DNA of 64,000 bases from Acidimicrobiia bacterium. Its GTDB lineage: Bacteria > Actinomycetota > Acidimicrobiia > Acidimicrobiales > AC-14. Below the pieces are notes generated by a model that did no database searches, was not told the DNA's origin, and worked only from the letters and a program-made list of their open reading frames with translations. The position numbers were made by a program, and so were the translations under genes. How positions within the stretch are numbered: position 1 is the first letter of the stretch; the number at the start of each line of letters is the position of its first letter. The DNA is taken from positions 34,980-98,979 of the forward strand of contig JAHFUP010000010.1 in assembly GCA_023265025.1 (NCBI GenBank). Direction: 5' to 3'. Shown piece by piece: positions 1 to 64,000 of the stretch.

Positions 1-937
1 CGCCCCGAGGCAGGGTCGGGTGGAAGGTGGCCATGCCCCAGTGGTAACCCCGGCCGGGCGCCTCGTGGGCCGCGGCCAGCGGCGAGGCGATCATGACCGC
101 GTCGGCGCCGCAGGCGATGGCCTTGGCGATGTCGCCGCCGGTGCTCATCCCGCCGTCGGCGATCACGTGGACGTAGACGCCCGTCTCGTCGAGGTGGCGC
201 ATGCGGGCGCCGGCGGCGTCGGCGATGGCAGTGGCCTGGGGGACACCGAGCCCGAGGACAGCCCGGGTCGTGCAGGCGTGGCCGGGGCCGACGCCCACGA
301 GGATGCCGACCGCACCGGTACGCATCAGGTGGAGCGCGGCCTGGTACGAGGCGCAGCCGCCCACGATGACGGGGATCTCCAGCTCGCGGATGAAGCGCTT
401 GAGGTTGAGAGGCTCGACGGTCTTGGACACGTGCTCGGCGGAGACCACCGTGCCCTGGATGACGAGCAGGTCGAGCTCGGCGTCGAGGATGGCCTTGGAC
501 AGCTGCGCGGTGCGCTGGGGGGTCACTGACGCGCACGACGTGACGCCCGCCTCCTTGATCTCGGCGATGCGCCGCCCGACCAGGTCCTCCTTGATCGGCT
601 CGGCGTAGATCTCCTGCATCCGCAGGGTGGCCTTGTCGGTGTCGAGCAGGGCGATCTCGCTCAACAGCGGCTCGGGGTCCTCGTACCGGGTCCAGAGCCC
701 TTCCAGATTGAGGACGCCCACCCCGCCCAGGTGGCCGATGGCGATGGCCGTCGCCGGGCTGACCACCCCGTCCATGGCCGACGCCATGAGGGGCAGCTCG
801 AAGCGGAAGGCGTCGATCTCCCACGAGATATCGCAGTCTTCGGGGTCGCGGGTGCGGCGACTGGGAACGATGGCGATGTCGTCGAACCCGTACGCCCGTC
901 GCCCTGACTTCCCGATGCCTATCTCGATCTCAGCCAT
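1..937 (-). CDS. guaB3: GuaB3-family IMP dehydrogenase-related protein, C-terminus cut by window edge
   Basis: This is an IMP dehydrogenase/GMP reductase-type (beta/alpha)8 barrel of the GuaB3 class found in actinobacteria. The ATG at 935-937 gives MAEIEIGIGKSGRRAYGFDD, a typical GuaB3 start. The loop GPGHACTTR places the presumed catalytic Cys near residue 222, and the following GVPQATAI and DGGM segments are the usual phosphate-binding parts. No CBS insert is seen, as expected for GuaB3 and unlike GuaB. About 312 codons are present; the last part lies left of the window. The expected role is purine nucleotide interconversion in the cytoplasm. Whether it acts as a GMP reductase or an IMP dehydrogenase cannot be told from sequence. 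Confidence 0.9.
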   Translation of the reverse strand, partial: MAEIEIGIGKSGRRAYGFDDIAIVPSRRTRDPEDCDISWEIDAFRFELPLMASAMDGVVSPATAIAIGHLGGVGVLNLEGLWTRYEDPEPLLSEIALLDTDKATLRMQEIYAEPIKEDLVGRRIAEIKEAGVTSCASVTPQRTAQLSKAILDAELDLLVIQGTVVSAEHVSKTVEPLNLKRFIRELEIPVIVGGCASYQAALHLMRTGAVGILVGVGPGHACTTRAVLGLGVPQATAIADAAGARMRHLDETGVYVHVIADGGMSTGGDIAKAIACGADAVMIASPLAAAHEAPGRGYHWGMATFHPTLPRG

Positions 938-989
938 CCGTCGACAATACCGGGCCGCGACCTCTAGAAGTGGTGGCTACGGTCGCGCC

Positions 990-1697
990 GTGCGGGGCAC
1001 CGGCACTGTCGTCAACGTCGTCACCGTGCTGGTGGGTACCGTCATCGGTGTCCTGCTCGGCGCCCGGCTGCCCGAGCGGCTTCGGACCACCGTCCTGCAG
1101 GCCGTGGGGCTCGTCACGCTCGTGATCGGCGCCCGCGACGCCCTCGGCACCCGCAACGTGGTGTTCCCCCTCGTCGCCCTCATCCTGGGCGCCGGCGCCG
1201 GCCAGGCGCTGGCGATCGAGGAGCGCCTGGAGGCGCTGGGCGTCGCCGTCCGCCGGCGGTTCACGGCGAAGGACAGGAGCGACGAAGACGCCCGGTTCGT
1301 CGAGGGCTTCGTCGCCGCCAGCCTGCTGTTCTGCATCGGGCCGTTGACGATCCTCGGTTCGATCCGAGACGGCCTGGGTGGCCCCGACCACGCCCAGCTC
1401 CTCATGGTGAAGGCGGCCCTCGACGGCGTGGTCGCCATCGCCTTCGCGTCGACGCTGGGCTGGGGCGTCGGTCTCAGCGCGCTGACGGTCGTCGCGGTCC
1501 AGGGAACGCTCACCCTCACCGCCGGCGCCGCCGACCGGGTGTTGACCGAGCGCATGATCACCGAGATGACCGCCGCCGGCGGCGTCATGGTGATCGGGCT
1601 CGGCCTGGGGCTTCTCGACATCAAGAAGGTGGCGGTCGCGTCGTTCCTGCCGGCGCTGGTGCTGGCCCCGATCGGGGTCGCCCTGTTCGCCCGCTAA
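990..1697 (+). CDS. DUF554 family membrane protein (YdfK/YqgA-like)
   Basis: This 235-residue hydrophobic protein begins with VVNVVTVLVGTVIGVLLGAR and has about six membrane segments. The motif FVEGFVAASLLFCIGPLTILG around residues 110-130 is typical of DUF554, an uncharacterised inner-membrane family. I chose the GTG at 990 because the family starts right at the first membrane helix; the open frame extends further upstream but only antisense to guaB3. It is divergent from guaB3, with 52 bp between the starts. Its stop overlaps the stop of the small gene on the other strand. Function is unknown. Confidence 0.8.
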   Translation: MRGTGTVVNVVTVLVGTVIGVLLGARLPERLRTTVLQAVGLVTLVIGARDALGTRNVVFPLVALILGAGAGQALAIEERLEALGVAVRRRFTAKDRSDEDARFVEGFVAASLLFCIGPLTILGSIRDGLGGPDHAQLLMVKAALDGVVAIAFASTLGWGVGLSALTVVAVQGTLTLTAGAADRVLTERMITEMTAAGGVMVIGLGLGLLDIKKVAVASFLPALVLAPIGVALFAR

Positions 1698-1873
1698 ACG
1701 AGGTCGGCGGAGGCGGCCAAGTCGGCCTGGGCCTCGGCGGTGGCCTCGAGGAACTCCCGCATCCCGGCGATCTTGAGGTTGCTCATGACCCGGCCGGGGG
1801 GGGTGTCGCCGCGCTCCCACTCCATCCAGGCCACGAGGAGCTTGGCCGGGTCGGGCGGCGGTCGTTCGTCCAC
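1694..1873 (-). CDS. small conserved-looking hypothetical protein (59 aa)
   Basis: A 59-residue frame starts with GTG and reads VDERPPPDPAKLLVAWMEWE, followed by GRVMSNLKIAGMREFLE and an acidic helical end. It fills the space between the DUF554 gene (stops overlap by two bases) and the ferredoxin gene (divergent, 22 bp apart). The amphipathic, acidic composition and lack of low-complexity Arg/Pro stretches suggest a real protein rather than a GC artefact. I do not recognise a named family. No membrane segment or signal peptide is visible. Confidence 0.55.
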   Translation of the reverse strand: MDERPPPDPAKLLVAWMEWERGDTPPGRVMSNLKIAGMREFLEATAEAQADLAASADLV

Positions 1874-1895
1874 ATCCCCACACTACTCTCGCCCC

Positions 1896-2099
1896 ATGGT
1901 GATCGAGATCGAGGTCAGTGCCGCCCGCTGCATGGGGTCGAAGACGTGCACCCACGCCGCGGAGGGGGTCTTCGTGATGGCCGGCGACGTGGCCCGGGTC
2001 GCCGACCCGGGCGCGGCGCCGCTCGACGACATCCTGGCCGCGGCCGAGGGGTGCCCGACCGGGGCCATAAAAGTACGAAAGGACGGCCAGCAGCTGTAG
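1896..2099 (+). CDS. single-cluster ferredoxin, 3Fe-4S type
   Basis: This 67-residue acidic ferredoxin begins MVIEIEVSAARCMGSKTC. The cluster ligands are the two Cys of C-x5-C near residues 12 and 18 and the Cys of CPTGAI near the C-terminus. The residue three after the first Cys, which would be a fourth Cys in a 4Fe-4S protein, is Ser. This fits the small actinobacterial ferredoxins with a [3Fe-4S] cluster that often pass electrons to cytochromes P450. No P450 or reductase gene lies in the window, so the partner is unknown. Its last codons form one arm of a hairpin shared with the groEL terminator. Confidence 0.85.
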   Translation: MVIEIEVSAARCMGSKTCTHAAEGVFVMAGDVARVADPGAAPLDDILAAAEGCPTGAIKVRKDGQQL

Positions 2100-2114
2100 A
2101 GCCGCTGGCCGTCC
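2081..2114 (-). terminator. intrinsic terminator downstream of groEL
   Basis: An 11 bp perfect inverted repeat (GGACGGCCAGC at 2081-2091 pairing with 2104-2114) has a 12-base loop. Read on the minus strand, the stem is followed by TTTCGTACTTTT, a T-rich tail, which fits an intrinsic terminator for groES-groEL. It overlaps the 3' end of the convergent ferredoxin gene and may act in both directions. Confidence 0.7.
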
Positions 2115-2128
2115 CTCCTCGCTGGTCT

Positions 2129-3769
<1,641 letters not shown>

Positions 3770-3773
3770 CTAC

Positions 3774-4070
3774 CTACTTGCCGTCGACGACGGCGAGGAC
3801 GTCACGGCTGGAAAGGATCAGCACGTCCTCGCCCCCGACGGTGATCTCGGTGCCGCCGTACTTGCTGTAGACGACCGTGTCGCCCACCTTGACGTCGAGC
3901 GGGATGATCTCGCCGGTCTGCTCCGAACGGCGGCCGGGGCCGGCAGCCAGTACCTCGCCCTGCTGGGGCTTCTCCTTGGCGGTGTCGGGGATCACCAGGC
4001 CGCTGACGGTGGTCTGCTCAGCCTCGTTGGGGCGGACGACGATGCGGTCGTCGAGGGGCTTGAGGTTCAT
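3774..4070 (-). CDS. groES: co-chaperonin GroES (Hsp10)
   Basis: This 98-residue protein, [19 protein letters not shown], has the mobile loop segment ([19 protein letters not shown]) that contacts GroEL and the usual [14 protein letters not shown] roof region. It caps the GroEL ring. It is the first gene of a two-gene operon and is preceded by a perfect CIRCE operator about 37 bp upstream of its start, so it should be heat-inducible through HrcA. Confidence 0.97.
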
Positions 4071-4106
4071 GTCGGTTCGACCTCCATAGGACGAAAAGGG
4101 GAGTAC

Positions 4107-4133
4107 TTAGCACTCTCGTGTGTCGAGTGCTAA
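4107..4133. promoter_or_regulatory. CIRCE operator (HrcA-binding site)
   Basis: TTAGCACTC at 4107-4115 and GAGTGCTAA at 4125-4133 form a perfect inverted repeat with a 9-base spacer. This is the full CIRCE consensus bound by the heat-shock repressor HrcA. It lies just upstream of groES on the minus strand. hrcA itself is not in the window. Confidence 0.95.
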
Positions 4134-4184
4134 CGATAGCCGCGGTCCCGATGTACGGCAACCGCCGGTCGTCCGCCCCCGGCC

Positions 4185-5198
4185 TTACGCCAGCCTGAGG
4201 CTGGGCTGGGCCCCGACCTCCAACGAAGTGGGGCCGTCGGCCCTGTAGCGCCACCAGGCGGCGGCGGCGACCATGGCCGCGTTGTCGGTGCACATCGTCC
4301 GGCTGGGGAGGAAGCAGCGCAGGCCCTCGGCGGTGGCCAGGTCGAGCATGCGCTCGCGCAGCAGGGAGTTGGCGGCCACGCCGCCGCCGATGCAGACGCT
4401 CTTGGCGCCGGTTTCGGCCAGCGCCCGCTTGGTCTTGTCGATCAGCACGTCGACGACCGCGGCCTGGAAGGACGCGGCGATGTCGGCCACCGGCGTCTCG
4501 GGGTGAGTCCGCACGTAGCGGATCACCGCCGTCTTCAGCCCGCTCAGGGAGAAGTCGAGGCTGTCGGGCATGGCTCGGGGGAACCGGATGGCGGTGGGGT
4601 CGCCGGTCAGCGCCACCCGGTCGATCGCCGGCCCGCCGGGGTAGCCGAGGCCCATGACCCGGGCCACCTTGTCGAACGCCTCGCCCACCGCGTCATCGAC
4701 GGTGGTGCCCAGCAGCCGGTACCGGCCGTGGGCGTCCATGGCCACGAGCATCGTGTGGCCGCCCGACACGAGCAGGACAACCAGCGGCGGCTCGAGGTCG
4801 GGCTCCTCCAGGAAGCAGGCATAGAGGTGGGCCTCCATGTGGTTCACGCCGACGAAGGGCAGGTTCCACGCCAGGGCGTAGGCCTTCGCCGCGCTGATGC
4901 CGACCAGTAGGGCGCCGGCCAGGCCGGGCCCCACGGTGGCGGCCACGGCGTGGAGCCCGGTCCCGTCGATGCCCGACTCGACCAGGGCCTGGGCGACCGC
5001 CGGCGTCAGGAGCTCGACGTGGGCCCGGCTGGCGATCTCGGGCACGACACCGCCGTAGCGGGCGTGGAGGTCGACCTGGCTCGAGACCACCGAGGACACC
5101 ACGGTGTCACCGTTGGAGACGACGGCGGCGGCGGTCTCGTCGCACGACGTCTCGATCCCGAGGATGAGGAACTGCTCGGGCATCTCCTGCGCGCTCAC
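4185..5198 (-). CDS. tsaD: tRNA N6-adenosine threonylcarbamoyltransferase TsaD
   Basis: TsaD transfers the threonylcarbamoyl group to A37 of ANN-decoding tRNAs, with TsaB and TsaE. The 337-residue protein has the ASKHA-type start LILGIETSCDETAAAVV, the metal-binding HMEAH at residues 120-124, and SGGHTML. It is the last gene of a run tsaE-tsaB-rimI-tsaD and begins 4 bp after rimI ends. It reads into a 51 bp gap before the CIRCE of groES, so it is likely the end of its operon. Start ATG at 5196-5198; an internal Met at residue 6 is a possible alternative. Confidence 0.95.
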   Translation of the reverse strand: MSAQEMPEQFLILGIETSCDETAAAVVSNGDTVVSSVVSSQVDLHARYGGVVPEIASRAHVELLTPAVAQALVESGIDGTGLHAVAATVGPGLAGALLVGISAAKAYALAWNLPFVGVNHMEAHLYACFLEEPDLEPPLVVLLVSGGHTMLVAMDAHGRYRLLGTTVDDAVGEAFDKVARVMGLGYPGGPAIDRVALTGDPTAIRFPRAMPDSLDFSLSGLKTAVIRYVRTHPETPVADIAASFQAAVVDVLIDKTKRALAETGAKSVCIGGGVAANSLLRERMLDLATAEGLRCFLPSRTMCTDNAAMVAAAAWWRYRADGPTSLEVGAQPSLRLA

Positions 5199-5202
5199 AC
5201 GG

Positions 5203-5766
5203 TCACCGTAAACCCTCGCTCACCAGGGTCACGCCGGGGATGCCGGCCTCGATCTCGGCCAGGCGCCGGCTGTACTCCGGCGTGTCGACGTCGTGGGCCC
5301 ACATCACCAGGGCGTCCTCGTTGGTCTCGACGTAGTAGTTCTTGCGGATGCCGGCGGGGCGGAAGCCGAACCGGCGGTACATCTCCTGGGCCGCGGTGTT
5401 CCCCACCCGCACCTCCAGGGTGAGGTTCGAGGCGCCCCGGCGGATGGCCGTGCGAGCCAGCGTCAGCAGCAATCGGGTCCCGATCTTGTTGCGGTGCCAC
5501 GCCGGCTCGACCGCCAGCGTCGTGACGTGGCCGTCGCCCTCGGTGACCATCAGGCCGGCGTAGCCGCAGAGGACGCCGTTGATCCGGGCGACGTAGTAGG
5601 CCCGGCTGGTGCGCATGGCCATCTCGCTGACGAAGAGGCTGAGCGACCACGGCCGGGCGTAGACCTGGGCCTCGATCTTGAGGACCGACCGCAGGTGGCG
5701 CCGGCGCATGGGCAGGATGTGGACCGTCAGCTGCTCGGGAGCCACCTCGTGCCGGGCCTGCACCAT
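5203..5766 (-). CDS. rimI: ribosomal-protein-alanine N-acetyltransferase RimI-like
   Basis: This 187-residue GNAT protein contains TLAVEPAWHRNKIGTRLLLTL, where the acetyl-CoA binding loop is changed from the usual RGxGxG to HRNKIG, and MYRRFGFRPAGIRKNYY near the C-terminus, typical of RimI. RimI acetylates the N-terminal Ala of ribosomal protein bS18. Its place between tsaB and tsaD is the standard actinobacterial arrangement. I chose the ATG at 5764-5766: the open frame extends further but only into the palindromic element upstream. That element's terminal repeat supplies the purine-rich GAGGGAG five bases before the ATG, which looks like the ribosome binding site. Confidence 0.88.
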   Translation of the reverse strand: MVQARHEVAPEQLTVHILPMRRRHLRSVLKIEAQVYARPWSLSLFVSEMAMRTSRAYYVARINGVLCGYAGLMVTEGDGHVTTLAVEPAWHRNKIGTRLLLTLARTAIRRGASNLTLEVRVGNTAAQEMYRRFGFRPAGIRKNYYVETNEDALVMWAHDVDTPEYSRRLAEIEAGIPGVTLVSEGLR

Positions 5767-5768
5767 TA

Positions 5769-5927
5769 GTGCTCCCTCAGGTGACGTCCGCCGCGCTGAC
5801 GCCGGCCAGGACCGCCGCTGGCTGCGTTCTCGTCCTCGGCCCACTCACTGTGGGCGTTCGTCCTGCGGCCTTGCCAGCGACGCTCCTGAGTCGCCGTCAG
5901 CATCACCGACGCCACCTGAGGGAGCAC
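5769..5927. repeat. 159 bp near-palindrome with 20 bp terminal inverted repeats (MITE-like)
   Basis: The ends GTGCTCCCTCAGGTGACGTC (5769-5788) and its inverted partner (5908-5927) match at 19 of 20 bases. The two halves continue to align imperfectly towards a central GCCCAC-tcact-GTGGGC at 5839-5855, which is almost exactly the midpoint. The element fills the whole gap between the tsaB stop and the rimI start. It encodes no convincing protein. A miniature inverted-repeat transposable element or a large extragenic palindrome are the main options. No target duplication is evident. Confidence 0.6.
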
Positions 5928-5928
5928 C

Positions 5929-6633
5929 TCAGGTGGCCCGGTCCATCGCCGCGGTCCAGTTGATCTCGGCGTCGCTCTTGCGCAGGTACAGCGGCTCCAG
6001 CTCCCACGGCTGGACGAACTCCTCCCGCAACGCCTTCGGATGGGCCAGCTCGACGAGCGACGCGGCGGACGGGAACGCCGACGTGGCGTCGCCGGCCTCG
6101 GCGCCGGAGACCTCGGTGAGGACCTGCGGGTAGCGCACCGCACCGTCGCCGACGACCAGGCAGTCCTCACCGCGGGCCAGGAGCTCGGACGCGAGGTCGT
6201 CGGGCGAACCCACCTGGTACGGCGTCAGGCGCTGAGCGCCACCCGGCACCTGGCGGTAGAAGGAGTAGAAGAGCTCGCCCCGCCGCGCGTCGATGGCCGG
6301 GACGATCAGGCGGTTGGTATAGCGGACCGGGAACGCCAGCAGGTCGAGGCTGGAGATGCCGATGGTCGGAATTCGCAGGGCGTGGGCCAGGGCCTTGGCC
6401 GCCGACACGCCGACCCGCAGCCCACTGAAGAGGCCGGGCCCGACATCGACTGCGATGGCGCTGATCTCGTTCAGGTCGATCTGGGCCTGCCGGCACATGA
6501 ACTCGATGGCGGGGACCAGCGTCTCGACGTGGCGCCGGCCCTTGGCCGCATGGAAGCAAGCCAGCACGCCCTCGTGACCGCCGATGGCGCACCCGACCTG
6601 GATGGTCGCCGTCTCGATGCCGAGGATCAGCAC
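5929..6633 (-). CDS. tsaB: tRNA t6A biosynthesis protein TsaB
   Basis: TsaB is the non-catalytic partner of TsaD in t6A37 formation. The 234-residue protein starts (GTG) VLILGIETATIQVGCAIGG and carries VDVGPGLFSGLRVGVSAAKALA near residues 63-84, the conserved TsaB/YeaZ segment. It follows tsaE with a single base between stop and start, so the two are translationally coupled. The stop TGA is part of a small palindrome that starts the 159 bp element before rimI. Confidence 0.93.
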   Translation of the reverse strand: MLILGIETATIQVGCAIGGHEGVLACFHAAKGRRHVETLVPAIEFMCRQAQIDLNEISAIAVDVGPGLFSGLRVGVSAAKALAHALRIPTIGISSLDLLAFPVRYTNRLIVPAIDARRGELFYSFYRQVPGGAQRLTPYQVGSPDDLASELLARGEDCLVVGDGAVRYPQVLTEVSGAEAGDATSAFPSAASLVELAHPKALREEFVQPWELEPLYLRKSDAEINWTAAMDRAT

Positions 6634-6634
6634 G

Positions 6635-7114
6635 TCACACCGTCCACGGCGCCACGGCCCGGCGGAGGGCGTCGGCGCGCGGCGGCCAGCCGGGGCCGAC
6701 GGAGCGAATGTTCAGCAGGCGGTCGTCGGGCGCACCCGACGCTTCGAGGCGGATCTCCAGGAAGTCGGCGGGCAGGGCCTGCGCCACCGCGTCGCCCCAC
6801 TCGATCAGAGTGACGGCGCCCTCGTCGAGCAGCTCGGCGATGCCGAGGTCGACCAGCTCCTGCATCGTGTCGAGGCGGTAGACGTCAACGTGGACCATGG
6901 GGAGCCGCCCGTCGTAGGTGCGGACGAGGATGAACGCCGGGCTCGTCACGGGCTCGTCGACGCCGAGCCCCTTCGCGAAGCCCTGGGCGAACGCGGTCTT
7001 GCCGGTGCCGAGATCGCCGGCCAGCACCACAAGGTCTCCGGGCGCGGCCAGGCCGGCGACCTCGGCGGCCAGGGCGCGGGTGTCGTCGACCGACTTGGTG
7101 GCGGCTCGGATCAC
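6635..7114 (-). CDS. tsaE: tRNA t6A biosynthesis ATPase TsaE
   Basis: TsaE is the P-loop ATPase that drives the TsaB-TsaD cycle. The Walker A motif GDLGTGKT is at residues 33-40, followed by TSPAFILVRTY and VHVDVYRL, both family hallmarks, and LIEWGD as the Walker B-like region. The 159-residue length is normal. The GTG start at 7112-7114 overlaps the udg stop as GTGA, indicating coupling; a longer upstream frame exists only antisense or out of register with udg. Confidence 0.93.
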   Translation of the reverse strand: MIRAATKSVDDTRALAAEVAGLAAPGDLVVLAGDLGTGKTAFAQGFAKGLGVDEPVTSPAFILVRTYDGRLPMVHVDVYRLDTMQELVDLGIAELLDEGAVTLIEWGDAVAQALPADFLEIRLEASGAPDDRLLNIRSVGPGWPPRADALRRAVAPWTV

Positions 7115-7710
7115 GGGGCGGCCGTCCCGCCGCCGAGGTACTGCTTGGCCCGGACCAGGTCGGCCCGCATCTGGGCGGCCAGGTCGCCGGCGCCCCGCAG
7201 CACGGCGGCCGGATGGTACGTCGGCACCAGCACGCCTCGCCGATAGGGGTAGGCCCGCCCCCGCAGCTTGGTGATGCCTCGCGTATCGTCCAGCAGCAGC
7301 CTGGTTGCGAAGTTCCCCAGCGTGACGACGACCTTCGGGTCGATCAGGTCGACCTGGGCCTCCAGCCACGGGCCGCAGGCGGCAATCTCCGCCGGCTGGG
7401 GGTCCCGATTGCCCGGCGGCCGGCATTTCACCGTGTTGGCGATGTAGAAGCGGTCGCGGGTCAGGCCCATCTCCTCCAGCACCATCTTGTCGAGCAACTG
7501 GCCCGACCGGCCGACGAACGGCTCGCCCTGGAGGTCCTCCTGCTGGCCGGGCGCCTCGCCCACGAACATCAGGTCGGCGCCGGCATCACCCACCCCGAAC
7601 ACCACCCGGGTGCGCCCGTGCGCGAGCTGACACCGGGTGCAGGTCTTGGCATCCCGCTCCACCTCGGCCAGGGCCGGCACAGTGGCGATGGTAGTTGCCC
7701 GTTCACCCAT
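7111..7710 (-). CDS. udg: family 4 (iron-sulfur) uracil-DNA glycosylase
   Basis: This 199-residue enzyme removes uracil from DNA. Four Cys that bind the 4Fe-4S cluster are visible at residues 24, 27, 96 and 112. Motif A, GEAPGQQED, starts near residue 51, and the C-terminal YHPAAVLR is the usual motif B-like His loop. The ATG at 7708-7710 lies inside the last codons of alr (8 bp overlap) and its own end overlaps tsaE by 4 bp, so alr-udg-tsaE are one coupled unit. The extended frame upstream belongs to the alr shadow. Confidence 0.92.
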   Translation of the reverse strand: MGERATTIATVPALAEVERDAKTCTRCQLAHGRTRVVFGVGDAGADLMFVGEAPGQQEDLQGEPFVGRSGQLLDKMVLEEMGLTRDRFYIANTVKCRPPGNRDPQPAEIAACGPWLEAQVDLIDPKVVVTLGNFATRLLLDDTRGITKLRGRAYPYRRGVLVPTYHPAAVLRGAGDLAAQMRADLVRAKQYLGGGTAAP

Positions 7711-8851
7711 AGATCTTGGGCACCCGGGGGCCGATGCCGCACAGGACCTCGTAGGCGATGGTGTCGACCTTCGTGGCCCAGTCCCAGGCCGTGACCTGCT
7801 CACCGCCCTGGCGGCCGATCAGCACCACCTCGTCGCCGGGCAGGACGCGGTCGTCATCACCGCAGTCGACCAGGATCTGGTCCATGGTGACGCTGCCGGC
7901 GATCGGCCGCCGGCGGCCCCCGATCAGCACCTCCCCGCCGGTGACCCCCAGCCGCCACGGCACACCGTCGGCGTAACCGACCGGCACGGTGGCGACCGTG
8001 GCGGCCTGCGCCAGGGGCCGGCGCAGGCCGTAGGACACGGCCTGCCCGGCCGGCACCTTCTTGACGTAGGACACGCGGGCCCGCAGCGACAGCGCCGGCC
8101 GCAGGCCGGCGACCAGCTCCACGGCGGCGAGCGCCGGGCTCGGGGCGACGCCGTAGAGGGCGATGCCGCAGCGCACCATGTCGTGATGCGCGCCGGGCAT
8201 GGCCAGGGCGCCGGCGGAGTTGCACGCGTGGACGAGCGGCGGCCGCAGCCCGAGGCTGGCGAGGCGCTCGACAACTGCGTCGAACCGGGCGCACTGCTCG
8301 TCGGTGAAGGGGTTCGCCGGCTCGTCGGCGACCGCGAAGTGGGTCCACAGGCCGCCGAAGACCAGCTCCGGCCGCTCGGCCACCGCCTTGGCGACGGCGA
8401 CCGCACCGTCGGCGGACGCCCCCACCCGGTGCATGCCCGTGTCGACCTTCACGTGGACGGCGAGCGGTGGAGCGGCGGCGGCGGCCACCGCCTTGGCCGC
8501 GGCCTCGACACCCTGCGCCGTGTACAGGGTGGGGGTCAGCGACAGGGCGACGACGTCGTCCATGGCCTCGACCGGCGGCTCGGACAAGAGCAGGACCGGT
8601 GCATCGATGCCGTGCCGGCGCAGCGTCTCGCCCTCGGTGACCAGGGCGACGGCCAGCCACGACGCCCCGCCCTCCAGCGCGGCCCGGGCGACGGCCACCG
8701 AGCCATGCCCGTAGGCGCCGGCCTTGACCACCGCGCACAGCGACGCCGGTGCGGCCAGCGCCGCCAGCAGGCCGGCGTTGTGGCGGATGGCGCCCAGATC
8801 CACCTCAGCCCATGCCCGGCGGGTGGCGACGACGTCCACCTGGGCCGCCAC
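7703..8851 (-). CDS. alr: alanine racemase
   Basis: Alanine racemase is the PLP enzyme that makes D-Ala for peptidoglycan. From the GTG at 8849-8851 the protein has 382 residues. The PLP lysine is Lys43 in VVKAGAYGHG, and SVTMDQILVD and VSYGL in the second half are family motifs. A second GTG four codons later is possible; both precede the conserved RAWAEVDLGAIRHN. It starts 5 bp after the CBS gene stop and overlaps udg by 8 bp. Confidence 0.95.
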   Translation of the reverse strand: MAAQVDVVATRRAWAEVDLGAIRHNAGLLAALAAPASLCAVVKAGAYGHGSVAVARAALEGGASWLAVALVTEGETLRRHGIDAPVLLLSEPPVEAMDDVVALSLTPTLYTAQGVEAAAKAVAAAAAPPLAVHVKVDTGMHRVGASADGAVAVAKAVAERPELVFGGLWTHFAVADEPANPFTDEQCARFDAVVERLASLGLRPPLVHACNSAGALAMPGAHHDMVRCGIALYGVAPSPALAAVELVAGLRPALSLRARVSYVKKVPAGQAVSYGLRRPLAQAATVATVPVGYADGVPWRLGVTGGEVLIGGRRRPIAGSVTMDQILVDCGDDDRVLPGDEVVLIGRQGGEQVTAWDWATKVDTIAYEVLCGIGPRVPKIYG

Positions 8852-8856
8852 CGGCG

Positions 8857-9330
8857 CTAGTCCAGACCGCCCACGATGGCCCGAACGAGGTCGCCCCGCG
8901 AGACGACCCCAAGCAGCCGACCATCGTCGTCGACCACGGCCATCCGGGAGGCGTTGCCCTCGTGGAGGACGGTGGCCACGTTCTCCAGCGTGTCGTCGGG
9001 GCTGCACGTGGGCGCATCGGCGTCCATGACGTCGGAGACGGTGGCGCCGACCGCCTTCCGCAGGTCAGCCTCGAACCGGTGGATCGACGAGGGCAGCTCC
9101 AGGTACCCGCCGAACAGCGATATCACCGTCGGGAAGTGCAGCCGGGTGTCCTGGACGATCAGGTCGTCGTCCTCCAGCAGGCCCAGGACCATGCCGTCGT
9201 CGTCGACGACGGGCGCGCCGCCGAGCTGGCGCTCCGAGAGGGCGCGAGCCGCCTCTTCGACCGTGTCCGCCGGCCTGAACGTCAGCACGTCGGTCGTCAT
9301 CACCTGGCGGACCAGCGTGTTGCGGGGCAT
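8857..9330 (-). CDS. CBS-domain pair protein
   Basis: This 157-residue protein consists of two CBS domains in tandem: VRQVMTTDVLTFRPADT with GGAPVVDDDGMVLGLLEDDD, and VSDVMDADAPTCSPDD with RMAVVDDDGRLLGVVSRGDL. CBS pairs bind adenine nucleotides and act as regulators. No catalytic domain is attached. Its place between nnr and alr suggests a housekeeping role, but the partner protein is not known. Confidence 0.9.
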   Translation of the reverse strand: MPRNTLVRQVMTTDVLTFRPADTVEEAARALSERQLGGAPVVDDDGMVLGLLEDDDLIVQDTRLHFPTVISLFGGYLELPSSIHRFEADLRKAVGATVSDVMDADAPTCSPDDTLENVATVLHEGNASRMAVVDDDGRLLGVVSRGDLVRAIVGGLD

Positions 9331-9344
9331 TCCACCTCGGGAGA

Positions 9345-10703
9345 TCAGGGGGCGAGCGAGTTGAACACGACGGGGAGCAGGTCACCCAGGTCACCTGCGA
9401 CCAGGCCGCGCCGCCAGCCTAGGCCCGCCGCCGTCCCGTGCACGAAGGCGCCGGCCGCTGCGGCCCGCGGCCCGTCGAGGCCTTGGGCGAGAAGCGCCCC
9501 GATCACACCGGCCAGCACGTCGCCGCTCCCCGCGGTCGCCAGGCGGGCGTCGCCGGCGTTGGTGAGGAGCACGTCGCCCTCCGCCTCGGCCACGATCGTG
9601 GTCGACCCCTTCAACAGGACGGTGGCGCCGGTGGTGAAGGCCAGGTGGCGGACGGCCGAGATGCGCCGGGGGCCGGGTGGGCAGCCGACCAGCCGGGAGA
9701 ACTCGCCGTCGTGGGGGGTCAGAACGGTGGGGCCGGGGCGCTTGCGTAGGAAGCGGACGGGGTCGTCGAGCGAGCCGAGGGCGAAGAGGGCGTCGGCGTC
9801 GACCACGACCGGCACCTCGGCCACCGCGAGCAGCCGGCGCACCGCGGCGGCGGTGGCGTCGGACCGGCCGAGCCCGGGGCCCAAGACGACCGCCTTCATC
9901 CGGTCGAGATCGGCGGCCACCTCCTCGTCCCAGCCCTCCGCCGGCAGCCACCGGCCGACCACCTCGGGGAAGCGGGACGCCGGCGCCTGTCCGGGGATGC
10001 CGAGCCGGACGGTGCCGGCGCCCGACCGCATGGCGGCCCGGGCGGCCATGTCGGCCGCGCCGGTCATGCCCGGCGACCCGGCCACCACCCAGACCGCGGA
10101 GCGCCACTTGTGGCTCTCGCGGGGCCGGTCGGGCATCCACCCGCGGACGTCGGGACCCTCGACCAGGCCGATGGTGAAGCGGGAGACGTCGAGGCCGATG
10201 TCGGCGACGATGACCCGGCCGGCGTGGTCGGCGCCGGCGCCGAGGAGGAGGCCGGGCTTGAGGGCGGCGAAGGTGATCGTCGCCGTGGCTCGCACCGCGC
10301 CGGCGCCGGCCTCGCCGGTCAGCCCGTCGATGCCCGAGGGGATGTCGACGGCCAGCACCGGGGCGCCGGCGGGGTCGGGGGCGGCGTAGTCACCCCGGAA
10401 GCCGGTGCCGTAGGCGGCGTCGATCACGAGGTCGGACGTCGGGAGCCGCTCGGGCTCGTCGGCGGCGTCGATGACGGTGACGCCGGCGCCCCGCCGGCGT
10501 AGGCGGTCGGCCGCCACCCGACCGTCGGCACCGTTGTTCCCCTTGCCGGCGACGACCACCACCCGCCGGCCGTAGGCGCCGCCCATCATGTCGGTGGCCG
10601 CCCGCGCCACCGCGGCGCCGGCCCGGTCGACGAGTACCTCCACCGGCTCCGGGGCGGATCGATCGACCGCCCTCATCTCCTCGGGGGTGAGGACGGGGAT
10701 CAC
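9345..10703 (-). CDS. nnr: bifunctional NAD(P)H-hydrate epimerase/dehydratase
   Basis: This enzyme repairs hydrated NADH and NADPH. Residues 1-200 are the YjeF-N epimerase domain (VVVVAGKGNNGADGRVAADRL, VLAVDIPSGIDGLTGE). Residues 205-452 are the ADP-dependent dehydratase domain (VVLGPGLGRSD, VVVDADAL, TPHDGEFSRL, NAGDARLATAGSGDVLAG). The 452-residue fusion is shorter than the usual 480-520, mainly through a compact first domain. It lies 9 bp after acpS and ends 14 bp before the CBS gene. Confidence 0.93.
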   Translation of the reverse strand: MIPVLTPEEMRAVDRSAPEPVEVLVDRAGAAVARAATDMMGGAYGRRVVVVAGKGNNGADGRVAADRLRRRGAGVTVIDAADEPERLPTSDLVIDAAYGTGFRGDYAAPDPAGAPVLAVDIPSGIDGLTGEAGAGAVRATATITFAALKPGLLLGAGADHAGRVIVADIGLDVSRFTIGLVEGPDVRGWMPDRPRESHKWRSAVWVVAGSPGMTGAADMAARAAMRSGAGTVRLGIPGQAPASRFPEVVGRWLPAEGWDEEVAADLDRMKAVVLGPGLGRSDATAAAVRRLLAVAEVPVVVDADALFALGSLDDPVRFLRKRPGPTVLTPHDGEFSRLVGCPPGPRRISAVRHLAFTTGATVLLKGSTTIVAEAEGDVLLTNAGDARLATAGSGDVLAGVIGALLAQGLDGPRAAAAGAFVHGTAAGLGWRRGLVAGDLGDLLPVVFNSLAP

Positions 10704-10712
10704 GGCGACGGC

Positions 10713-11078
10713 CTAGAGGGCGACGGCGACGGCTTCGGCGACGAGGCCGGTGTGGGTGAGCGACACGTGCCACGACGTGACGCCCCGCCGGGCCGCGAGC
10801 TCTGCAGCCCGGCCCGTGAGCGACAACGACGGGGCACCGGAGGGGGCTTTGACGACCTCGACGTCGCGGAAGGCGAACGCGCCCAGGCCCACCCCCAAGG
10901 CCTTCATGACCGCCTCCTTGGCCGCGAACCGGGCCGCCAGCCGCTCGGCCGGGTCGCGCTGGCGCCGGCCGTAGGCCTGCTCGGCCGGCGTGAACAACCG
11001 GTCGGCGATCCCCGGCCGCTGTTGCAACGCCCGACGGAACCTCTCCACTTCCACCGTGTCGATACCTATCCCGATCAC
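10713..11078 (-). CDS. acpS: holo-[acyl-carrier-protein] synthase AcpS
   Basis: AcpS attaches the 4'-phosphopantetheine arm of CoA to acyl carrier protein. The 121-residue protein starts (GTG) VIGIGIDTVEVERF, with the metal-binding Asp7, and has RLAARFAAKEAVMKALG with the second acidic ligand. The C-terminal VSLTHTGLVAEAVAVA is the standard trimer-type end. The first base upstream of the GTG is already part of repeat copy A, and no strong ribosome binding site is visible. Confidence 0.93.
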   Translation of the reverse strand: MIGIGIDTVEVERFRRALQQRPGIADRLFTPAEQAYGRRQRDPAERLAARFAAKEAVMKALGVGLGAFAFRDVEVVKAPSGAPSLSLTGRAAELAARRGVTSWHVSLTHTGLVAEAVAVAL

Positions 11079-11225
11079 GTTTCGCCCATCACTCGCTCGC
11101 GTCGCTCGCTCCGTTCGGGCGAGTTGACGGCGCTCCGGCCGTCCGGCGGAGCCGGCCGGCCTCCGCCGTTCTCCTTCTGCCGGCAGCCGAAGGGGGCCGC
11201 CCCTGGCGGCGACAGCGGCCGCCGG
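11079..11225 (+). repeat. three-hairpin intergenic repeat, copy A (inverted relative to the genes)
   Basis: The repeat reads on the plus strand: GTTTCGCC and a CGCTCGCTCCGTTCG hairpin region, then core stem TCCGGCGGAGCCGGCC, the linker CCTCCGCCGTTCTCCTTC, the conserved GGCAGCCGAAGGGG, and the stem CCGCCCCTGGCGG. It fills the gap between glmS and acpS. Its GTTTCGCC end touches the acpS start codon. Confidence 0.8.
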
Positions 11226-11238
11226 TCTTGGGACGCCA

Positions 11239-13080
11239 TCATTCCACTGTCACCGTTTTGGCCAGGTTCCTCGGCTGGTCGACGTCGCAGCCTCGCGCCT
11301 TGGCGATGAAGTAGGCGAAGAGCTGGAGGGCGACCACGTCGACCAGGGGGGAGAACAGCTCGCCGCCCTTGGGGAACTCGGGAACCCACAGCACCGAGTC
11401 GGCATGAGCGGCGACCTCGTCGTCGCCCCGGGTCGCCACGACGACGACCGTCGCGCCGCGCGCCCGGACCTCGTCGATGTTGCTCATGATCTTGGGCCGC
11501 AGCCGGCCCCGGCTGGCGACCGCCACGACGACGGTGCCCGGCTCGATCAGGGCGATCGGCCCGTGCTTCATCTCGCCGGCGGGATAAGCCTCGGCCCGGG
11601 CGTAGGAGATTTCCTTGAGCTTGAGCGCCCCCTCCAGCGCCACCGGGTAGCCCACGCCCCGGCCCAGGAAGAAGAAGTCCCGCGTCTTGACGTACCGGCC
11701 GGCCACCTCGCCGATCTCGTCGGCGCCGGCCAGCACCCCGTCGATCAGCGCCGGCACCGCGTGCAGCGCCTCGATCTGGCGGGCCACCTCGTCGGGGTAG
11801 AGCACGCCGCGGGCCTGGGCCAGCCGCAGCGCCAGCAGCTCCATGGCCACGATCTGGGCCACGTGGGTCTTGGTGGCAGCCACCCCACGCTCGGGGCCGG
11901 CCCGGGTGTAGAGGACGGCGTCGGCCTCGCGGGCCATCGACGAGTCCACCACGTTGCAGACGACCAGCACCTTGGCCTTGTTGGTGGCCGACTTGGCGAA
12001 CCGGCAGGCCTCCATCGTGTCCAGGCTCTCGCCCGACTGGCTGACGCCGACGACCAGGCTCTGGGCGTCGAGCACCGGGTCGCGGTAGCGGAACTCGCTG
12101 GCCACGTCGATCTCGGTGGGCAGGCGGGCCCAGTGCTCGATGGCGTAGCGGGCCACCATGCCGGCGTGGAAGCTGGTGCCGCAGCCCACGATGAACACCT
12201 TGTCGACGGCCCGCAGCTCCTCGTCGGACAGCTCCAACTCGCCGAGGGAGAGCCGGTCGCCCTTCGTCCGCTCGCGGAGGGTCTCCCGGACGGCGCGCGG
12301 CTGCTCGTGGATCTCCTTGAGCATGAAGTCCGGGTAGCCGCCCTTCTCGGCCGTCTCGATATCGCCCTCCACCCGCCGGCGGACGGGGGAGACCTCGGCG
12401 CCGTCGAGCGTGGTGACCCGCAGCGTGCCCGGCCCGACCTCCACCACCTGGTCGTCGTCGATGACGTAGACCTCGCGGGTGGCGGCGAGCAGGGCCGGGA
12501 TGTCGGAGGCGACGAAACCGCTGCCGTCGGCCCGCCCGGCGACCAGTGGCGACGAGCGCCGGCCGGCGACGATGAGGTCGGGATTGGCCGAGTGCACCAC
12601 GGCGATGGCGAAGGAACCCTCCACCCGCTTCAGGGCGGCGCGCACCGCGTCGGCCAGGCCCGTCCCGTCGGCCATCCCCGCTTCGATCAGGTGGGCGAGC
12701 ACCTCGGTATCGGTCTCCGACCGCAGCTCGTGCCCGGCGGACACCAGCTCGTCACCCAGAACTGCGTGGTTCTCGATGATCCCGTTGTGGACCAGGGCCA
12801 GCGCGCCGGTGCAGTCGGTGTGGGGGTGGGCGTTGCGCTCGGTCGGCCCCCCATGGGTCGCCCACCGGGTGTGGCCGATCCCGACCGTGGCGTGCGGCGC
12901 GTCACCCACCGCCCCGGTGAGCTCGGCCAGTTTGCCGGCCCGCCGGCGGACCCAGACCCGGTCCTCGTCGACCAGGGCGACCCCCGAGGAGTCGTAGCCC
13001 CGGTACTCGAGCCGGCTCAGGCCGTCGAGGAGGAAGGGAAGGGCGGGATCACTACCTGTCACGCCGACGATGCCGCACAT
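11239..13080 (-). CDS. glmS: glutamine-fructose-6-phosphate aminotransferase (isomerizing)
   Basis: GlmS makes glucosamine-6-phosphate for peptidoglycan and related glycans. The 613-residue protein has the N-terminal amidotransferase domain with the catalytic Cys2 of MCGIVGV and the LEYRGYDSSG segment. Two SIS sugar-isomerase domains follow (VGCGTSFHAG, VSQSGESLDT), and it ends in the invariant LAKTVTVE. The length is standard. It follows glmM by 28 bp, so consecutive steps of UDP-GlcNAc synthesis are in one operon. No glmS ribozyme is seen upstream. Confidence 0.96.
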   Translation of the reverse strand: MCGIVGVTGSDPALPFLLDGLSRLEYRGYDSSGVALVDEDRVWVRRRAGKLAELTGAVGDAPHATVGIGHTRWATHGGPTERNAHPHTDCTGALALVHNGIIENHAVLGDELVSAGHELRSETDTEVLAHLIEAGMADGTGLADAVRAALKRVEGSFAIAVVHSANPDLIVAGRRSSPLVAGRADGSGFVASDIPALLAATREVYVIDDDQVVEVGPGTLRVTTLDGAEVSPVRRRVEGDIETAEKGGYPDFMLKEIHEQPRAVRETLRERTKGDRLSLGELELSDEELRAVDKVFIVGCGTSFHAGMVARYAIEHWARLPTEIDVASEFRYRDPVLDAQSLVVGVSQSGESLDTMEACRFAKSATNKAKVLVVCNVVDSSMAREADAVLYTRAGPERGVAATKTHVAQIVAMELLALRLAQARGVLYPDEVARQIEALHAVPALIDGVLAGADEIGEVAGRYVKTRDFFFLGRGVGYPVALEGALKLKEISYARAEAYPAGEMKHGPIALIEPGTVVVAVASRGRLRPKIMSNIDEVRARGATVVVVATRGDDEVAAHADSVLWVPEFPKGGELFSPLVDVVALQLFAYFIAKARGCDVDQPRNLAKTVTVE

Positions 13081-13108
13081 GGCGGCCAGCGTATGCCCCG
13101 GCCAGGGC

Positions 13109-14449
13109 TTACGCGCCCAGCGACCGCCCGACCGCGTCGCACAGCGTGTCGCACGCCGCCTCGGCCTCCTGCACGGTCATGGCCTCGACCATCACCCTGA
13201 CGACGGCCTCAGTGCCGCTCGGGCGCACGAGCACCCGGCCGCGATCGCCGAGGTCGGCCTCGACCGCCTTGACGGCCATGACGAGCTCCTCGGACGCCTG
13301 CACGCCGGCCCCTCGGGAGGCCACGGGCACGTTGCGCAGCACCTGCGGCAGCCGGACCATGACCGCGGCGAGGTCGGCCAGGGATCGGCCGGTGCGGACG
13401 ACCACGTCGAGCACCTGGAGGCCGGTCAAGGCGCCGTCGCCGGTGGTGGCCAGGTCGCCGAAGATGACGTGGCCCGACTGCTCGCCACCCAGCGACCAGC
13501 CGCCCCGCTCCATTTCCTCCAGCACGTACCGGTCGCCTACGTCGGTCTCGATGACCCTGATCCCCTCGCCGGCCATGGCCTGGCGGAACCCCAGATTGGT
13601 CATCACCGTCACGACCACGGCGTCGCCGGCCAGCCGGCCGTGGGCTCGGCGGTCAAGGGCGCAGATGGCGATGAGCTGGTCGCCGTCGACGAGGGCGCCG
13701 GTGTGGTCGACCGCCAGCACCCGGTCGGCGTCGCCGTCGAAGGCCAGGCCGGCATCGGCCCGCAGCGCCACCACCGCACGCTGGAGCTCCTCGGGGTGGG
13801 TCGAGCCGCACCGGTCGTTGATGTTGAGGCCGTCCGGTGCGTCATGGAGCACGGCGACCTCGGCCCCGAGCGCCCGCAGCACAGCCGGCGCCACTTCACT
13901 GGCCGCCCCGTTGGCGCAGTCGAGCACCACGGACAACCCGGCCAGGCTGCGACCGCCGATGGACGCGGCCAGGGCCTGCTCGTAACGGGCGTGGCCGCCG
14001 CCGGCGAGGAGACGGCCGAGGCCGGCGCCGGTGCGACGCTCCTCGGCGGCGGGATGGGCCAGGAGGCGGTCGAGCTCGGCCTCCAGCGCCGCCTCGGTTT
14101 CGTCCGAGAGCTTGCGCCCGCCGGCCTGGAAGAACTTCACCCCGTTGTCGGGGAAGGGGTTGTGCGAGGCGGAGATCACCGCCGCCGGCCGGGCGTCGGC
14201 CGCCGAGAGCCAGGCCACGCCGGGGGTCGGGAGGACACCGAGGTCGACCACGTCGGCGCCCTCGGTGGCCAGGCCGGCGGACAGGGCGGCCTGGAGCAGC
14301 GGCCCGGAGACCCGGGTGTCACGCCCGACGAGAAAAGGCCCGCCGCCCAGGACCCGGGCCGCGGCCCGGCCCAGGGCCAGCACCAGTTCGGGGGTGAGCT
14401 CGGCGTTGGCGACGCCGCGGACGCCGTCGGTGCCGAACCGGAGGGTCAC
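13109..14449 (-). CDS. glmM: phosphoglucosamine mutase
   Basis: GlmM converts glucosamine-6-phosphate to the 1-phosphate. The 446-residue protein begins MTLRFGTDGVRGVAN. The phosphoserine is Ser95 in SASHNPFPDNGVKFF, the metal loop is DGDADR near residue 240, and the C-terminal phosphate-binding loop is RPSGTEAVVRVMVEA. It lies between rpsI (28 bp upstream) and glmS, a typical actinobacterial order. Confidence 0.96.
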   Translation of the reverse strand: MTLRFGTDGVRGVANAELTPELVLALGRAAARVLGGGPFLVGRDTRVSGPLLQAALSAGLATEGADVVDLGVLPTPGVAWLSAADARPAAVISASHNPFPDNGVKFFQAGGRKLSDETEAALEAELDRLLAHPAAEERRTGAGLGRLLAGGGHARYEQALAASIGGRSLAGLSVVLDCANGAASEVAPAVLRALGAEVAVLHDAPDGLNINDRCGSTHPEELQRAVVALRADAGLAFDGDADRVLAVDHTGALVDGDQLIAICALDRRAHGRLAGDAVVVTVMTNLGFRQAMAGEGIRVIETDVGDRYVLEEMERGGWSLGGEQSGHVIFGDLATTGDGALTGLQVLDVVVRTGRSLADLAAVMVRLPQVLRNVPVASRGAGVQASEELVMAVKAVEADLGDRGRVLVRPSGTEAVVRVMVEAMTVQEAEAACDTLCDAVGRSLGA

Positions 14450-14477
14450 CGGCAGCCTCCTCGGATGGAGCCTGGGA

Positions 14478-14870
14478 CTATCGCTTGGAGTACTGGGGAG
14501 CCTTGCGGGCCTTCTTCAGGCCGTACTTCTTGCTCTCCTTCTTGCGGGCGTCACGGGTGAGGAACCCGGCCCGCTTGAGCGTCATGCGCAGTTCCTCGTC
14601 GAGGTCGACGAGGCCACGGGCGATCCCGAGGCGCAGGGCGCCGGCCTGGCCGGAGATCCCACCGCCGTCCATGGTGGCGTCGATGTCGTATGTCTCGTCC
14701 AGCGTGGTGAGGCGCAACGGCTCGGTGACGATCATCCGGTGCGTCTCAGACGGGAAGTAGTTCTCGATCGGGCGCTTGTTCACCGTGATCACGCCGGTGC
14801 CGGGCCGGATACGGACGCGGGCGACGGCCTGCTTGCGGCGGCCGGTCGACTGCACGAGGGGCTTGGGCAC
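14478..14870 (-). CDS. rpsI: 30S ribosomal protein uS9
   Basis: This 130-residue protein shows [18 protein letters not shown] at the start, [19 protein letters not shown] in the middle and the basic tail ending KAPQYSKR, whose last Arg reaches the P-site tRNA. It is the second gene of the rplM-rpsI pair, 29 bp after rplM. Confidence 0.97.
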
Positions 14871-14899
14871 GATTGTTCCTTCGACTTTCGGAGAGACGC

Positions 14900-15358
14900 T
14901 TACAGGCCGCGCTGGCGGGCGACGGCCATCGAGAGCTCGAGCGCCTCGGGCATCTGGGCGGCGTGGGGGTGGGTGGGGCCGGCGTAGACCTTGAGCTTCT
15001 TCAGCATCATGCGGCCGAGCGGGCCCTTGGGCAGCATGCCCCGGACCGCCTTGCGGACGGCCTCTTCGGAGTTGTTGGCCATGACGTCGGTATAGGACCG
15101 CTGGCGCAGGCCACCGGGGTAGCCGGTGTGGCGGTAAGCGACCTTCTTGGCCTCCTTGCCGGAGGTCAGGACCACCTTTGAGGCGTTGACAACGATGACG
15201 AAGTCACCCGTGTCCAGGTGGGGGGCGAAGATGGGCTTGTGCTTGCCGCGCAGGAGCCGGGCGACCTCCGACGACATGCGACCGAGGACGAGGCCCTCGG
15301 CGTCGACGAGATGCCAGGCGCGCTGGACGTCGGATGGTTTTGGGGAGAAGGTGCGCAC
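14900..15358 (-). CDS. rplM: 50S ribosomal protein uL13
   Basis: This 152-residue protein has [41 protein letters not shown] and [13 protein letters not shown], all uL13 hallmarks. It heads the rplM-rpsI-glmM-glmS run. Repeat copy B lies about 18 bp upstream of its start. In many bacteria uL13 binds its own leader; no such site was recognised here. Confidence 0.97.
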
Positions 15359-15375
15359 CGGGGGAAGAGTGTAGT

Positions 15376-15512
15376 CGCTTTCGGAAGCGGAGCTTCCTCA
15401 GCGAGGCGATCGCGTTCGCTCGGCCGGCGGAGCCGGCTCTCGCTCACCGTCTTCCTTTCGGAGCCGGCAGCCGAGAGGGGCCGCCTCCGGCGGCTTCTGC
15501 GGCCACCGGCGG
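15376..15512 (+). repeat. three-hairpin intergenic repeat, copy B (inverted relative to the genes)
   Basis: The copy has a divergent first hairpin (GGAAGCGGAGCTTCC), the core stem GGCCGGCGGAGCCGGC, linker TCACCGTCTTCCTTTC, conserved GGCAGCCGAGAGGGG and stem CCGCCTCCGGCGG. It occupies the gap between the SCP2-domain gene and rplM. It is read on the plus strand, opposite to the genes on both sides. Confidence 0.75.
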
Positions 15513-15517
15513 AGCGT

Positions 15518-16345
15518 TCACGGGTTTCTGAGCCAGGAGCGCAGCTGGAGGCCGAACCACGGCTTTCTTCCGGAGGCCATGAGCTGGCCTTTGGGGAGGG
15601 CCGACCACTGGCTGATCCGGCCCCAGGCGACCAGCAGGAAGGCCTCGGGATCGACGGAGAGCTTGCAGTCGACCTTTCCCTGCGGGGTGGCCTCGACCCA
15701 GAAGTCACCGTCGTTGAACACCAGGCAGGCCCGGCCGTCACCCCGCAGGTGGACGTCGAACCTCGCCCGCTTCTTGCCGGCCACCTCCTGGACGACCATG
15801 GCCCGGCCGAGGGTGTGCAGGGACGGGAACACGAAGCCCTGCAGGATCAGCGAGGCGTGGCCCCGATCGATCGGCCACGGCACGCCTTCGGCCATGGCGA
15901 TGTCGCGCCCGTGGACGGTCAGCTCGTTGAGGATGTGGCACGTCAGGGTGGACAGCGGCATCTCGGTGCCCTGGATCAGCCAGCTGTGGGACGAGTCTCG
16001 GCCGGTGACCGCCGCCGCCTCCATGTCGGCCAGGAACCGGCCGACGCTGGCGTCGATCCGGTCGGCCAGCTCGGGCAGCGGCCGCCGGCCCTCACCGTCG
16101 ATCATCACCTGGCTCAGCACGGGCAGCCCCGAGATGTCCTCGATCAGGTTGCCGCCGCCGACGCTCATGGCCGAGACGGCGTCCATGGCGTGGGAGACAT
16201 GGGTCGCCAGCTGGGTCACGTCCCACTCGCCCAGCGCCGGCGCCTCGGGCTTGCGGGCCGAGCGCAGCAGCTGGGTGAGCCGGGGGCCGGCGTCGGCGAC
16301 CGCCCCCCGGGCCGCGGCCCAGTCGACCGTCAGCGGGGTGCTCAC
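15518..16345 (-). CDS. maleylpyruvate isomerase-like (DinB/MDMPI) protein with C-terminal SCP2 sterol-carrier-like domain
   Basis: This 275-residue protein starts at a GTG (VSTPLTVDWAAARGAV). The first half has the mycothiol-dependent isomerase N-terminal helix bundle, with EWDVTQLATHVSHAMDAV near residue 45 and HILNELTVHGRDIA near residue 145, whose His residues could bind metal. The last 90 residues (FDVHLRGDGRACLVFNDGDFW, then a GQLMASGRKPW segment) match the SCP2 lipid-carrier fold. Actinobacterial members of this fusion act, or are thought to act, in mycothiol- or lipid-linked chemistry; the substrate is unknown. Confidence 0.8.
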   Translation of the reverse strand: MSTPLTVDWAAARGAVADAGPRLTQLLRSARKPEAPALGEWDVTQLATHVSHAMDAVSAMSVGGGNLIEDISGLPVLSQVMIDGEGRRPLPELADRIDASVGRFLADMEAAAVTGRDSSHSWLIQGTEMPLSTLTCHILNELTVHGRDIAMAEGVPWPIDRGHASLILQGFVFPSLHTLGRAMVVQEVAGKKRARFDVHLRGDGRACLVFNDGDFWVEATPQGKVDCKLSVDPEAFLLVAWGRISQWSALPKGQLMASGRKPWFGLQLRSWLRNP

Positions 16346-16367
16346 GGTCCTGCACCCTAGCGAGGCT

Positions 16368-18440
16368 CTACCCCCACAGGTCGGCCAGCATGCGGTCCAC
16401 ACCGCCCAGCCCGCCGGCGACCACCGCCGGCTCACCCCCCGGGCCGGCGCCGTCGTCGAACCGCGGCCGGCCTTCGGCGTGCACCTCGTCCATCAGCGAC
16501 CGCACCGCCGGCGACAGGAACCGGCTGAGCTGGGCGAAGCTGTGGGCGTCGGCCAGCGGGCGCCGGCGGTGGTGGTAGCGCAGCGGGGCGTTGACCTCCA
16601 GCACCGACCGGGCCCTCGTCACGGCCACGTACATGAGCCGGCGCTCCTCCTCGATGCCCTCGGGGTCGCCGGTGGCCATATCCGAGGGGAACATGCCGTC
16701 GCTGGCGTGCAGCACGTGGACGACCTCCCACTCGCCGCCCTTGGCCGAGTGGACGGTGGAGAGCACGAGCCAGTCCTCGTCGACCAGCGGCGGGCCGGCC
16801 AGGTCGGCGGTGGACGACGGCGGGTCGAGGGTGAGGTCGGATACGAACCGGCTGCGGGAGGGGGCGTCGGCGGCCACGCCCTCCAGCTGGCGGAGGTCGG
16901 CCTTTCGCGCCGCGGCGTGGTCGTACGTGCGATCGATGACCGGGCCCAGCCACCGGCCGAGCCGCTCCACCTGGACGGCCGGCGGCGGCGTGGCGCCCCC
17001 CGGCAGGGCGCCGTCGGCGCATTCGCCCAAGGCCTCCCGCAACCCGTCGAGCTCGGGCCGGGCCGCCGCCGGCACCCGGGGCGCGGCGGCCAGGAGCCGG
17101 CCCAACGGGGTGACGTTGGGCTCCCCCGTCTCGCCGGTGGCCAGGTCGGCCATCAGCCGGCGGGCGGTGGCGGCCCCGACGCCCTCCAGCAACTGGAGGG
17201 CCCGGAACCAGGCCAGCTCGTCCCACGGGTTGTCGAGCACCCGCAGCAGCGCCAGCAGATCCTTCACGTGGGCCGCCTCCAGGAACCGCAGCCCGCCGTA
17301 CTTCACGTACGGGACGTTGCGCCGGGTCAGGTGCAGTTCCAGCAGGTCGGAGTGGGACGAGGCCCGGAAGAGCACGGCCTGGTCGTGGAGGGCCACCCCC
17401 TCGTCGCGGTGGGCCAGCACGGAGTCGCACACGGCGCCGGCCTCGGCGTCCTCGTCGCCGCAGGTGCGCAGCAACGGCCGGCGGGTGCCGGTGCGGTCGG
17501 ACCAGAGGACCTTGGTCATCGCCGTCCCGGGCGCCGACTCGGCCATCACCGCGTTCGCCACAGCCACGATCGGCGGCGTCGACCGGTAGTTCTGCTCCAG
17601 GCGCACGATGGTGGTGCCCGGGAAACGGACGGGGAAATCACCGAGGTTGCCGCTGCTGGCGGCCCGGAACCCGTAGATGGCCTGGGCGTCGTCACCGACC
17701 ACGGTAAGCCCCCGCCCGTCGGGGCACAGGGCGGCGAGGATGTCGGCCTGGAGGGCGTTGGTGTCCTGGTACTCGTCGACCAGGACGTGGTCGAACATGC
17801 CCGGCAAGAGGCCCGGGACGGCGCCCAGGGCGCGCCAGCAGAGGAGCAGGTCGTCGTAGTCGAGCAGCTGGCGCTCCCGCTTGCGGACGACGTAGGCCTC
17901 GAACGACGCCTTGATGCCCTCGGCCTCGCCGGCGCACCACGGGAACCACTTCTCCAGGACCGCCGGCAGCCGCTCGCCGGTATTGACCACCCGGTCGTAG
18001 ATCGACGCCAGCGTCGCCGCCCGCGGCGACCGCCGATGGGGACCGTCGGTTGTGGTGTGGTGCAGGCCGAGGTCGGAGCGGATCAGGCCGAACAGCTCGG
18101 TGACGTCGCCGGAGTCCAGGATGCTGAACCCCGGCTCGACGCCCAGGCGCCGGCCGTGGAGGCGCAGGACCCTGTTCGCCACCGAGTGGAACGTGCCGCC
18201 CCACACCCGGTCGGCGGCGCCGGTGTCGGACAGGCGGCCGGCCCGCTGCAACAGCTCCTGCGCGGCCCGCCGGCTGAAGGTGACCAGGCATACCCGATCG
18301 GGGTCGGCGCCATCCCGCAGCAGCCTCGCCACCCGGTGGGCCAGCGTGCCCGTCTTCCCGCTGCCGGCGCCGGCCAGGACCAGCATGGGGCCTCCGTCGT
18401 GCTCCACCGCGGCTCGCTGCTGGGCGTTCAGGTCGAACAT
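16368..18440 (-). CDS. UvrD/PcrA-like superfamily 1 DNA helicase
   Basis: This 690-residue protein starts MFDLNAQQRAAVEHDGGPML. Helicase motifs run in order: Q motif, Walker A AGAGSGKT at residues 23-30, TFSRRAAQELLQR (Ia), VDEYQDTN (II), VVGDDAQAIYGFRAA (III), LEQNYRS (IV), STVHSAKGGEWEVV (V) and EERRLMYVAVTRAR (VI). It is therefore an ATP-driven 3'-5' helicase of the UvrD/PcrA group, likely in repair or recombination. Position 1 of the open frame extends upstream without supporting sequence, so the ATG at 18438-18440 is used. It is shorter than typical UvrD (720-780). The adjacent genes give no functional link. Confidence 0.88.
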   Translation of the reverse strand: MFDLNAQQRAAVEHDGGPMLVLAGAGSGKTGTLAHRVARLLRDGADPDRVCLVTFSRRAAQELLQRAGRLSDTGAADRVWGGTFHSVANRVLRLHGRRLGVEPGFSILDSGDVTELFGLIRSDLGLHHTTTDGPHRRSPRAATLASIYDRVVNTGERLPAVLEKWFPWCAGEAEGIKASFEAYVVRKRERQLLDYDDLLLCWRALGAVPGLLPGMFDHVLVDEYQDTNALQADILAALCPDGRGLTVVGDDAQAIYGFRAASSGNLGDFPVRFPGTTIVRLEQNYRSTPPIVAVANAVMAESAPGTAMTKVLWSDRTGTRRPLLRTCGDEDAEAGAVCDSVLAHRDEGVALHDQAVLFRASSHSDLLELHLTRRNVPYVKYGGLRFLEAAHVKDLLALLRVLDNPWDELAWFRALQLLEGVGAATARRLMADLATGETGEPNVTPLGRLLAAAPRVPAAARPELDGLREALGECADGALPGGATPPPAVQVERLGRWLGPVIDRTYDHAAARKADLRQLEGVAADAPSRSRFVSDLTLDPPSSTADLAGPPLVDEDWLVLSTVHSAKGGEWEVVHVLHASDGMFPSDMATGDPEGIEEERRLMYVAVTRARSVLEVNAPLRYHHRRRPLADAHSFAQLSRFLSPAVRSLMDEVHAEGRPRFDDGAGPGGEPAVVAGGLGGVDRMLADLWG

Positions 18441-18560
18441 CAGTTCGCCACGATAGCCGAAGGACAGGCATGGCCGGCGGACCGGGAGGGTAGGAACGCG
18501 GCGGGATCGCCTGGGGGCCCTTCGGGGTCGAGCAGCGGGCCGAAGCGAGAGGAGAACGCC

Positions 18561-18800
18561 ATGGTGGAGGTCGCACCACACCTGCAGGACCACGCTGTCG
18601 GGCTGGAGATGGAGATCGTCGAACTGGCTCGCCAGGCCGACCAGGCCGCCCAGGAGGGCTGGCCCGACCGGGAGACCGAGCTTCGCAAGGAGCTGGAGGG
18701 CCTCTACGGCGAGTTGGCCACGGTCGCCGAGGAGTTGACCGACCAGGTCAGCGCCGTCGCCCCCGCCGCCGAGGTGGCCGCCCCCGCCGCAGGGGACTGA
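18561..18800 (+). CDS. small acidic coiled-coil protein, function unknown
   Basis: This 79-residue protein begins MVEVAPHLQDHAVGLEMEIV and is almost entirely helical with heptad-like spacing (ELARQADQAAQEG, ELRKELEGLYGELATVAEEL), ending in an Ala/Pro-rich tail. A clear AGGAG site lies 8 bases before the ATG. It is divergent from the helicase gene (120 bp) and 114 bp upstream of yceI. No named family is recognised. Confidence 0.65.
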   Translation: MVEVAPHLQDHAVGLEMEIVELARQADQAAQEGWPDRETELRKELEGLYGELATVAEELTDQVSAVAPAAEVAAPAAGD

Positions 18801-18847
18801 CCGAAGCCGGCGCCTGGGGAATAGTCGAGCCCCGAAAGTGTTGTAGA

Positions 18848-18875
18848 GTTCAACCAAGTAGTTGAACCTTCAACT
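18848..18875. promoter_or_regulatory. double palindrome upstream of yceI, probable MarR-family operator
   Basis: Two overlapping palindromes are present: GTTCAAC-caagta-GTTGAAC (18848-18867) and AGTTGAA-cc-TTCAACT (18860-18875), both perfect over 7 bp arms. TTCAAC/GTTGAA half-sites of this kind are typical of MarR-type repressors. The site is 40-67 bp before the yceI ATG, a position fitting repression. No marR gene is in the window. Confidence 0.6.
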
Positions 18876-18914
18876 GACAACCCCGCCCCGTCGGGGCGGA
18901 CAAAGGAGCTCGAC

Positions 18915-19487
18915 ATGGCAACCACCTTCACCCGTGACTACCAGGGTGTGCAGGTCCCCCAGGCCGGGACGTACGCCCTCGACAAGGGCCACACGACCGT
19001 CGAGTTCGTCGGCCGCCACCTGATGATCACCAAGGTGCGCGGGCGCTTCACCGACTTCGACGGCCAGCTCGTGATCGGCGACACCCCCGAGAACTCCTCG
19101 GTCGAGGTCACCATCAACACCGCCAGCGTGGACACGTCCGATGAGAAGCGTGACGGCCACCTGCGCAGCGGCGACTTCCTCGACGTGGAGAACTACCCCA
19201 CCATCGCCTTCCGCAGCACGAGTGTCGACCTGGGCCGCGACGGCTCGGCCAAGCTCACCGGCGACCTCACCATCAAGGACGTCACCCGCCCGGTGACCTT
19301 GGACGTCGAGTTCGACGGTGCCCAGGCCGACCCGTGGGGCGGCCAGCGCCTGGGCTTCTCGGCCCACGCCGAGATCGACCGCGAGGACTGGGGCCTGACC
19401 TGGAACGTCGCCCTGGAGACCGGCGGCGTGCTGGTCGGCAAGAAGATCCGCCTCGAGTTCAACGTCGAGGCCGTCAAGCAGTCGTAG
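18915..19487 (+). CDS. yceI: YceI family lipocalin-like protein
   Basis: This 190-residue protein has the YceI pattern: YALDKGHTTVEFVGRHLMITKVRGRF, SVEVTINTASVDTSDEKRDGHLRS, DFLDVENYPTIAFRS and a final IRLEFNVEAVK. YceI proteins form a beta-barrel that binds isoprenoid-type lipids. No signal peptide is visible, so this copy is likely cytoplasmic, as in many actinobacteria. The ATG is preceded by AAAGGAGCT. The double palindrome upstream suggests control by a MarR-like repressor. Its end overlaps truA by 14 bp on the other strand. Confidence 0.9.
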   Translation: MATTFTRDYQGVQVPQAGTYALDKGHTTVEFVGRHLMITKVRGRFTDFDGQLVIGDTPENSSVEVTINTASVDTSDEKRDGHLRSGDFLDVENYPTIAFRSTSVDLGRDGSAKLTGDLTIKDVTRPVTLDVEFDGAQADPWGGQRLGFSAHAEIDREDWGLTWNVALETGGVLVGKKIRLEFNVEAVKQS

Positions 19488-20283
19488 TCCCGTCGTCAGT
19501 GCCCCGGTCTTTCCAGTGCGACCGGGGCACTGACGCGTCCGGGTACTCGACCTCCCAGAGACACAGGCCCCGGGCCGGCGCGACGCGGTCGGCCATCGAC
19601 CGGTCCCGGGCCCGCAGGATGGCGGCCATCTCGCCGGCCCGCCGGCGCCCCAGCCCCATCGGCACCATGGTGCCGACGATGGCCCGCACCATCTGCTGGC
19701 AGAACGAGCTGGCGTCGATGTCGAAGCGCAGGATGCCGTCGCCCACGTCCAGCCACCGGGCGTCGTAGACGAGGCGCACCATGCTGGCGTCGGGCACCCG
19801 CTTCGACACCCGGCAGAACGACGAGAAGTCGTGCTCGCCGATGAGAGGGTCGCAGGCCAGGCGCAGGGCGGCCAGGTCGAGCGCTTGGGGCACGTGCCAC
19901 GTCGTCGTGGCGAGGAACGGGTCGGGCGCCGGCCAGTTGAGGACCCTGTACCGGTAGCGACGGGCGACGGCGGAGTACCGGGCGTGGAAGCCCTCCGGGG
20001 CCACCTCGGCTGACCGGATGGCGATGGCCGGGCCCAGCATGCTGTTGAGGTTGCGTTGGAGGGCGACCAGGTCGGGCTCGGACTCGACGTCGAAGTGGAC
20101 CACGTTGCCCCACGCGTGCACGCCGGCGTCGGTCCGGCCGGCGACGATGAGTGTCACCGGCTGGCGGAGGATCGTCGACAGGGCGGCCTTCAGCTCACCC
20201 CCGACCGTCTTCACGTTCAAGTTCTCCGAGAAGCCGGAGAACCCGCTCCCGTCGTACGCGATCGTCATCCGCACCCGGGTCAC
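19474..20283 (-). CDS. truA: tRNA pseudouridine(38-40) synthase TruA
   Basis: TruA isomerises U38-U40 in the anticodon arm of tRNAs. The 269-residue protein has the catalytic Asp52 in AGRTDAGVHAWGNVVHF, the early TIAYDGSGFSGF and the late FDIDASSFCQQMVRAIVGTM. It follows rplQ, as in many actinobacteria. The C-terminal 15-20 residues overlap the yceI 3' end and the hairpin, so they are likely unconserved. An HWKDRGTDDG tail supports this. Confidence 0.95.
   Translation of the reverse strand: MTRVRMTIAYDGSGFSGFSENLNVKTVGGELKAALSTILRQPVTLIVAGRTDAGVHAWGNVVHFDVESEPDLVALQRNLNSMLGPAIAIRSAEVAPEGFHARYSAVARRYRYRVLNWPAPDPFLATTTWHVPQALDLAALRLACDPLIGEHDFSSFCRVSKRVPDASMVRLVYDARWLDVGDGILRFDIDASSFCQQMVRAIVGTMVPMGLGRRRAGEMAAILRARDRSMADRVAPARGLCLWEVEYPDASVPRSHWKDRGTDDGTTTA
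19495..19534. terminator. 15 bp perfect hairpin between convergent yceI and truA
   Basis: GTCAGTGCCCCGGTC (19495-19509) pairs perfectly with 19520-19534 across a 10-base loop. It starts 7 bases after the yceI stop and lies inside the last codons of truA, so it could terminate both convergent genes. Neither side has a strong T tract, so intrinsic termination would be atypical. Confidence 0.55.
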
Positions 20284-20298
20284 GGGCTCACCGCAATT

Positions 20299-20336
20299 GG
20301 CTGCAGTGACGTGCCAGTAGGCACGTAGCTGCAGCC
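20299..20336 (-). terminator. GGCTGCAG-type hairpin after rplQ
   Basis: Outer arms GGCTGCAG (20299-20306) and CTGCAGCC (20329-20336) enclose inner arms ACGTGCC and GGCACGT around an AGTA loop. On the minus strand it starts 12 bases after the rplQ stop and is followed by AATTGCG. The outer arms and flanks match the hairpin after rpoC at 41670, so it belongs to a small family. It may be a terminator, pause or mRNA 3'-end element. Confidence 0.6.
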
Positions 20337-20348
20337 AGATCGATCGGG

Positions 20349-20702
20349 CTAGACGAGCTCGATGCGGGCCATCGGCGCGTTGTCGCCGTGGCGGGGGCCC
20401 AGCTTGAGGATCCGGGTGTAGCCCCCCGGGCGCCCTTCGTAGCGGGGGGCGATCTCCTCGAACAGCTTGTGGGCCATGTCCTTGTCGAGCATGTACGAGA
20501 CCACCTGCCGGTGATTGTGCAGCCCGCCCTTGCGGGCCTTGGTGATGAGCTTCTCGGCGATGGGTCGCAGCGCCTTGGCCTTCGCCTCGGTGGTGACGAT
20601 GCCCTCGGCCGCGAAGAGCGACGCGGCCAGGTTGGCGAACATCAGCCGCTGGTGGGCGGCGGAGCCGCCGAACCGCTTGCTCTTGGTGGGAGTGCCCGGC
20701 AT
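20349..20702 (-). CDS. rplQ: 50S ribosomal protein bL17
   Basis: This 117-residue protein begins [20 protein letters not shown] and contains [20 protein letters not shown] and [20 protein letters not shown], which identify bL17. The ATG at 20700-20702 is four bases after the rpoA stop. It is the standard partner of rpoA at the end of the alpha operon. Confidence 0.96.
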
Positions 20703-20706
20703 GGCG

Positions 20707-21651
20707 CTACGCCCCGGTCTTCGACCGCAGGGACAGGCCCCGCTCGTCGAGCTTCTGGAGGACCTCGTCGAGGGACTTCTGGCCGAAGTTGGTGATGGCC
20801 AGCAGGTCCTCCTCGGTCTTGTTGACCAGCTCGCCCACGGTGTTGACCTGGGCCCGCTTGAGGCAGTTGCGGGGGCGCTCGGAGAGGTCGAGCTCCTCGA
20901 TGGCCAGGTCGAGGTCGGGCGAACCGCTGCCCAGCACGCCGACGTCGCCCAGCTCGAGGGCACGGGGGGCGTCGCTCATCTCGGCCACCAGGGTGACCAG
21001 CGAGCGGAGGGTGGCGCCGGCGGAGGCCAGCGCCTCACGGGGCGAGATGGAGCCGTCGGTCTCGATGTCGAGGGTCAGGCGGTCGTAGTTGGTGGCCTGC
21101 TCGACCCGGGTGGGCTCCACCGTGAAGGCCACCCGCCGCACCGGGGAGAAGATCGAGTCGATCGGGATGACCCCGATGACCGAGGACTTCTTGTTCTTGT
21201 CGGCCGTGACGTAGCCCCGGCCCCGCTCGACGGTGATGTCGAGGGCCAGGCGGGACTTGCCCGACAGCGTGGCGATGTGCATGTCCGGGTTCAGGATCTC
21301 GATGTCGGAGTGGGGCTGGAGGTCACGGGCGGTGACGTCGGCAGGGCCACGGGCGTCGAGGCGGAGGGTGACCGGCTCGTCGGACTCCACCCGGAGGACG
21401 AGGTCCTTCAGGTTGAGCATGATGTCGGTGACGTCCTCCTTCACCCCGGCGATGGTGGTGAACTCGTGCAGGACGTCGTCGAAGCGGATCGACGTGACGG
21501 CGGCGCCGGGGATGGACGACAGCAGCGTGCGCCGCAGTGAGTTGCCCAGCGTGTGACCGAAGCCGGGCTCGAGGGGCGAGATGGTGAACAGCTGGCGGTC
21601 GCCCTCCTGCTCGCCGAGGGCTTCGACTGACGGGCGCTGAATGATGAGCAT
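20707..21651 (-). CDS. rpoA: RNA polymerase alpha subunit
   Basis: This 314-residue subunit has the N-terminal assembly domain ([19 protein letters not shown] near residue 27, [13 protein letters not shown]) and the C-terminal DNA- and activator-binding domain ([25 protein letters not shown] split across residues 240-265, then [10 protein letters not shown]). It dimerises to start core enzyme assembly. It lies 14 bp after rpsD. Confidence 0.97.
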
Positions 21652-21665
21652 GCTTTTCGCTTTCT

Positions 21666-22289
21666 TTACTTCGAGTAGAGCTCGACGATGAGCGACTCGC
21701 GCACCGGGACGTCGATGTGCTCGCGCAGGGGCAGGTCGCGCACGGTGGCGGTGAACCCCTCGCCGGAGACCTCGAGCCAGGGCGGCTTGACGCGGTCGAG
21801 CGTGTCCAGGTTGTGGCGCAGGACGATCATGGAGCGGGACTTCTCCCGGATCTCCACCACGTCACCCTTGCGCACCTGGTAGCTGGGAATGGTGACCCGC
21901 CGGCCGTTGACGTTCACGTGGCCGTGGCGGACGAACTGGCGGGACTGGTTGCGGCTGGAGCCCCAGCCAGCACGGAAGGCCACGTTGTCGAGGCGCTGCT
22001 CGAGCATGCGCAGCAGGTTCTCGCCGGTGATGCCGTCCTGGCGGTTGGCTTCCTTGTACATGTTGCGGAACTGCTTCTCGAGCACCCCGTAGATGCGGCG
22101 GGCCTTCTGCTTCTCCCGCAGCTGGAACATGTACTCGGACTCCCGGATGCGGCCGCGACCATGCATGCCCGGGGGGTAGGGCCGGCGCTCGATCGGGCAC
22201 TTCATCGAGTCGCACTTCGGGCCCTTGAGGAAGAGCTTCATCTTCTCCCGCCGGCACAGACGGCAGACGGGACCTGTGTACCTAGCCAT
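21666..22289 (-). CDS. rpsD: 30S ribosomal protein uS4
   Basis: This 207-residue protein carries a zinc-type N-terminus (CRLC at residues 9-12, CDSMKC near 26-31), then ERRPYPPGMHG, REKQKARRIYGVLEKQF and the S4 RNA-binding domain RLDNVAFRAGW with RQFVRHGHVNVNGRRV. uS4 nucleates 30S assembly and in many bacteria represses its own operon. Repeat copy C separates it from rpsK, which are normally close together, and reaches its start codon, so any autoregulatory site would have to be in or next to the repeat. Confidence 0.97.
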   Translation of the reverse strand: MARYTGPVCRLCRREKMKLFLKGPKCDSMKCPIERRPYPPGMHGRGRIRESEYMFQLREKQKARRIYGVLEKQFRNMYKEANRQDGITGENLLRMLEQRLDNVAFRAGWGSSRNQSRQFVRHGHVNVNGRRVTIPSYQVRKGDVVEIREKSRSMIVLRHNLDTLDRVKPPWLEVSGEGFTATVRDLPLREHIDVPVRESLIVELYSK

Positions 22290-22421
22290 TTCGCCCTCGC
22301 TCGATTCGCTCCGCTCGTGCGAGTTGATCGCGCTCCGGCCGGCCGGCGGAGCCGGCCCGGCCTCCGCCGTGCCTCTTGCTGGCAGCCGATGGGGCCGCCT
22401 GCGGCGGCGTGAGCAGCCGCC
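22290..22421 (+). repeat. three-hairpin intergenic repeat, copy C (inverted relative to the genes)
   Basis: It begins at the rpsD start codon with TTCGCCCTCGCTCG. A hairpin-rich CGCTCCGCTCG segment follows, then GGCCGGCGGAGCCGGCC, linker CCTCCGCCGTGCCTCTTG, conserved GGCAGCCGATGGGG and stem CCGCCTGCGGCGG. It sits between rpsK and rpsD and reads on the plus strand. Confidence 0.8.
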
Positions 22422-22442
22422 AGGATCGTCCTAGCACCTTAT

Positions 22443-22841
22443 TCATACTCTTCTTCTCTTCGGGGGGCGGCAGCCGTTGTGGGGGATGGGGGTGAGGTCC
22501 TTGATGCCCGAAACCTCGATGCCGGTCTGCTGGATCGAGCGGATGGCGGTCTCGCGGCCGGAGCCGGGGCCCTTCACCAGCACGTCGACCTTGCGGACAC
22601 CGTGCTCCATGGCCCGCCGGGCACAGGCTTCGGCGGCCAGCTGCGCGGCGAACGGCGTGGACTTGCGGGAGCCCTTGAAGCCGACGTTGCCGGCGGAGGC
22701 CCACGCCAGGACGTTGCCCTCCATGTCGCTGATCGAGATGATCGTGTTGTTGAACGAGCTCTTGATGTGCGCCACCCCGTAGGAGACGTTCTTCCGCTCG
22801 CGCTTCTTGGGGCGCCTACCGCCCGGCTTCGGCTTCGGCAT
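22443..22841 (-). CDS. rpsK: 30S ribosomal protein uS11
   Basis: This 132-residue protein has [39 protein letters not shown] and the C-terminal [18 protein letters not shown], the uS11 signature. Its ATG overlaps the rpsM stop by one base (TAATG), so the two are coupled. Repeat copy C follows after 20 bp. Confidence 0.97.
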
Positions 22842-23218
22842 TACTTCCTGACCTTCTTCTTTCCGGCGACGGTCTTCTTGGGACCCTTGCGAGTACGGGC
22901 GTTGGTGTGGGTCCGCTGGCCGCGAACGGGCAGGCCACGACGGTGGCGGATGCCCTGGTAGCAGCCGATCTCGATCTTGCGCTTGATGTCCTGGGCCACG
23001 TCGCGCCGCAGGTCACCCTCGACCTTGAGGTTGGCGTCGATGTGGGCGCGGAGCTGGGCGACCTCTTCCTCGGTCAGGTCCCGGACCCGCGTGTTCGGGT
23101 CGATCCCCGTCGCCGTGCATACCTGGGTGGCGGTGGTCCGGCCGATCCCGAGGATGTAGGTGAGGGAGATCTCCAGCCGCTTCTCGCGGGGAATGTCGAC
23201 GCCTGAGATGCGCGCCAT
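22841..23218 (-). CDS. rpsM: 30S ribosomal protein uS13
   Basis: This 125-residue protein begins [20 protein letters not shown], followed by [12 protein letters not shown] and the helix [20 protein letters not shown] with a basic tail. It contacts the head of the 30S and the tRNAs. It follows rpmJ by 59 bp; that gap has a short CGCTGCGCTCACTCG segment resembling the first module of the repeat family, but nothing else of it. Confidence 0.97.
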
Positions 23219-23277
23219 CTATATCTCCCGCTCAGAGGGCCGCTCGGGCCACGTCTCTTTCGCTGCGCTCACTCGAC

Positions 23278-23391
23278 TCAGCCCTGCCGCTGCTTGTGGC
23301 GGGGGTTGGAGCAGATCACCATTACCTTGCCCTCGCGGCGGATGACCTTGCAGCGCTCACAGATCTTTTTCACACTCGGCTTGACTTTCAT
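23278..23391 (-). CDS. rpmJ: 50S ribosomal protein bL36
   Basis: This 37-residue protein, [19 protein letters not shown] then a second half ending [11 protein letters not shown], has the zinc ligands C-x2-C, C and H of the zinc-binding form of bL36. It lies between infA and rpsM, its usual place. The start ATG is at 23389-23391, 22 bp after the infA stop. Confidence 0.95.
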
Positions 23392-23413
23392 GTGGAGGCC
23401 TTCATGGCTGCCT

Positions 23414-23638
23414 TTACTTGTAGCGATAGGTGATTCGCCCACGACTGATGTCGTACGGCGTCAGCTCCACCTGCACCCGGTCACCAGGAAGGATCCGGAT
23501 GTAGTGCATCCGCATCTTCCCCGAAATGTGCGCGAGTACCTTGTGGCCGTTCTCCAGCTCGACGCGGAACATGGCGTTGGGCAGCGGTTCGACGACCGTG
23601 CCTTCCATCACGATGGCGTCTTCCTTGGGCTTGGGCAG
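23414..23638 (-). CDS. infA: translation initiation factor IF-1, probable CTG start
   Basis: IF-1 binds the A site of the 30S during initiation. The protein reads [20 protein letters not shown] then [20 protein letters not shown] and ends [11 protein letters not shown], a complete IF-1 of 74 residues. No ATG, GTG or TTG lies at the expected place. The codon before PKPKED is CTG, six bases after a strong AGGAGA ribosome binding site. The nearest upstream TTG would put that site inside the gene. A -10-like TATTCT at 23694-23699 on the minus strand suggests a promoter in the 116 bp gap after map, but no good -35 is seen. Confidence 0.9.
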
Positions 23639-23754
23639 GTGATGTCTCCTGACGACGCGTCTCAACCAGCGAACTGCCGGGGGACAGGTGGATAGAATAA
23701 CGCACTTCGGCGCGGTAGTTCCCGGGGGGTCCGCGCGCGGGCGCCTGACGGGTG

Positions 23755-24507
23755 CTAGTCCAGGACGGTCAGGACCTCGGGGCCGTCCTCGGTGACGGCG
23801 ATCGAGTGCTCGAAGTGGGCCGACAGCGAACCGTCGGCGGTGATGACCGTCCAACCGTCGTCGTTGAGCTGGGTCTCCGGGCTGCCGAGGTTGACCATCG
23901 GCTCCACCGCCAGGCAGTGGCCGACCTTGAGCTTCATCCCCTTGCCCGGATCGCCGTAGTTCGGCACCTGGGGCTCCTCGTGCATGGCTCGGCCGATTCC
24001 GTGGCCGACGTACTCCCGCACCACCGAGAAGCCGGCGCCCTCGGCGACGGTCTGGACCGCGTGGCCGATGTCGGAGAGCCGGGCCCCTTTCCGGACGTGC
24101 TCGATGCCCGCCCACAGGCTGTCCTCGGTGACCGTCAGCAGCTTGCGGGCTTCCTCGGAGATCTCCCCCACCGGGATGGTGCGGGCCGCGTCGCCGTGCC
24201 AGCCTTCGATGATCGCGCCGCAGTCGATGGAGATGATGTCCCCCTCTTCGAGGCGGTAGTCGCCTGGAATGCCGTGGACGATCACGTCGTTCGGCGAGGT
24301 GCAGATCACCGCCGGGTAGCCGTGGTATCCGAGGAAGTTCGACTTGGCCCTGCGCTTGGCCAGGACCTCCCGGGCCACCTTGTCCAGGTCGGCCGTCGTG
24401 ATCCCCGGCCGTGCCGCGGTGGCGCACGCCTCCAGCATCTCGGCGACCACCCGGCCGGCCCGGCGCATCTTGGCGATCTCCTCCGCGGACTTGAGGGTTA
24501 TGGGCAT
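23755..24507 (-). CDS. map: methionine aminopeptidase
   Basis: This cytoplasmic enzyme removes the initiator Met from new proteins. The 250-residue type I protein has the metal ligands in [38 protein letters not shown] and a final AHFEHSIAV. It lies downstream of adk but is separated from it by repeat copy D, where most bacteria have a few bases. The N-terminal zinc-finger extension found in some actinobacterial MetAPs is absent. Confidence 0.96.
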
Positions 24508-24520
24508 CGGGCTGTGCCTT

Positions 24521-24685
24521 CGCCGTCGGCCACGATCGGCCGCCGGAGGCGGCCCTCTATGGCTGGCGGTATATGCGGCGAGCGCAGCGACGCCGCCAAG
24601 ACGAGTTCGGCGGAGGCCGGCCGGCTCCGCCGGCTGGCCGGAGCTCGATTGCCTCGATCGAACGGAGCGAAGCGAGTGAGATTGA
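24521..24685 (-). repeat. three-hairpin intergenic repeat, copy D
   Basis: Read on the minus strand it begins directly after the adk TGA: CACTCGCTTCGCTCCG, then GAGCTCCGGCC, core AGCCGGCGGAGCCGGCC, CCTCCGCCGAAC. An extra hairpin (GGCGGCGTCGCTGCGCTCGC) follows, then GCCAGCCATAGAGGG and CCGCCTCCGGCGG. It is the longest same-sense copy and the only one with an inserted hairpin. Confidence 0.8.
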
Positions 24686-25348
24686 TCATCGTCGCGCCAG
24701 ACGGCTTTCGATGGCACGCAGGAGGCGGCGCGTGACCGTGTCGGGGTCGCCCTCGCCGTCGACGGCAGCCAGCCGGTCGGTGGCCAGGTACCAGGCCACG
24801 AGGGGGGCGGTCTGCTTGTCGTACTGCTCAAGCCGCCTGGTGATGACGGCCTCGGTGTCGTCCTCGCGCTGGACGACCGCCCCGCCGCAGGCGTCGCAGG
24901 TCCAGTCCTGCCTCGGCGGGGCATCGACGCTGTAGTTGAGGCCGCAGACGGCGCACACCCGACGGCTGGCGAGGCGCTTCAGGACAACGCCGGTCGGCAC
25001 GTCGAGCTCGATGACCAGGTCGACGTGGTGGGGCGACAGCATGTCGTCGAGGGCGTCGGCCTGGGCCACGTTGCGGGGGAAGCCCTCCATCACAAACCCT
25101 CGGTCGGCGGCGTCGAGCTCCTCCAGGCGCTCCCGCACCATCTCGTTCACCACCTCGTCGGGGACCAGGTCACCCGCCTCGACGTACTTCCTGGCCCGGC
25201 GCCCGATCTCGGAGTCACCCTTCATGAACACGCGGAACATGTCGCCGGTCGAGATACGGGGCACGCCGAAGTTCTCGGACAGCCGGATGGCCTGCGTCCC
25301 CTTCCCGGCACCCTGCTTGCCCAGGATGACCAGCCGCGTGGCAAGCAC
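24686..25348 (-). CDS. adk: adenylate kinase with zinc-type LID
   Basis: Adenylate kinase interconverts ATP, AMP and ADP. The 220-residue protein has the P-loop GKQGAGKGTQ near residue 10, STGDMFR in the NMP site and VMEGFPRNVAQ. The LID contains C-x2-C and C-x2-C (CAVC and CDAC), a zinc-binding LID. The GTG start at 25346-25348 shares one base with the secY stop, so the two are coupled. Repeat copy D starts at its stop codon. Confidence 0.96.
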   Translation of the reverse strand: MLATRLVILGKQGAGKGTQAIRLSENFGVPRISTGDMFRVFMKGDSEIGRRARKYVEAGDLVPDEVVNEMVRERLEELDAADRGFVMEGFPRNVAQADALDDMLSPHHVDLVIELDVPTGVVLKRLASRRVCAVCGLNYSVDAPPRQDWTCDACGGAVVQREDDTEAVITRRLEQYDKQTAPLVAWYLATDRLAAVDGEGDPDTVTRRLLRAIESRLARR

Positions 25349-26640
25349 TACGCGAGGAAGCCCTCGTAGTTCCGCATCATCAACTGGCTGTCGATCTGCT
25401 TCATCGTCTCCAAGGCCACACCCACGGCGATCAGGATGGTGGTGCCACCGAACGGGAACTGCCTGACGCCGTAGAGCGAGAGGAGGATGTTCGGGACCAG
25501 GGCGATGGCGGCGAGGAACAGCGAGCCCGGCAGGGTGATGCGGTTGAGAATCTGCCCCAGGTAGCGCTCGGTGGGGGGCCCGGGCCGGATGCCCGGGATG
25601 AAACCACCCTGCTTGCGAATGATGTCCGCCTGTTGCTGCGGGTTGAACGTGATGGCCGTGTAGAAGTAGGTGAAGAACACGATCAACAGGCCGTAGGTGA
25701 AGATGTAGACGATGTTGTCCTGCTGCACCAGGTACTTGTTGATGAAGTTCACCACCACGTCCCACTGCACGATGTTGGACAACAGCACCGGGAAGTAGAG
25801 GACGGAGCTGGCGAAGATGATCGGGATGACGCCGGCCTGGTTGACCTTGAGCGGGATGTAGGTGCTCTGGCCCCCGTACATCCGCCGGCCCACCACCCGC
25901 TTGGCGAACTGCACCGGGATGCGGCGCTGGCCCTGCTCGACGAAGACGATGGCCACGATCATCCCGATGCCCAGGATCATGAACAGGGTGAAGGCGAAGT
26001 AGCCCTTCTCGGCCTGGACGTTGCCGAACTGGGCCGGCATGCGGCTGACCACGTTGGCGAAGATGAGGATCGACATCCCGTTGCCGATTCCCCGCTGGGT
26101 GATCAGCTCGCCCATCCACATCACGATGGCGGTGCCGGCGGTGATGGTGAGGACGATCAGTGCGACGTGGGGCACGTCGAAGGTGGTCACGAGCTTGAGG
26201 TTGGTGTTCGTGCCCTGGCCGAGGAGCCCGTTGTTGAACTGGTAGGTGATGCCGGTGGCCTGCAGGATGGCGAGGCCGACGGTCATGTACCGGGTCCACT
26301 GGGTGATCTTCTTCTGGCCGACCGCACCCTGCTTCTGCCACTGCTCGATGCGAGGGATGACCACCGCCAGCAGCTGCATGATGATCGAGCTGGTGATGTA
26401 CGGCATGATCCCGAGGGCGAAGACCGCCATCTGGGTGAGCGCCCCGCCGGAGAAGAGGTTCAGGAAGCCCAAGACGCCGCCGCTCTCGGCCTGGCGCTGC
26501 AGGTCCTGCACCGCAGCGAAGTCGATGCCCGGCACCGTGACGTTCGAGCCCAGCCGGTACAGGGTGATGATGGCCAGGGTGAAGAGGATCTTGTTGCGGA
26601 GATCCGTGACCTTGTAGATGTTCTTCAGGCTGGAAAGCAT
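25348..26640 (-). CDS. secY: protein translocase subunit SecY
   Basis: SecY is the channel of the Sec export machinery in the cytoplasmic membrane. The 430-residue protein has ten hydrophobic segments, with the N-terminal LRNKILFTLAIITLYRLGS, the plug region AVQDLQRQAESGG and the motif FFTYFYTAITFNPQQQADII near residue 320. It follows rplO by 56 bp in the spc cluster. Its partner secE is also in the window. Confidence 0.97.
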   Translation of the reverse strand: MLSSLKNIYKVTDLRNKILFTLAIITLYRLGSNVTVPGIDFAAVQDLQRQAESGGVLGFLNLFSGGALTQMAVFALGIMPYITSSIIMQLLAVVIPRIEQWQKQGAVGQKKITQWTRYMTVGLAILQATGITYQFNNGLLGQGTNTNLKLVTTFDVPHVALIVLTITAGTAIVMWMGELITQRGIGNGMSILIFANVVSRMPAQFGNVQAEKGYFAFTLFMILGIGMIVAIVFVEQGQRRIPVQFAKRVVGRRMYGGQSTYIPLKVNQAGVIPIIFASSVLYFPVLLSNIVQWDVVVNFINKYLVQQDNIVYIFTYGLLIVFFTYFYTAITFNPQQQADIIRKQGGFIPGIRPGPPTERYLGQILNRITLPGSLFLAAIALVPNILLSLYGVRQFPFGGTTILIAVGVALETMKQIDSQLMMRNYEGFLA

Positions 26641-26696
26641 CTAGTCCTCAAGCTTCTCAGTCGGGCTCGGACCGCTCGAAGGTCTCAGAGTAGTGG

Positions 26697-27185
26697 TCAG
26701 CGGTTCGTAAGGGCGTTGCCCTTGGCGGGCGGGCGGCCGTTGCCGAAGGGCGGGGGCAGGACCTCGACGGTACCCCCCGCGGCGACGATCGCGTCCTCAG
26801 CCGACTTGGAGAACCCGTGGGCCGACACCCGAAGGGCTCGGGACAGCTCACCGCGCCCGAGCACCTTGACCAGGCCGTGCTTGTGGACGAGGCCCTTCTC
26901 GCGGAGGGTCTCGGGGCTGACGACCTCGCCCTCGAACTGCTCCAGCGTGTCCAGGTTGACCACCGCGTACTCCACCCGGAACGGGTTAGTGAAGCCCTTG
27001 AGCTTCGGCACCCGCCGGCTCAGGGGCATCTGGCCACCTTCGAACCCGGGCTTGACCGAGCCGCGGGCGCCCTGGCCCTTGGTGCCCCGGCCGGCGGTCT
27101 TGCCGCCCTTGCCGCCGATGCCGCGACCGACCCGGCGCCGCTCTTTCGTCGACCCGGGGGCCGGCTTCAGGTCGTGGACCTTCAT
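26697..27185 (-). CDS. rplO: 50S ribosomal protein uL15
   Basis: This 162-residue protein has the Gly/Arg-rich start ([21 protein letters not shown]), [19 protein letters not shown] and the globular C-terminus [18 protein letters not shown]. It overlaps rpmD by 4 bp (start at 27185, rpmD stop at 27182). A basic tail ending KGNALTNR is longer than in E. coli. Confidence 0.96.
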
Positions 27186-27367
27186 TCGGACTCCTCTGCG
27201 ACGGTGATGAGGTGGCGGACGTTGGCCAGCATGCCCCGCACGTCGGGGCTGTCGGGCAGGCTCGTCTTGCGGCCGATGCCGCAGAGGCCGAGGGCCTTCA
27301 TCGTCTTGCGGTGGATCGGCTTGGTGCCGATCGTGGACTTGACCTGGGTCACGCTGAGGCGGGCCAT
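27182..27367 (-). CDS. rpmD: 50S ribosomal protein uL30
   Basis: This 61-residue protein [20 protein letters not shown] continues [16 protein letters not shown] and [11 protein letters not shown], the complete uL30 pattern. The ATG at 27365-27367 is one base after the rpsE stop. The reading frame runs further upstream but only as an rpsE shadow. Confidence 0.95.
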
Positions 27368-27368
27368 C

Positions 27369-27917
27369 TCAGGCCACCTCCACCGGGGTGTGGGGGCCGC
27401 GCTGGGACTCCTGGTAGGCCTTGAGCAGCCCGGGAGGGGTGACCTCCTCCGGGGACTTGCCCCGCTTGCGGGCCACCTCGTCGGGCCGCATGAGGCCCTT
27501 GAGGCCGGCCACGGTGGCGTGGGCCACGTTGATGGCGTTCGACGACCCGAGCGACTTGGCCAGGATGTCGTGCACGCCGGCCGACTCCAGGATGGCCCGA
27601 GCCGCACCGCCGGCGATCACGCCGGTACCGGGGGCGGCCGGCTTGAGCAGCACCCGGCCGGCGCCGCGCTCGCCCAGGATGGGGTGGGTGATGGTGCTGC
27701 CGGCGAGGGGGACGTCGAAGAGCTCCTTCTTCGCCTCTTCGATCCCCTTCTGGATGGCGGCCGGCACTTCCTTGGCCTTGCCATAGCCGAGGCCGACCTT
27801 GCCGGCGCCGTCGCCGACGACCACCAGGGCGGTGAAGGAGAACCGCCGGCCACCCTTGACCACCTTGGCCACGCGGTTGATGGCGATGACGCGTTCTACA
27901 TACGGGCTTTCAGCCAT
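27369..27917 (-). CDS. rpsE: 30S ribosomal protein uS5
   Basis: This 182-residue protein has [21 protein letters not shown] near its start, [15 protein letters not shown] and [17 protein letters not shown]. uS5 takes part in decoding accuracy. I start it at [10 protein letters not shown] (27915-27917) because GGAG lies 4-8 bases before it; five codons further upstream another ATG is open but less well placed. Repeat copy E separates it from rplR. Confidence 0.96.
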
Positions 27918-27940
27918 GTGACTCCTGACCACTCATGATC

Positions 27941-28076
27941 CGCCGGCCGCCGGCACCGCCAAAGGCGGTCCCTTCGGCTGGCGGAGGAAGGAAGAGGGCG
28001 TAGGGAGGCCGGCTCCGCCGGCCGCCCGAAGCGCCTTCAAGCTCGCCGAGCAAGCTCTGCTTGCGAAGGCGAAACA
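27941..28076 (-). repeat. three-hairpin intergenic repeat, copy E
   Basis: On the minus strand it begins at the base after the rplR TAG: TGTTTCGCC, hairpin GCAAGCAGAGCTTGC, then GGCCGGCGGAGCCGGCC. The linker CTCTTCCTTCCTCCGCC, conserved GCCAGCCGAAGGGA and stem ACCGCCTTTGGCGGT follow. The outer A-T pair of the last stem replaces the C-G of other copies, a compensatory change. Confidence 0.85.
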
Positions 28077-28442
28077 CTAGAACTCGAGTCCGGCTTCGCG
28101 TGCGGCGTCGGCGACTGCGGCGACGCGGCCGTGGTAGAGGTTGCCGCCCCGGTCGAAGACGACCTTGGTGACGCCGGCGGCCTGGGCCCGCTCCGCGACG
28201 AGCTTGCCCACCGAGGCCGCGGCGGCCTTGTTGCCGGTGGGGCCCGACCGCAGGTCGCCCTCCACGGTGCTGGCCGCGGCCAGCGTGCGGCCGGTGACGT
28301 CGTCGATGACCTGGGCGGTGACGTGCTTGTTCGACCGGAACACGGCCAGGCGGGGACGCTCGGCGGTGCCGCGGACCTGCTTGCGGACCCGGTGGTGCCG
28401 GCGCTTGCGCGCCTCCTGCTTCTTCTTCGTGGAGAAACTCAC
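28077..28442 (-). CDS. rplR: 50S ribosomal protein uL18
   Basis: This 121-residue protein has [35 protein letters not shown] (in two parts) and [28 protein letters not shown], the uL18 signature; it binds 5S rRNA. The ATG overlaps the rplF stop by 4 bp. Its stop TAG is the border of repeat copy E. Confidence 0.96.
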
Positions 28443-28978
28443 TTGGCGGCCTTCCCTGCCTTGCGACGCACGACTTCGCCGGCGTAGCGGACGCCCTTGC
28501 CCTTGTAGGGCTCGGGCTTGCGGAGACTGCGGATGTTGGCGGCGACCTGGCCGACGGCTTCCTTGTCGATGCCGCGGACGGTGATCTTGGTGGGCGCCGG
28601 CGTCTCGAAGGTGATGCCATCAGGGGCGTCGACGGCGACCGGGTGGCTGAAGCCGAGGGCGATGTCGAGCCTGGACGGCGTGGTGGCCGCGGCCCGGTAG
28701 CCGACCCCGACGATCTCCAGATCGCGAGTGAAACCGTCGGTGACGCCGACGACCATGTTGTTGACCAGCGAGCGGGTCAGGCCGTGCAGGGCACGGTGCT
28801 GGCGCTGGTCACTCGGGCGCTCCACCAGCAGGACGCCGTCGTCCTGGCGGACGGTGATGTCGCGGGGCAGGTCGCGCTCGAGCGTGCCCTTGGGGCCGCT
28901 GACCTTGACGTGCTGCTCGTTCACCTCGACGGTGACGCCGGCCGGGACCGTGATGGGGCTTCTACCGATTCGTGACAT
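28439..28978 (-). CDS. rplF: 50S ribosomal protein uL6
   Basis: This 179-residue protein [20 protein letters not shown] contains two similar L6 domains, [24 protein letters not shown] and a C-terminal [24 protein letters not shown]. It lies near the GTPase centre of the 50S. It follows rpsH by 9 bp. Confidence 0.97.
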
Positions 28979-28987
28979 GGGCCCTCC

Positions 28988-29392
28988 TCACCACACGTAG
29001 CAGAGGACTTCGCCACCGACCCGGCGCTGGCGCGCCTCGCGGTCGGTGAGCAGCCCCTGGCTGGTCGAGAGCACGGCGACGCCGAGGCCGCCGAGCACGC
29101 GCGGCAGGCTGTCTGCCTGGATGTAGACCCGCCGGCCCGGCTTGGACACCCGGCGCAGACCGGAGATCGTGGGCGAACGGTCGTGGGTGTATTTCATGGT
29201 GATCTCCAGGATGCGACCAGGTCGGGTCCCGTCCTCGCTCACCTTGAAGTCGCCGATGTAGCCCTCGCGGCGCAGGATGGCGGCCAGGGCCTCCTTGAGC
29301 TTGGACGACGGCATGCGCACGCTGTCCTGGCTGGCGGTAGCCCCGTTGCGGAGGCGCGTCAGCATGTCGGCGATCGGATCGGTCATCGTCAT
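28988..29392 (-). CDS. rpsH: 30S ribosomal protein uS8
   Basis: This 134-residue protein has [33 protein letters not shown] and the C-terminal [27 protein letters not shown]. uS8 binds 16S rRNA and can repress the spc operon in E. coli. Two ATGs two codons apart are possible starts (29392 and 29386). Confidence 0.97.
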
Positions 29393-29405
29393 CGGCGGCC
29401 TCCTC

Positions 29406-29591
29406 TCACCAGCTGGCCTTCGTCACGCCGGGAACCTCGCCGGCGTGCACCATCTCCCGAAGGCAGATACGGCACAGGTTGAACTTGCGGTACACGGCGC
29501 GCGGTCGCCCGCAGCGGGCGCAGCGGGTGTAGGCCCGCACCTTGAACTTGGGCTTGCGCTGCTGCTTCTGGATGAGCGCTGTCTTGGCCAC
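29406..29591 (-). CDS. rpsZ: 30S ribosomal protein uS14, zinc-binding (type Z)
   Basis: This 61-residue protein has the zinc knuckles [20 protein letters not shown] and ends [10 protein letters not shown]. It is the short, zinc-dependent form of uS14. It sits between rplE and rpsH in the spc cluster, its usual place. Confidence 0.97.
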
Positions 29592-29609
29592 GAAACTCCT
29601 CAGGTCCCG

Positions 29610-30200
29610 CTACTGCGGGGCGTCGGCACGTCGGAACGGGAAGCCGAAGGCGTCGAGCAGAGCCCGGCCCTCGGCGTTGTTGCGGGCGGTGGACACGATG
29701 GTGATGTCCATCCCGCGCACTGCGTCGATCTTGTCGTAGTCGACCTCGGGGAAGATCAGCTGCTCGTCGACGCCGAAGGTGTAGTTCCCCCGGCCGTCGA
29801 AGCCGTTCGGCGGCAGCCCCCGGAAGTCACGGATTCGGGGGATGGCCAACGCGATCAGCCGGTCGAGGAACTCCCACATCCGGTCGCCCCGCAAGGTCAC
29901 CTTGGCCCCGATGGGCACGCCCTCCCGCAGCTTGAAGGCGGCGATGGAACGGCGGGCCCGGGTGACCAGTGGCTTCTGGCCGGTGATGAGAGTGAGGTCG
30001 GTCACGGCGCCCTCGAGCAGGGACGCCTGCTGGGTGGCCCGGCCCACGCCCATGTTCACGACGATCTTCTCGAGGCGGGGGACCTCCATGATGTTGCCGA
30101 GGCCCAGCGTCTCCTTGAGCTCGTCGCGCAGGACGTCGTTGTAGCGGGCCTTCAGGCGGGGAAGCTCCTTCACCGCGGCCTTGGACGAGGCGTCCGACAT
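29610..30200 (-). CDS. rplE: 50S ribosomal protein uL5
   Basis: This 196-residue protein shows [39 protein letters not shown] and [21 protein letters not shown]. uL5 binds 5S rRNA and contacts the P-site tRNA. Its start shares one base with the rplX stop. The N-terminus is about 15 residues longer than in E. coli. Confidence 0.97.
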
Positions 30201-30520
30201 CAGACGTCACCTCCGCACTTGCGGCAGATCCGGATCTTCCTGCCAGACTTTCCAAACACACTGGCGTCGAAGCGGTAACCGACGCGGGTCGGCCCGCACG
30301 ACGGGCAGATCAGGGCGACGTTGGACGCCGGCATCGGCATGTCCTTGTCGATGATCCCGGCCTGCATGGTGGCCCGCAGCGCCCGCTGGTGCTTCTTGGC
30401 CACGTTGACGCCGTCGACGATGACCTTCCGTTCCTTCGGGAAGACGCGCATGATCTCGCCCTCGTCCCCCCGGTCCTTGCCGGTGAGGACCTTGACGCGG
30501 TCGCCCTTCTTCAGCTTCAT
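30200..30520 (-). CDS. rplX: 50S ribosomal protein uL24, zinc-knuckle form
   Basis: This 106-residue protein [20 protein letters not shown] has the KOW domain ([19 protein letters not shown]) and a C-terminal [13 protein letters not shown] with [13 protein letters not shown], giving two C-x2-C pairs. The paired Cys are common in actinobacterial uL24 and suggest a bound zinc. Repeat copy F separates it from rplN. Confidence 0.96.
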
Positions 30521-30540
30521 CACAGACCTCCGGTCGAAAC

Positions 30541-30692
30541 CGCGCCGGCCGCCGCTCGTGCGGAGCACCCCAGCGGCTGGCGCGTGGGCGAGCGAAGCTC
30601 GCCGCAAAAGCAGCGCCGGCGCCGGCCGGCTGCGCCGGACGGTGACGGCACGACACAACTCGCCGAGCAAGCTCTGCTTGCGAGGCGAAACA
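30541..30692 (-). repeat. three-hairpin intergenic repeat, copy F
   Basis: On the minus strand it starts at the base after the rplN TAG: TGTTTCGCC, hairpin GCAAGCAGAGCTTGC, GGCGAG, then core TCCGGCGCAGCCGGCC. A modified third part follows (GGCGAGCTTCGCTCGCC hairpin, then GCCAGCCGCTGGGG). The first 38 bases match copy E almost exactly, while the 3' half has diverged or been rebuilt. Confidence 0.8.
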
Positions 30693-31061
30693 CTAAAGCA
30701 CCTCAGGTGCGAGGGAGATGATCCGCATGAACTTCTTGTCGCGGAGCTCCCGGCCCACCGGGCCGAAGATGCGGGTGCCCCGCGGCTGCTGGGCGTCGTT
30801 GATGAGCACGGCGGCGTTCTCGTCGAAGCGGATGTAGCTGCCGTCGGGCCGGCGGTTCTCCTTCTTGGTGCGCACGACGACGCACTTGACGACCTCACCC
30901 TTCTTCACGGCCGCGCCGGGGATGGCTTCCTTGACCGTGCCGACGATGATGTCGCCGATGGAGGCGTACCGACGCTTGGAGCCGCCCAGCACCTTGATGC
31001 AGAGCACCTCCTTGGCGCCGGAGTTGTCGGCCACACGGAGACGGGTCTCTTGCTGAATCAC
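30693..31061 (-). CDS. rplN: 50S ribosomal protein uL14
   Basis: This 122-residue protein (V)[20 protein letters not shown] continues with [21 protein letters not shown] and [20 protein letters not shown]. The GTG at 31059-31061 gives the standard uL14 length and has AGGAGA six bases upstream; a longer frame in the same register is not needed. Its TAG stop borders repeat copy F. Confidence 0.97.
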
Positions 31062-31086
31062 TGTGATCTCCTGCCGTTCGCGAAGC

Positions 31087-31368
31087 TCACTTTGCACGCT
31101 CCAGGACTTCGACGATGCGCCAGTGCTTCAGCTTGGAGAGGGGACGGGTCTCGCTGATGCGCACCCGGTCGCCCACCTTGGCCTCGTTGGCCTCGTCGTG
31201 GGCGTGGATGCGCTTCGTGCGCTGGACCGTCTTGGTGTAGCGGCGGTGGCGGACCCGCTCGACGACGGCGACCACGGCCGTCTTGTCCATGGCCGACGAC
31301 ACCACCACGCCCTCGCGGACCTTGCGCGGGTTCGGTCGCGCTTCCGGAGCCTCTTCGGGCTCAGCCAT
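31087..31368 (-). CDS. rpsQ: 30S ribosomal protein uS17
   Basis: This 93-residue protein has an acidic, Pro-rich N-terminal extension ([17 protein letters not shown]), then [38 protein letters not shown] and [20 protein letters not shown]. It overlaps the rpmC end by 8 bp. Confidence 0.96.
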
Positions 31369-31672
31369 CCGTCTCTCCCTCGTTCTTTCGGCTGGCGCTC
31401 ACGCGCGCCGCCCGTCGGGCCTCGTTGGCCGCCTGCCACTCGGCGTCGGCCTCGGCCTCGGCCGCCTCGGCGGCGGCGATCTCGTTCTCCCGCAGCAGCG
31501 TCTCGATGCGGGCGATGTCCTTCTTGAGCTGGCCCAGACGGCTGTAGTTGTCCAGCTGGCCGGTCACGTGCTGGAAGCGCAGGTTGAACAGCTCCTGGCG
31601 CGCTTCGGTCAGGCGGGTGGCCAGCTCGTCGTCGCCCATCTCGCGCAGCTCGGTTGCCTTGGAGTTCGCCAT
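31361..31672 (-). CDS. rpmC: 50S ribosomal protein uL29 with C-terminal extension
   Basis: The uL29 core is residues 1-68 ([20 protein letters not shown], then [20 protein letters not shown]). The usual length is 60-75 residues; here another 35 follow, mostly Ala/Glu ([20 protein letters not shown]) and then basic. uL29 lies at the exit tunnel. The start ATG overlaps the rplP stop. Confidence 0.95.
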
Positions 31673-32088
31673 CAGAGCTCCTCCGCCCGGACAATGATCT
31701 TCGCCTTGATCGGCAGCTTCTGGATGGCCCGGTTCATGGCCTCACGGGCCAGGGGCTCGGCCACGCCGGCCAGCTCGAACATGATGCGACCGGGCTTGAC
31801 CACGGCCACCCAGTGCTCCGGGTTGCCCTTGCCGGAGCCCATGCGGGTCTCGGCCGGCTTCTCGGTGACCGGCTTGTCCGGGAAGATGTTGATCCAGACC
31901 TTCCCACCACGCTTGATGTGGCGGGTCATGGCGATACGGGCGGCCTCGATCTGGCGGGCGGTGATCCACCCGGGCTCCTGGGCCTGGATGCCGTAGTCAC
32001 CGAAGCTGATCGCGCTGCCGCCGGTGGCCTTCCCGGTCAGCCGGCCGCGGTGCTGCTTGCGGTGCTTGACCCTGCGGGGCATCAACAT
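31672..32088 (-). CDS. rplP: 50S ribosomal protein uL16
   Basis: This 138-residue protein has [25 protein letters not shown]-type [19 protein letters not shown] and the [20 protein letters not shown] loop. It helps place A-site tRNA. It ends where rpmC begins and starts one base after rpsC ends. Confidence 0.97.
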
Positions 32089-33099
32089 CTATTCGTCCCC
32101 CGACCTGAAGTGCGGCGTCTCGTGGTGCTGGCGGGTGCGTCGCTCGATGTCCTCTTCCTCGGCGAGCAGGCGCTCGCGCTCGGGGTCGGCCTCGGGGATG
32201 AGTGGCGCGGCGGTGGCCAGGTCGGCCCCGTCGTCGACCAACCCGCCGTCATCGAGCAACGCAGGGTCGTCGAGGAGGGCGGCGTCCTCGGGACCGAGGA
32301 CCTCGTTGCCCGTGGGCACGGCACCCGTGGCGCTCCCCGGCTCTTCCTGACCCGGGAGCCGGCGCCCGCCGCCGGCGGAGATGATGCGGCGGGGACGGGC
32401 GGCGCCGCCGGAGGTCTCCCCCACGGCCATGGCCGCCTCACGGGAGATCTTGTCCTCAGTGGAGGTCTTGTACGGCAGGATGTCGCCCTTGTAGATCCAC
32501 GTCTTCACGCCGATGCGACCGAAGGTGGTGCGGGCCTCGCGAAAGCCGTAGTCGATGTCGGAGCGGAGGGTGTGCAGGGGCACCCGACCCTCGCGGTACC
32601 ACTCGCTACGGGCCATTTCCGAGCCGCCGAGGCGGCCCGAGCACTGGACCCGGATGCCGAGGGCGCCGGCCTTCTGCGCGGTCTGGACGGCCCGCTTCAT
32701 GGCCCGGCGGAAGCTCACCCGGCCGGCGAGCTGGTCGGCGACACCTTGGGCGATCAGGGCGGCGTCGAGCTCGGGCTGCTTGATCTCCTGGATGTTGAGC
32801 TGGATCTTCGGGTTGCCGCTCATCTTGGCCAGGTCGGCACGGAGGCGGTCGGCCTCGGCGCCCCGGCGGCCGATGACGATGCCCGGGCGGGCGGTGTGGA
32901 CGTCGACCCGGAGGCGGTCACGGGTGCGCTCCACCTCGATGCGGCTGATGGCGGCGTGGGGTAGCTGCTTCATCAGGTAGTCGCGGATCTGCCAGTCCTC
33001 GATGAGGTAGGCCTTGTACTCGCGGTCGCTGAACCAGCGCGACTTCCAGTCCGTGGTGACGCCCAGGCGGAACCCGTAGGGGTTGACCTTCTGGCCCAT
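32089..33099 (-). CDS. rpsC: 30S ribosomal protein uS3 with long C-terminal tail
   Basis: This protein begins [20 protein letters not shown], then the KH domain [20 protein letters not shown] and the C-domain [20 protein letters not shown]. The core ends near residue 215. About 120 further residues are acidic and disordered-looking ([40 protein letters not shown]). Most uS3 proteins are 210-280 residues, so 336 is long. It shares one base with the rplV stop. Confidence 0.96.
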
Positions 33100-33848
33100 T
33101 ACTTCGACTCCTCTTCGCTGCTCTGCTGGGTGGAGGTCGTGGTCTGCCCCGCCTCTTCAGTCGTAGTGGCTGCCTCTTCTTCTTCTGACGGCACCGTGTC
33201 GACGGTGATTGCTGCCTCCGATGTGGAAGCCTCGGGCTCGGCATCCTCGAGCACCTCGTCGAGTGTCACTTCCTCCGCGTCGACGGGCGCGGTGGCGGCC
33301 GGCGTCCGGTCCTCGGGGCGCCGGCGGGTGGGGCGCCCGCGGGCCTCCGACTCGGCGCCACCGGTGCGCCGGCGCCGGCGGTCGCCGACCACGCCCTGGG
33401 CCCGGCGGGCCCGGCGCTCCTGGAGCTCGCGGTCGGGAAGGCGAGAGACGAGCAGGGTGATGTGGCACGTGCGCTTGCGGATACGGGTGGCCCGGCCGCG
33501 GGCCCGGGGGCGCCAGCGCTTCAGGGTCGGGCCCTCATCCGCGTAGCAGGCGGACACGAACAGCTCGTCGCCGATCATGGCGTGGTCGTGCTCGGCGTTG
33601 GCGACGGCCGACGCCAGCAGCTTGCCGACGACGATGGCCGCGTCACGCTCGCAGAACTTGAGGATCTCCTGGGCCCGCTCGGCGTCGTAGCCGCGGATGA
33701 GGTCGAGGACCTGGCGCACCTTGTACGGCGAGATGCGGACGTACCGGGCGACGGCCCGGGTGGAGACGACCGGCGTCTTGACCGCCTGCGACCGGGACTC
33801 CGGCCGCCGGCGCATGACCGGTGCTTCGTTGAGCTTGGGGCCGGTCAC
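33099..33848 (-). CDS. rplV: 50S ribosomal protein uL22 with long acidic C-terminal tail
   Basis: The uL22 domain covers about residues 25-145 ([40 protein letters not shown]). The usual length is about 115; here 249 residues are present. The extra 100 are first Arg-rich ([20 protein letters not shown]), then acidic Thr/Ser/Glu ([20 protein letters not shown]). uL22 lines the exit tunnel with its beta-hairpin, and the tail would point outward. The start at 33848 is a GTG or ATG-type codon of the frame beginning [14 protein letters not shown]. Confidence 0.94.
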
Positions 33849-33906
33849 TGGGCCACCCTCTTCGAGGATCGCCCAGCGAATGCCGTTTGGACCGGGACGG
33901 TCATGG

Positions 33907-34185
33907 CTAGCGCCTCCCCGCCCGCTCCTGGCCGGCGTGGAACCGGAAGGTGCGGGTCAGGGCGAACTCGCCCAGCTTGTGGCCGACCATGGCCTCGGTG
34001 ATGTACACGGGCACGTGCTTGCGGCCGTCGTGCACCGCGATGGTGTGACCGACCATGTCGGGGATGACCGTCGAGCGACGGGACCAGGTCTTGATGACCC
34101 GCTTCTCGCCCTTGGCGTTGAGGGCGTCGACCTTCCTGAGCAGGTGGTCGTCGATGAACGGGCCCTTCTTGAGGCTGCGTGCCAC
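33907..34185 (-). CDS. rpsS: 30S ribosomal protein uS19
   Basis: This 92-residue protein [20 protein letters not shown] contains [20 protein letters not shown] and [20 protein letters not shown], the full uS19 pattern. It forms the head of the 30S with uS13. It follows rplB by 22 bp. Confidence 0.97.
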
Positions 34186-34207
34186 GGTTTCCCCTACCTC
34201 TGTGTCA

Positions 34208-35044
34208 TCAACGTCGGGATCCGCGCGTCCGGCGGCGGCGGATGATCAGCTTCTGGGACGGCTTGTTGGTGCTGCGGGTGCGACCTTCCGGCTGGCCCCA
34301 GGGCGACACCGGGTGGCGACCACCCGACGTCTTTCCCTCGCCGCCGCCGTGCGGGTGGTCGACCGGGTTCATGGCCACGCCACGGCTCTGGGGGCGGACG
34401 CCCTTCCAGCGGTTGCGGCCGGCCTTGCCGATGGAGATCAGCTCGGCCTCGGAGTTGCCGACCTCGCCGATGGTGGCCCGGCAGTCGATCGGCACCCGGC
34501 GCATCTCGGTGCTGGGCAGGCGCAGGGTGGCGAAGTCGCCCTCCTTGGCCACCAGCTGGATGCTGGAGCCGGCGCCACGGCCCATCTTGCCGCCGGCGCC
34601 CGGCTTGATCTCGACGTTGTGCACCGTGGTGCCGACGGGGATGAAGCGCAGGGCCAGGGCATTGCCCGGGCGGATATCGGCCTTCTGGCCGCTCTCCAGC
34701 GTGTCGCCGACGCGGATCTTGGCCGGGGCGATGATGTAGCGCTTCTCACCGTCGAGGTAGTGGAGCAGCGCGATACGGGCGTTGCGGTTGGGGTCGTGCT
34801 CGATGGTGGCCACCTTGGCCGGCACGCCGTCCTTGTCCCGCTTGAAGTCCACGATGCGGTACTGGCGCTTGTGGCCGCCACCGCGGTGGCGGGCCGTCTT
34901 GCGGCCGTAGCTGTTGCGCCCGCCGGTCTTGGGCAACGGGGCGAGGAGCGTCTTCTCCGGCGTGTCGGTGGTGATGTCGGAGAAGTCGGAGACGGTCTGG
35001 AACCGCCGGCCGGCACTGGTGGGCTTGCGCTTGCGAAGGGGCAT
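34208..35044 (-). CDS. rplB: 50S ribosomal protein uL2
   Basis: This 278-residue protein has [40 protein letters not shown] and the peptidyl-transferase-proximal loop [20 protein letters not shown]. The length is standard. It follows rplW by 14 bp. Confidence 0.97.
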
Positions 35045-35058
35045 GAGAGTCGGGTCCC

Positions 35059-35349
35059 CTAGTTCTCGAAGAGGTCGATGCGCCCGCCGGCGGCGAGGGT
35101 GACGATGGCCCGCTTGGTGTCGGGGCGTTGGCCGAAGGTCTGCGACTTCCGGTTGCGCTTGCGCTTCCCCTTGCGGTTCAGCGTGTTCACCTTGGCCACC
35201 TGGACGTTGAAGATCGTCTCGACGGCCTGGGAGATCTCGATCTTGCTGGCTCGCGGGTCGACGACGAAGGTGTAGACGCCGGCGTCGAGCAGCCCGTAGG
35301 ACTTCTCGCTCACGACGGGGCGGAGGATGATGTCTCGCGGGTCATTCAT
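35059..35349 (-). CDS. rplW: 50S ribosomal protein uL23
   Basis: This 96-residue protein [20 protein letters not shown] contains [21 protein letters not shown] split over the middle and [20 protein letters not shown]. uL23 is the docking site for trigger factor and SRP at the tunnel exit. The ATG at 35347-35349 overlaps the rplD stop by 4 bp. Confidence 0.96.
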
Positions 35350-36014
35350 TCCGAGGCCTCCTCGGCTTCCGCTTCGGTCTCGGGCTCGGCGGCGGCGCCG
35401 GCGCCGCTGCCGGTGGGCAGGTTGTCCTTGGTGAAGACCACCCAGTCGCAGCACAGGACGTCGTAGGCGTTGAGCTCCGACGGCAGGATCAGGTGGACCT
35501 TGGGCAGGTTGCGGAACGACTTGGCCGCCGCCTCCTGCTCCCGGTCGAGGACGAGCAGGATCCGGCCACCGACGCCCAGGGCGTCGAGGGCGAGACGAGC
35601 GTGACGGGTCTTGGGAGCGTCGAAGTTCCAGCCGTCGACGACGACGACCTTGCCCTCGGCGGCCCGGTCGGAGAGGGCCGATCGCAGGGCGGCGGCCACC
35701 ATCTTCTTGGGCGTGCGCTGGGCGTAGCTGCGAGGCTTGGGCCCCATGGCCACACCGCCGCCCCGCCAGTGCGGGGCCCGGGTGGAGCCCTGGCGGGCCC
35801 GGCCGGAGCCCTTCTGGCGCCACGGCTTGCGCCCACCACCGCGGACCTCGGCCCGGGTCAGGGTGCTGTGGTCGCCGGAGCGGATGCCGGCCAGCTGGGC
35901 GGTCACGACCTGGTGCATCAGGGGGACGTTGGGCGTCACGCCGAACACGTCGTCGGCCAGGTCGGTGGAGCCCACGGTGTCGCCCGATGCGCTGCGGATG
36001 TCGACAGACGCCAC
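35346..36014 (-). CDS. rplD: 50S ribosomal protein uL4 with short acidic tail
   Basis: This 222-residue protein has the tunnel loop [20 protein letters not shown] followed by [19 protein letters not shown], and [18 protein letters not shown] in the C-domain. The last 18 residues ([16 protein letters not shown]) are an acidic tail like those on other ribosomal proteins here. It follows rplC by 2 bp. Confidence 0.96.
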
Positions 36015-36016
36015 GC

Positions 36017-36679
36017 TCAGCTCCCGTTCGCAGTGTTGCCGTTGTTGCCGCGGACGGCGTCACGGATGAGGACCAGCCCGCCACGCGGGCCCGGGACGTT
36101 GCCCTTGAGCAGGATGATCTGGCGGTCGGCGTCGGCCTGCACGACCTCGAGGTTCAGGGTCGTCACCTGCTGGTGGCCCATGCGCCCGGCCATCTTGGTG
36201 CCCTTGAACACCCGGGCCGGCGTGGCGCAGGCGCCGATAGCGCCCGGTGACCGGTGCTTCTTGTGGGTGCCGTGGCCGGCGCCGAGGCCCTTGAAGTTGT
36301 GACGCTTCATGACGCCGGCGAAGCCCTTGCCCTTGCTGACACCCGTGACGTCGACCTTCTCGCCGGCGCTCAGGATGGTGGCGGTGATCTCGTCGCCGAT
36401 CGAGTACTGGCCCGAGTCGTCGACCCGGAGCTCGACGAGACGCTTGCCGGGGTCGACCCCCGCCTTGGCGAAGTGACCGGCGTCGGGCTTGTTCAGCCGC
36501 GACGGGCGCTGGGCGCCGAAGGTCACCTGGACCGCGCTGTAGCCGTCAGTCTCGGGCGTCTTCACCTGCACCACCCGGCACGGCGCAACCCGCACGAGGG
36601 TGACCGGAATGGCACGGTTCTGGTCGTCCCAGATCTGTGTCATGCCGACCTTCTCGCCGACGATCGCCTTCTTTGCCAT
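36017..36679 (-). CDS. rplC: 50S ribosomal protein uL3
   Basis: This 220-residue protein [20 protein letters not shown] contains [20 protein letters not shown] with [20 protein letters not shown] and [19 protein letters not shown]. It is an early 50S assembly protein. It is separated from rpsJ by 332 bp, far more than usual in an S10 cluster. Confidence 0.97.
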
Positions 36680-36837
36680 GGCTTCGTGTCTGCCTCTGCC
36701 TTTGGTGTGGGATGTGCAACTTTGAGCCGAAGGCTCACGCGGAAACTCCGCACGGGTGGGTTCCCGGCGGAGCGTTTTGGGTTGTGGTGCCTCGGCGTAC
36801 CGGAGAGATCGGCGACCAAGGACGTAGAAGTGGAGAG
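36680..36837 (-). other. rplC leader region
   Basis: This is the 5' part of the 332 bp gap between rpsJ and rplC, nearest rplC. No gene is seen. On the minus strand it holds two small hairpins, CTCCGC...GCGGAG and GAGCC-ttc-GGCTC. It could be the untranslated leader of a transcript starting at the TATACT site inside the adjacent inverted repeat. Confidence 0.35.
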
Positions 36838-36884
36838 GGCGAAAGCGCCCTACTCATGAACTTGACGAGTATAGCGCTTTCGCC
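36838..36884 (-). promoter_or_regulatory. 11 bp inverted repeat around a TATACT box, upstream of rplC
   Basis: GGCGAAAGCGC (36838-36848) and GCGCTTTCGCC (36874-36884) form a perfect inverted repeat with a 25-base loop. On the minus strand the loop begins with CTATACTCG, so TATACT (36868-36873) could be a -10 box, though no good -35 is seen 16-18 bases upstream. Either a promoter-operator for the rplC part of the S10 cluster or an attenuator hairpin would fit. Confidence 0.4.
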
Positions 36885-36890
36885 GGTGGA

Positions 36891-37011
36891 CGCCCGCGCC
36901 GCCGAAAGGCGGCCTCCTCGGCTACCGGCCAGGAAGGAATGGCGGAGGGTGGCCGGCTCCGCCGGCTGCCCGCAGCGCAACTGCCTCGCCCGAGCGGAGC
37001 GAGGGCGAAAC
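36891..37011 (-). repeat. three-hairpin intergenic repeat, copy G
   Basis: On the minus strand it starts at the base after the rpsJ TAG: GTTTCGCCCTCGCTCCGC and TCGGGCGAGG, forming the first hairpin. Then come GGGCAGCCGGCGGAGCCGG, CCTCCGCCATTCCTTCC, GGTAGCCGAGGAGG and CCGCCTTTCGGCGG. It is the most complete and regular same-sense copy and is a good model for the family. Confidence 0.85.
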
Positions 37012-37326
37012 CTACACCTGTTGGATTTTGATCTCGATGTCGACGCCGGCGGGCAGGTCGAGCCGCTGCAGGGAGTCCACTGTCTTGGGGCTGGGCTCGA
37101 GGATGTCGAGCAGCCGCTTGTGGATCCGCATCTCGAAGTGCTCGCGGGAGTCCTTGTCCTTGTGGGGCGACCGGATGACCGTGTAGCGGTGCTTCTCGGT
37201 CGGCAGCGGCACCGGCCCCCGCACCGTCGCCTGGGTGCGCAGCACGGTCTCCACGATCTTCTTGGTGGACTGGTCCACGATCTCGTGGTCGTACGCCTTG
37301 AGCCGGATCCGGATCTTTTGGGCCAC
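37012..37326 (-). CDS. rpsJ: 30S ribosomal protein uS10 (NusE)
   Basis: This 104-residue protein has [40 protein letters not shown] and [15 protein letters not shown]. uS10 also acts as NusE in antitermination with NusG, and both genes are in the window. It follows tuf copy 1 by 13 bp. Its TAG borders repeat copy G. Confidence 0.97.
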
Positions 37327-37339
37327 TGCGGTCAGCCTC

Positions 37340-38527
<1,188 letters not shown>

Positions 38528-38536
38528 GGGGCCCCT

Positions 38537-40633
<2,097 letters not shown>

Positions 40634-40675
40634 CGCGAAATCTCTCTTGCAGAAGGTGTTGAACTTGCAGGTTGT

Positions 40676-40744
40676 GGCGGCCGTTGCGCGCCGCAGGCGC
40701 CCCTCCGGCTGCCACCGCTACGCCGAGCGGAGCGAGGCCCCGAT
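40676..40744 (-). repeat. three-hairpin intergenic repeat, degenerate copy H
   Basis: On the minus strand this shortened copy has the first hairpin CTCGCTCCGCTCGGCG, lacks the central GCCGGCGGAGCCGGC stem, and keeps GGCAGCCGGAGGGG and a GCGCCTGCGGCGCGC hairpin. It lies between rpsG and fusA, about 44 bp after the rpsG stop rather than at it. A separate CGAGGGG...CCCCTCG hairpin (about 40752-40784) lies between that stop and the repeat. Confidence 0.6.
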
Positions 40745-40787
40745 GGGGGGAGTTCGAGGGGGGAAGGTTCCCTTCGCCCCTCGATAA

Positions 40788-41258
40788 CTACCACCTGTAG
40801 TGAGCGAAGGCCTTGTTGGATTCGGCCATTTTGTGGACGTCGTCCCGGCGCTTGACCGACGACCCGGTGGTGTTCGATGCGTCGAGCAGCTCGTTGGCCA
40901 GGCGCTCGGCCATCGTCTTCTCCCGGCGCTGCCGCGAGTAGCCCACCAGCCAGCGGATGGCCAACGTGGAGGCCCGACGGGGCTTGACCTCGATCGGCAC
41001 CTGGTAGGTGGCGCCACCGACGCGCCGGCTCTTGACCTCGAGCTGGGGCTTCACGTTGTCCATGGCCCGCTTCAGCGTGGCCACGGGCTCGGCGCCCGTC
41101 TTCTCCTTGATGATGTCGAGCGCGCCGTAGACGATGCGCTCGGCGGTGGAACGCTTGCCGCGCACCAGCACCTTGTTCACGAACTGGGTGACGAGAACCG
41201 ACCGGTAGATGGGGTCGGGCATGAGTTCGCGCCGCGGCGGCGGGCCTTTCCTGGGCAT
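40788..41258 (-). CDS. rpsG: 30S ribosomal protein uS7
   Basis: This 156-residue protein [20 protein letters not shown] contains [20 protein letters not shown] and [20 protein letters not shown] with [15 protein letters not shown] at the end. uS7 organises the 30S head. It follows rpsL by 3 bp. Confidence 0.97.
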
Positions 41259-41261
41259 CTC

Positions 41262-41630
41262 TTAACCCTTCTTGGCGCCGTAGCGGCTACGGGCCTGCTT
41301 GCGGTCGCGCACGCCGGAGGCGTCGAGCACCCCGCGGATGATCTTGTAGCGGACCCCCGGGAGGTCCTTCACCCGGCCGCCACGCACGAGCACGATGGAG
41401 TGCTCCTGCAGGTTGTGGCCGACGCCGGGGATGTAGGCGGTGACCTCCTGGCCGGTGGTCAGCCGCACCCGGGCGACCTTGCGAAGCGCCGAGTTCGGCT
41501 TCTTGGGCGTGTGGGTGTACACGCGCGTGCACACACCCCGCCGTTGCGGGGCACCTTTCAGAGCCGGCGTCTTGGTCTTGTCGGACTTCGACTCGCGGCC
41601 CTTACGGACGAGCTGGGCGATAGTGGGCAC
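41262..41630 (-). CDS. rpsL: 30S ribosomal protein uS12
   Basis: This 122-residue protein (V)[20 protein letters not shown] has the decoding-centre loop [19 protein letters not shown] and [17 protein letters not shown]. The Lys residues equivalent to E. coli Lys42, Lys43 and Lys88 are all present, the streptomycin-sensitive state. I use the GTG at 41628-41630, which gives the standard length. Confidence 0.97.
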
Positions 41631-41669
41631 GAAGAGACATCCTACCTGGTTGACGGGAACTGGCGTTTT

Positions 41670-41707
41670 GGCTGCAGTTGGCCGCGTATGCGCGGCCAAC
41701 TGCAGCC
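41670..41707 (-). terminator. GGCTGCAG-type 17 bp perfect hairpin between rpoC and rpsL
   Basis: GGCTGCAGTTGGCCGCG (41670-41686) pairs perfectly with 41691-41707 across the loop TATG. On the minus strand it starts 13 bases after the rpoC stop and is followed by AAAACGCC, so it lacks a T tract. The outer stem and the flanks (ATCGA-CCTGGCTGCAG) are shared with the hairpin after rplQ at 20299. It could separate rpoBC from the str genes. Confidence 0.6.
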
Positions 41708-41720
41708 AGGTCGATTGGAA

Positions 41721-45680
<3,960 letters not shown>

Positions 45681-48600
45681 TTAGAGCCTGCTTCCTCGCT
45701 CGGCTGCCCGCCGAGCGTCCTCTTCGTCTGAGCCGCGCTCGGGACGGGACAGGTCGATGCCCAGCTCCTCGGCGGTACGGAACACGTCTTCGTCGAGCTC
45801 CCGCATCTCGATCTCCTCGCCGGTGGTCGAGAGGACCTCGACGTTGAGGCAGAGGGACTGCATCTCCTTGATGAGCACCTTGAAGGACTCGGGGATGCCG
45901 GGCTCGGGGATGTTCTCGCCCTTGACGATGGCCTCGTAGACCTTGACCCGGCCGAGGACGTCGTCGGACTTGATGGTGAGCAGCTCCTGCAGGGCGTAGG
46001 CGGCGCCATAGGCCTCGAGGGCCCACACCTCCATCTCCCCGAAGCGCTGGCCGCCGAACTGGGCCTTCCCGCCCAGGGGCTGCTGGGTGATCATGGAGTA
46101 GGGGCCGGTCGACCTGGCGTGGATCTTGTCGTCGACCAGGTGGAGGAGCTTCAGGATGTAGACGAACCCGCAGGTGACCGGCCGGTCGTAGGCCTCGCCG
46201 GTGCGGCCGTTGTAGAGCGTCTGCTTGCCGTCGGCCTGGATCAGCCGGGGACCATCCGGCACTGCGGAATCGGAGTGGAGGCGCTGGGTGAGGATCTGCT
46301 GGATGGTGGGGTGCTTGCCGGAGCCGGCGTCGCCCTCCTCGTCCCAGTGCGCCCCGTCGAACACCGGCGACGCCACCCAGACCGCGGGCTCGGTGACCGG
46401 GCGGGTCTTGGTGGCCGTCGTGGAGGTGGGGGTGCCGTTGTTGGCGCCGTCCCAGCCGTGGCGGGCGGCGTAGCCCAGGTGGCATTCGAGCACCTGGCCG
46501 ACGTTCATCCGGCTGGGCACGCCCAGGGGGTTCAGGATGATGTCGACCGGGGTGCCGTCGGCCAGGTGGGGCATGTCCTCGACCGGGAGGATCTTGGAGA
46601 TGACGCCCTTGTTGCCGTGGCGGCCGGCCAGCTTGTCGCCCTCGCTGATCTTGCGCTTCTGGGCCACGTACACCCGGACCAGCTGGTTCACGCCGGGAGC
46701 CAGCTCGTGCTGCTCCTCCCGGGAGAACACCTTGACGTCGATGACCTTGCCGGTCTCGCCGTGGGGCACCTTGAGGCTGGTGTCGCGGACCTCGCGGGCC
46801 TTCTCACCGAAGATGGCCCGCAGGAGGCGCTCCTCGGGGGTGAGCTCGGTCTCGCCCTTGGGGGTGACCTTGCCCACCAGCACGTCGCCGGGGCCGACCT
46901 CGGCGCCGATGCGGATGATGCCCCGCTCGTCGAGGTCCTTGAGGATGTCGTCGGAGAGGTTCGGGATGTCCCGGGTGATCTCCTCGGCGCCCAGCTTGGT
47001 GTCGCGGGCGTCGACCTCGTGGGCCTCGATGTGGATGGAGGTCAGCACGTCGTCGCGCACCAGGCGCTCGGACAGGATGATGGCGTCCTCGAAGTTGTAG
47101 CCCTCCCACGGCATGAAGGCCACGAGCAGGTTCTTGCCGAGGGCCAGGTCGCCCTGGTGGGTGGAGGGGCCGTCGGCCAGCACGTCACCCAGGGCCACGG
47201 TCTGGCCCTCGTCGACGACCGGCTTCTGGTTGATGCAGGTGCCCTGGTTGGACCGGCGGAACTTGGCCAGGCGGTAGAACTTGCGGCCCAGCGTGCGGCC
47301 CTCGCGGTCGGTCTGGCCGTCGACGTACTGGACGACGATGTGGTCGCCGGTGACTTCCTGGACCTCGCCATCGCCCTCGGACAGGACGACGTCGCCGGCG
47401 TCACGGGCGGCGCGCTTCTCGATGCCGGTGCCGATGTAGGGAGCCTCGGCCCGGACCAGGGAGACGGCCTGGCGCTGCATGTTGGCCCCCATGAGGGCCC
47501 GGTTGGCGTCGTCGTGCTCGAGGAACGGGATCATGGCCGTGGCCACGGAGACGATCTGCTTGGGCGAGACGTCCATGAGGTCGACCTCGCTGGGCGGCAC
47601 GTAGTCGATCTCGCTGGTGGTGCCGTAGGACGTGCCGCCGGCGCCGATGCGCACGCCGGCGCCCTGCGGACCACGGCGCACGAGCACGCGGTCACCGACG
47701 AACTGGCCCTCGTCGTCGAGGGTGGCGTTCGCCTGGGCGATGACGTGCTCCTCCTCCTCGTCGGCGGCGAGGTAACGGATCTCGTCGGTGAGGCGGCCGT
47801 CGACCACCTTGCGGTACGGGGTCTCGATGAACCCGAAGTCGTTGACCCGGGCGTAGGTGGCCAGGGAGCCGATCAGGCCGATGTTGGGGCCTTCCGGGGT
47901 CTCGATCGGGCACATCCGGCCGTAGTGGCTGGTGTGCACGTCGCGGACCTCGAAGCCGGCCCGCTCACGGGACAGACCGCCGGGGCCGAGGGCCGAGAGG
48001 CGGCGCTTGTGGGTCAGGCCGTCGAGCGGGTTGGTCTGGCCCATGAACTGGGACAGCTGGCTGGTGCCGAAGAACTCCTTGATGGCCGCGACCACCGGGC
48101 GGATGTTGATCAGGGTCTGGGGCGTGATGGCCTCGACGTCCTGGGTGGTCATGCGCTCGCGGACGACCCGCTCCATGCGGGACAGGCCGATGCGGACCTG
48201 GTTCTGGATCAGCTCGCCCACCGAGCGGATGCGCCGGTTGGCGAAGTGGTCCTGGTCGTCGAGGCGGTAGCCCTCCTCGCCGGCGGCCAGGTGCAGCAGG
48301 TAGGTCGTGGCGGCCAGGATCTCCGACGGGCTCAGGACGAACTGCGTCTGGCCGGGGCGCTCGAGGTCGACGCTGAGCAGCTCGGCGATCTTCTCGATCT
48401 CCGGGCCGAGCTTGCGGTTCAGCTTGTAGCGGCCGACGCGGGTGAGGTCGTAGCGCTTCGGGTTGAAGAAGGCGTTCTCGAAGTAGGCGCGGGCGGCCTC
48501 GACCTGGGGCGGCTCGCCCGGGCGGGCCCGCTTGTAGATCTCGACCAGGGCCTCCTCCCGGGTGGGGGCGAGGTCCTTCTCCTTCTCCCACTGGCCCTCG

Positions 48601-49268
48601 AGGAAGTCGAAGTGGTTGACGAAGCGCTCGAGGAAGCCGGGGTGGGCCTCCTGGTCGTAGCCCAGGGCCCGCAGGAGGACGAACAGGGACAGGCGGCGCT
48701 TGCGGGCCACCCGGGTGCCGGCGGTGACGTCCTTGCCGGGCTTCTGCTCGATGTCGAACTCGATCCACTCACCGCGGTAGGGGTGGATGGTGGCGGTGGC
48801 GATGGTCTTGGCGTCGCGGCCGGGCTGGAAGATGACGCCCGGGGAACGGACGAGCTGGGACACGACAACCCGCTCGGTGCCGTTGATGATGAACGTGCCC
48901 TTGTCGGTCATCATCGGGAAGTCGCCCATGAAGACCGTCTGCTCTTTGATCTCGCCCGTGGTGGCGTTCATGAAGCGGGCGCGCACGAAGATGGGCGCGG
49001 AGAAGGTCATGTCCTTCTCCTTGCACTCCTCCACGGTGAACTTGGGCGGCGGACGCAGGTCCTGGTCGGCCGCGTCGAACTCCAGCTCAAGGCGGAGCTG
49101 GCCGGTAAAGTCCTCGATGGGGCTGATGTCGCGGAAGGTCTCGGCCATCCCCCGGTCGAGGAACCACTTGAACGAGTCTCGCTGTACGGCGATCAGGTCC
49201 GGGAGGGCCAGGACCTCGTCGAGGTTGGAAAAGGAAAAGCGTTCCCGAGGGGCGGGACGAGTGGGCAA
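45681..49268 (-). CDS. rpoB: RNA polymerase beta subunit
   Basis: The 1195-residue beta subunit has the standard blocks, ending with [20 protein letters not shown] and [15 protein letters not shown]. The rifampicin-pocket cluster I reads [20 protein letters not shown] then [16 protein letters not shown]. Compared with the common FMDQNNPL, the Asp equivalent to E. coli 516 is Gly (residue 410) and the Asn equivalent to 518 is Thr. His526 and Ser531 equivalents are kept. A good promoter lies about 210 bp upstream and a hairpin lies between it and rplL. Confidence 0.97.
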
Positions 49269-49479
49269 AACCTCACTCCTTCGCGGAGAGTGCTGGGCGG
49301 GCCATAAATTCGTGTGGAAGCCTGGATTCGAGGGCGTGCAGGGCAGGGCGGGTCGGTCAAAGCCGGGCGCGCGCGGTCAAGCCGGTGAAAAAGGACGGCG
49401 ACTCGCGGGCTGGCACGGCAGTTACCAGACTAGCTGCAGCTGCGCGATTGGGCAAGCCAGCTCGAATCAAGCTGGGTTG
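49269..49479 (-). other. probable rpoB leader
   Basis: About 210 bases lie between the predicted transcription start and the rpoB ATG. No reading frame with protein-like character is seen. On the minus strand a GAAGGAG site precedes the rpoB start. No strong long hairpin was recognised inside this stretch. Confidence 0.4.
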
Positions 49480-49508
49480 AGGCTATTCGACTCCGACGCT
49501 GGGGTCAA
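49480..49508 (-). promoter_or_regulatory. probable sigma-A promoter of rpoBC
   Basis: On the minus strand TTGACC (49503-49508) is followed after exactly 17 bases by TAGCCT (49480-49485). This fits a housekeeping promoter with a TAnnnT-type -10. It lies within the 362 bp rplL-rpoB gap, so rpoBC may be transcribed both from here and by read-through from rplJL. Confidence 0.6.
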
Positions 49509-49580
49509 GGGTTGTGGACAACATGCTGTTTCATCGCTCGGACGACAACGCCCGCTGACCGCTCCGGTATTCCCGTCATC

Positions 49581-49621
49581 TTCGTGAGTTGAGCTACCGC
49601 TGCGGTAGCCCAACTCACGAA
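49581..49621 (-). terminator. hairpin between rplL and rpoB (attenuator candidate)
   Basis: TTCGTGAGTTG (49581-49591) pairs with CAACTCACGAA (49611-49621), and after one mismatch GCTACCG pairs with CGGTAGC around a 3-base loop. It starts 9 bases after the rplL stop. Partial termination between rplJL and rpoBC at this place is known in E. coli; here no T tract follows, so the mechanism is open. Confidence 0.55.
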
Positions 49622-49630
49622 CGACGACCG

Positions 49631-50014
49631 CTACTTGAGCTCGACGGTGGCGCCGGCGCTTTCCAGCTGCGCCTTCGCCTTCTCGGCGTCCTCCTTGGAT
49701 ACCTTCTCGAGGACGGCCTTGGGGGCGCTGTCCACCAGGTCCTTGGCCTCCTTGAGACCGAGGTTGGTGAGGGCGCGCACCTCCTTGATGACCGGGATCT
49801 TCTGGGCGCCGACCTCGGCGAGGATGACGTCGAACTCGTCCTGCTCCTCGACCTCCGGTGCAGCCTCGGCCGCGCCAGCGCCGCCGGCGGCGGCCACGGC
49901 CACGGGGGCGGCGGCGGTCACGCCGAACTTCTCCTCGAACTCCTTGAGGAGCTCGGAGAGCTCGAGCACGGTCATGCCGGCGATGCTGTCGAGGATCTCT
50001 GCCTTGGTGGCCAT
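49631..50014 (-). CDS. rplL: 50S ribosomal protein bL12 (L7/L12)
   Basis: This 127-residue protein has the N-terminal dimerisation helix ([20 protein letters not shown]), an Ala-rich hinge ([20 protein letters not shown]) and the C-terminal domain [24 protein letters not shown] [20 protein letters not shown]. It forms the stalk that recruits translation GTPases. Its ATG follows the rplJ TAG directly. Confidence 0.97.
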
Positions 50015-50827
50015 CTACTGGTCTCCTTCTTTCTCGGTCTCAACGGGGGCGTTCTCAGGCTCGGCGGGGGCCGTCTCGGGCTCGGCGGCCGCCGTCTCGA
50101 CGACGGGCGTGCTCTCGGGCTCGGCGGGGGCCGTCTCGGCTTCGACGGTGGGGGTCTCGAGCTCGGGCTCGGGCTCGGCGGCCGGTGACTCGGCTTCGAC
50201 CGGGGTGGTCTCGGCTTCGACGGTGGGGGTCTCGGGCTCGGGCTCGGCCGTCTCGGGCTCGGGCTCCGTCGCCGCTTCCCCGGGGGCGATCAGTTGCTCG
50301 CCGGCGGCTTGACGCTTCTCGAGCAGGGCGGACAGCCCGTAGGCGAAATTGCGGGGCAGGGCCTGGAGCAGGCCCGCCATCTTGACGAGCGGGGCGGCGA
50401 GGGCGCCGGCCAACTGGGCGAGAATGACCTCACGAGGCGCGACGTCGGCGAGGGCGCCGGCGTCGGCCGCGCTGAGCACCGTGGTGCCGAGCAAGCCACC
50501 CTTGATGGTGAGGTTGGGGTTGGTGCGGGCAAAGTCGCGGAGGGACTTGGCCACGGCCACGGCGTCGCCGTCGACGAAGGCGATGGCCGTGGGGCCAACG
50601 AGGAGCGGCTCGAGGTCGGTGAGGCCGAGGTCGGCCGCCGCCCGCCGGACCAGCGTGTTCTTGAAGATGCGGTACTCGCCGCCGGCGTTGCCCACGGAGG
50701 CCCGGAGGTTGGCCAGGTCGGCGACCTTCAGCCCGCGGTACTCCGTCAGCAGCGCGCCGTTGGACGACGACAGGCGCTCGCGCACCTCGCTGACGACGGC
50801 GACCTTCTCAGGTCTGGGTTCTCCCAA
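50015..50827 (-). CDS. rplJ: 50S ribosomal protein uL10 with long acidic repeat tail
   Basis: The uL10 core spans residues 1-175 (EKVAVVSEVRERLSSSNGAL, LTEYRGLKVADLANLRASVG, YRIFKNTLVRRAAADLGL). The tail of about 90 residues is made of Glu/Pro/Thr repeats (EPEPETAEPEPETPTVEAET and variants). In uL10 the C-terminal helix binds the bL12 dimers and lies before this tail. I use the TTG at 50825-50827, because GGGAGGAG lies about six bases upstream; a longer frame is open but overlaps the leader structure. Confidence 0.93.
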   Translation of the reverse strand: MGEPRPEKVAVVSEVRERLSSSNGALLTEYRGLKVADLANLRASVGNAGGEYRIFKNTLVRRAAADLGLTDLEPLLVGPTAIAFVDGDAVAVAKSLRDFARTNPNLTIKGGLLGTTVLSAADAGALADVAPREVILAQLAGALAAPLVKMAGLLQALPRNFAYGLSALLEKRQAAGEQLIAPGEAATEPEPETAEPEPETPTVEAETTPVEAESPAAEPEPELETPTVEAETAPAEPESTPVVETAAAEPETAPAEPENAPVETEKEGDQ

Positions 50828-50849
50828 AGCAACTCCTCCCGGTTGGTCG

Positions 50850-50966
50850 GTACGCGCGAACAACCCTCGGGAGGTTCACGCCTCGTTGGGCGGGCCCGGT
50901 TGAAAGGGCCGCTTACGCGCCTACGCCCTTTCGAGGCAGTGGCGCACCGAATGTCTACGGCGATCT
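50850..50966 (-). ncRNA. ribosomal protein L10 leader
   Basis: The rplA-rplJ gap on the minus strand contains CCGTAGACA near its 5' end, GCGTAAGCGGCCC in the middle and CCGCCCAACGAGGCGTGAAC near the 3' end. These match the layout of the autoregulatory L10 leader, which the L10-(L12) complex binds to repress rplJL. The match is by pattern memory only. Confidence 0.6.
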
Positions 50967-50983
50967 AGATGTGACTGCTGATA

Positions 50984-51718
50984 CTAGCCGGCGCTGGCGG
51001 TGAGCTCCTCGTCGAGCGCCCGCATGGCGTTGGGGTCGACCTTGATGCCCGGGCCCATGGTGGAGGACACGGCGATGCCCCGCACGTACTTGCCCTTGGC
51101 CGACGCCGGCTTGGCCCGCTGGAGCTCCTCGACCACGGCCTGGAAGTTCTGCAGGAGCGCCCGCCGGTCGAAGCTCACCTTGCCGATGGGGACGTGGATG
51201 TTCCCGTAGCGGTCGGTGCGGTACTCCACCCGGCCGCCCTTGAACTCCCGGACCGCCCGGCCGACGTCCATCGTCACCGTGCCGGTCTTGGGGTTCGGCA
51301 TGAGGCCGCGGGGGCCAAGGACCCGGCCCAGCTTGCCCACCTGGCCCATGAGGTCGGGTGTGGCGATGGCGACGTCGAAATCGAGGAAACCGCCCTGCAC
51401 GCGGGCGACCAGATCGTCGGCGCCCACCACGTCGGCGCCGGCCTCCCGGGCCTCGGCCGCGGCGTCGCCGGCGGCGAAGGCCACGACGCGGACGTTCTTG
51501 CCGGTGCCGGCGGGCAGGCCGACGGTGCCGCGCACGATCTGGTCGGCCTTGCGGGGGTCGACGCCGAGGCGCACGGCCAGCTCCACCGACTCGTCGAACT
51601 TGGCCGCGGCCAGGCTCTTCACCAGGTCGACGGCCTCGCCGGGGGCGTGCTGGCGGTCGCGATCGAAGCGGCGGGTGGCGTCGACGTACTTCTTGCTGTC
51701 CTTGTGGGTGTGGGTCAT
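50984..51718 (-). CDS. rplA: 50S ribosomal protein uL1
   Basis: This 244-residue protein has [60 protein letters not shown] and a final [15 protein letters not shown]. It forms the mobile L1 stalk near the E site. It follows rplK by 5 bp. The ATG at 51716-51718 gives the usual length. Confidence 0.97.
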
Positions 51719-51723
51719 GTCGA

Positions 51724-52152
51724 TCAGCCCTTGACCGTGAGGCCCATGGAGCGGGCGGTGCCGACGACCTGGCGCTTGGCGGCCTCGAGGTCGTTGGCGT
51801 TGAGGTCGGGCAGCTTGGTGGTGGCGATCTCGGTGACCTGGGCGTCGGTGACGGTGCCGGCGGCCTCGCGGCCCGGCGCGGTGGAGCCCTTGGCGATGCC
51901 CGCTGCGGCCCGGAGCAGGACCGGCGTCGGCGGCGTCTTGATGACGAAGGTAAACGACCGGTCCTCGAAGACAGTGATCTCCGCCGGCACGACCGTGCCC
52001 CGCTGGGATTCCGTCGCCGCGTTGTACTGCTTGCAGAACTCCATGATGTTCACGCCGTGGGGGCCGAGGGCCGTGCCCACGGGCGGGGCCGGCGTGGCCG
52101 CCCCCGCCGGAATCTGAATCTTGACGATTGCCGCGACGCGCCGTTTGGCCAT
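51724..52152 (-). CDS. rplK: 50S ribosomal protein uL11
   Basis: This 142-residue protein has [40 protein letters not shown] and [20 protein letters not shown]. It binds the GTPase centre rRNA with uL10. Repeat copy I separates it from nusG. Confidence 0.97.
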
Positions 52153-52228
52153 GCGTGTACTTCTCCTTTGGTGGTCCTGGCGGCGTCCGAGGGACGCCTC
52201 CCACCCTTGATGAACGTTGCGATGTTAT

Positions 52229-52364
52229 CGGCCGGCGGCCGTGGTCACCGCCGAAGGCGGTCCCGCCCGGCTGCCGGCGAAAGAAGAACGGCGGAGGGCG
52301 ACCGGCTCCGCCGGTCGCCTGAAGCACGATTGCCTCGGCGAGCAACCTCCGGTTGCGACGCCGA
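52229..52364 (-). repeat. three-hairpin intergenic repeat, copy I
   Basis: On the minus strand it starts at the base after the nusG TAG: hairpin GCAACCGGAGGTTGC, GAGGCAATCGTGCTTC, core stem GACCGGCGGAGCCGGTC, CCTCCGCCGTTCTTC, GGCAGCCGGGCGGG, stem ACCGCCTTCGGCGGT. The A-T closing pairs in both stems differ from the G-C pairs of other copies while keeping pairing, which supports an RNA or DNA structure under selection. Confidence 0.85.
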
Positions 52365-53153
52365 CTAGAGCTTGGCTACCTGGCTGAATTCGAGCTCGAC
52401 GGGGGTTTCCCGGCCGAAGATGTTGACCAGCACCTTGAGCTTCATCTGGTCGTCGTTGATCTCGGCGATGGTGCCGGTGAAGTCGGCGAAGGGCCCTTCC
52501 CGCACCCGGACGCTCTCGCCGATCTCGAACATGGCCCGGTGGCGGGCCTTCTTGGGCGCCCCGTCGGTGCCGGTGGGCTGGACCTGGAGGATGCTCTCGA
52601 CCTCTTTGCGGGACAGCGGGGTGGGCTTGGCGCCCAGGCCGACGAACCCGGTGACGCCGGGGGTGTTGCGGACCACCCGCCAGGAGTCGTCGTCCAGCTC
52701 ACAGCGGACCAGCAGGTAGCCCGGAAAGACCTTCTTCTGGACGGTGACCCGCTTGCCGCCCTTGAACTCGATGACGTCCTCCATGGGGATGACGCACTCG
52801 AAGATCCGGTCCTCCATGTTCATGGAGGCGATGCGGCTCTCGAGATTCGACTTCACCTTGTTCTCGTAGCCGGCGTAGGTGTGCACGACGTACCAGGAGC
52901 CGGGGCGGTCGTAGGGGCTCTCGACGGGAGGCTCTTCCTCCTCCTCGTCGTCGAAGCCCTCGGCCAGCAGCTGGTCCTCGGACAGCACCTCATCGGCGAG
53001 GGGCACCTCGGCAGGGGCGGCGGCAGCCTCGTCGGACACGACGTCGACAGGCGCGGCGTCGGCCGGCGCTTCGGCCTCGGGCGCGGCGTCGACCGAGTCG
53101 TCGAGCGGCTCGACGCCGCCGGTCGTGATGGTGGGGTCTTCGGTCTGGCTCAT
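52365..53153 (-). CDS. nusG: transcription termination/antitermination factor NusG with acidic N-terminal extension
   Basis: The NusG core begins at [20 protein letters not shown] near residue 85 and has [17 protein letters not shown] and the KOW domain [18 protein letters not shown]. The first 84 residues are acidic and Ala/Pro-rich ([31 protein letters not shown]), longer than in most bacteria but known in actinobacteria. The ATG overlaps the secE stop as ATGA. NusG links RNA polymerase with Rho and, through uS10, with the ribosome. Confidence 0.96.
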
Positions 53154-53446
53154 TTGAAGAGGAAGATGACGGCTTTGGCGAAGACATAGTCGAGGGCGAA
53201 GATGATCGCGGTGAGCAGCAGGAGCGCCATCAGCACGACGATGGAGTAGTTGATGACCTCGGCTCGCGTGGGCCAGGCCACCTTCCGCAGCTCGGCGCGA
53301 ACCTGGCGGGCGTACTCCGAGGGGCCGATGCGCTCCTTCGTCGCCACCCGGGCCGGCGCCTGGCGCGGCGCTTCCCGGCGGGTGGGGCTGCCGTCAGCGT
53401 CGACCTGACCCTGACGCTGCATCATCCTCTTCATCTCACGGTTCAC
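53150..53446 (-). CDS. secE: protein translocase subunit SecE
   Basis: This 98-residue protein has a basic N-terminal half, then the conserved [20 protein letters not shown] and one membrane helix ([20 protein letters not shown]). SecE clamps SecY in the membrane. It lies between tRNA-Trp and nusG, the standard order. Confidence 0.95.
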
Positions 53447-53480
53447 GGCAAATTCTCCACTCGAGTCGGAGACGAACGAG

Positions 53481-53554
53481 CAGGGCAGGAGGGACTCGAA
53501 CCCCCAACCGCCGGTTTTGGAGACCGGTGCTCTGCCAAATTGAGCTACTGCCCT
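53481..53554 (-). tRNA. tRNA-Trp (CCA)
   Basis: A 74-base cloverleaf has acceptor stem AGGGCAG/CTGCCCT, D-arm AGCTCAATTTGGCAGAGC, anticodon loop CTCCAAA (anticodon CCA), T-arm GGGGTTCGAGTCCC and discriminator G. The 3' CCA is not encoded. Its place before secE is typical. Confidence 0.95.
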
Positions 53555-53632
53555 CAGCGGGCCAGCCCCTGACGTACGCGTCCCTAGGTTAGCCCATCGC
53601 CGACGATGGGCTCCCTGCAGTAGACGCTCTAG

Positions 53633-53800
53633 TGCCTCGACCTCATTCGTTCGCTTCGCTCACTCCATTCGGTCGAAGTGATCGTGCTCCGGCGGGCGAG
53701 CGGAGCTCGCGCCGCCTCCGCCCTGTCCCTCCCTCCTCTCCGCAGCCGAAGGGGCCGCCTTCGGCGGCGACGGCGGCCACGGACGGGAAACCCCACGGGC
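53633..53800 (+). repeat. three-hairpin intergenic repeat, copy J (inverted relative to the genes)
   Basis: It reads on the plus strand: TTCGCTTCGCTCACTCC, GTGCTCCGGC, a rebuilt central stem GGCGAGCGGAGCTCGC that keeps the GGA loop, CCTCCGCCCTGTCCC, GCAGCCGAAGGGG and CCGCCTTCGGCGG. It lies in the 271 bp gap between the anti-sigma gene and tRNA-Trp. Unlike copies A and C its first module abuts no gene start. Confidence 0.75.
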
Positions 53801-53825
53801 GCGGCGAACGTTTGTGGTCAGGGCT

Positions 53826-54185
53826 CTAGCTGGCGAGGCGGACGCGGCGGCGGGCCCGGGTGGCCAGGATGGCTCCCGCGGCGCCGGCGGCGGTGGCGGC
53901 GGCGATCCCGCCGACGTAGGCGACCCGCCGGCCGTTGAGCAGGTGGTGCATGGCCCGGCGCTCGCCGGCGGCTTCGAGGGAGGCCAGGATCCCGGGCAGG
54001 AGGCCGGGATTCGGCTCCAGCACCGCGGTACGGAGCTGGTGGAGCGTGCGCAGCACCTTGCGGTACTGGACGAGCTCGGCCTGGCACCGCAGGCAGGCGG
54101 CGATGTGGCGCTGCACCTCGATGTCGGCGATCTCGCCTCCGTCGACGACGGCGGGAAGGGCGGCGGCGACATCGTCGCAGGACAC
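53826..54185 (-). CDS. zinc-finger anti-sigma factor (ZAS type), membrane-anchored
   Basis: This 119-residue protein starts at a GTG (VSCDDVAAAL). Cys3, His27, Cys31 and Cys34 (HIAACLRCQAEL, H-x3-C-x2-C) form the anti-sigma zinc-binding domain. One membrane segment (VAYVGGIAAATAAGAAGAIL) near residues 88-107 is followed by a short basic tail, so the zinc domain should face the cytoplasm. It follows the sigma gene by 22 bp and probably binds that sigma factor. GGAG lies about 10 bases before the GTG. Confidence 0.82.
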   Translation of the reverse strand: MSCDDVAAALPAVVDGGEIADIEVQRHIAACLRCQAELVQYRKVLRTLHQLRTAVLEPNPGLLPGILASLEAAGERRAMHHLLNGRRVAYVGGIAAATAAGAAGAILATRARRRVRLAS

Positions 54186-54207
54186 GCCCCCGCTCCCGAA
54201 GAACCGG

Positions 54208-54786
54208 CTAGACCGCACGGGCTTTCTCCTCTCCGGGCATCGGGAACAGGCGCTCCCGCAGCTTGCGACGGGCCCGGTGCAGGCGCACCTTGGCCGCCGA
54301 CTCGGTGATGCCGAGCTCCGACGCGATGGCGTCGTGGGGCAGGTCGTAGACATCGCGGAGGACGACGACCGCCCGCAGGATCGGGGGCAGGTCGGCCAGG
54401 GCGGCGGTGACCCGGTCGCGGAGCACGCCGGCCTCGGCCATGATCTCCGGGTCCGACTCGGGGCGCTCGTCGAGCACGTTGTCGTCGTCGGAGAGCTCCT
54501 CGTGGCGGCCCTTGGACCGCCGCGACAGCTGCGTCGACGCGCAGTTGGCGGTGATCCGGTACATCCACGTCGAGAAGCGGGCATCGCCCCGGAACCGCTT
54601 GAGCGACTTGAACGCCCGCAGGTAGGCCTCCTGGGCCACGTCGCGGGCGTCGTCCTCGTTCCCGGTGAGCCGGTAGGCGAGGGTGTAGACGTCGGCCTGC
54701 GTCGCCTCGACCAGCGCAGTGAACGCGCTCATGTCCCCGGCTTTGGCCGCGGCGACCAGCCGGGCCTCCTCGGAATCGATCACCAC
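54208..54786 (-). CDS. ECF-family RNA polymerase sigma factor
   Basis: This 192-residue protein has sigma region 2 (AFTALVEATQADVYTLAYRL, EDDARDVAQEAYLRAFKSLK, RFSTWMYRITANCA) over residues 20-85 and region 4 (LPPILRAVVVLRDVYDLPHD, ESAAKVRLHRARRKLRERL) over residues 130-185. Regions 1 and 3 are absent, as in group 4 (ECF) sigmas. The GTG at 54784-54786 is chosen because AGAGGA lies about nine bases upstream; a GTG three codons earlier is possible. It begins 50 bp after rpmG, inside what is normally the rpmG-secE stretch. Confidence 0.88.
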   Translation of the reverse strand: MVIDSEEARLVAAAKAGDMSAFTALVEATQADVYTLAYRLTGNEDDARDVAQEAYLRAFKSLKRFRGDARFSTWMYRITANCASTQLSRRSKGRHEELSDDDNVLDERPESDPEIMAEAGVLRDRVTAALADLPPILRAVVVLRDVYDLPHDAIASELGITESAAKVRLHRARRKLRERLFPMPGEEKARAV

Positions 54787-54836
54787 GGGTGCCACGTCCT
54801 CTAGGACCGGTTCCTCCGCCGGAAGGTTACGCGGGG

Positions 54837-55001
54837 CTAGCGCGTCTCCCTGTGGGTCGTGTGCGTCCGGTCCCAACGGCAATACTTCTTCACTTCCATG
54901 CGTTCCCGGTCGTTCTGCTTGTTCTTCATGGTGATGTAGTTCCGGCGCTTGCACGTCTCGCACGCCAGCGTCACCTTCACCCGCTTCTCGCCCTTGGCCA
55001 C
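54837..55001 (-). CDS. rpmG: 50S ribosomal protein bL33
   Basis: This 54-residue protein (V)[20 protein letters not shown] contains [19 protein letters not shown] and ends HRETR. The N-terminal C-x2-C is present, but the second pair is only one Cys (CRWD), so the zinc site lacks its fourth ligand. The GTG at 54999-55001 is used. It follows tuf copy 2 by 66 bp. Confidence 0.93.
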
Positions 55002-55067
55002 TGCTCTGGTCCTCTCGCTTCACGCTGACTCGACAATCCTACAGTGGGAGGCACCGGCCCCCGACTG

Positions 55068-56255
<1,188 letters not shown>

Positions 56256-56284
56256 CTCTGTCGTCCTGTTCTGCTTGGTTCCGG

Positions 56285-56358
56285 TAGCGGCGGGCGGACT
56301 CGAACCGCCGACCCCTCGATTATGAGCCGAGTGCTCTTACCAACTGAGCTACGCCGCC
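56285..56358 (-). tRNA. tRNA-Met (CAT)
   Basis: A 74-base cloverleaf has acceptor GGCGGCG/CGCCGCT (a G-U first pair), anticodon loop CTCATAA (anticodon CAT), T-arm TCGGCGGTTCGAGTCCG and discriminator A. It pairs at position 1-72, so it is the elongator type and not the initiator. CC but not CCA is encoded. Confidence 0.93.
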
Positions 56359-56381
56359 AGATCTGCTGTTTTGAAGCTGCG

Positions 56382-56454
56382 AGCCCCCTATCGGAATCGA
56401 ACCGATGACACCAGCCTTACCATGGCTGTGCTCTGCCGACTGAGCTAAGGGGGC
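56382..56454 (-). tRNA. tRNA-Thr (GGT)
   Basis: A 73-base cloverleaf has acceptor GCCCCCT/AGGGGGC, anticodon stem CAGCC/GGCTG with loop ATGGTAA (anticodon GGT), T-arm ATCGGTTCGATTCCGAT and discriminator T. CCA is not encoded. The order Thr-Met-tuf is typical of the tufB locus. Confidence 0.94.
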
Positions 56455-56464
56455 AGTCCCACCG

Positions 56465-56971
56465 ATGATAGTCAGCCGGCCCGGGGTCGCCGTCCGATTG
56501 GCCCGGTCGAGCGACGCCGAGGCCATCCGCACGATCTACAACCGCGAGGTCACCGGCTCCACGGTGACGTTCGACCTCGTCCCCCGCACGCTGGCGGAGC
56601 AGGAGGCGTGGCTGGCCGAGCACGAGGGCGTGCACCCGGCGGTGGTCGCGGAGTCCGACGGGGAGGTGGTGGCCTTCGGCTCGCTGGCGCCGTACCGGAG
56701 CCGGCCGGCGTACGCCACCACCGTGGAGGACTCGGTCTATGTGCGGGGCGACTGCCGGGGCCTGGGCCTCGGCCGGGCCGTGCTCGGCGAGCTGGTTCGC
56801 CTAGGTACCCTCCACGGGTTCCACGCCGTCATGGCGCGGATCGTCGGCGGCCACGAGGCGTCGATCGGCCTCCACACCTCCTGCGGGTTCGAGCTGGTGG
56901 GCATCGAGCGGGAGGTAGGCCGGAAGTTCGGCCGGTGGCTCGACGTCGTGCTCATGCAGCGCCTGCTTTGA
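56465..56971 (+). CDS. GNAT N-acetyltransferase, phosphinothricin acetyltransferase-like
   Basis: This 168-residue protein has VRLARSSDAEAIRTIYNREV near the start, DSVYVRGDCRGLGLGRAVLG (the acetyl-CoA loop RGLGLG) and GLHTSCGFELVGIEREVGRK at the end. This pattern is that of the PAT/Bar subgroup, which acetylates small amines or amino-acid analogues. It begins only 10 bases from tRNA-Thr on the other strand. It converges on the THI5-like gene with a 6 bp gap. The substrate is not known. Confidence 0.85.
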   Translation: MIVSRPGVAVRLARSSDAEAIRTIYNREVTGSTVTFDLVPRTLAEQEAWLAEHEGVHPAVVAESDGEVVAFGSLAPYRSRPAYATTVEDSVYVRGDCRGLGLGRAVLGELVRLGTLHGFHAVMARIVGGHEASIGLHTSCGFELVGIEREVGRKFGRWLDVVLMQRLL

Positions 56972-56977
56972 CCCTCC

Positions 56978-57835
56978 TCAGGCGTGGGCCTCCTCCGGGG
57001 AGCGAATGGCCTCCGGCCGGTAGACCGATTCGGGTGCGAGGGCGGCGCCGCCGTGGGCCTTGACGAGGAACGAGATGGTGGAGGCCCATCCCTCGGGGGT
57101 CGAGGAGCCGACGGGCGCGCCGGTGAAGATCCCCGGCTCTCCCATCTCCCAGCCGTCCACCGCCATCCCCGGGTCGGCGTCGGGATACCGCCTGGCCAGG
57201 ATGTCGAGCCCGATCGTGGGATCCTGGCGTTGCCGTTCGATGGCGGCGACCAGCCCGTCCTGCATGAGCCTCACGGTCTCGAGGTCGACTATGTCGCCGG
57301 CCACCAGGCCATGGCCGTAGGCGTTGATGCCGAAGTGGACCGCCCGCACGGGCATCCCGGACTGCAGGCTCGTCCGCGGGACGAGGTCGATGAAGTCCGG
57401 CAGGGCGTCGATGTCTCCGCGGGCCAGGGCCGCCGGCGCAGCCCCGTACTCCGTCTCGACCACCTCGCCCCGGTCGAGACCGAGGTGCTCGAGCGCGGCC
57501 TGGTACTCGGCCAGAAGGCCCTTCGACCCTGAACCGCCGACCCGTCGCCCCGACAGGTCGGCCGGCGTGCGAAAGTCTGACTCGGCGGCCACCAGGCCCG
57601 AGATCGGGTGACGCTGCACGATGGCGGAGACAAACCGGGCCGGCAGGTCGCCGTAGCGTTCCCGGGCCGTGAGGTAGTGCCCGACGCTGGTCAGGCAGAA
57701 CTCCGAGCCCCCCGTCGCGACCCGCCGGACGTTCTCGGGCCCCGAGGCGGGGTCGAGTACGTCGACGTCGAGACCGAACTCAGCGAACAGACCGTCCGCT
57801 GCTGCCGCGAGGTACGGCAGGTGGTGGCCGGGCAT
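56978..57835 (-). CDS. NMT1/THI5-like (SsuA/ThiY-type) binding protein, possibly interrupted by TGA near its start
   Basis: This 285-residue frame reads MPGHHLPYLAAAADGLFAEF, VATGGSEFCLTSVGHYLTAR and GSGSKGLLAEYQAALEHLGL, the type II periplasmic-binding fold of the NMT1/THI5 family. No signal peptide or lipobox is present and no ABC permease is nearby. The likely true start is the ATG at 57872-57874, which has GGGGAG nine bases upstream and overlaps the methyltransferase stop as ATGA. From there the frame reads MKRVRLSMYCVG, then TGA (57836-57838), then the ATG used here, which has no ribosome binding site. So the gene carries an in-frame TGA at codon 13, or it reinitiates at TGAATG. Confidence 0.7.
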   Translation of the reverse strand: MPGHHLPYLAAAADGLFAEFGLDVDVLDPASGPENVRRVATGGSEFCLTSVGHYLTARERYGDLPARFVSAIVQRHPISGLVAAESDFRTPADLSGRRVGGSGSKGLLAEYQAALEHLGLDRGEVVETEYGAAPAALARGDIDALPDFIDLVPRTSLQSGMPVRAVHFGINAYGHGLVAGDIVDLETVRLMQDGLVAAIERQRQDPTIGLDILARRYPDADPGMAVDGWEMGEPGIFTGAPVGSSTPEGWASTISFLVKAHGGAALAPESVYRPEAIRSPEEAHA

Positions 57836-57870
57836 TCAGCCAACGCAGTACATGCTCAGTCGGACCCGCT

Positions 57871-58566
57871 TCATCGGTCAGCTCCCCTCGAAGGCTTGTT
57901 CTGATCCTGCGCCACCGCCGGCCGCCGCGCAATACCTGGTGTGACCTCGATCCGGGCCAGGGCCCGCGTCTCGCCGTACGAGCGGGCCTCGGCCACGACG
58001 AGCGCCGGCGAGGACGGGTGGGCCAGCCACCCTTCGACGTGGGCGACCTGGCGCAGGCCGCGCACCTGGAGGACGATGCTGCCGTCCGGATCGAGGTGGT
58101 CGGAGACGGCCCTGACGAAACTCCGAATGGCACCGAGCCCGTCCGGGCCGCCGTCGATGGCGCCGGCCAAGTCGTCGGGGTGGAGGTGGACCTCGTCGGA
58201 GGGGACGTACGGCGGGTCGGCGATGACCACGGCGAAGCGCTCGGCCAGACCGAGCACGTTCTCCGCCAGTCCGCACCGCTGCTCGACCAGCTCGGCGCAG
58301 CCGTTGGTCGCCGCGTTGACGCGGGCCCACCGGCAGGCCGCAGGGTCGCGGTCGACCTGGACGACGTGGGAGCCGCTCAACACGGCAGCAGCCAGACCGA
58401 TGTGGCCGGCACCGCAACCGAGCTCGAGCATCGGCCCGCCGGCGGCGAGCTCGGCCGCCCATTCGGATTGCGCGAAGGTCCACGGCCGCGGCCGTAGGAC
58501 GTTCTCGTCGAAGGCGACGTCGATCGGCCCGAACCGGATCGCCGCCGGCGCCGAGATCCCGGTCAG
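57871..58566 (-). CDS. class I SAM-dependent methyltransferase with DPPY motif
   Basis: The protein has FGPIDVAFDENVLRPRPWTF, motif I MLELGCGAGHIGLAAA and VIADPPYVPSDEVHLHPDDL, where DPPY is typical of methyltransferases acting on planar N groups (HemK-like and others). No ATG, GTG or TTG suits the start. A CTG at 58564-58566 overlaps the upstream gene's stop as CTGA with AGAGGG just before it; an ATG far upstream lies inside that gene. From the CTG the protein has 231 residues. Substrate unknown. Confidence 0.78.
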   Translation of the reverse strand: MTGISAPAAIRFGPIDVAFDENVLRPRPWTFAQSEWAAELAAGGPMLELGCGAGHIGLAAAVLSGSHVVQVDRDPAACRWARVNAATNGCAELVEQRCGLAENVLGLAERFAVVIADPPYVPSDEVHLHPDDLAGAIDGGPDGLGAIRSFVRAVSDHLDPDGSIVLQVRGLRQVAHVEGWLAHPSSPALVVAEARSYGETRALARIEVTPGIARRPAVAQDQNKPSRGADR

Positions 58567-59510
58567 GACGCCCTCTGCTCGTCGAGGAGGAACCAGTCCG
58601 ACATGGCGTCGAAGAAGCCGGCGTTGACGATCGAGCGCCAGCGGGCGCCCCGGACGATGCCGCTCGACCACCGGGGATCGGTCTCCAGAGGGACAACGGC
58701 GTGGTCAACCCAGTCCTTGCCGTGCCGCGGGTCGACCATGGCGTGCTCGACGTAGAAGTCGAGGGCGTCGTCGCCGGCGCCTATCCGCTCCAGGGCGGCG
58801 ACAACCCGACGGCACCGGGGGCCGGCTTGGAGCTCGAGGAGCCCGAGGGCGCCGAGCAGCTCCGGCTGAAGCCACCGGTTGGTGGCCAGCAGGCCGGTGA
58901 GCACCGAGCGCTCGAGCGCCTCCACGGGCTGGCGCTCCCGGGGCGGGCAACTCAGGCCGAGCGCCGTGCTCAGCGTGCGGTGCAGTTCCGTGTGGACCCG
59001 GGCGAGGGAGCCGTTGCCCATCTCGTCCCAGTAGTTGCGGGCCAGCTCCAGCTTCGGCTGGCCGTCCAGGCCGATCTGGCCGGCGGCGACCAGGTCATCG
59101 AAGCCACCGTCGGGACCACCCTCGATCGACAGGAACTCGACGATCTCGCCGGCGTCGGCGTCGGCGGCCAGCCACTCGTAGATATCGGGCACGAGGCCAC
59201 GGGCCCCGATAGCCCGCATGGCGGCGCCGGCCGGCCCGGGCAGGTCCCAGGCGGTGGCGTCGTCCCGGCGGACCAGCTCCGCCACCAGCTCCTCCTCCAG
59301 CCGCCACTTCAGCCGGGCGACGGCGGGGTGGTGCTGGAACCGCTCCCGCCCGTCGACCTGGCCGAGCGGGGCGGTGTGGAGGTCGTGGACGACGGACAGC
59401 GTGAGCAGCAGGTCCTGCCAGTCGACGGGCTCGAGATGGCCGATCTGGTCCAGCCCCCGCCCACCGTCGGACAGCGACGTCGTCAGCTGCGTGAAGAGCG
59501 GATGAAGCAC
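58563..59510 (-). CDS. iron-containing redox enzyme family protein (heme-oxygenase-like fold)
   Basis: From the GTG at 59508-59510 the protein has 315 residues. EFLSIEGGPDGGFDDLVAAG, RNYWDEMGNGSLARVHTELH and the later DFYVEHAMVDPRHGKDWVDH place Glu and His ligands as in the heme-oxygenase-like diiron oxidase group, which makes unusual small-molecule oxidations. Two further GTGs, five and seven codons upstream, are possible starts. It is the first of three overlapping genes with the methyltransferase and the THI5-like protein. Confidence 0.78.
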   Translation of the reverse strand: MLHPLFTQLTTSLSDGGRGLDQIGHLEPVDWQDLLLTLSVVHDLHTAPLGQVDGRERFQHHPAVARLKWRLEEELVAELVRRDDATAWDLPGPAGAAMRAIGARGLVPDIYEWLAADADAGEIVEFLSIEGGPDGGFDDLVAAGQIGLDGQPKLELARNYWDEMGNGSLARVHTELHRTLSTALGLSCPPRERQPVEALERSVLTGLLATNRWLQPELLGALGLLELQAGPRCRRVVAALERIGAGDDALDFYVEHAMVDPRHGKDWVDHAVVPLETDPRWSSGIVRGARWRSIVNAGFFDAMSDWFLLDEQRAS

Positions 59511-59582
59511 AGTCCCAGCGGCCACGGCCACTGGGTACCCGCGCGCGACAATGAACAAACGAGCCGGCGACTCCGCTCCTGG

Positions 59583-59664
59583 TGGGCCGGGGAGGATTCG
59601 AACCTCCGTAGGCTGTGCCGGCTGATTTACAGTCAGCTCCCTTTGGCCACTCGGGCACCGACCC
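59583..59664 (-). tRNA. tRNA-Tyr (GTA)
   Basis: An 82-base class II tRNA has acceptor GGGTCGG/CCGGCCC, anticodon stem GCTGA/TCAGC with loop CTGTAAA (anticodon GTA), a long variable arm, T-arm GGAGGTTCGAATCCTCC and discriminator A. CC follows but not CCA. Confidence 0.94.
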
Positions 59665-59697
59665 AGGACTGCGAACGGGAACGATAGCGTCTTGGCC

Positions 59698-60186
59698 GTG
59701 CCCACTTTCGACGTCGTCTCCGAGGTGGACCTCCAGGAGGTCCGGAACGCGGTCGACCAGGCCCACCGCGAGGTGGCGACCCGGTTCGACTTCAAGGACA
59801 CCGGCTCGACCATCGAGCTGGGCGACGGGGAGATCCAGCTGCACTCCTCCACCGAGGACCGCCTGCGCGCCCTCGTGCAGGTGTTGGAGGAGAAGCTGGT
59901 CAAGCGCAACGTGTCCCTGAAGGGCCTGACCTACGAGAAGGTCGAGGAGGCCTCCAAGGGCACCGTGCGGCAAAAGGTCCTCCTGGCCGCCGGCATCGAC
60001 GAGGCCAAGGCCCGCCAGGTCAACCGCTTCATCAAGGACCGGGGCGTCAAGGGCGTCTCGTCGCAGACCCAGGGCGACCAGATCCGGGTGTCGGGCAAGA
60101 AGCGCGACGACCTCCAGAACGTGATCGCCGCCCTCAAGGAGGAGGACTTCGGCATCCCCCTCCAGTTCAAGAACTTCCGCGACTAA
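59698..60186 (+). CDS. yajQ: YajQ family nucleotide-binding protein
   Basis: The protein FDVVSEVDLQEVRNAVDQAH, TRFDFKDTGSTIELGDGEIQ and a C-terminal EDFGIPLQFKNFRD cover the whole YajQ family length. YajQ proteins bind nucleotides (c-di-GMP in some bacteria). I use the GTG at 59698; a TTG two codons earlier is possible. Its stop overlaps that of the convergent peptidase gene. Confidence 0.93.
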   Translation: MPTFDVVSEVDLQEVRNAVDQAHREVATRFDFKDTGSTIELGDGEIQLHSSTEDRLRALVQVLEEKLVKRNVSLKGLTYEKVEEASKGTVRQKVLLAAGIDEAKARQVNRFIKDRGVKGVSSQTQGDQIRVSGKKRDDLQNVIAALKEEDFGIPLQFKNFRD

Positions 60187-61343
60187 CTGCCGCCCCCGAG
60201 CAGGGGGGCGAGGGATTTGGGCGTCAGGGGACCCAGGATGGTGAGGGCGACCTTGCGGCCCTCGCGGAGGGCGTCGGCCTGAGCCTGGGCCGCGGACGTC
60301 TTGCGGTCCCAGTCGATGCGGCCGGCCATCCGCGTCACCTGCAGCTGGGCGAGGCGGATCGTGCCCCCGCCGGCGCTGACGCTCGACGCCCACAGCAGCG
60401 GCCCGACGGCCCGGCCGGAGGCACTGGGCGTCTGCCCGTCGAACCGGCGCAGCACGCCGGCGCCGGTGACGGCGCGGGACACGCCGACGCTATTGGCAGC
60501 CAGGAGGCCCGAGGCATTGTTGATGGCCTCGTTCACCCACCCGTCGAGGATCGGCTTGGGGTTCACGGCCGCGCCGCCGCGGGGATGGAACTCGAAGTGG
60601 ACGTGCGTCGCCCCGCCGGCGGCGTTACCGCTGTCGCCCGTGTAGCCCACGACGTCGCCCTGCTTCACCGCCGAGCCGTTCGACAGCTTCTTGGCGAACC
60701 CGTCCAGGTGGGCCATGTAGTAGAAGGTGCCGTCCGCCAGGGTCACGTAGGCCGCCTTGCCGCCGAGGCCGGCGTCCTCGAAGCGGACGACCCCGGCGAA
60801 GGGAGCCCGGACCGGCGTGCCGCGGGCGGCGAAGATGTCGGTGCCCTGGTGGAGGTGGAACGGGGGGCCGAAGCGGGCCTGCAACCAGTCGTCGCTGTAG
60901 TCCGCCAGCCCGGCGACCGGGAAGTGGCCGAAGCCGGCGATCGCCGCCTCCTCGGGCGTCAGCCCCAGGTCCTGCATCGGCCGGAGGGCGGCCATGAGGG
61001 CGGCGGTGCTGTTACTGCCCGTCCGCCGGACCGAGTTGATGATCGGGATGTACTGGGGCGGGATCACGCCATACGGCAGCGTCGTCGTCGTCGGCGCGGC
61101 GCCGGCCTTGGGGGTGGCGCCCGCCGCGCCCGGCGCCACCGGGGACGCGGTCGTCGGGGGGGCAGGGGGCACGGTGGTCGTGGGCAGGAGCTGGTTGAGA
61201 AGGTCGCCCAGCAGGTTCCCTGTGGTCGTCGGTGTGGTGGTCGGCGGCGGTGTCTGCGCTCCGGCCCGGCCTGTCACCAGCGTCAGCACCACCAGAGCGA
61301 CCGTGACGACGGCCGCGACAGGTGAGCGAAGTCGTTCCGACAC
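60183..61343 (-). CDS. exported M23-family metallopeptidase
   Basis: This 386-residue protein has a signal peptide (residues 1-29, ending TGRAGAQ) and a Pro/Thr-rich linker (residues 30-90). The LytM/M23 domain has His165 and Asp169 in HLHQGTDIFAARGTPVRAPF and His247/His249 in THVHFEFHPRGG. The zinc ligands are all present, so an active peptidoglycan endopeptidase is plausible. The last 100 residues have no recognised domain. Confidence 0.88.
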   Translation of the reverse strand: MSERLRSPVAAVVTVALVVLTLVTGRAGAQTPPPTTTPTTTGNLLGDLLNQLLPTTTVPPAPPTTASPVAPGAAGATPKAGAAPTTTTLPYGVIPPQYIPIINSVRRTGSNSTAALMAALRPMQDLGLTPEEAAIAGFGHFPVAGLADYSDDWLQARFGPPFHLHQGTDIFAARGTPVRAPFAGVVRFEDAGLGGKAAYVTLADGTFYYMAHLDGFAKKLSNGSAVKQGDVVGYTGDSGNAAGGATHVHFEFHPRGGAAVNPKPILDGWVNEAINNASGLLAANSVGVSRAVTGAGVLRRFDGQTPSASGRAVGPLLWASSVSAGGGTIRLAQLQVTRMAGRIDWDRKTSAAQAQADALREGRKVALTILGPLTPKSLAPLLGGGS

Positions 61344-61401
61344 GATGCCGTTCAGTTCGCCGCACCCCGCCGGATCTCCTGCCCGGCGGCTGCGAGCCCG
61401 C

Positions 61402-62259
61402 TTACGAGCGCCACTCGCCCTGGCGCAGCCGGGCGATCCGGTCCTCCAGGGGCGGGTGGGTCGAGAACAGGTTGGCGAACTGGACCTTGCGGCCCGTCAG
61501 CGGGTTCACGATGTACTTCGACGCCTGAGCCGGGTCGACGCTCATCGGGATCGCCCTTGCCCCCTGCTCGAGCTTGGCCAGGGCCCGGGCAAGGGGTTCA
61601 CCGTCGCCGATGAGACGGGCGCCGGTGCGATCGGCCTCGTACTCCCTGCTGCGGCTCAGGGCCATCTGGATGACGGCCGCGGCAAGGGGCGCGAGGAGTG
61701 CGAATGCGAGGAGGGCCAGGGGGTTGGCGTTGTTGTCGTCGTCACGGCCGCCGCCACCGAACATGGCGCCCCACATCGCCATCCGGGCCACGAAGGTGAT
61801 GCCCATGGCGACCGCGGCGGCCACCGACCCGATGAGGATGTCGCGGTTGCCGACGTGGCTGATCTCATGGGCCAGGACGCCACGGAGCTCGTTCCAGTCG
61901 AGGATGTTCAGAATGCCCTGGGTGACGGCCACTGCGGCGTGATCGGGGTTGCGACCGGTGGCAAAGGCGTTGGGCTGCATGTCCGGCGTCATGTAGAGCT
62001 TCGGCATGGGCATGTTCGACGCCATGGTCAGCTCGCGGACGATCCGGTAGTACTCCGGTATCTCGGCTTCGGTCACCGGCACCGCCCGCGCCGACTTGAT
62101 GGCCAGCTTGTCGGAGAACCAGTACGACCCGCCGACGAACACCAGGCCGATGATCAGGCCGATGAACAGCCCGCCGCGGCCGAAGAAGCTGCCGATCAGC
62201 ATGAGCAGGCCGCCCAGGGCCGCCAGCAGCGTGTAGGTCTTGATCGTGTTCTTGCTCAT
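61402..62259 (-). CDS. htpX: membrane zinc protease HtpX
   Basis: This 285-residue protein begins [20 protein letters not shown]. It has two N-terminal membrane helices, the zinc motif HEISH at residues 131-135, two central hydrophobic segments and the third ligand Glu in [13 protein letters not shown]. It ends with [20 protein letters not shown]. HtpX degrades misfolded membrane proteins. GGGAGAGG precedes the ATG at 62257-62259. Confidence 0.94.
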
Positions 62260-62309
62260 CGTCCCTCTCCCGGAACCCGTCAGTGCATACAACGCTCCCA
62301 CAGGCCGAG

Positions 62310-63218
62310 TTAGTTCCGCCCCGGTGTCCTGTCGAACCCCCTGGTCGTGCGGTTGACGGGGTGGAGGCCGAAGCGTGCGGCGTACCGCATGGTGTCGGCG
62401 AGGTGCTCGTCCTCGGATGCGTAGGCCAGCAGTCTCGACGCGCCACCGAGCCGCAGCCACTCGACCGCCGACCGCACGAGCCAGCTGCCGATGCCCTGCC
62501 GGCGCATGTCCTCCCGGACCCGGTGGTTGCACACGTCGGCCCAGCCGACGGCGCCGAGATTGGTCCCGCCCCGGGTCAGGTCGTCGTCGACCTCGACCAT
62601 GCCCACTGCCTCCCCGTCGAGCACCGCGTCGAACGCCGTCCCCAGCGTGCCCAGGCGCCGGCGCAGCGACAGGCCGGCGATCGGCGCCGGCCCCGGCGGG
62701 TCGACGCCGGCGGTGAGCCCGGCAAGCACGACCTCCACGTGCGCGTCGCCGGCGTCGAAGCCGGCCTCCTCGTACAGGGCACGGACGTGGGGCCAGCTGT
62801 CGGAGACGCCATAGACGGCCGGGCACGGGAGCGTGCCGTTGGCGTAGTGCTCGCGCACGCCCCACGACTCCAGTTGACCGGTCGCGGTGTCGAGGACCGC
62901 CCGGCCGGCGTCGAGGTGGTTGGGCCAGCACAGCAGCCACACGACCTCGCCGACGTCGCGGTAGCTGTCGCTGACCCGGGCGTCATCCCCATAGCGTCGG
63001 AGATGGGCGGCGGCGACGACCCGGTCGCGCTCGGTGGCGACGAACGTCGCCAGGTCGGTGACCCACGGGCCGATGATGTACTCCCCGAGGGGGTGCTCAA
63101 GGTCGTTCAGCAGCGTGGCCGGCGGCACGTAGGCGCCGGGCAGGACCACGGCGACGTGGGCGTTAACGAGCCGGGCGAGCTGCTCGCGGTCGCGGCGGGC
63201 GAATGGGCGAACTTCCAC
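62310..63218 (-). CDS. tandem GNAT-domain acetyltransferase
   Basis: This 302-residue protein has two GNAT-like halves. The first contains [20 protein letters not shown] and [20 protein letters not shown]. The second contains [20 protein letters not shown], with the acetyl-CoA loop RRQGIG near residue 240, and [16 protein letters not shown]. The first half lacks a clear acetyl-CoA loop. Substrate unknown. It is divergent from the next gene with a 104 bp gap. Confidence 0.75.
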
Positions 63219-63322
63219 GGTGGCCTCCTTCTGGCGGGCGTGAAGCCCGTACGTGGACAGAAGAAGCCGCTACCCGTGCGGCACGTCCACAGCGTACCGC
63301 CGGCGGCCCGTAGTGTCACGGG

Positions 63323-63874
63323 ATGGGCGACATGGCGGCGACCTATCGAAGACGGGCGAACGCGTTCGAAGCGCTGGTGGTAGGTACGCCACGGGAGCGC
63401 TGGTCGAGCCCTTCGCCCTGCGCCGGCTGGTCGGCCCGCGACGTCGTCGCCCACGTCGTCGACTTCTCGGCCACCGTCCTGGGGGAACGGGCCGGCGTGA
63501 CGGACGCTCCGGAGTTCACGGATTTCGCCGATCCGGCGGCGGCTTTCCGGAGCACCCGCGCTGCCGTCCAACGGGTGCTCGACGACCCAGACACGCCGGC
63601 GAGGGTCGCCGGCTACCTCGAGGGATCGCTCAGCTTCGACCTGCCCCAGCACGGGTGGGACCTCGCGGTAGCCACCGGCCAGGACGCCACGATGGACCCT
63701 GACGAGGTCGACTACCTGTGGACCTCGCTCACCGAGGCGTCGAGGGTCTGGGACTGGCAACGGGCCAATGGGTGGTACGGGCCGGCGGTGCCTGTCCCTG
63801 AGGACGCACCGCTCCAGGACCGGGTACTCGGCATGCTGGGTCGTGACCCGCGCTGGACGCCGCCGGTGTCGTGA
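63323..63874 (+). CDS. maleylpyruvate isomerase-like (TIGR03086-type) DinB-fold protein
   Basis: This 183-residue protein MGDMAATYRRRANAFEALVV has PSPCAGWSARDVVAHVVDFS (metal His) and LPQHGWDLAVATGQDATMD (second His), typical of the mycothiol-dependent isomerase N-terminal domain family found in actinobacteria. It lacks the SCP2 domain seen in the protein at 15.5-16.3 kb. Reaction unknown. Confidence 0.82.
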   Translation: MGDMAATYRRRANAFEALVVGTPRERWSSPSPCAGWSARDVVAHVVDFSATVLGERAGVTDAPEFTDFADPAAAFRSTRAAVQRVLDDPDTPARVAGYLEGSLSFDLPQHGWDLAVATGQDATMDPDEVDYLWTSLTEASRVWDWQRANGWYGPAVPVPEDAPLQDRVLGMLGRDPRWTPPVS

Positions 63875-63953
63875 GGTCCCGCTAGTACTGCTGCCGATAA
63901 GTACAGCAGTGTAACTTTGGGGGTACCTACCCCTGATCGTCGCGGAGGTTTCG

Positions 63954-64000
63954 GTGTCTCGTCGGTCGCCGTTCGTGGTCCGGTTGTCGAGCGAGGACAG
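63954..64000 (+). CDS. probable IS630-family transposase, N-terminus only
   Basis: A GTG at 63954 with GGAGG about six bases upstream opens (V)SRRSPFVVRLSSEDR, cut by the window edge. This matches the start of IS630-type transposases, in which a RSPF-x-V-x-LS-x-E-(E/D)-R segment precedes the helix-turn-helix. Only about 16 codons are visible, so the call rests on pattern memory. Just upstream, ACTGCTG...CAGCAGT (63887-63910) and GGGGGTA-cc-TACCCC (63919-63933) are small palindromes that may belong to the element's end. Confidence 0.45.
   Translation, partial: MSRRSPFVVRLSSED

What the first reader, a model, noticed from the sequence alone, without database searches (positions are those of the whole stretch)
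11079..53800. A dispersed three-hairpin intergenic element, ten copies in 43 kb, confined to gaps between core genes
Copies lie at 11079-11225, 15376-15512, 22290-22421, 24521-24685, 27941-28076, 30541-30692, 36891-37011, 40676-40744, 52229-52364 and 53633-53800. The shared order is: a first hairpin of the GTTTCGCCCTCGCTCCGCTC type; GAGCTCC; a central stem GGCCGGC-GGA-GCCGGCC; CCTCCGCC; a pyrimidine tract; GGCAGCCGAAGGGG; and a last stem CCGCC-TTC-GGCGG. The segment CAGCC with flanking G-runs is kept in nearly every copy (TAGCC in one), even in the shortened copy H. The copies split operons that are normally tight (rplN/rplX, rplR/rpsE, rpsJ/rplC, rpsK/rpsD, adk/map, nusG/rplK). I do not recognise this as a named repeat or Rfam family. 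It could be a mobile palindromic element (REP/MITE-like), a structured 3'-UTR or processing element, or a binding site for a protein that tunes ribosomal-protein transcripts.
Basis: partly seen in the sequence, partly recalled or inferred. Interest (0 to 1): 0.87.

Follow-up and report, generated by a model that had tools for sequence, protein, structure and literature searches.

The report
Jumping hairpin repeat at stop codons
A family of short non-coding DNA repeats with three conserved hairpins, with 107 matches in the draft genome of this actinobacterium, sits mostly right at the stop codon of a neighbouring gene, even inside ribosomal-protein operons; its youngest copies carry the ends of a known type of jumping gene (IS630) and are therefore likely moved by that element's enzyme.

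Summary
The repeat is real. Nine of the ten reported copies match a common model at 68-140 bits; copy H is at best a decayed remnant (14 bits). The draft genome holds 107 matches, and 12 of 59 related genomes of the order (Acidimicrobiales, judged from record titles) hold more. Sixty-one aligned copies show strong covariation in three hairpins; no Rfam family matches. The stems show no excess of G-U over A-C, unlike tRNA stems, which points to DNA hairpins rather than an RNA (one extra column pair argues otherwise). A young subfamily (41 copies, mostly 195-196 bp, median 97% identity; window copy J) is bounded by CTAG, and its ends match the left and right ends of a complete ~1.2-kb IS630-family insertion sequence of another genome of the order. 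CTAG is rare here and about half of the CTAGs are amber stops, which explains the seats at stop codons. In a sister species the same gaps are empty at rplR/rpsE, nusG/rplK, rpmF/plsX and nuoH/nuoI. Best reading: a new MITE family whose young form is moved by an IS630 transposase supplied in trans; how the older core moved is inferred. Old copies are biased to the sense direction, so selection or a REP-like effect is likely.

The parts
11079..11225 (+). copy A, glmS/acpS gap; left end abuts the GTG start of acpS (minus strand)
   Evidence: (139.5 bits); same gap without a recognisable copy in G001 and G002
15376..15512 (+). copy B, upstream of rplM (minus strand)
   Evidence: (116.1 bits)
22290..22421 (+). 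copy C, rpsK/rpsD gap; left end abuts the rpsD ATG
   Evidence: (125.8 bits); the gap is -1 to 19 nt in 15 of 19 relative loci
24521..24685 (-). copy D, adk/map gap, sense, directly after the adk TGA
   Evidence: (118.3 bits)
27941..28076 (-). copy E, rplR/rpsE gap, sense, directly after the rplR TAG (CTAG)
   Evidence: (138.3 bits); present in G002, empty (2 nt) in G001
30541..30692 (-). copy F, rplN/rplX gap, sense, after the rplN TAG; lowest score of the nine
   Evidence: (68.4 bits)
36891..37011 (-). copy G, rpsJ/rplC gap, sense, after the rpsJ TAG; G001 has an unrelated ~50-nt hairpin-like stretch here
   Evidence: (122.6 bits)
40676..40744 (-). copy H, at best a decayed remnant (H1- and H3-like pieces, no H2) in the rpsG/fusA gap
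   Evidence: (14.1 bits, partial, E 0.0085); not a secure member
52229..52364 (-). copy I, nusG/rplK gap, sense, after the nusG TAG (CTAG)
   Evidence: (134.6 bits); empty in G001 with the same CTCTAG
53629..53829 (+). copy J, full young-type element CTAG-TGCC...GGCT-CTAG; the right CTAG holds the amber stop of the minus-strand ORF 53826-54584
   Evidence: (122.4 bits)
53629..53632 (.). left CTAG of copy J (presumed TA duplication inside)
53826..53829 (.). right CTAG of copy J

Best explanation
The repeat is a family of short non-coding DNA elements of the MITE kind, with a conserved three-hairpin core and 107 model matches in this draft genome, that sit mostly directly at a neighbouring stop codon and are likely moved in trans by an IS630-family (Tc1/mariner-like) transposase predicted to insert at the TA of CTAG. 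Shown: copies, structure, covariation, CTAG at both ends of most young copies, ends matching the left and right ends of a complete IS630 element of another genome of the order, occupied and empty sites between species of one genus, close copies in another family. Inferred: (1) that the IS630 transposase does the moving (none was found in this draft assembly); (2) that CTAG, seven-fold rarer here than base composition predicts and about half the time an amber stop, steers insertions to stop codons, where they keep the stop and do little harm; (3) that the hairpins are kept because the DNA folds (cruciform or single-strand hairpin) during transposition or end recognition; (4) that the older copies, whose ends do not show the IS630 repeat, entered by the same or a related route and are kept mainly in the sense direction because reversed copies harm the operon more.
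For: Young subfamily: 41 copies with both ends found; 38 of them aligned pairwise, median identity 97.4%, 32 distinct. CTAG within a few letters of the left end in 28, right in 26, both in 22 of 33 copies with long flanks; such a CTAG is an amber stop on either side in 25 of 33, against 51 of 101 CTAGs elsewhere (p 0.015). Stops at the ends of copies: TAG in 31 of 35 (young) and 26 of 50 (old), background 80 of 242 (p 3e-10 and 0.015). A neighbouring stop lies at one end in 30 of 39 young, 42 of 51 old and 61 of 70 relative copies. The right terminal repeat occurs with <=3 mismatches in 15 of 397 genomes, own included; reversed control 1 hit. L191 is ~1220 bp with AGCTAG on both sides and both ends within 4 mismatches of the repeat; L187 has the same size, CTAG on both sides, right end 3 and left end 7 mismatches. 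They code 374 and 391 aa: NF033545 IS630 171 and 149 bits over a cut-off of 100, DDE_3. Same-genus G002 has an IS630 with TAGTGCCGTGACC-type ends in CTAG context, one in-frame TGA in the match. Core plus IS630 end also in G111 and, without H2, in G074, another family; L183 and L197 match the young type in 95 of 102 columns over its first 100 letters and 84-86% overall. Sites: rplR/rpsE empty in G001; nusG/rplK and rpmF/plsX with native CTAG; nuoH/nuoI empty in G001; C10:99612 native CTAG in G001. Covariation: 22 of 31 pairs change on both sides, 88.1% paired against 28-48% when slid. DNA level: G-T 31 vs A-C 38, tRNA control 8 vs 1. Parallels: RUP by IS630-Spn1 (PMC2229807, passages); IS630-family insertion at TA (PMC2170065, passages), whose reference list cites IS630 preference for TA in CTAG.
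Against: No IS630 transposase found in this genome, a 185-contig draft. No link between IS630 and repeats: of 12 relatives with repeats 5 have an IS630 over the cut-off (G001, G002, G018, G023, G038) and 7 do not (G005, G007, G008, G009, G016, G034, G045, the richest among them), while G004 and G006 have one without repeats found. Old-type ends do not match the IS630 repeat beyond TAG, and in relatives the stop before sense copies is mostly TGA (35 of 52). The core is not seen inside the IS found. Eleven of 33 young copies lack CTAG at one or both ends, one has an 11-bp flank repeat. The sense bias of old copies (41:10 in relatives, 21:6 here) is not predicted by insertion alone. Including three basal H2 pairs, G-T rises to 76 vs 39 A-C (p 0.0007), nearly all due to one column pair. 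An empty site could also be a loss.
Confidence: 0.7

Rival explanations
1. A REP/REPIN-type element moved by a single-strand (Y1/RAYT) transposase that recognises the hairpins.
For: Hairpin-rich, >100 matches, next to stop codons as many REPs are (PMC12306157, passages); stems look DNA-selected.
Against: No Y1_Tnp found in the draft genome; young copies have terminal inverted repeats and CTAG flanks, which REPs lack (recalled); the ends match IS630.
Confidence: 0.1
2. A functional structured RNA or 3'-UTR/intercistronic element (stability, processing, termination or ribosome stalling) kept by selection for expression, with mobility secondary.
For: In relatives the stop ends within the model's first 30 nt in 52 of 57 copies whose left gene is sense; between co-directional genes sense:antisense is 41:10 (p 1.5e-5), 21:6 for old copies here (p 0.006), 13:8 for young ones (p 0.38). 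Same gaps occupied in several lineages (rplR/rpsE, rpsK/rpsD, nuoH/nuoI). One column pair beside H2 is T-G in 44 of 61 copies.
Against: G-U not above A-C in the 31 named pairs (31 vs 38) while 14 tRNAs show 8 vs 1; the rplR/rpsE gap holds the element in opposite directions in G016 and G038; empty in a same-genus genome; patchy presence (12 of 59 relatives).
Confidence: 0.17
3. Ordinary GC-rich intergenic palindromes or terminators with no common descent.
For: 70% GC window with a tail of weak matches.
Against: E-values down to 2e-33 outside the window, shared linker and pyrimidine tract, covariation, no match in 47 of 59 relatives.
Confidence: 0.02

Closest known systems
RUP of Streptococcus pneumoniae (IS630-Spn1 MITE)
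   Same: 107 bp, 108 intergenic copies, ends like an IS630, TA in the target (PMC2229807, passages)
   Different: ours is GC-rich, has three internal covarying hairpins, sits at CTAG and amber stops, and its core exists with other ends across an order; no transposase found in the same genome
Correia/NEMIS elements
   Same: terminal inverted repeats, TA at the ends, related element types of different length (PMC2229807, passages)
   Different: different host group and ends; no sequence comparison was made
REP/BIME/REPIN
   Same: palindromic, extragenic, close to stop codons (PMC12306157, passages); insertion sequences at the repeat (compare PMC1525189, start of abstract only)
   Different: terminal inverted repeats with CTAG; about 120-200 bp; no Y1 enzyme found

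Membership tests
IS630-type MITE (young subfamily) | terminal inverted repeats matching an IS630 element | tested here: met
IS630-type MITE (young subfamily) | TA target duplication (here within CTAG) | tested here: met
   CTAG at both ends in 22 of 33; native CTAG at C10:99612 in G001; several other young sites aligned too poorly to tell
IS630-type MITE (young subfamily) | short, no transposase, many near-identical copies | tested here: met
   41 copies of 157-196 bp, 37 of them 195-196 bp; median identity 97.4%
IS630-type MITE (young subfamily) | mobilised by the IS630 transposase | not testable with these tools
   needs an assay; no IS630 found in this draft
IS630-type MITE (older copies) | IS630-like terminal repeat at both ends | tested here: not met
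   read by eye: only (C)TAG plus TTTCGCC on the left
IS630-type MITE (older copies) | insertion at TAG/CTAG | tested here: inconclusive
   26 of 50 TAG vs 80 of 242 background in this genome, native CTAG at rplR, nusG, rpmF; in relatives mostly TGA
REP (RAYT-associated) | Y1 transposase in the genome | tested here: not met
   (draft genome, PF01797)
Rfam RNA family | match to any of 4227 models | tested here: not met
   only tRNAs
functional RNA | G-U tolerated more than A-C in stems | tested here: inconclusive
   31 vs 38 in 31 pairs, but 76 vs 39 if three basal H2 pairs are added, through one column pair; tRNA control 8 vs 1

The most novel reading that the evidence does not exclude
The three-hairpin core is a mobile module in its own right: a DNA-folding unit that has been carried by several different transposon ends across the Acidimicrobiales, uses amber stop codons as safe harbours, and after landing becomes a REP-like, direction-dependent regulator at the end of the upstream gene, including ribosomal-protein and respiratory-complex-I genes.
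Probability: 0.25. Interest if true: 0.75.

Novelty: new variant of a known kind. Interest (0 to 1): 0.5.

Why it matters
It names a repeat family of an order known here mostly from metagenome-assembled genomes, with a likely mover, a target rule and young and old copies, so each step is testable. It suggests how a transposon that prefers CTAG can fill a GC-rich genome safely, because there CTAG often means 'stop codon'. It also warns that some long gaps inside ribosomal operons, and some contig breaks, in these genomes are repeat insertions rather than regulatory leaders.

Tried and rejected
REP/RAYT: no Y1_Tnp found. IS701 (PF13546) and IS481 (NF033577; weak matches, loci read, no matching ends) as movers: rejected. 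PF13358 in the own genome: none. The IS110 transposase beside some young copies was considered as the partner and rejected: it lies outside the element and abuts its end, as an insertion would. Automatic RNAalifold on A4 found only 7 pairs; the structure was therefore written from one sequence (L241) and counted on a structure-blind MAFFT alignment. A first background for stop usage subtracted too much and was replaced. Plasmids: one match covering 37% of the query, in a Streptomyces gene, taken as chance; phages and viral contigs (one exact pattern): none. Rows dropped: of 107 own matches the 7 weakest were left out, 98 of the other 100 had sequence, contexts were assigned for 90 of the 98 and for 70 of 71 relative copies; A4 holds 61 copies (9 window, 52 relatives), leaving out the short two-hairpin forms of G016, G023, G038, G045 and several partial copies. 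Gene strand was judged by third-position GC, which misread copy G and the downstream side of F. nuo, rpmF and plsX names were read by eye, not by a family search. Copy counts are lower bounds: few candidates were scored. Several young-site alignments (C103, C121, C7, C58, C109) were too poor to define a footprint. Papers: searches; two gave no paper, and in the listed titles of the others (12 of 630) no Acidimicrobiales MITE of this kind turned up.
Full report
What was checked. The ten stretches were read and oriented. Nine share one plan: hairpin H1 (TTTCGCC...GGCGAG), linker (YGCTCCGG), hairpin H2 (CCGGC-RRA-GCCGG inside a longer stem), CCTCCGC, a pyrimidine tract, and hairpin H3 (GCCGGCAGCC ... 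CCGCC-TTC-GGCGG ... GGCCGCCGGC). A model from these nine gives nine strong window matches of 68-140 bits; H gives 14 bits and is a remnant at best. The draft genome (5.45 Mb, 185 contigs) has 107 matches with 150 of 12435 candidates scored. Rfam has nothing. Neighbouring genes were read from translations and 17 of 18 confirmed by NCBIfam; the ORF beside copy J has no firm name.

Where it lives. Of 59 related genomes 12 have matches, in several families of the order; genomes of the same family can have none found. An exact pattern search of genome contigs (84,980 species by its description) gave 32 stretches: 31 titled Acidimicrobiales, Acidimicrobiia, Acidimicrobiaceae or plain Actinobacteria/Actinomycetota, and one Marinitenerispora that may be chance. 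The order name Acidimicrobiales rests on these titles, tied to G002, G005, G007, G016 and G034 by equal contig lengths. Viral contigs gave none.

Structure. Sixty-one copies (9 from the window, 52 from relatives) were aligned without structure. Thirty-one named pairs are formed in 88.1% of cells; sliding the partner by 1-3 columns gives 28-48%. Twenty-two pairs change on both sides, 142 cells against 36 in shuffles. If the folded thing were an RNA of this strand, G-U should exceed A-C: in these pairs it does not (31 vs 38), whereas 14 distinct tRNAs from all loci held show 8 vs 1 in acceptor and T stems. Against this, one column pair beside H2 is T-G in 44 sequences; counting three basal H2 pairs gives 76 vs 39. 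I read that column as sequence conservation and the rest as selection on folded DNA, but the test is not clean.

The young subfamily and its mover. Forty-one copies have ends CTAG|TGCCTCGACC ... GGTCAGGGCA|CTAG or close to it; 38 of them have a median pairwise identity of 97.4%. Window copy J is one. The right end occurs in 15 of 397 genomes of the order, own included. In two of them (L191, L187) two such ends in CTAG context enclose ~1220 bp with one gene for an IS630-family transposase. The left end of the young repeat resembles the left end of L191 (18 of 22 letters by eye) and its right end the right end of L191 (2 mismatches in 23). Same-genus G002 holds an IS630 with similar ends. None was found in the own genome. 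IS630-family elements insert at TA (PMC2170065, passages); the reference list of that paper cites IS630 preference for TA in CTAG. In G111 the young repeat occurs with core and IS630 end (L183, L197: 95 of 102 columns over the first 100 letters, 84-86% overall), and in G074 without H2; both belong to another family, so the element has probably moved between lineages. In G206 and G013 unrelated near-perfect palindromes carry such ends.

Why stop codons. CTAG occurs 25 times in the window, against 177 expected from base composition and 45 from a Markov estimate; outside the copies 10 of 19 in the window and 51 of 101 in other stretches are amber stops of coding-like frames. Young copies with long flanks have an amber stop at one end in 25 of 33. 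Counting any stop codon, 30 of 39 young, 42 of 51 old and 61 of 70 relative copies touch one. These stops are TAG in 31 of 35 for young and 26 of 50 for old copies, against 80 of 242 in the background. Insertion at CTAG keeps the stop, so it should do little harm even behind rplR or nusG.

Occupied and empty sites. rplR/rpsE: occupied in G000 and G002, empty (TTCTAG-AG-ATG) in G001; in the same gap G016 carries a short two-hairpin form in the same direction and G038 a copy in the opposite direction, so the gap was probably hit more than once. rpmF/plsX has GACTAG in all three species and the element only in G000; nusG/rplK has CTCTAG in G000 and G001, empty in G001; nuoH/nuoI is occupied in G000 and G002 and empty in G001; nuoA/nuoB is empty in G001 and G002. 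Copy E and the nuoH/nuoI copy thus probably predate the split of G000 and G002.

What does not fit, and what may be new. Older copies lack the IS630 repeat, and in relatives the stop before sense copies is TGA in 35 and TAG in 12 of 52. IS630 over the cut-off occurs in 5 of 12 relatives with repeats and not in the richest ones. Old copies between co-directional genes are mostly sense (41:10 in relatives, 21:6 here), young ones not clearly so (13:8). This fits removal of reversed copies, or a benefit of sense copies such as the ribosome stalling described for REPs within 15 nt of a stop (PMC12306157, passages). Reversed copies in front of a start codon offer a GAGG shortly before it in four of six read by eye (G000 copy C, G007, G016, G038; not window copies A and B); this is no test.

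Verdict. A new MITE family, judged to belong to Acidimicrobiales: the young form meets every feature of the IS630 kind that could be tested; the older core is its relative, whose movement is inferred. Interest is moderate: the kind is known, but the stop-codon seat, the covarying hairpin core shared by several kinds of ends, and the orientation bias are unusual and testable. Confidence was lowered from 0.72 to 0.70 on rechecking, because the IS630/repeat distribution and the added G-T column weaken two supporting lines.

Noticed in passing
L072:407-1561 and L015, L073, L084, L110: An IS110-family (RNA-guided) transposase gene lies beside a young copy in L072; the 17-letter end GTGGAACGGCTTGTCAA abuts young copies in five loci, so IS110-like elements may use the repeat's end as a target. 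Only L072 shows the gene; beyond the 17 letters its sequence differs from the other four.
   Followed up: partly
own genome C91, C21:33148, C31:319, C101:46094, C32:30877, C125:19208: A second subfamily with other ends (CTAGCGACTTTCGGG ... GCGAGTGTCGTCCCTCTAG) around the same core; no insertion sequence with such ends was looked for.
   Followed up: no
L181, L206, L208 (G206), L200 (G013): Near-perfect palindromes of about 158 bp with the same IS630-type ends but no model match for the three-hairpin core.
   Followed up: partly
L324 (G002 nusG/rplK gap): TAGTCGGCG at the nusG stop, equal to the left end of window copy I, may be an excision or deletion scar.
   Followed up: no
own genome C103:19944-20119: Young copy with CCCACAGCTAG on both sides, an 11-bp repeat larger than a TA duplication.
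   Followed up: no
young copies, base before the right CTAG: Where this base is not A it equals the base before the left CTAG in 7 of 9 copies (by eye), hinting at an occasional longer duplication.
   Followed up: no
contig ends of G000 (C88:6, C58:2, C27:24, C177:1): Some copies lie at contig ends; the repeat may break the assembly and hide further copies.
   Followed up: no
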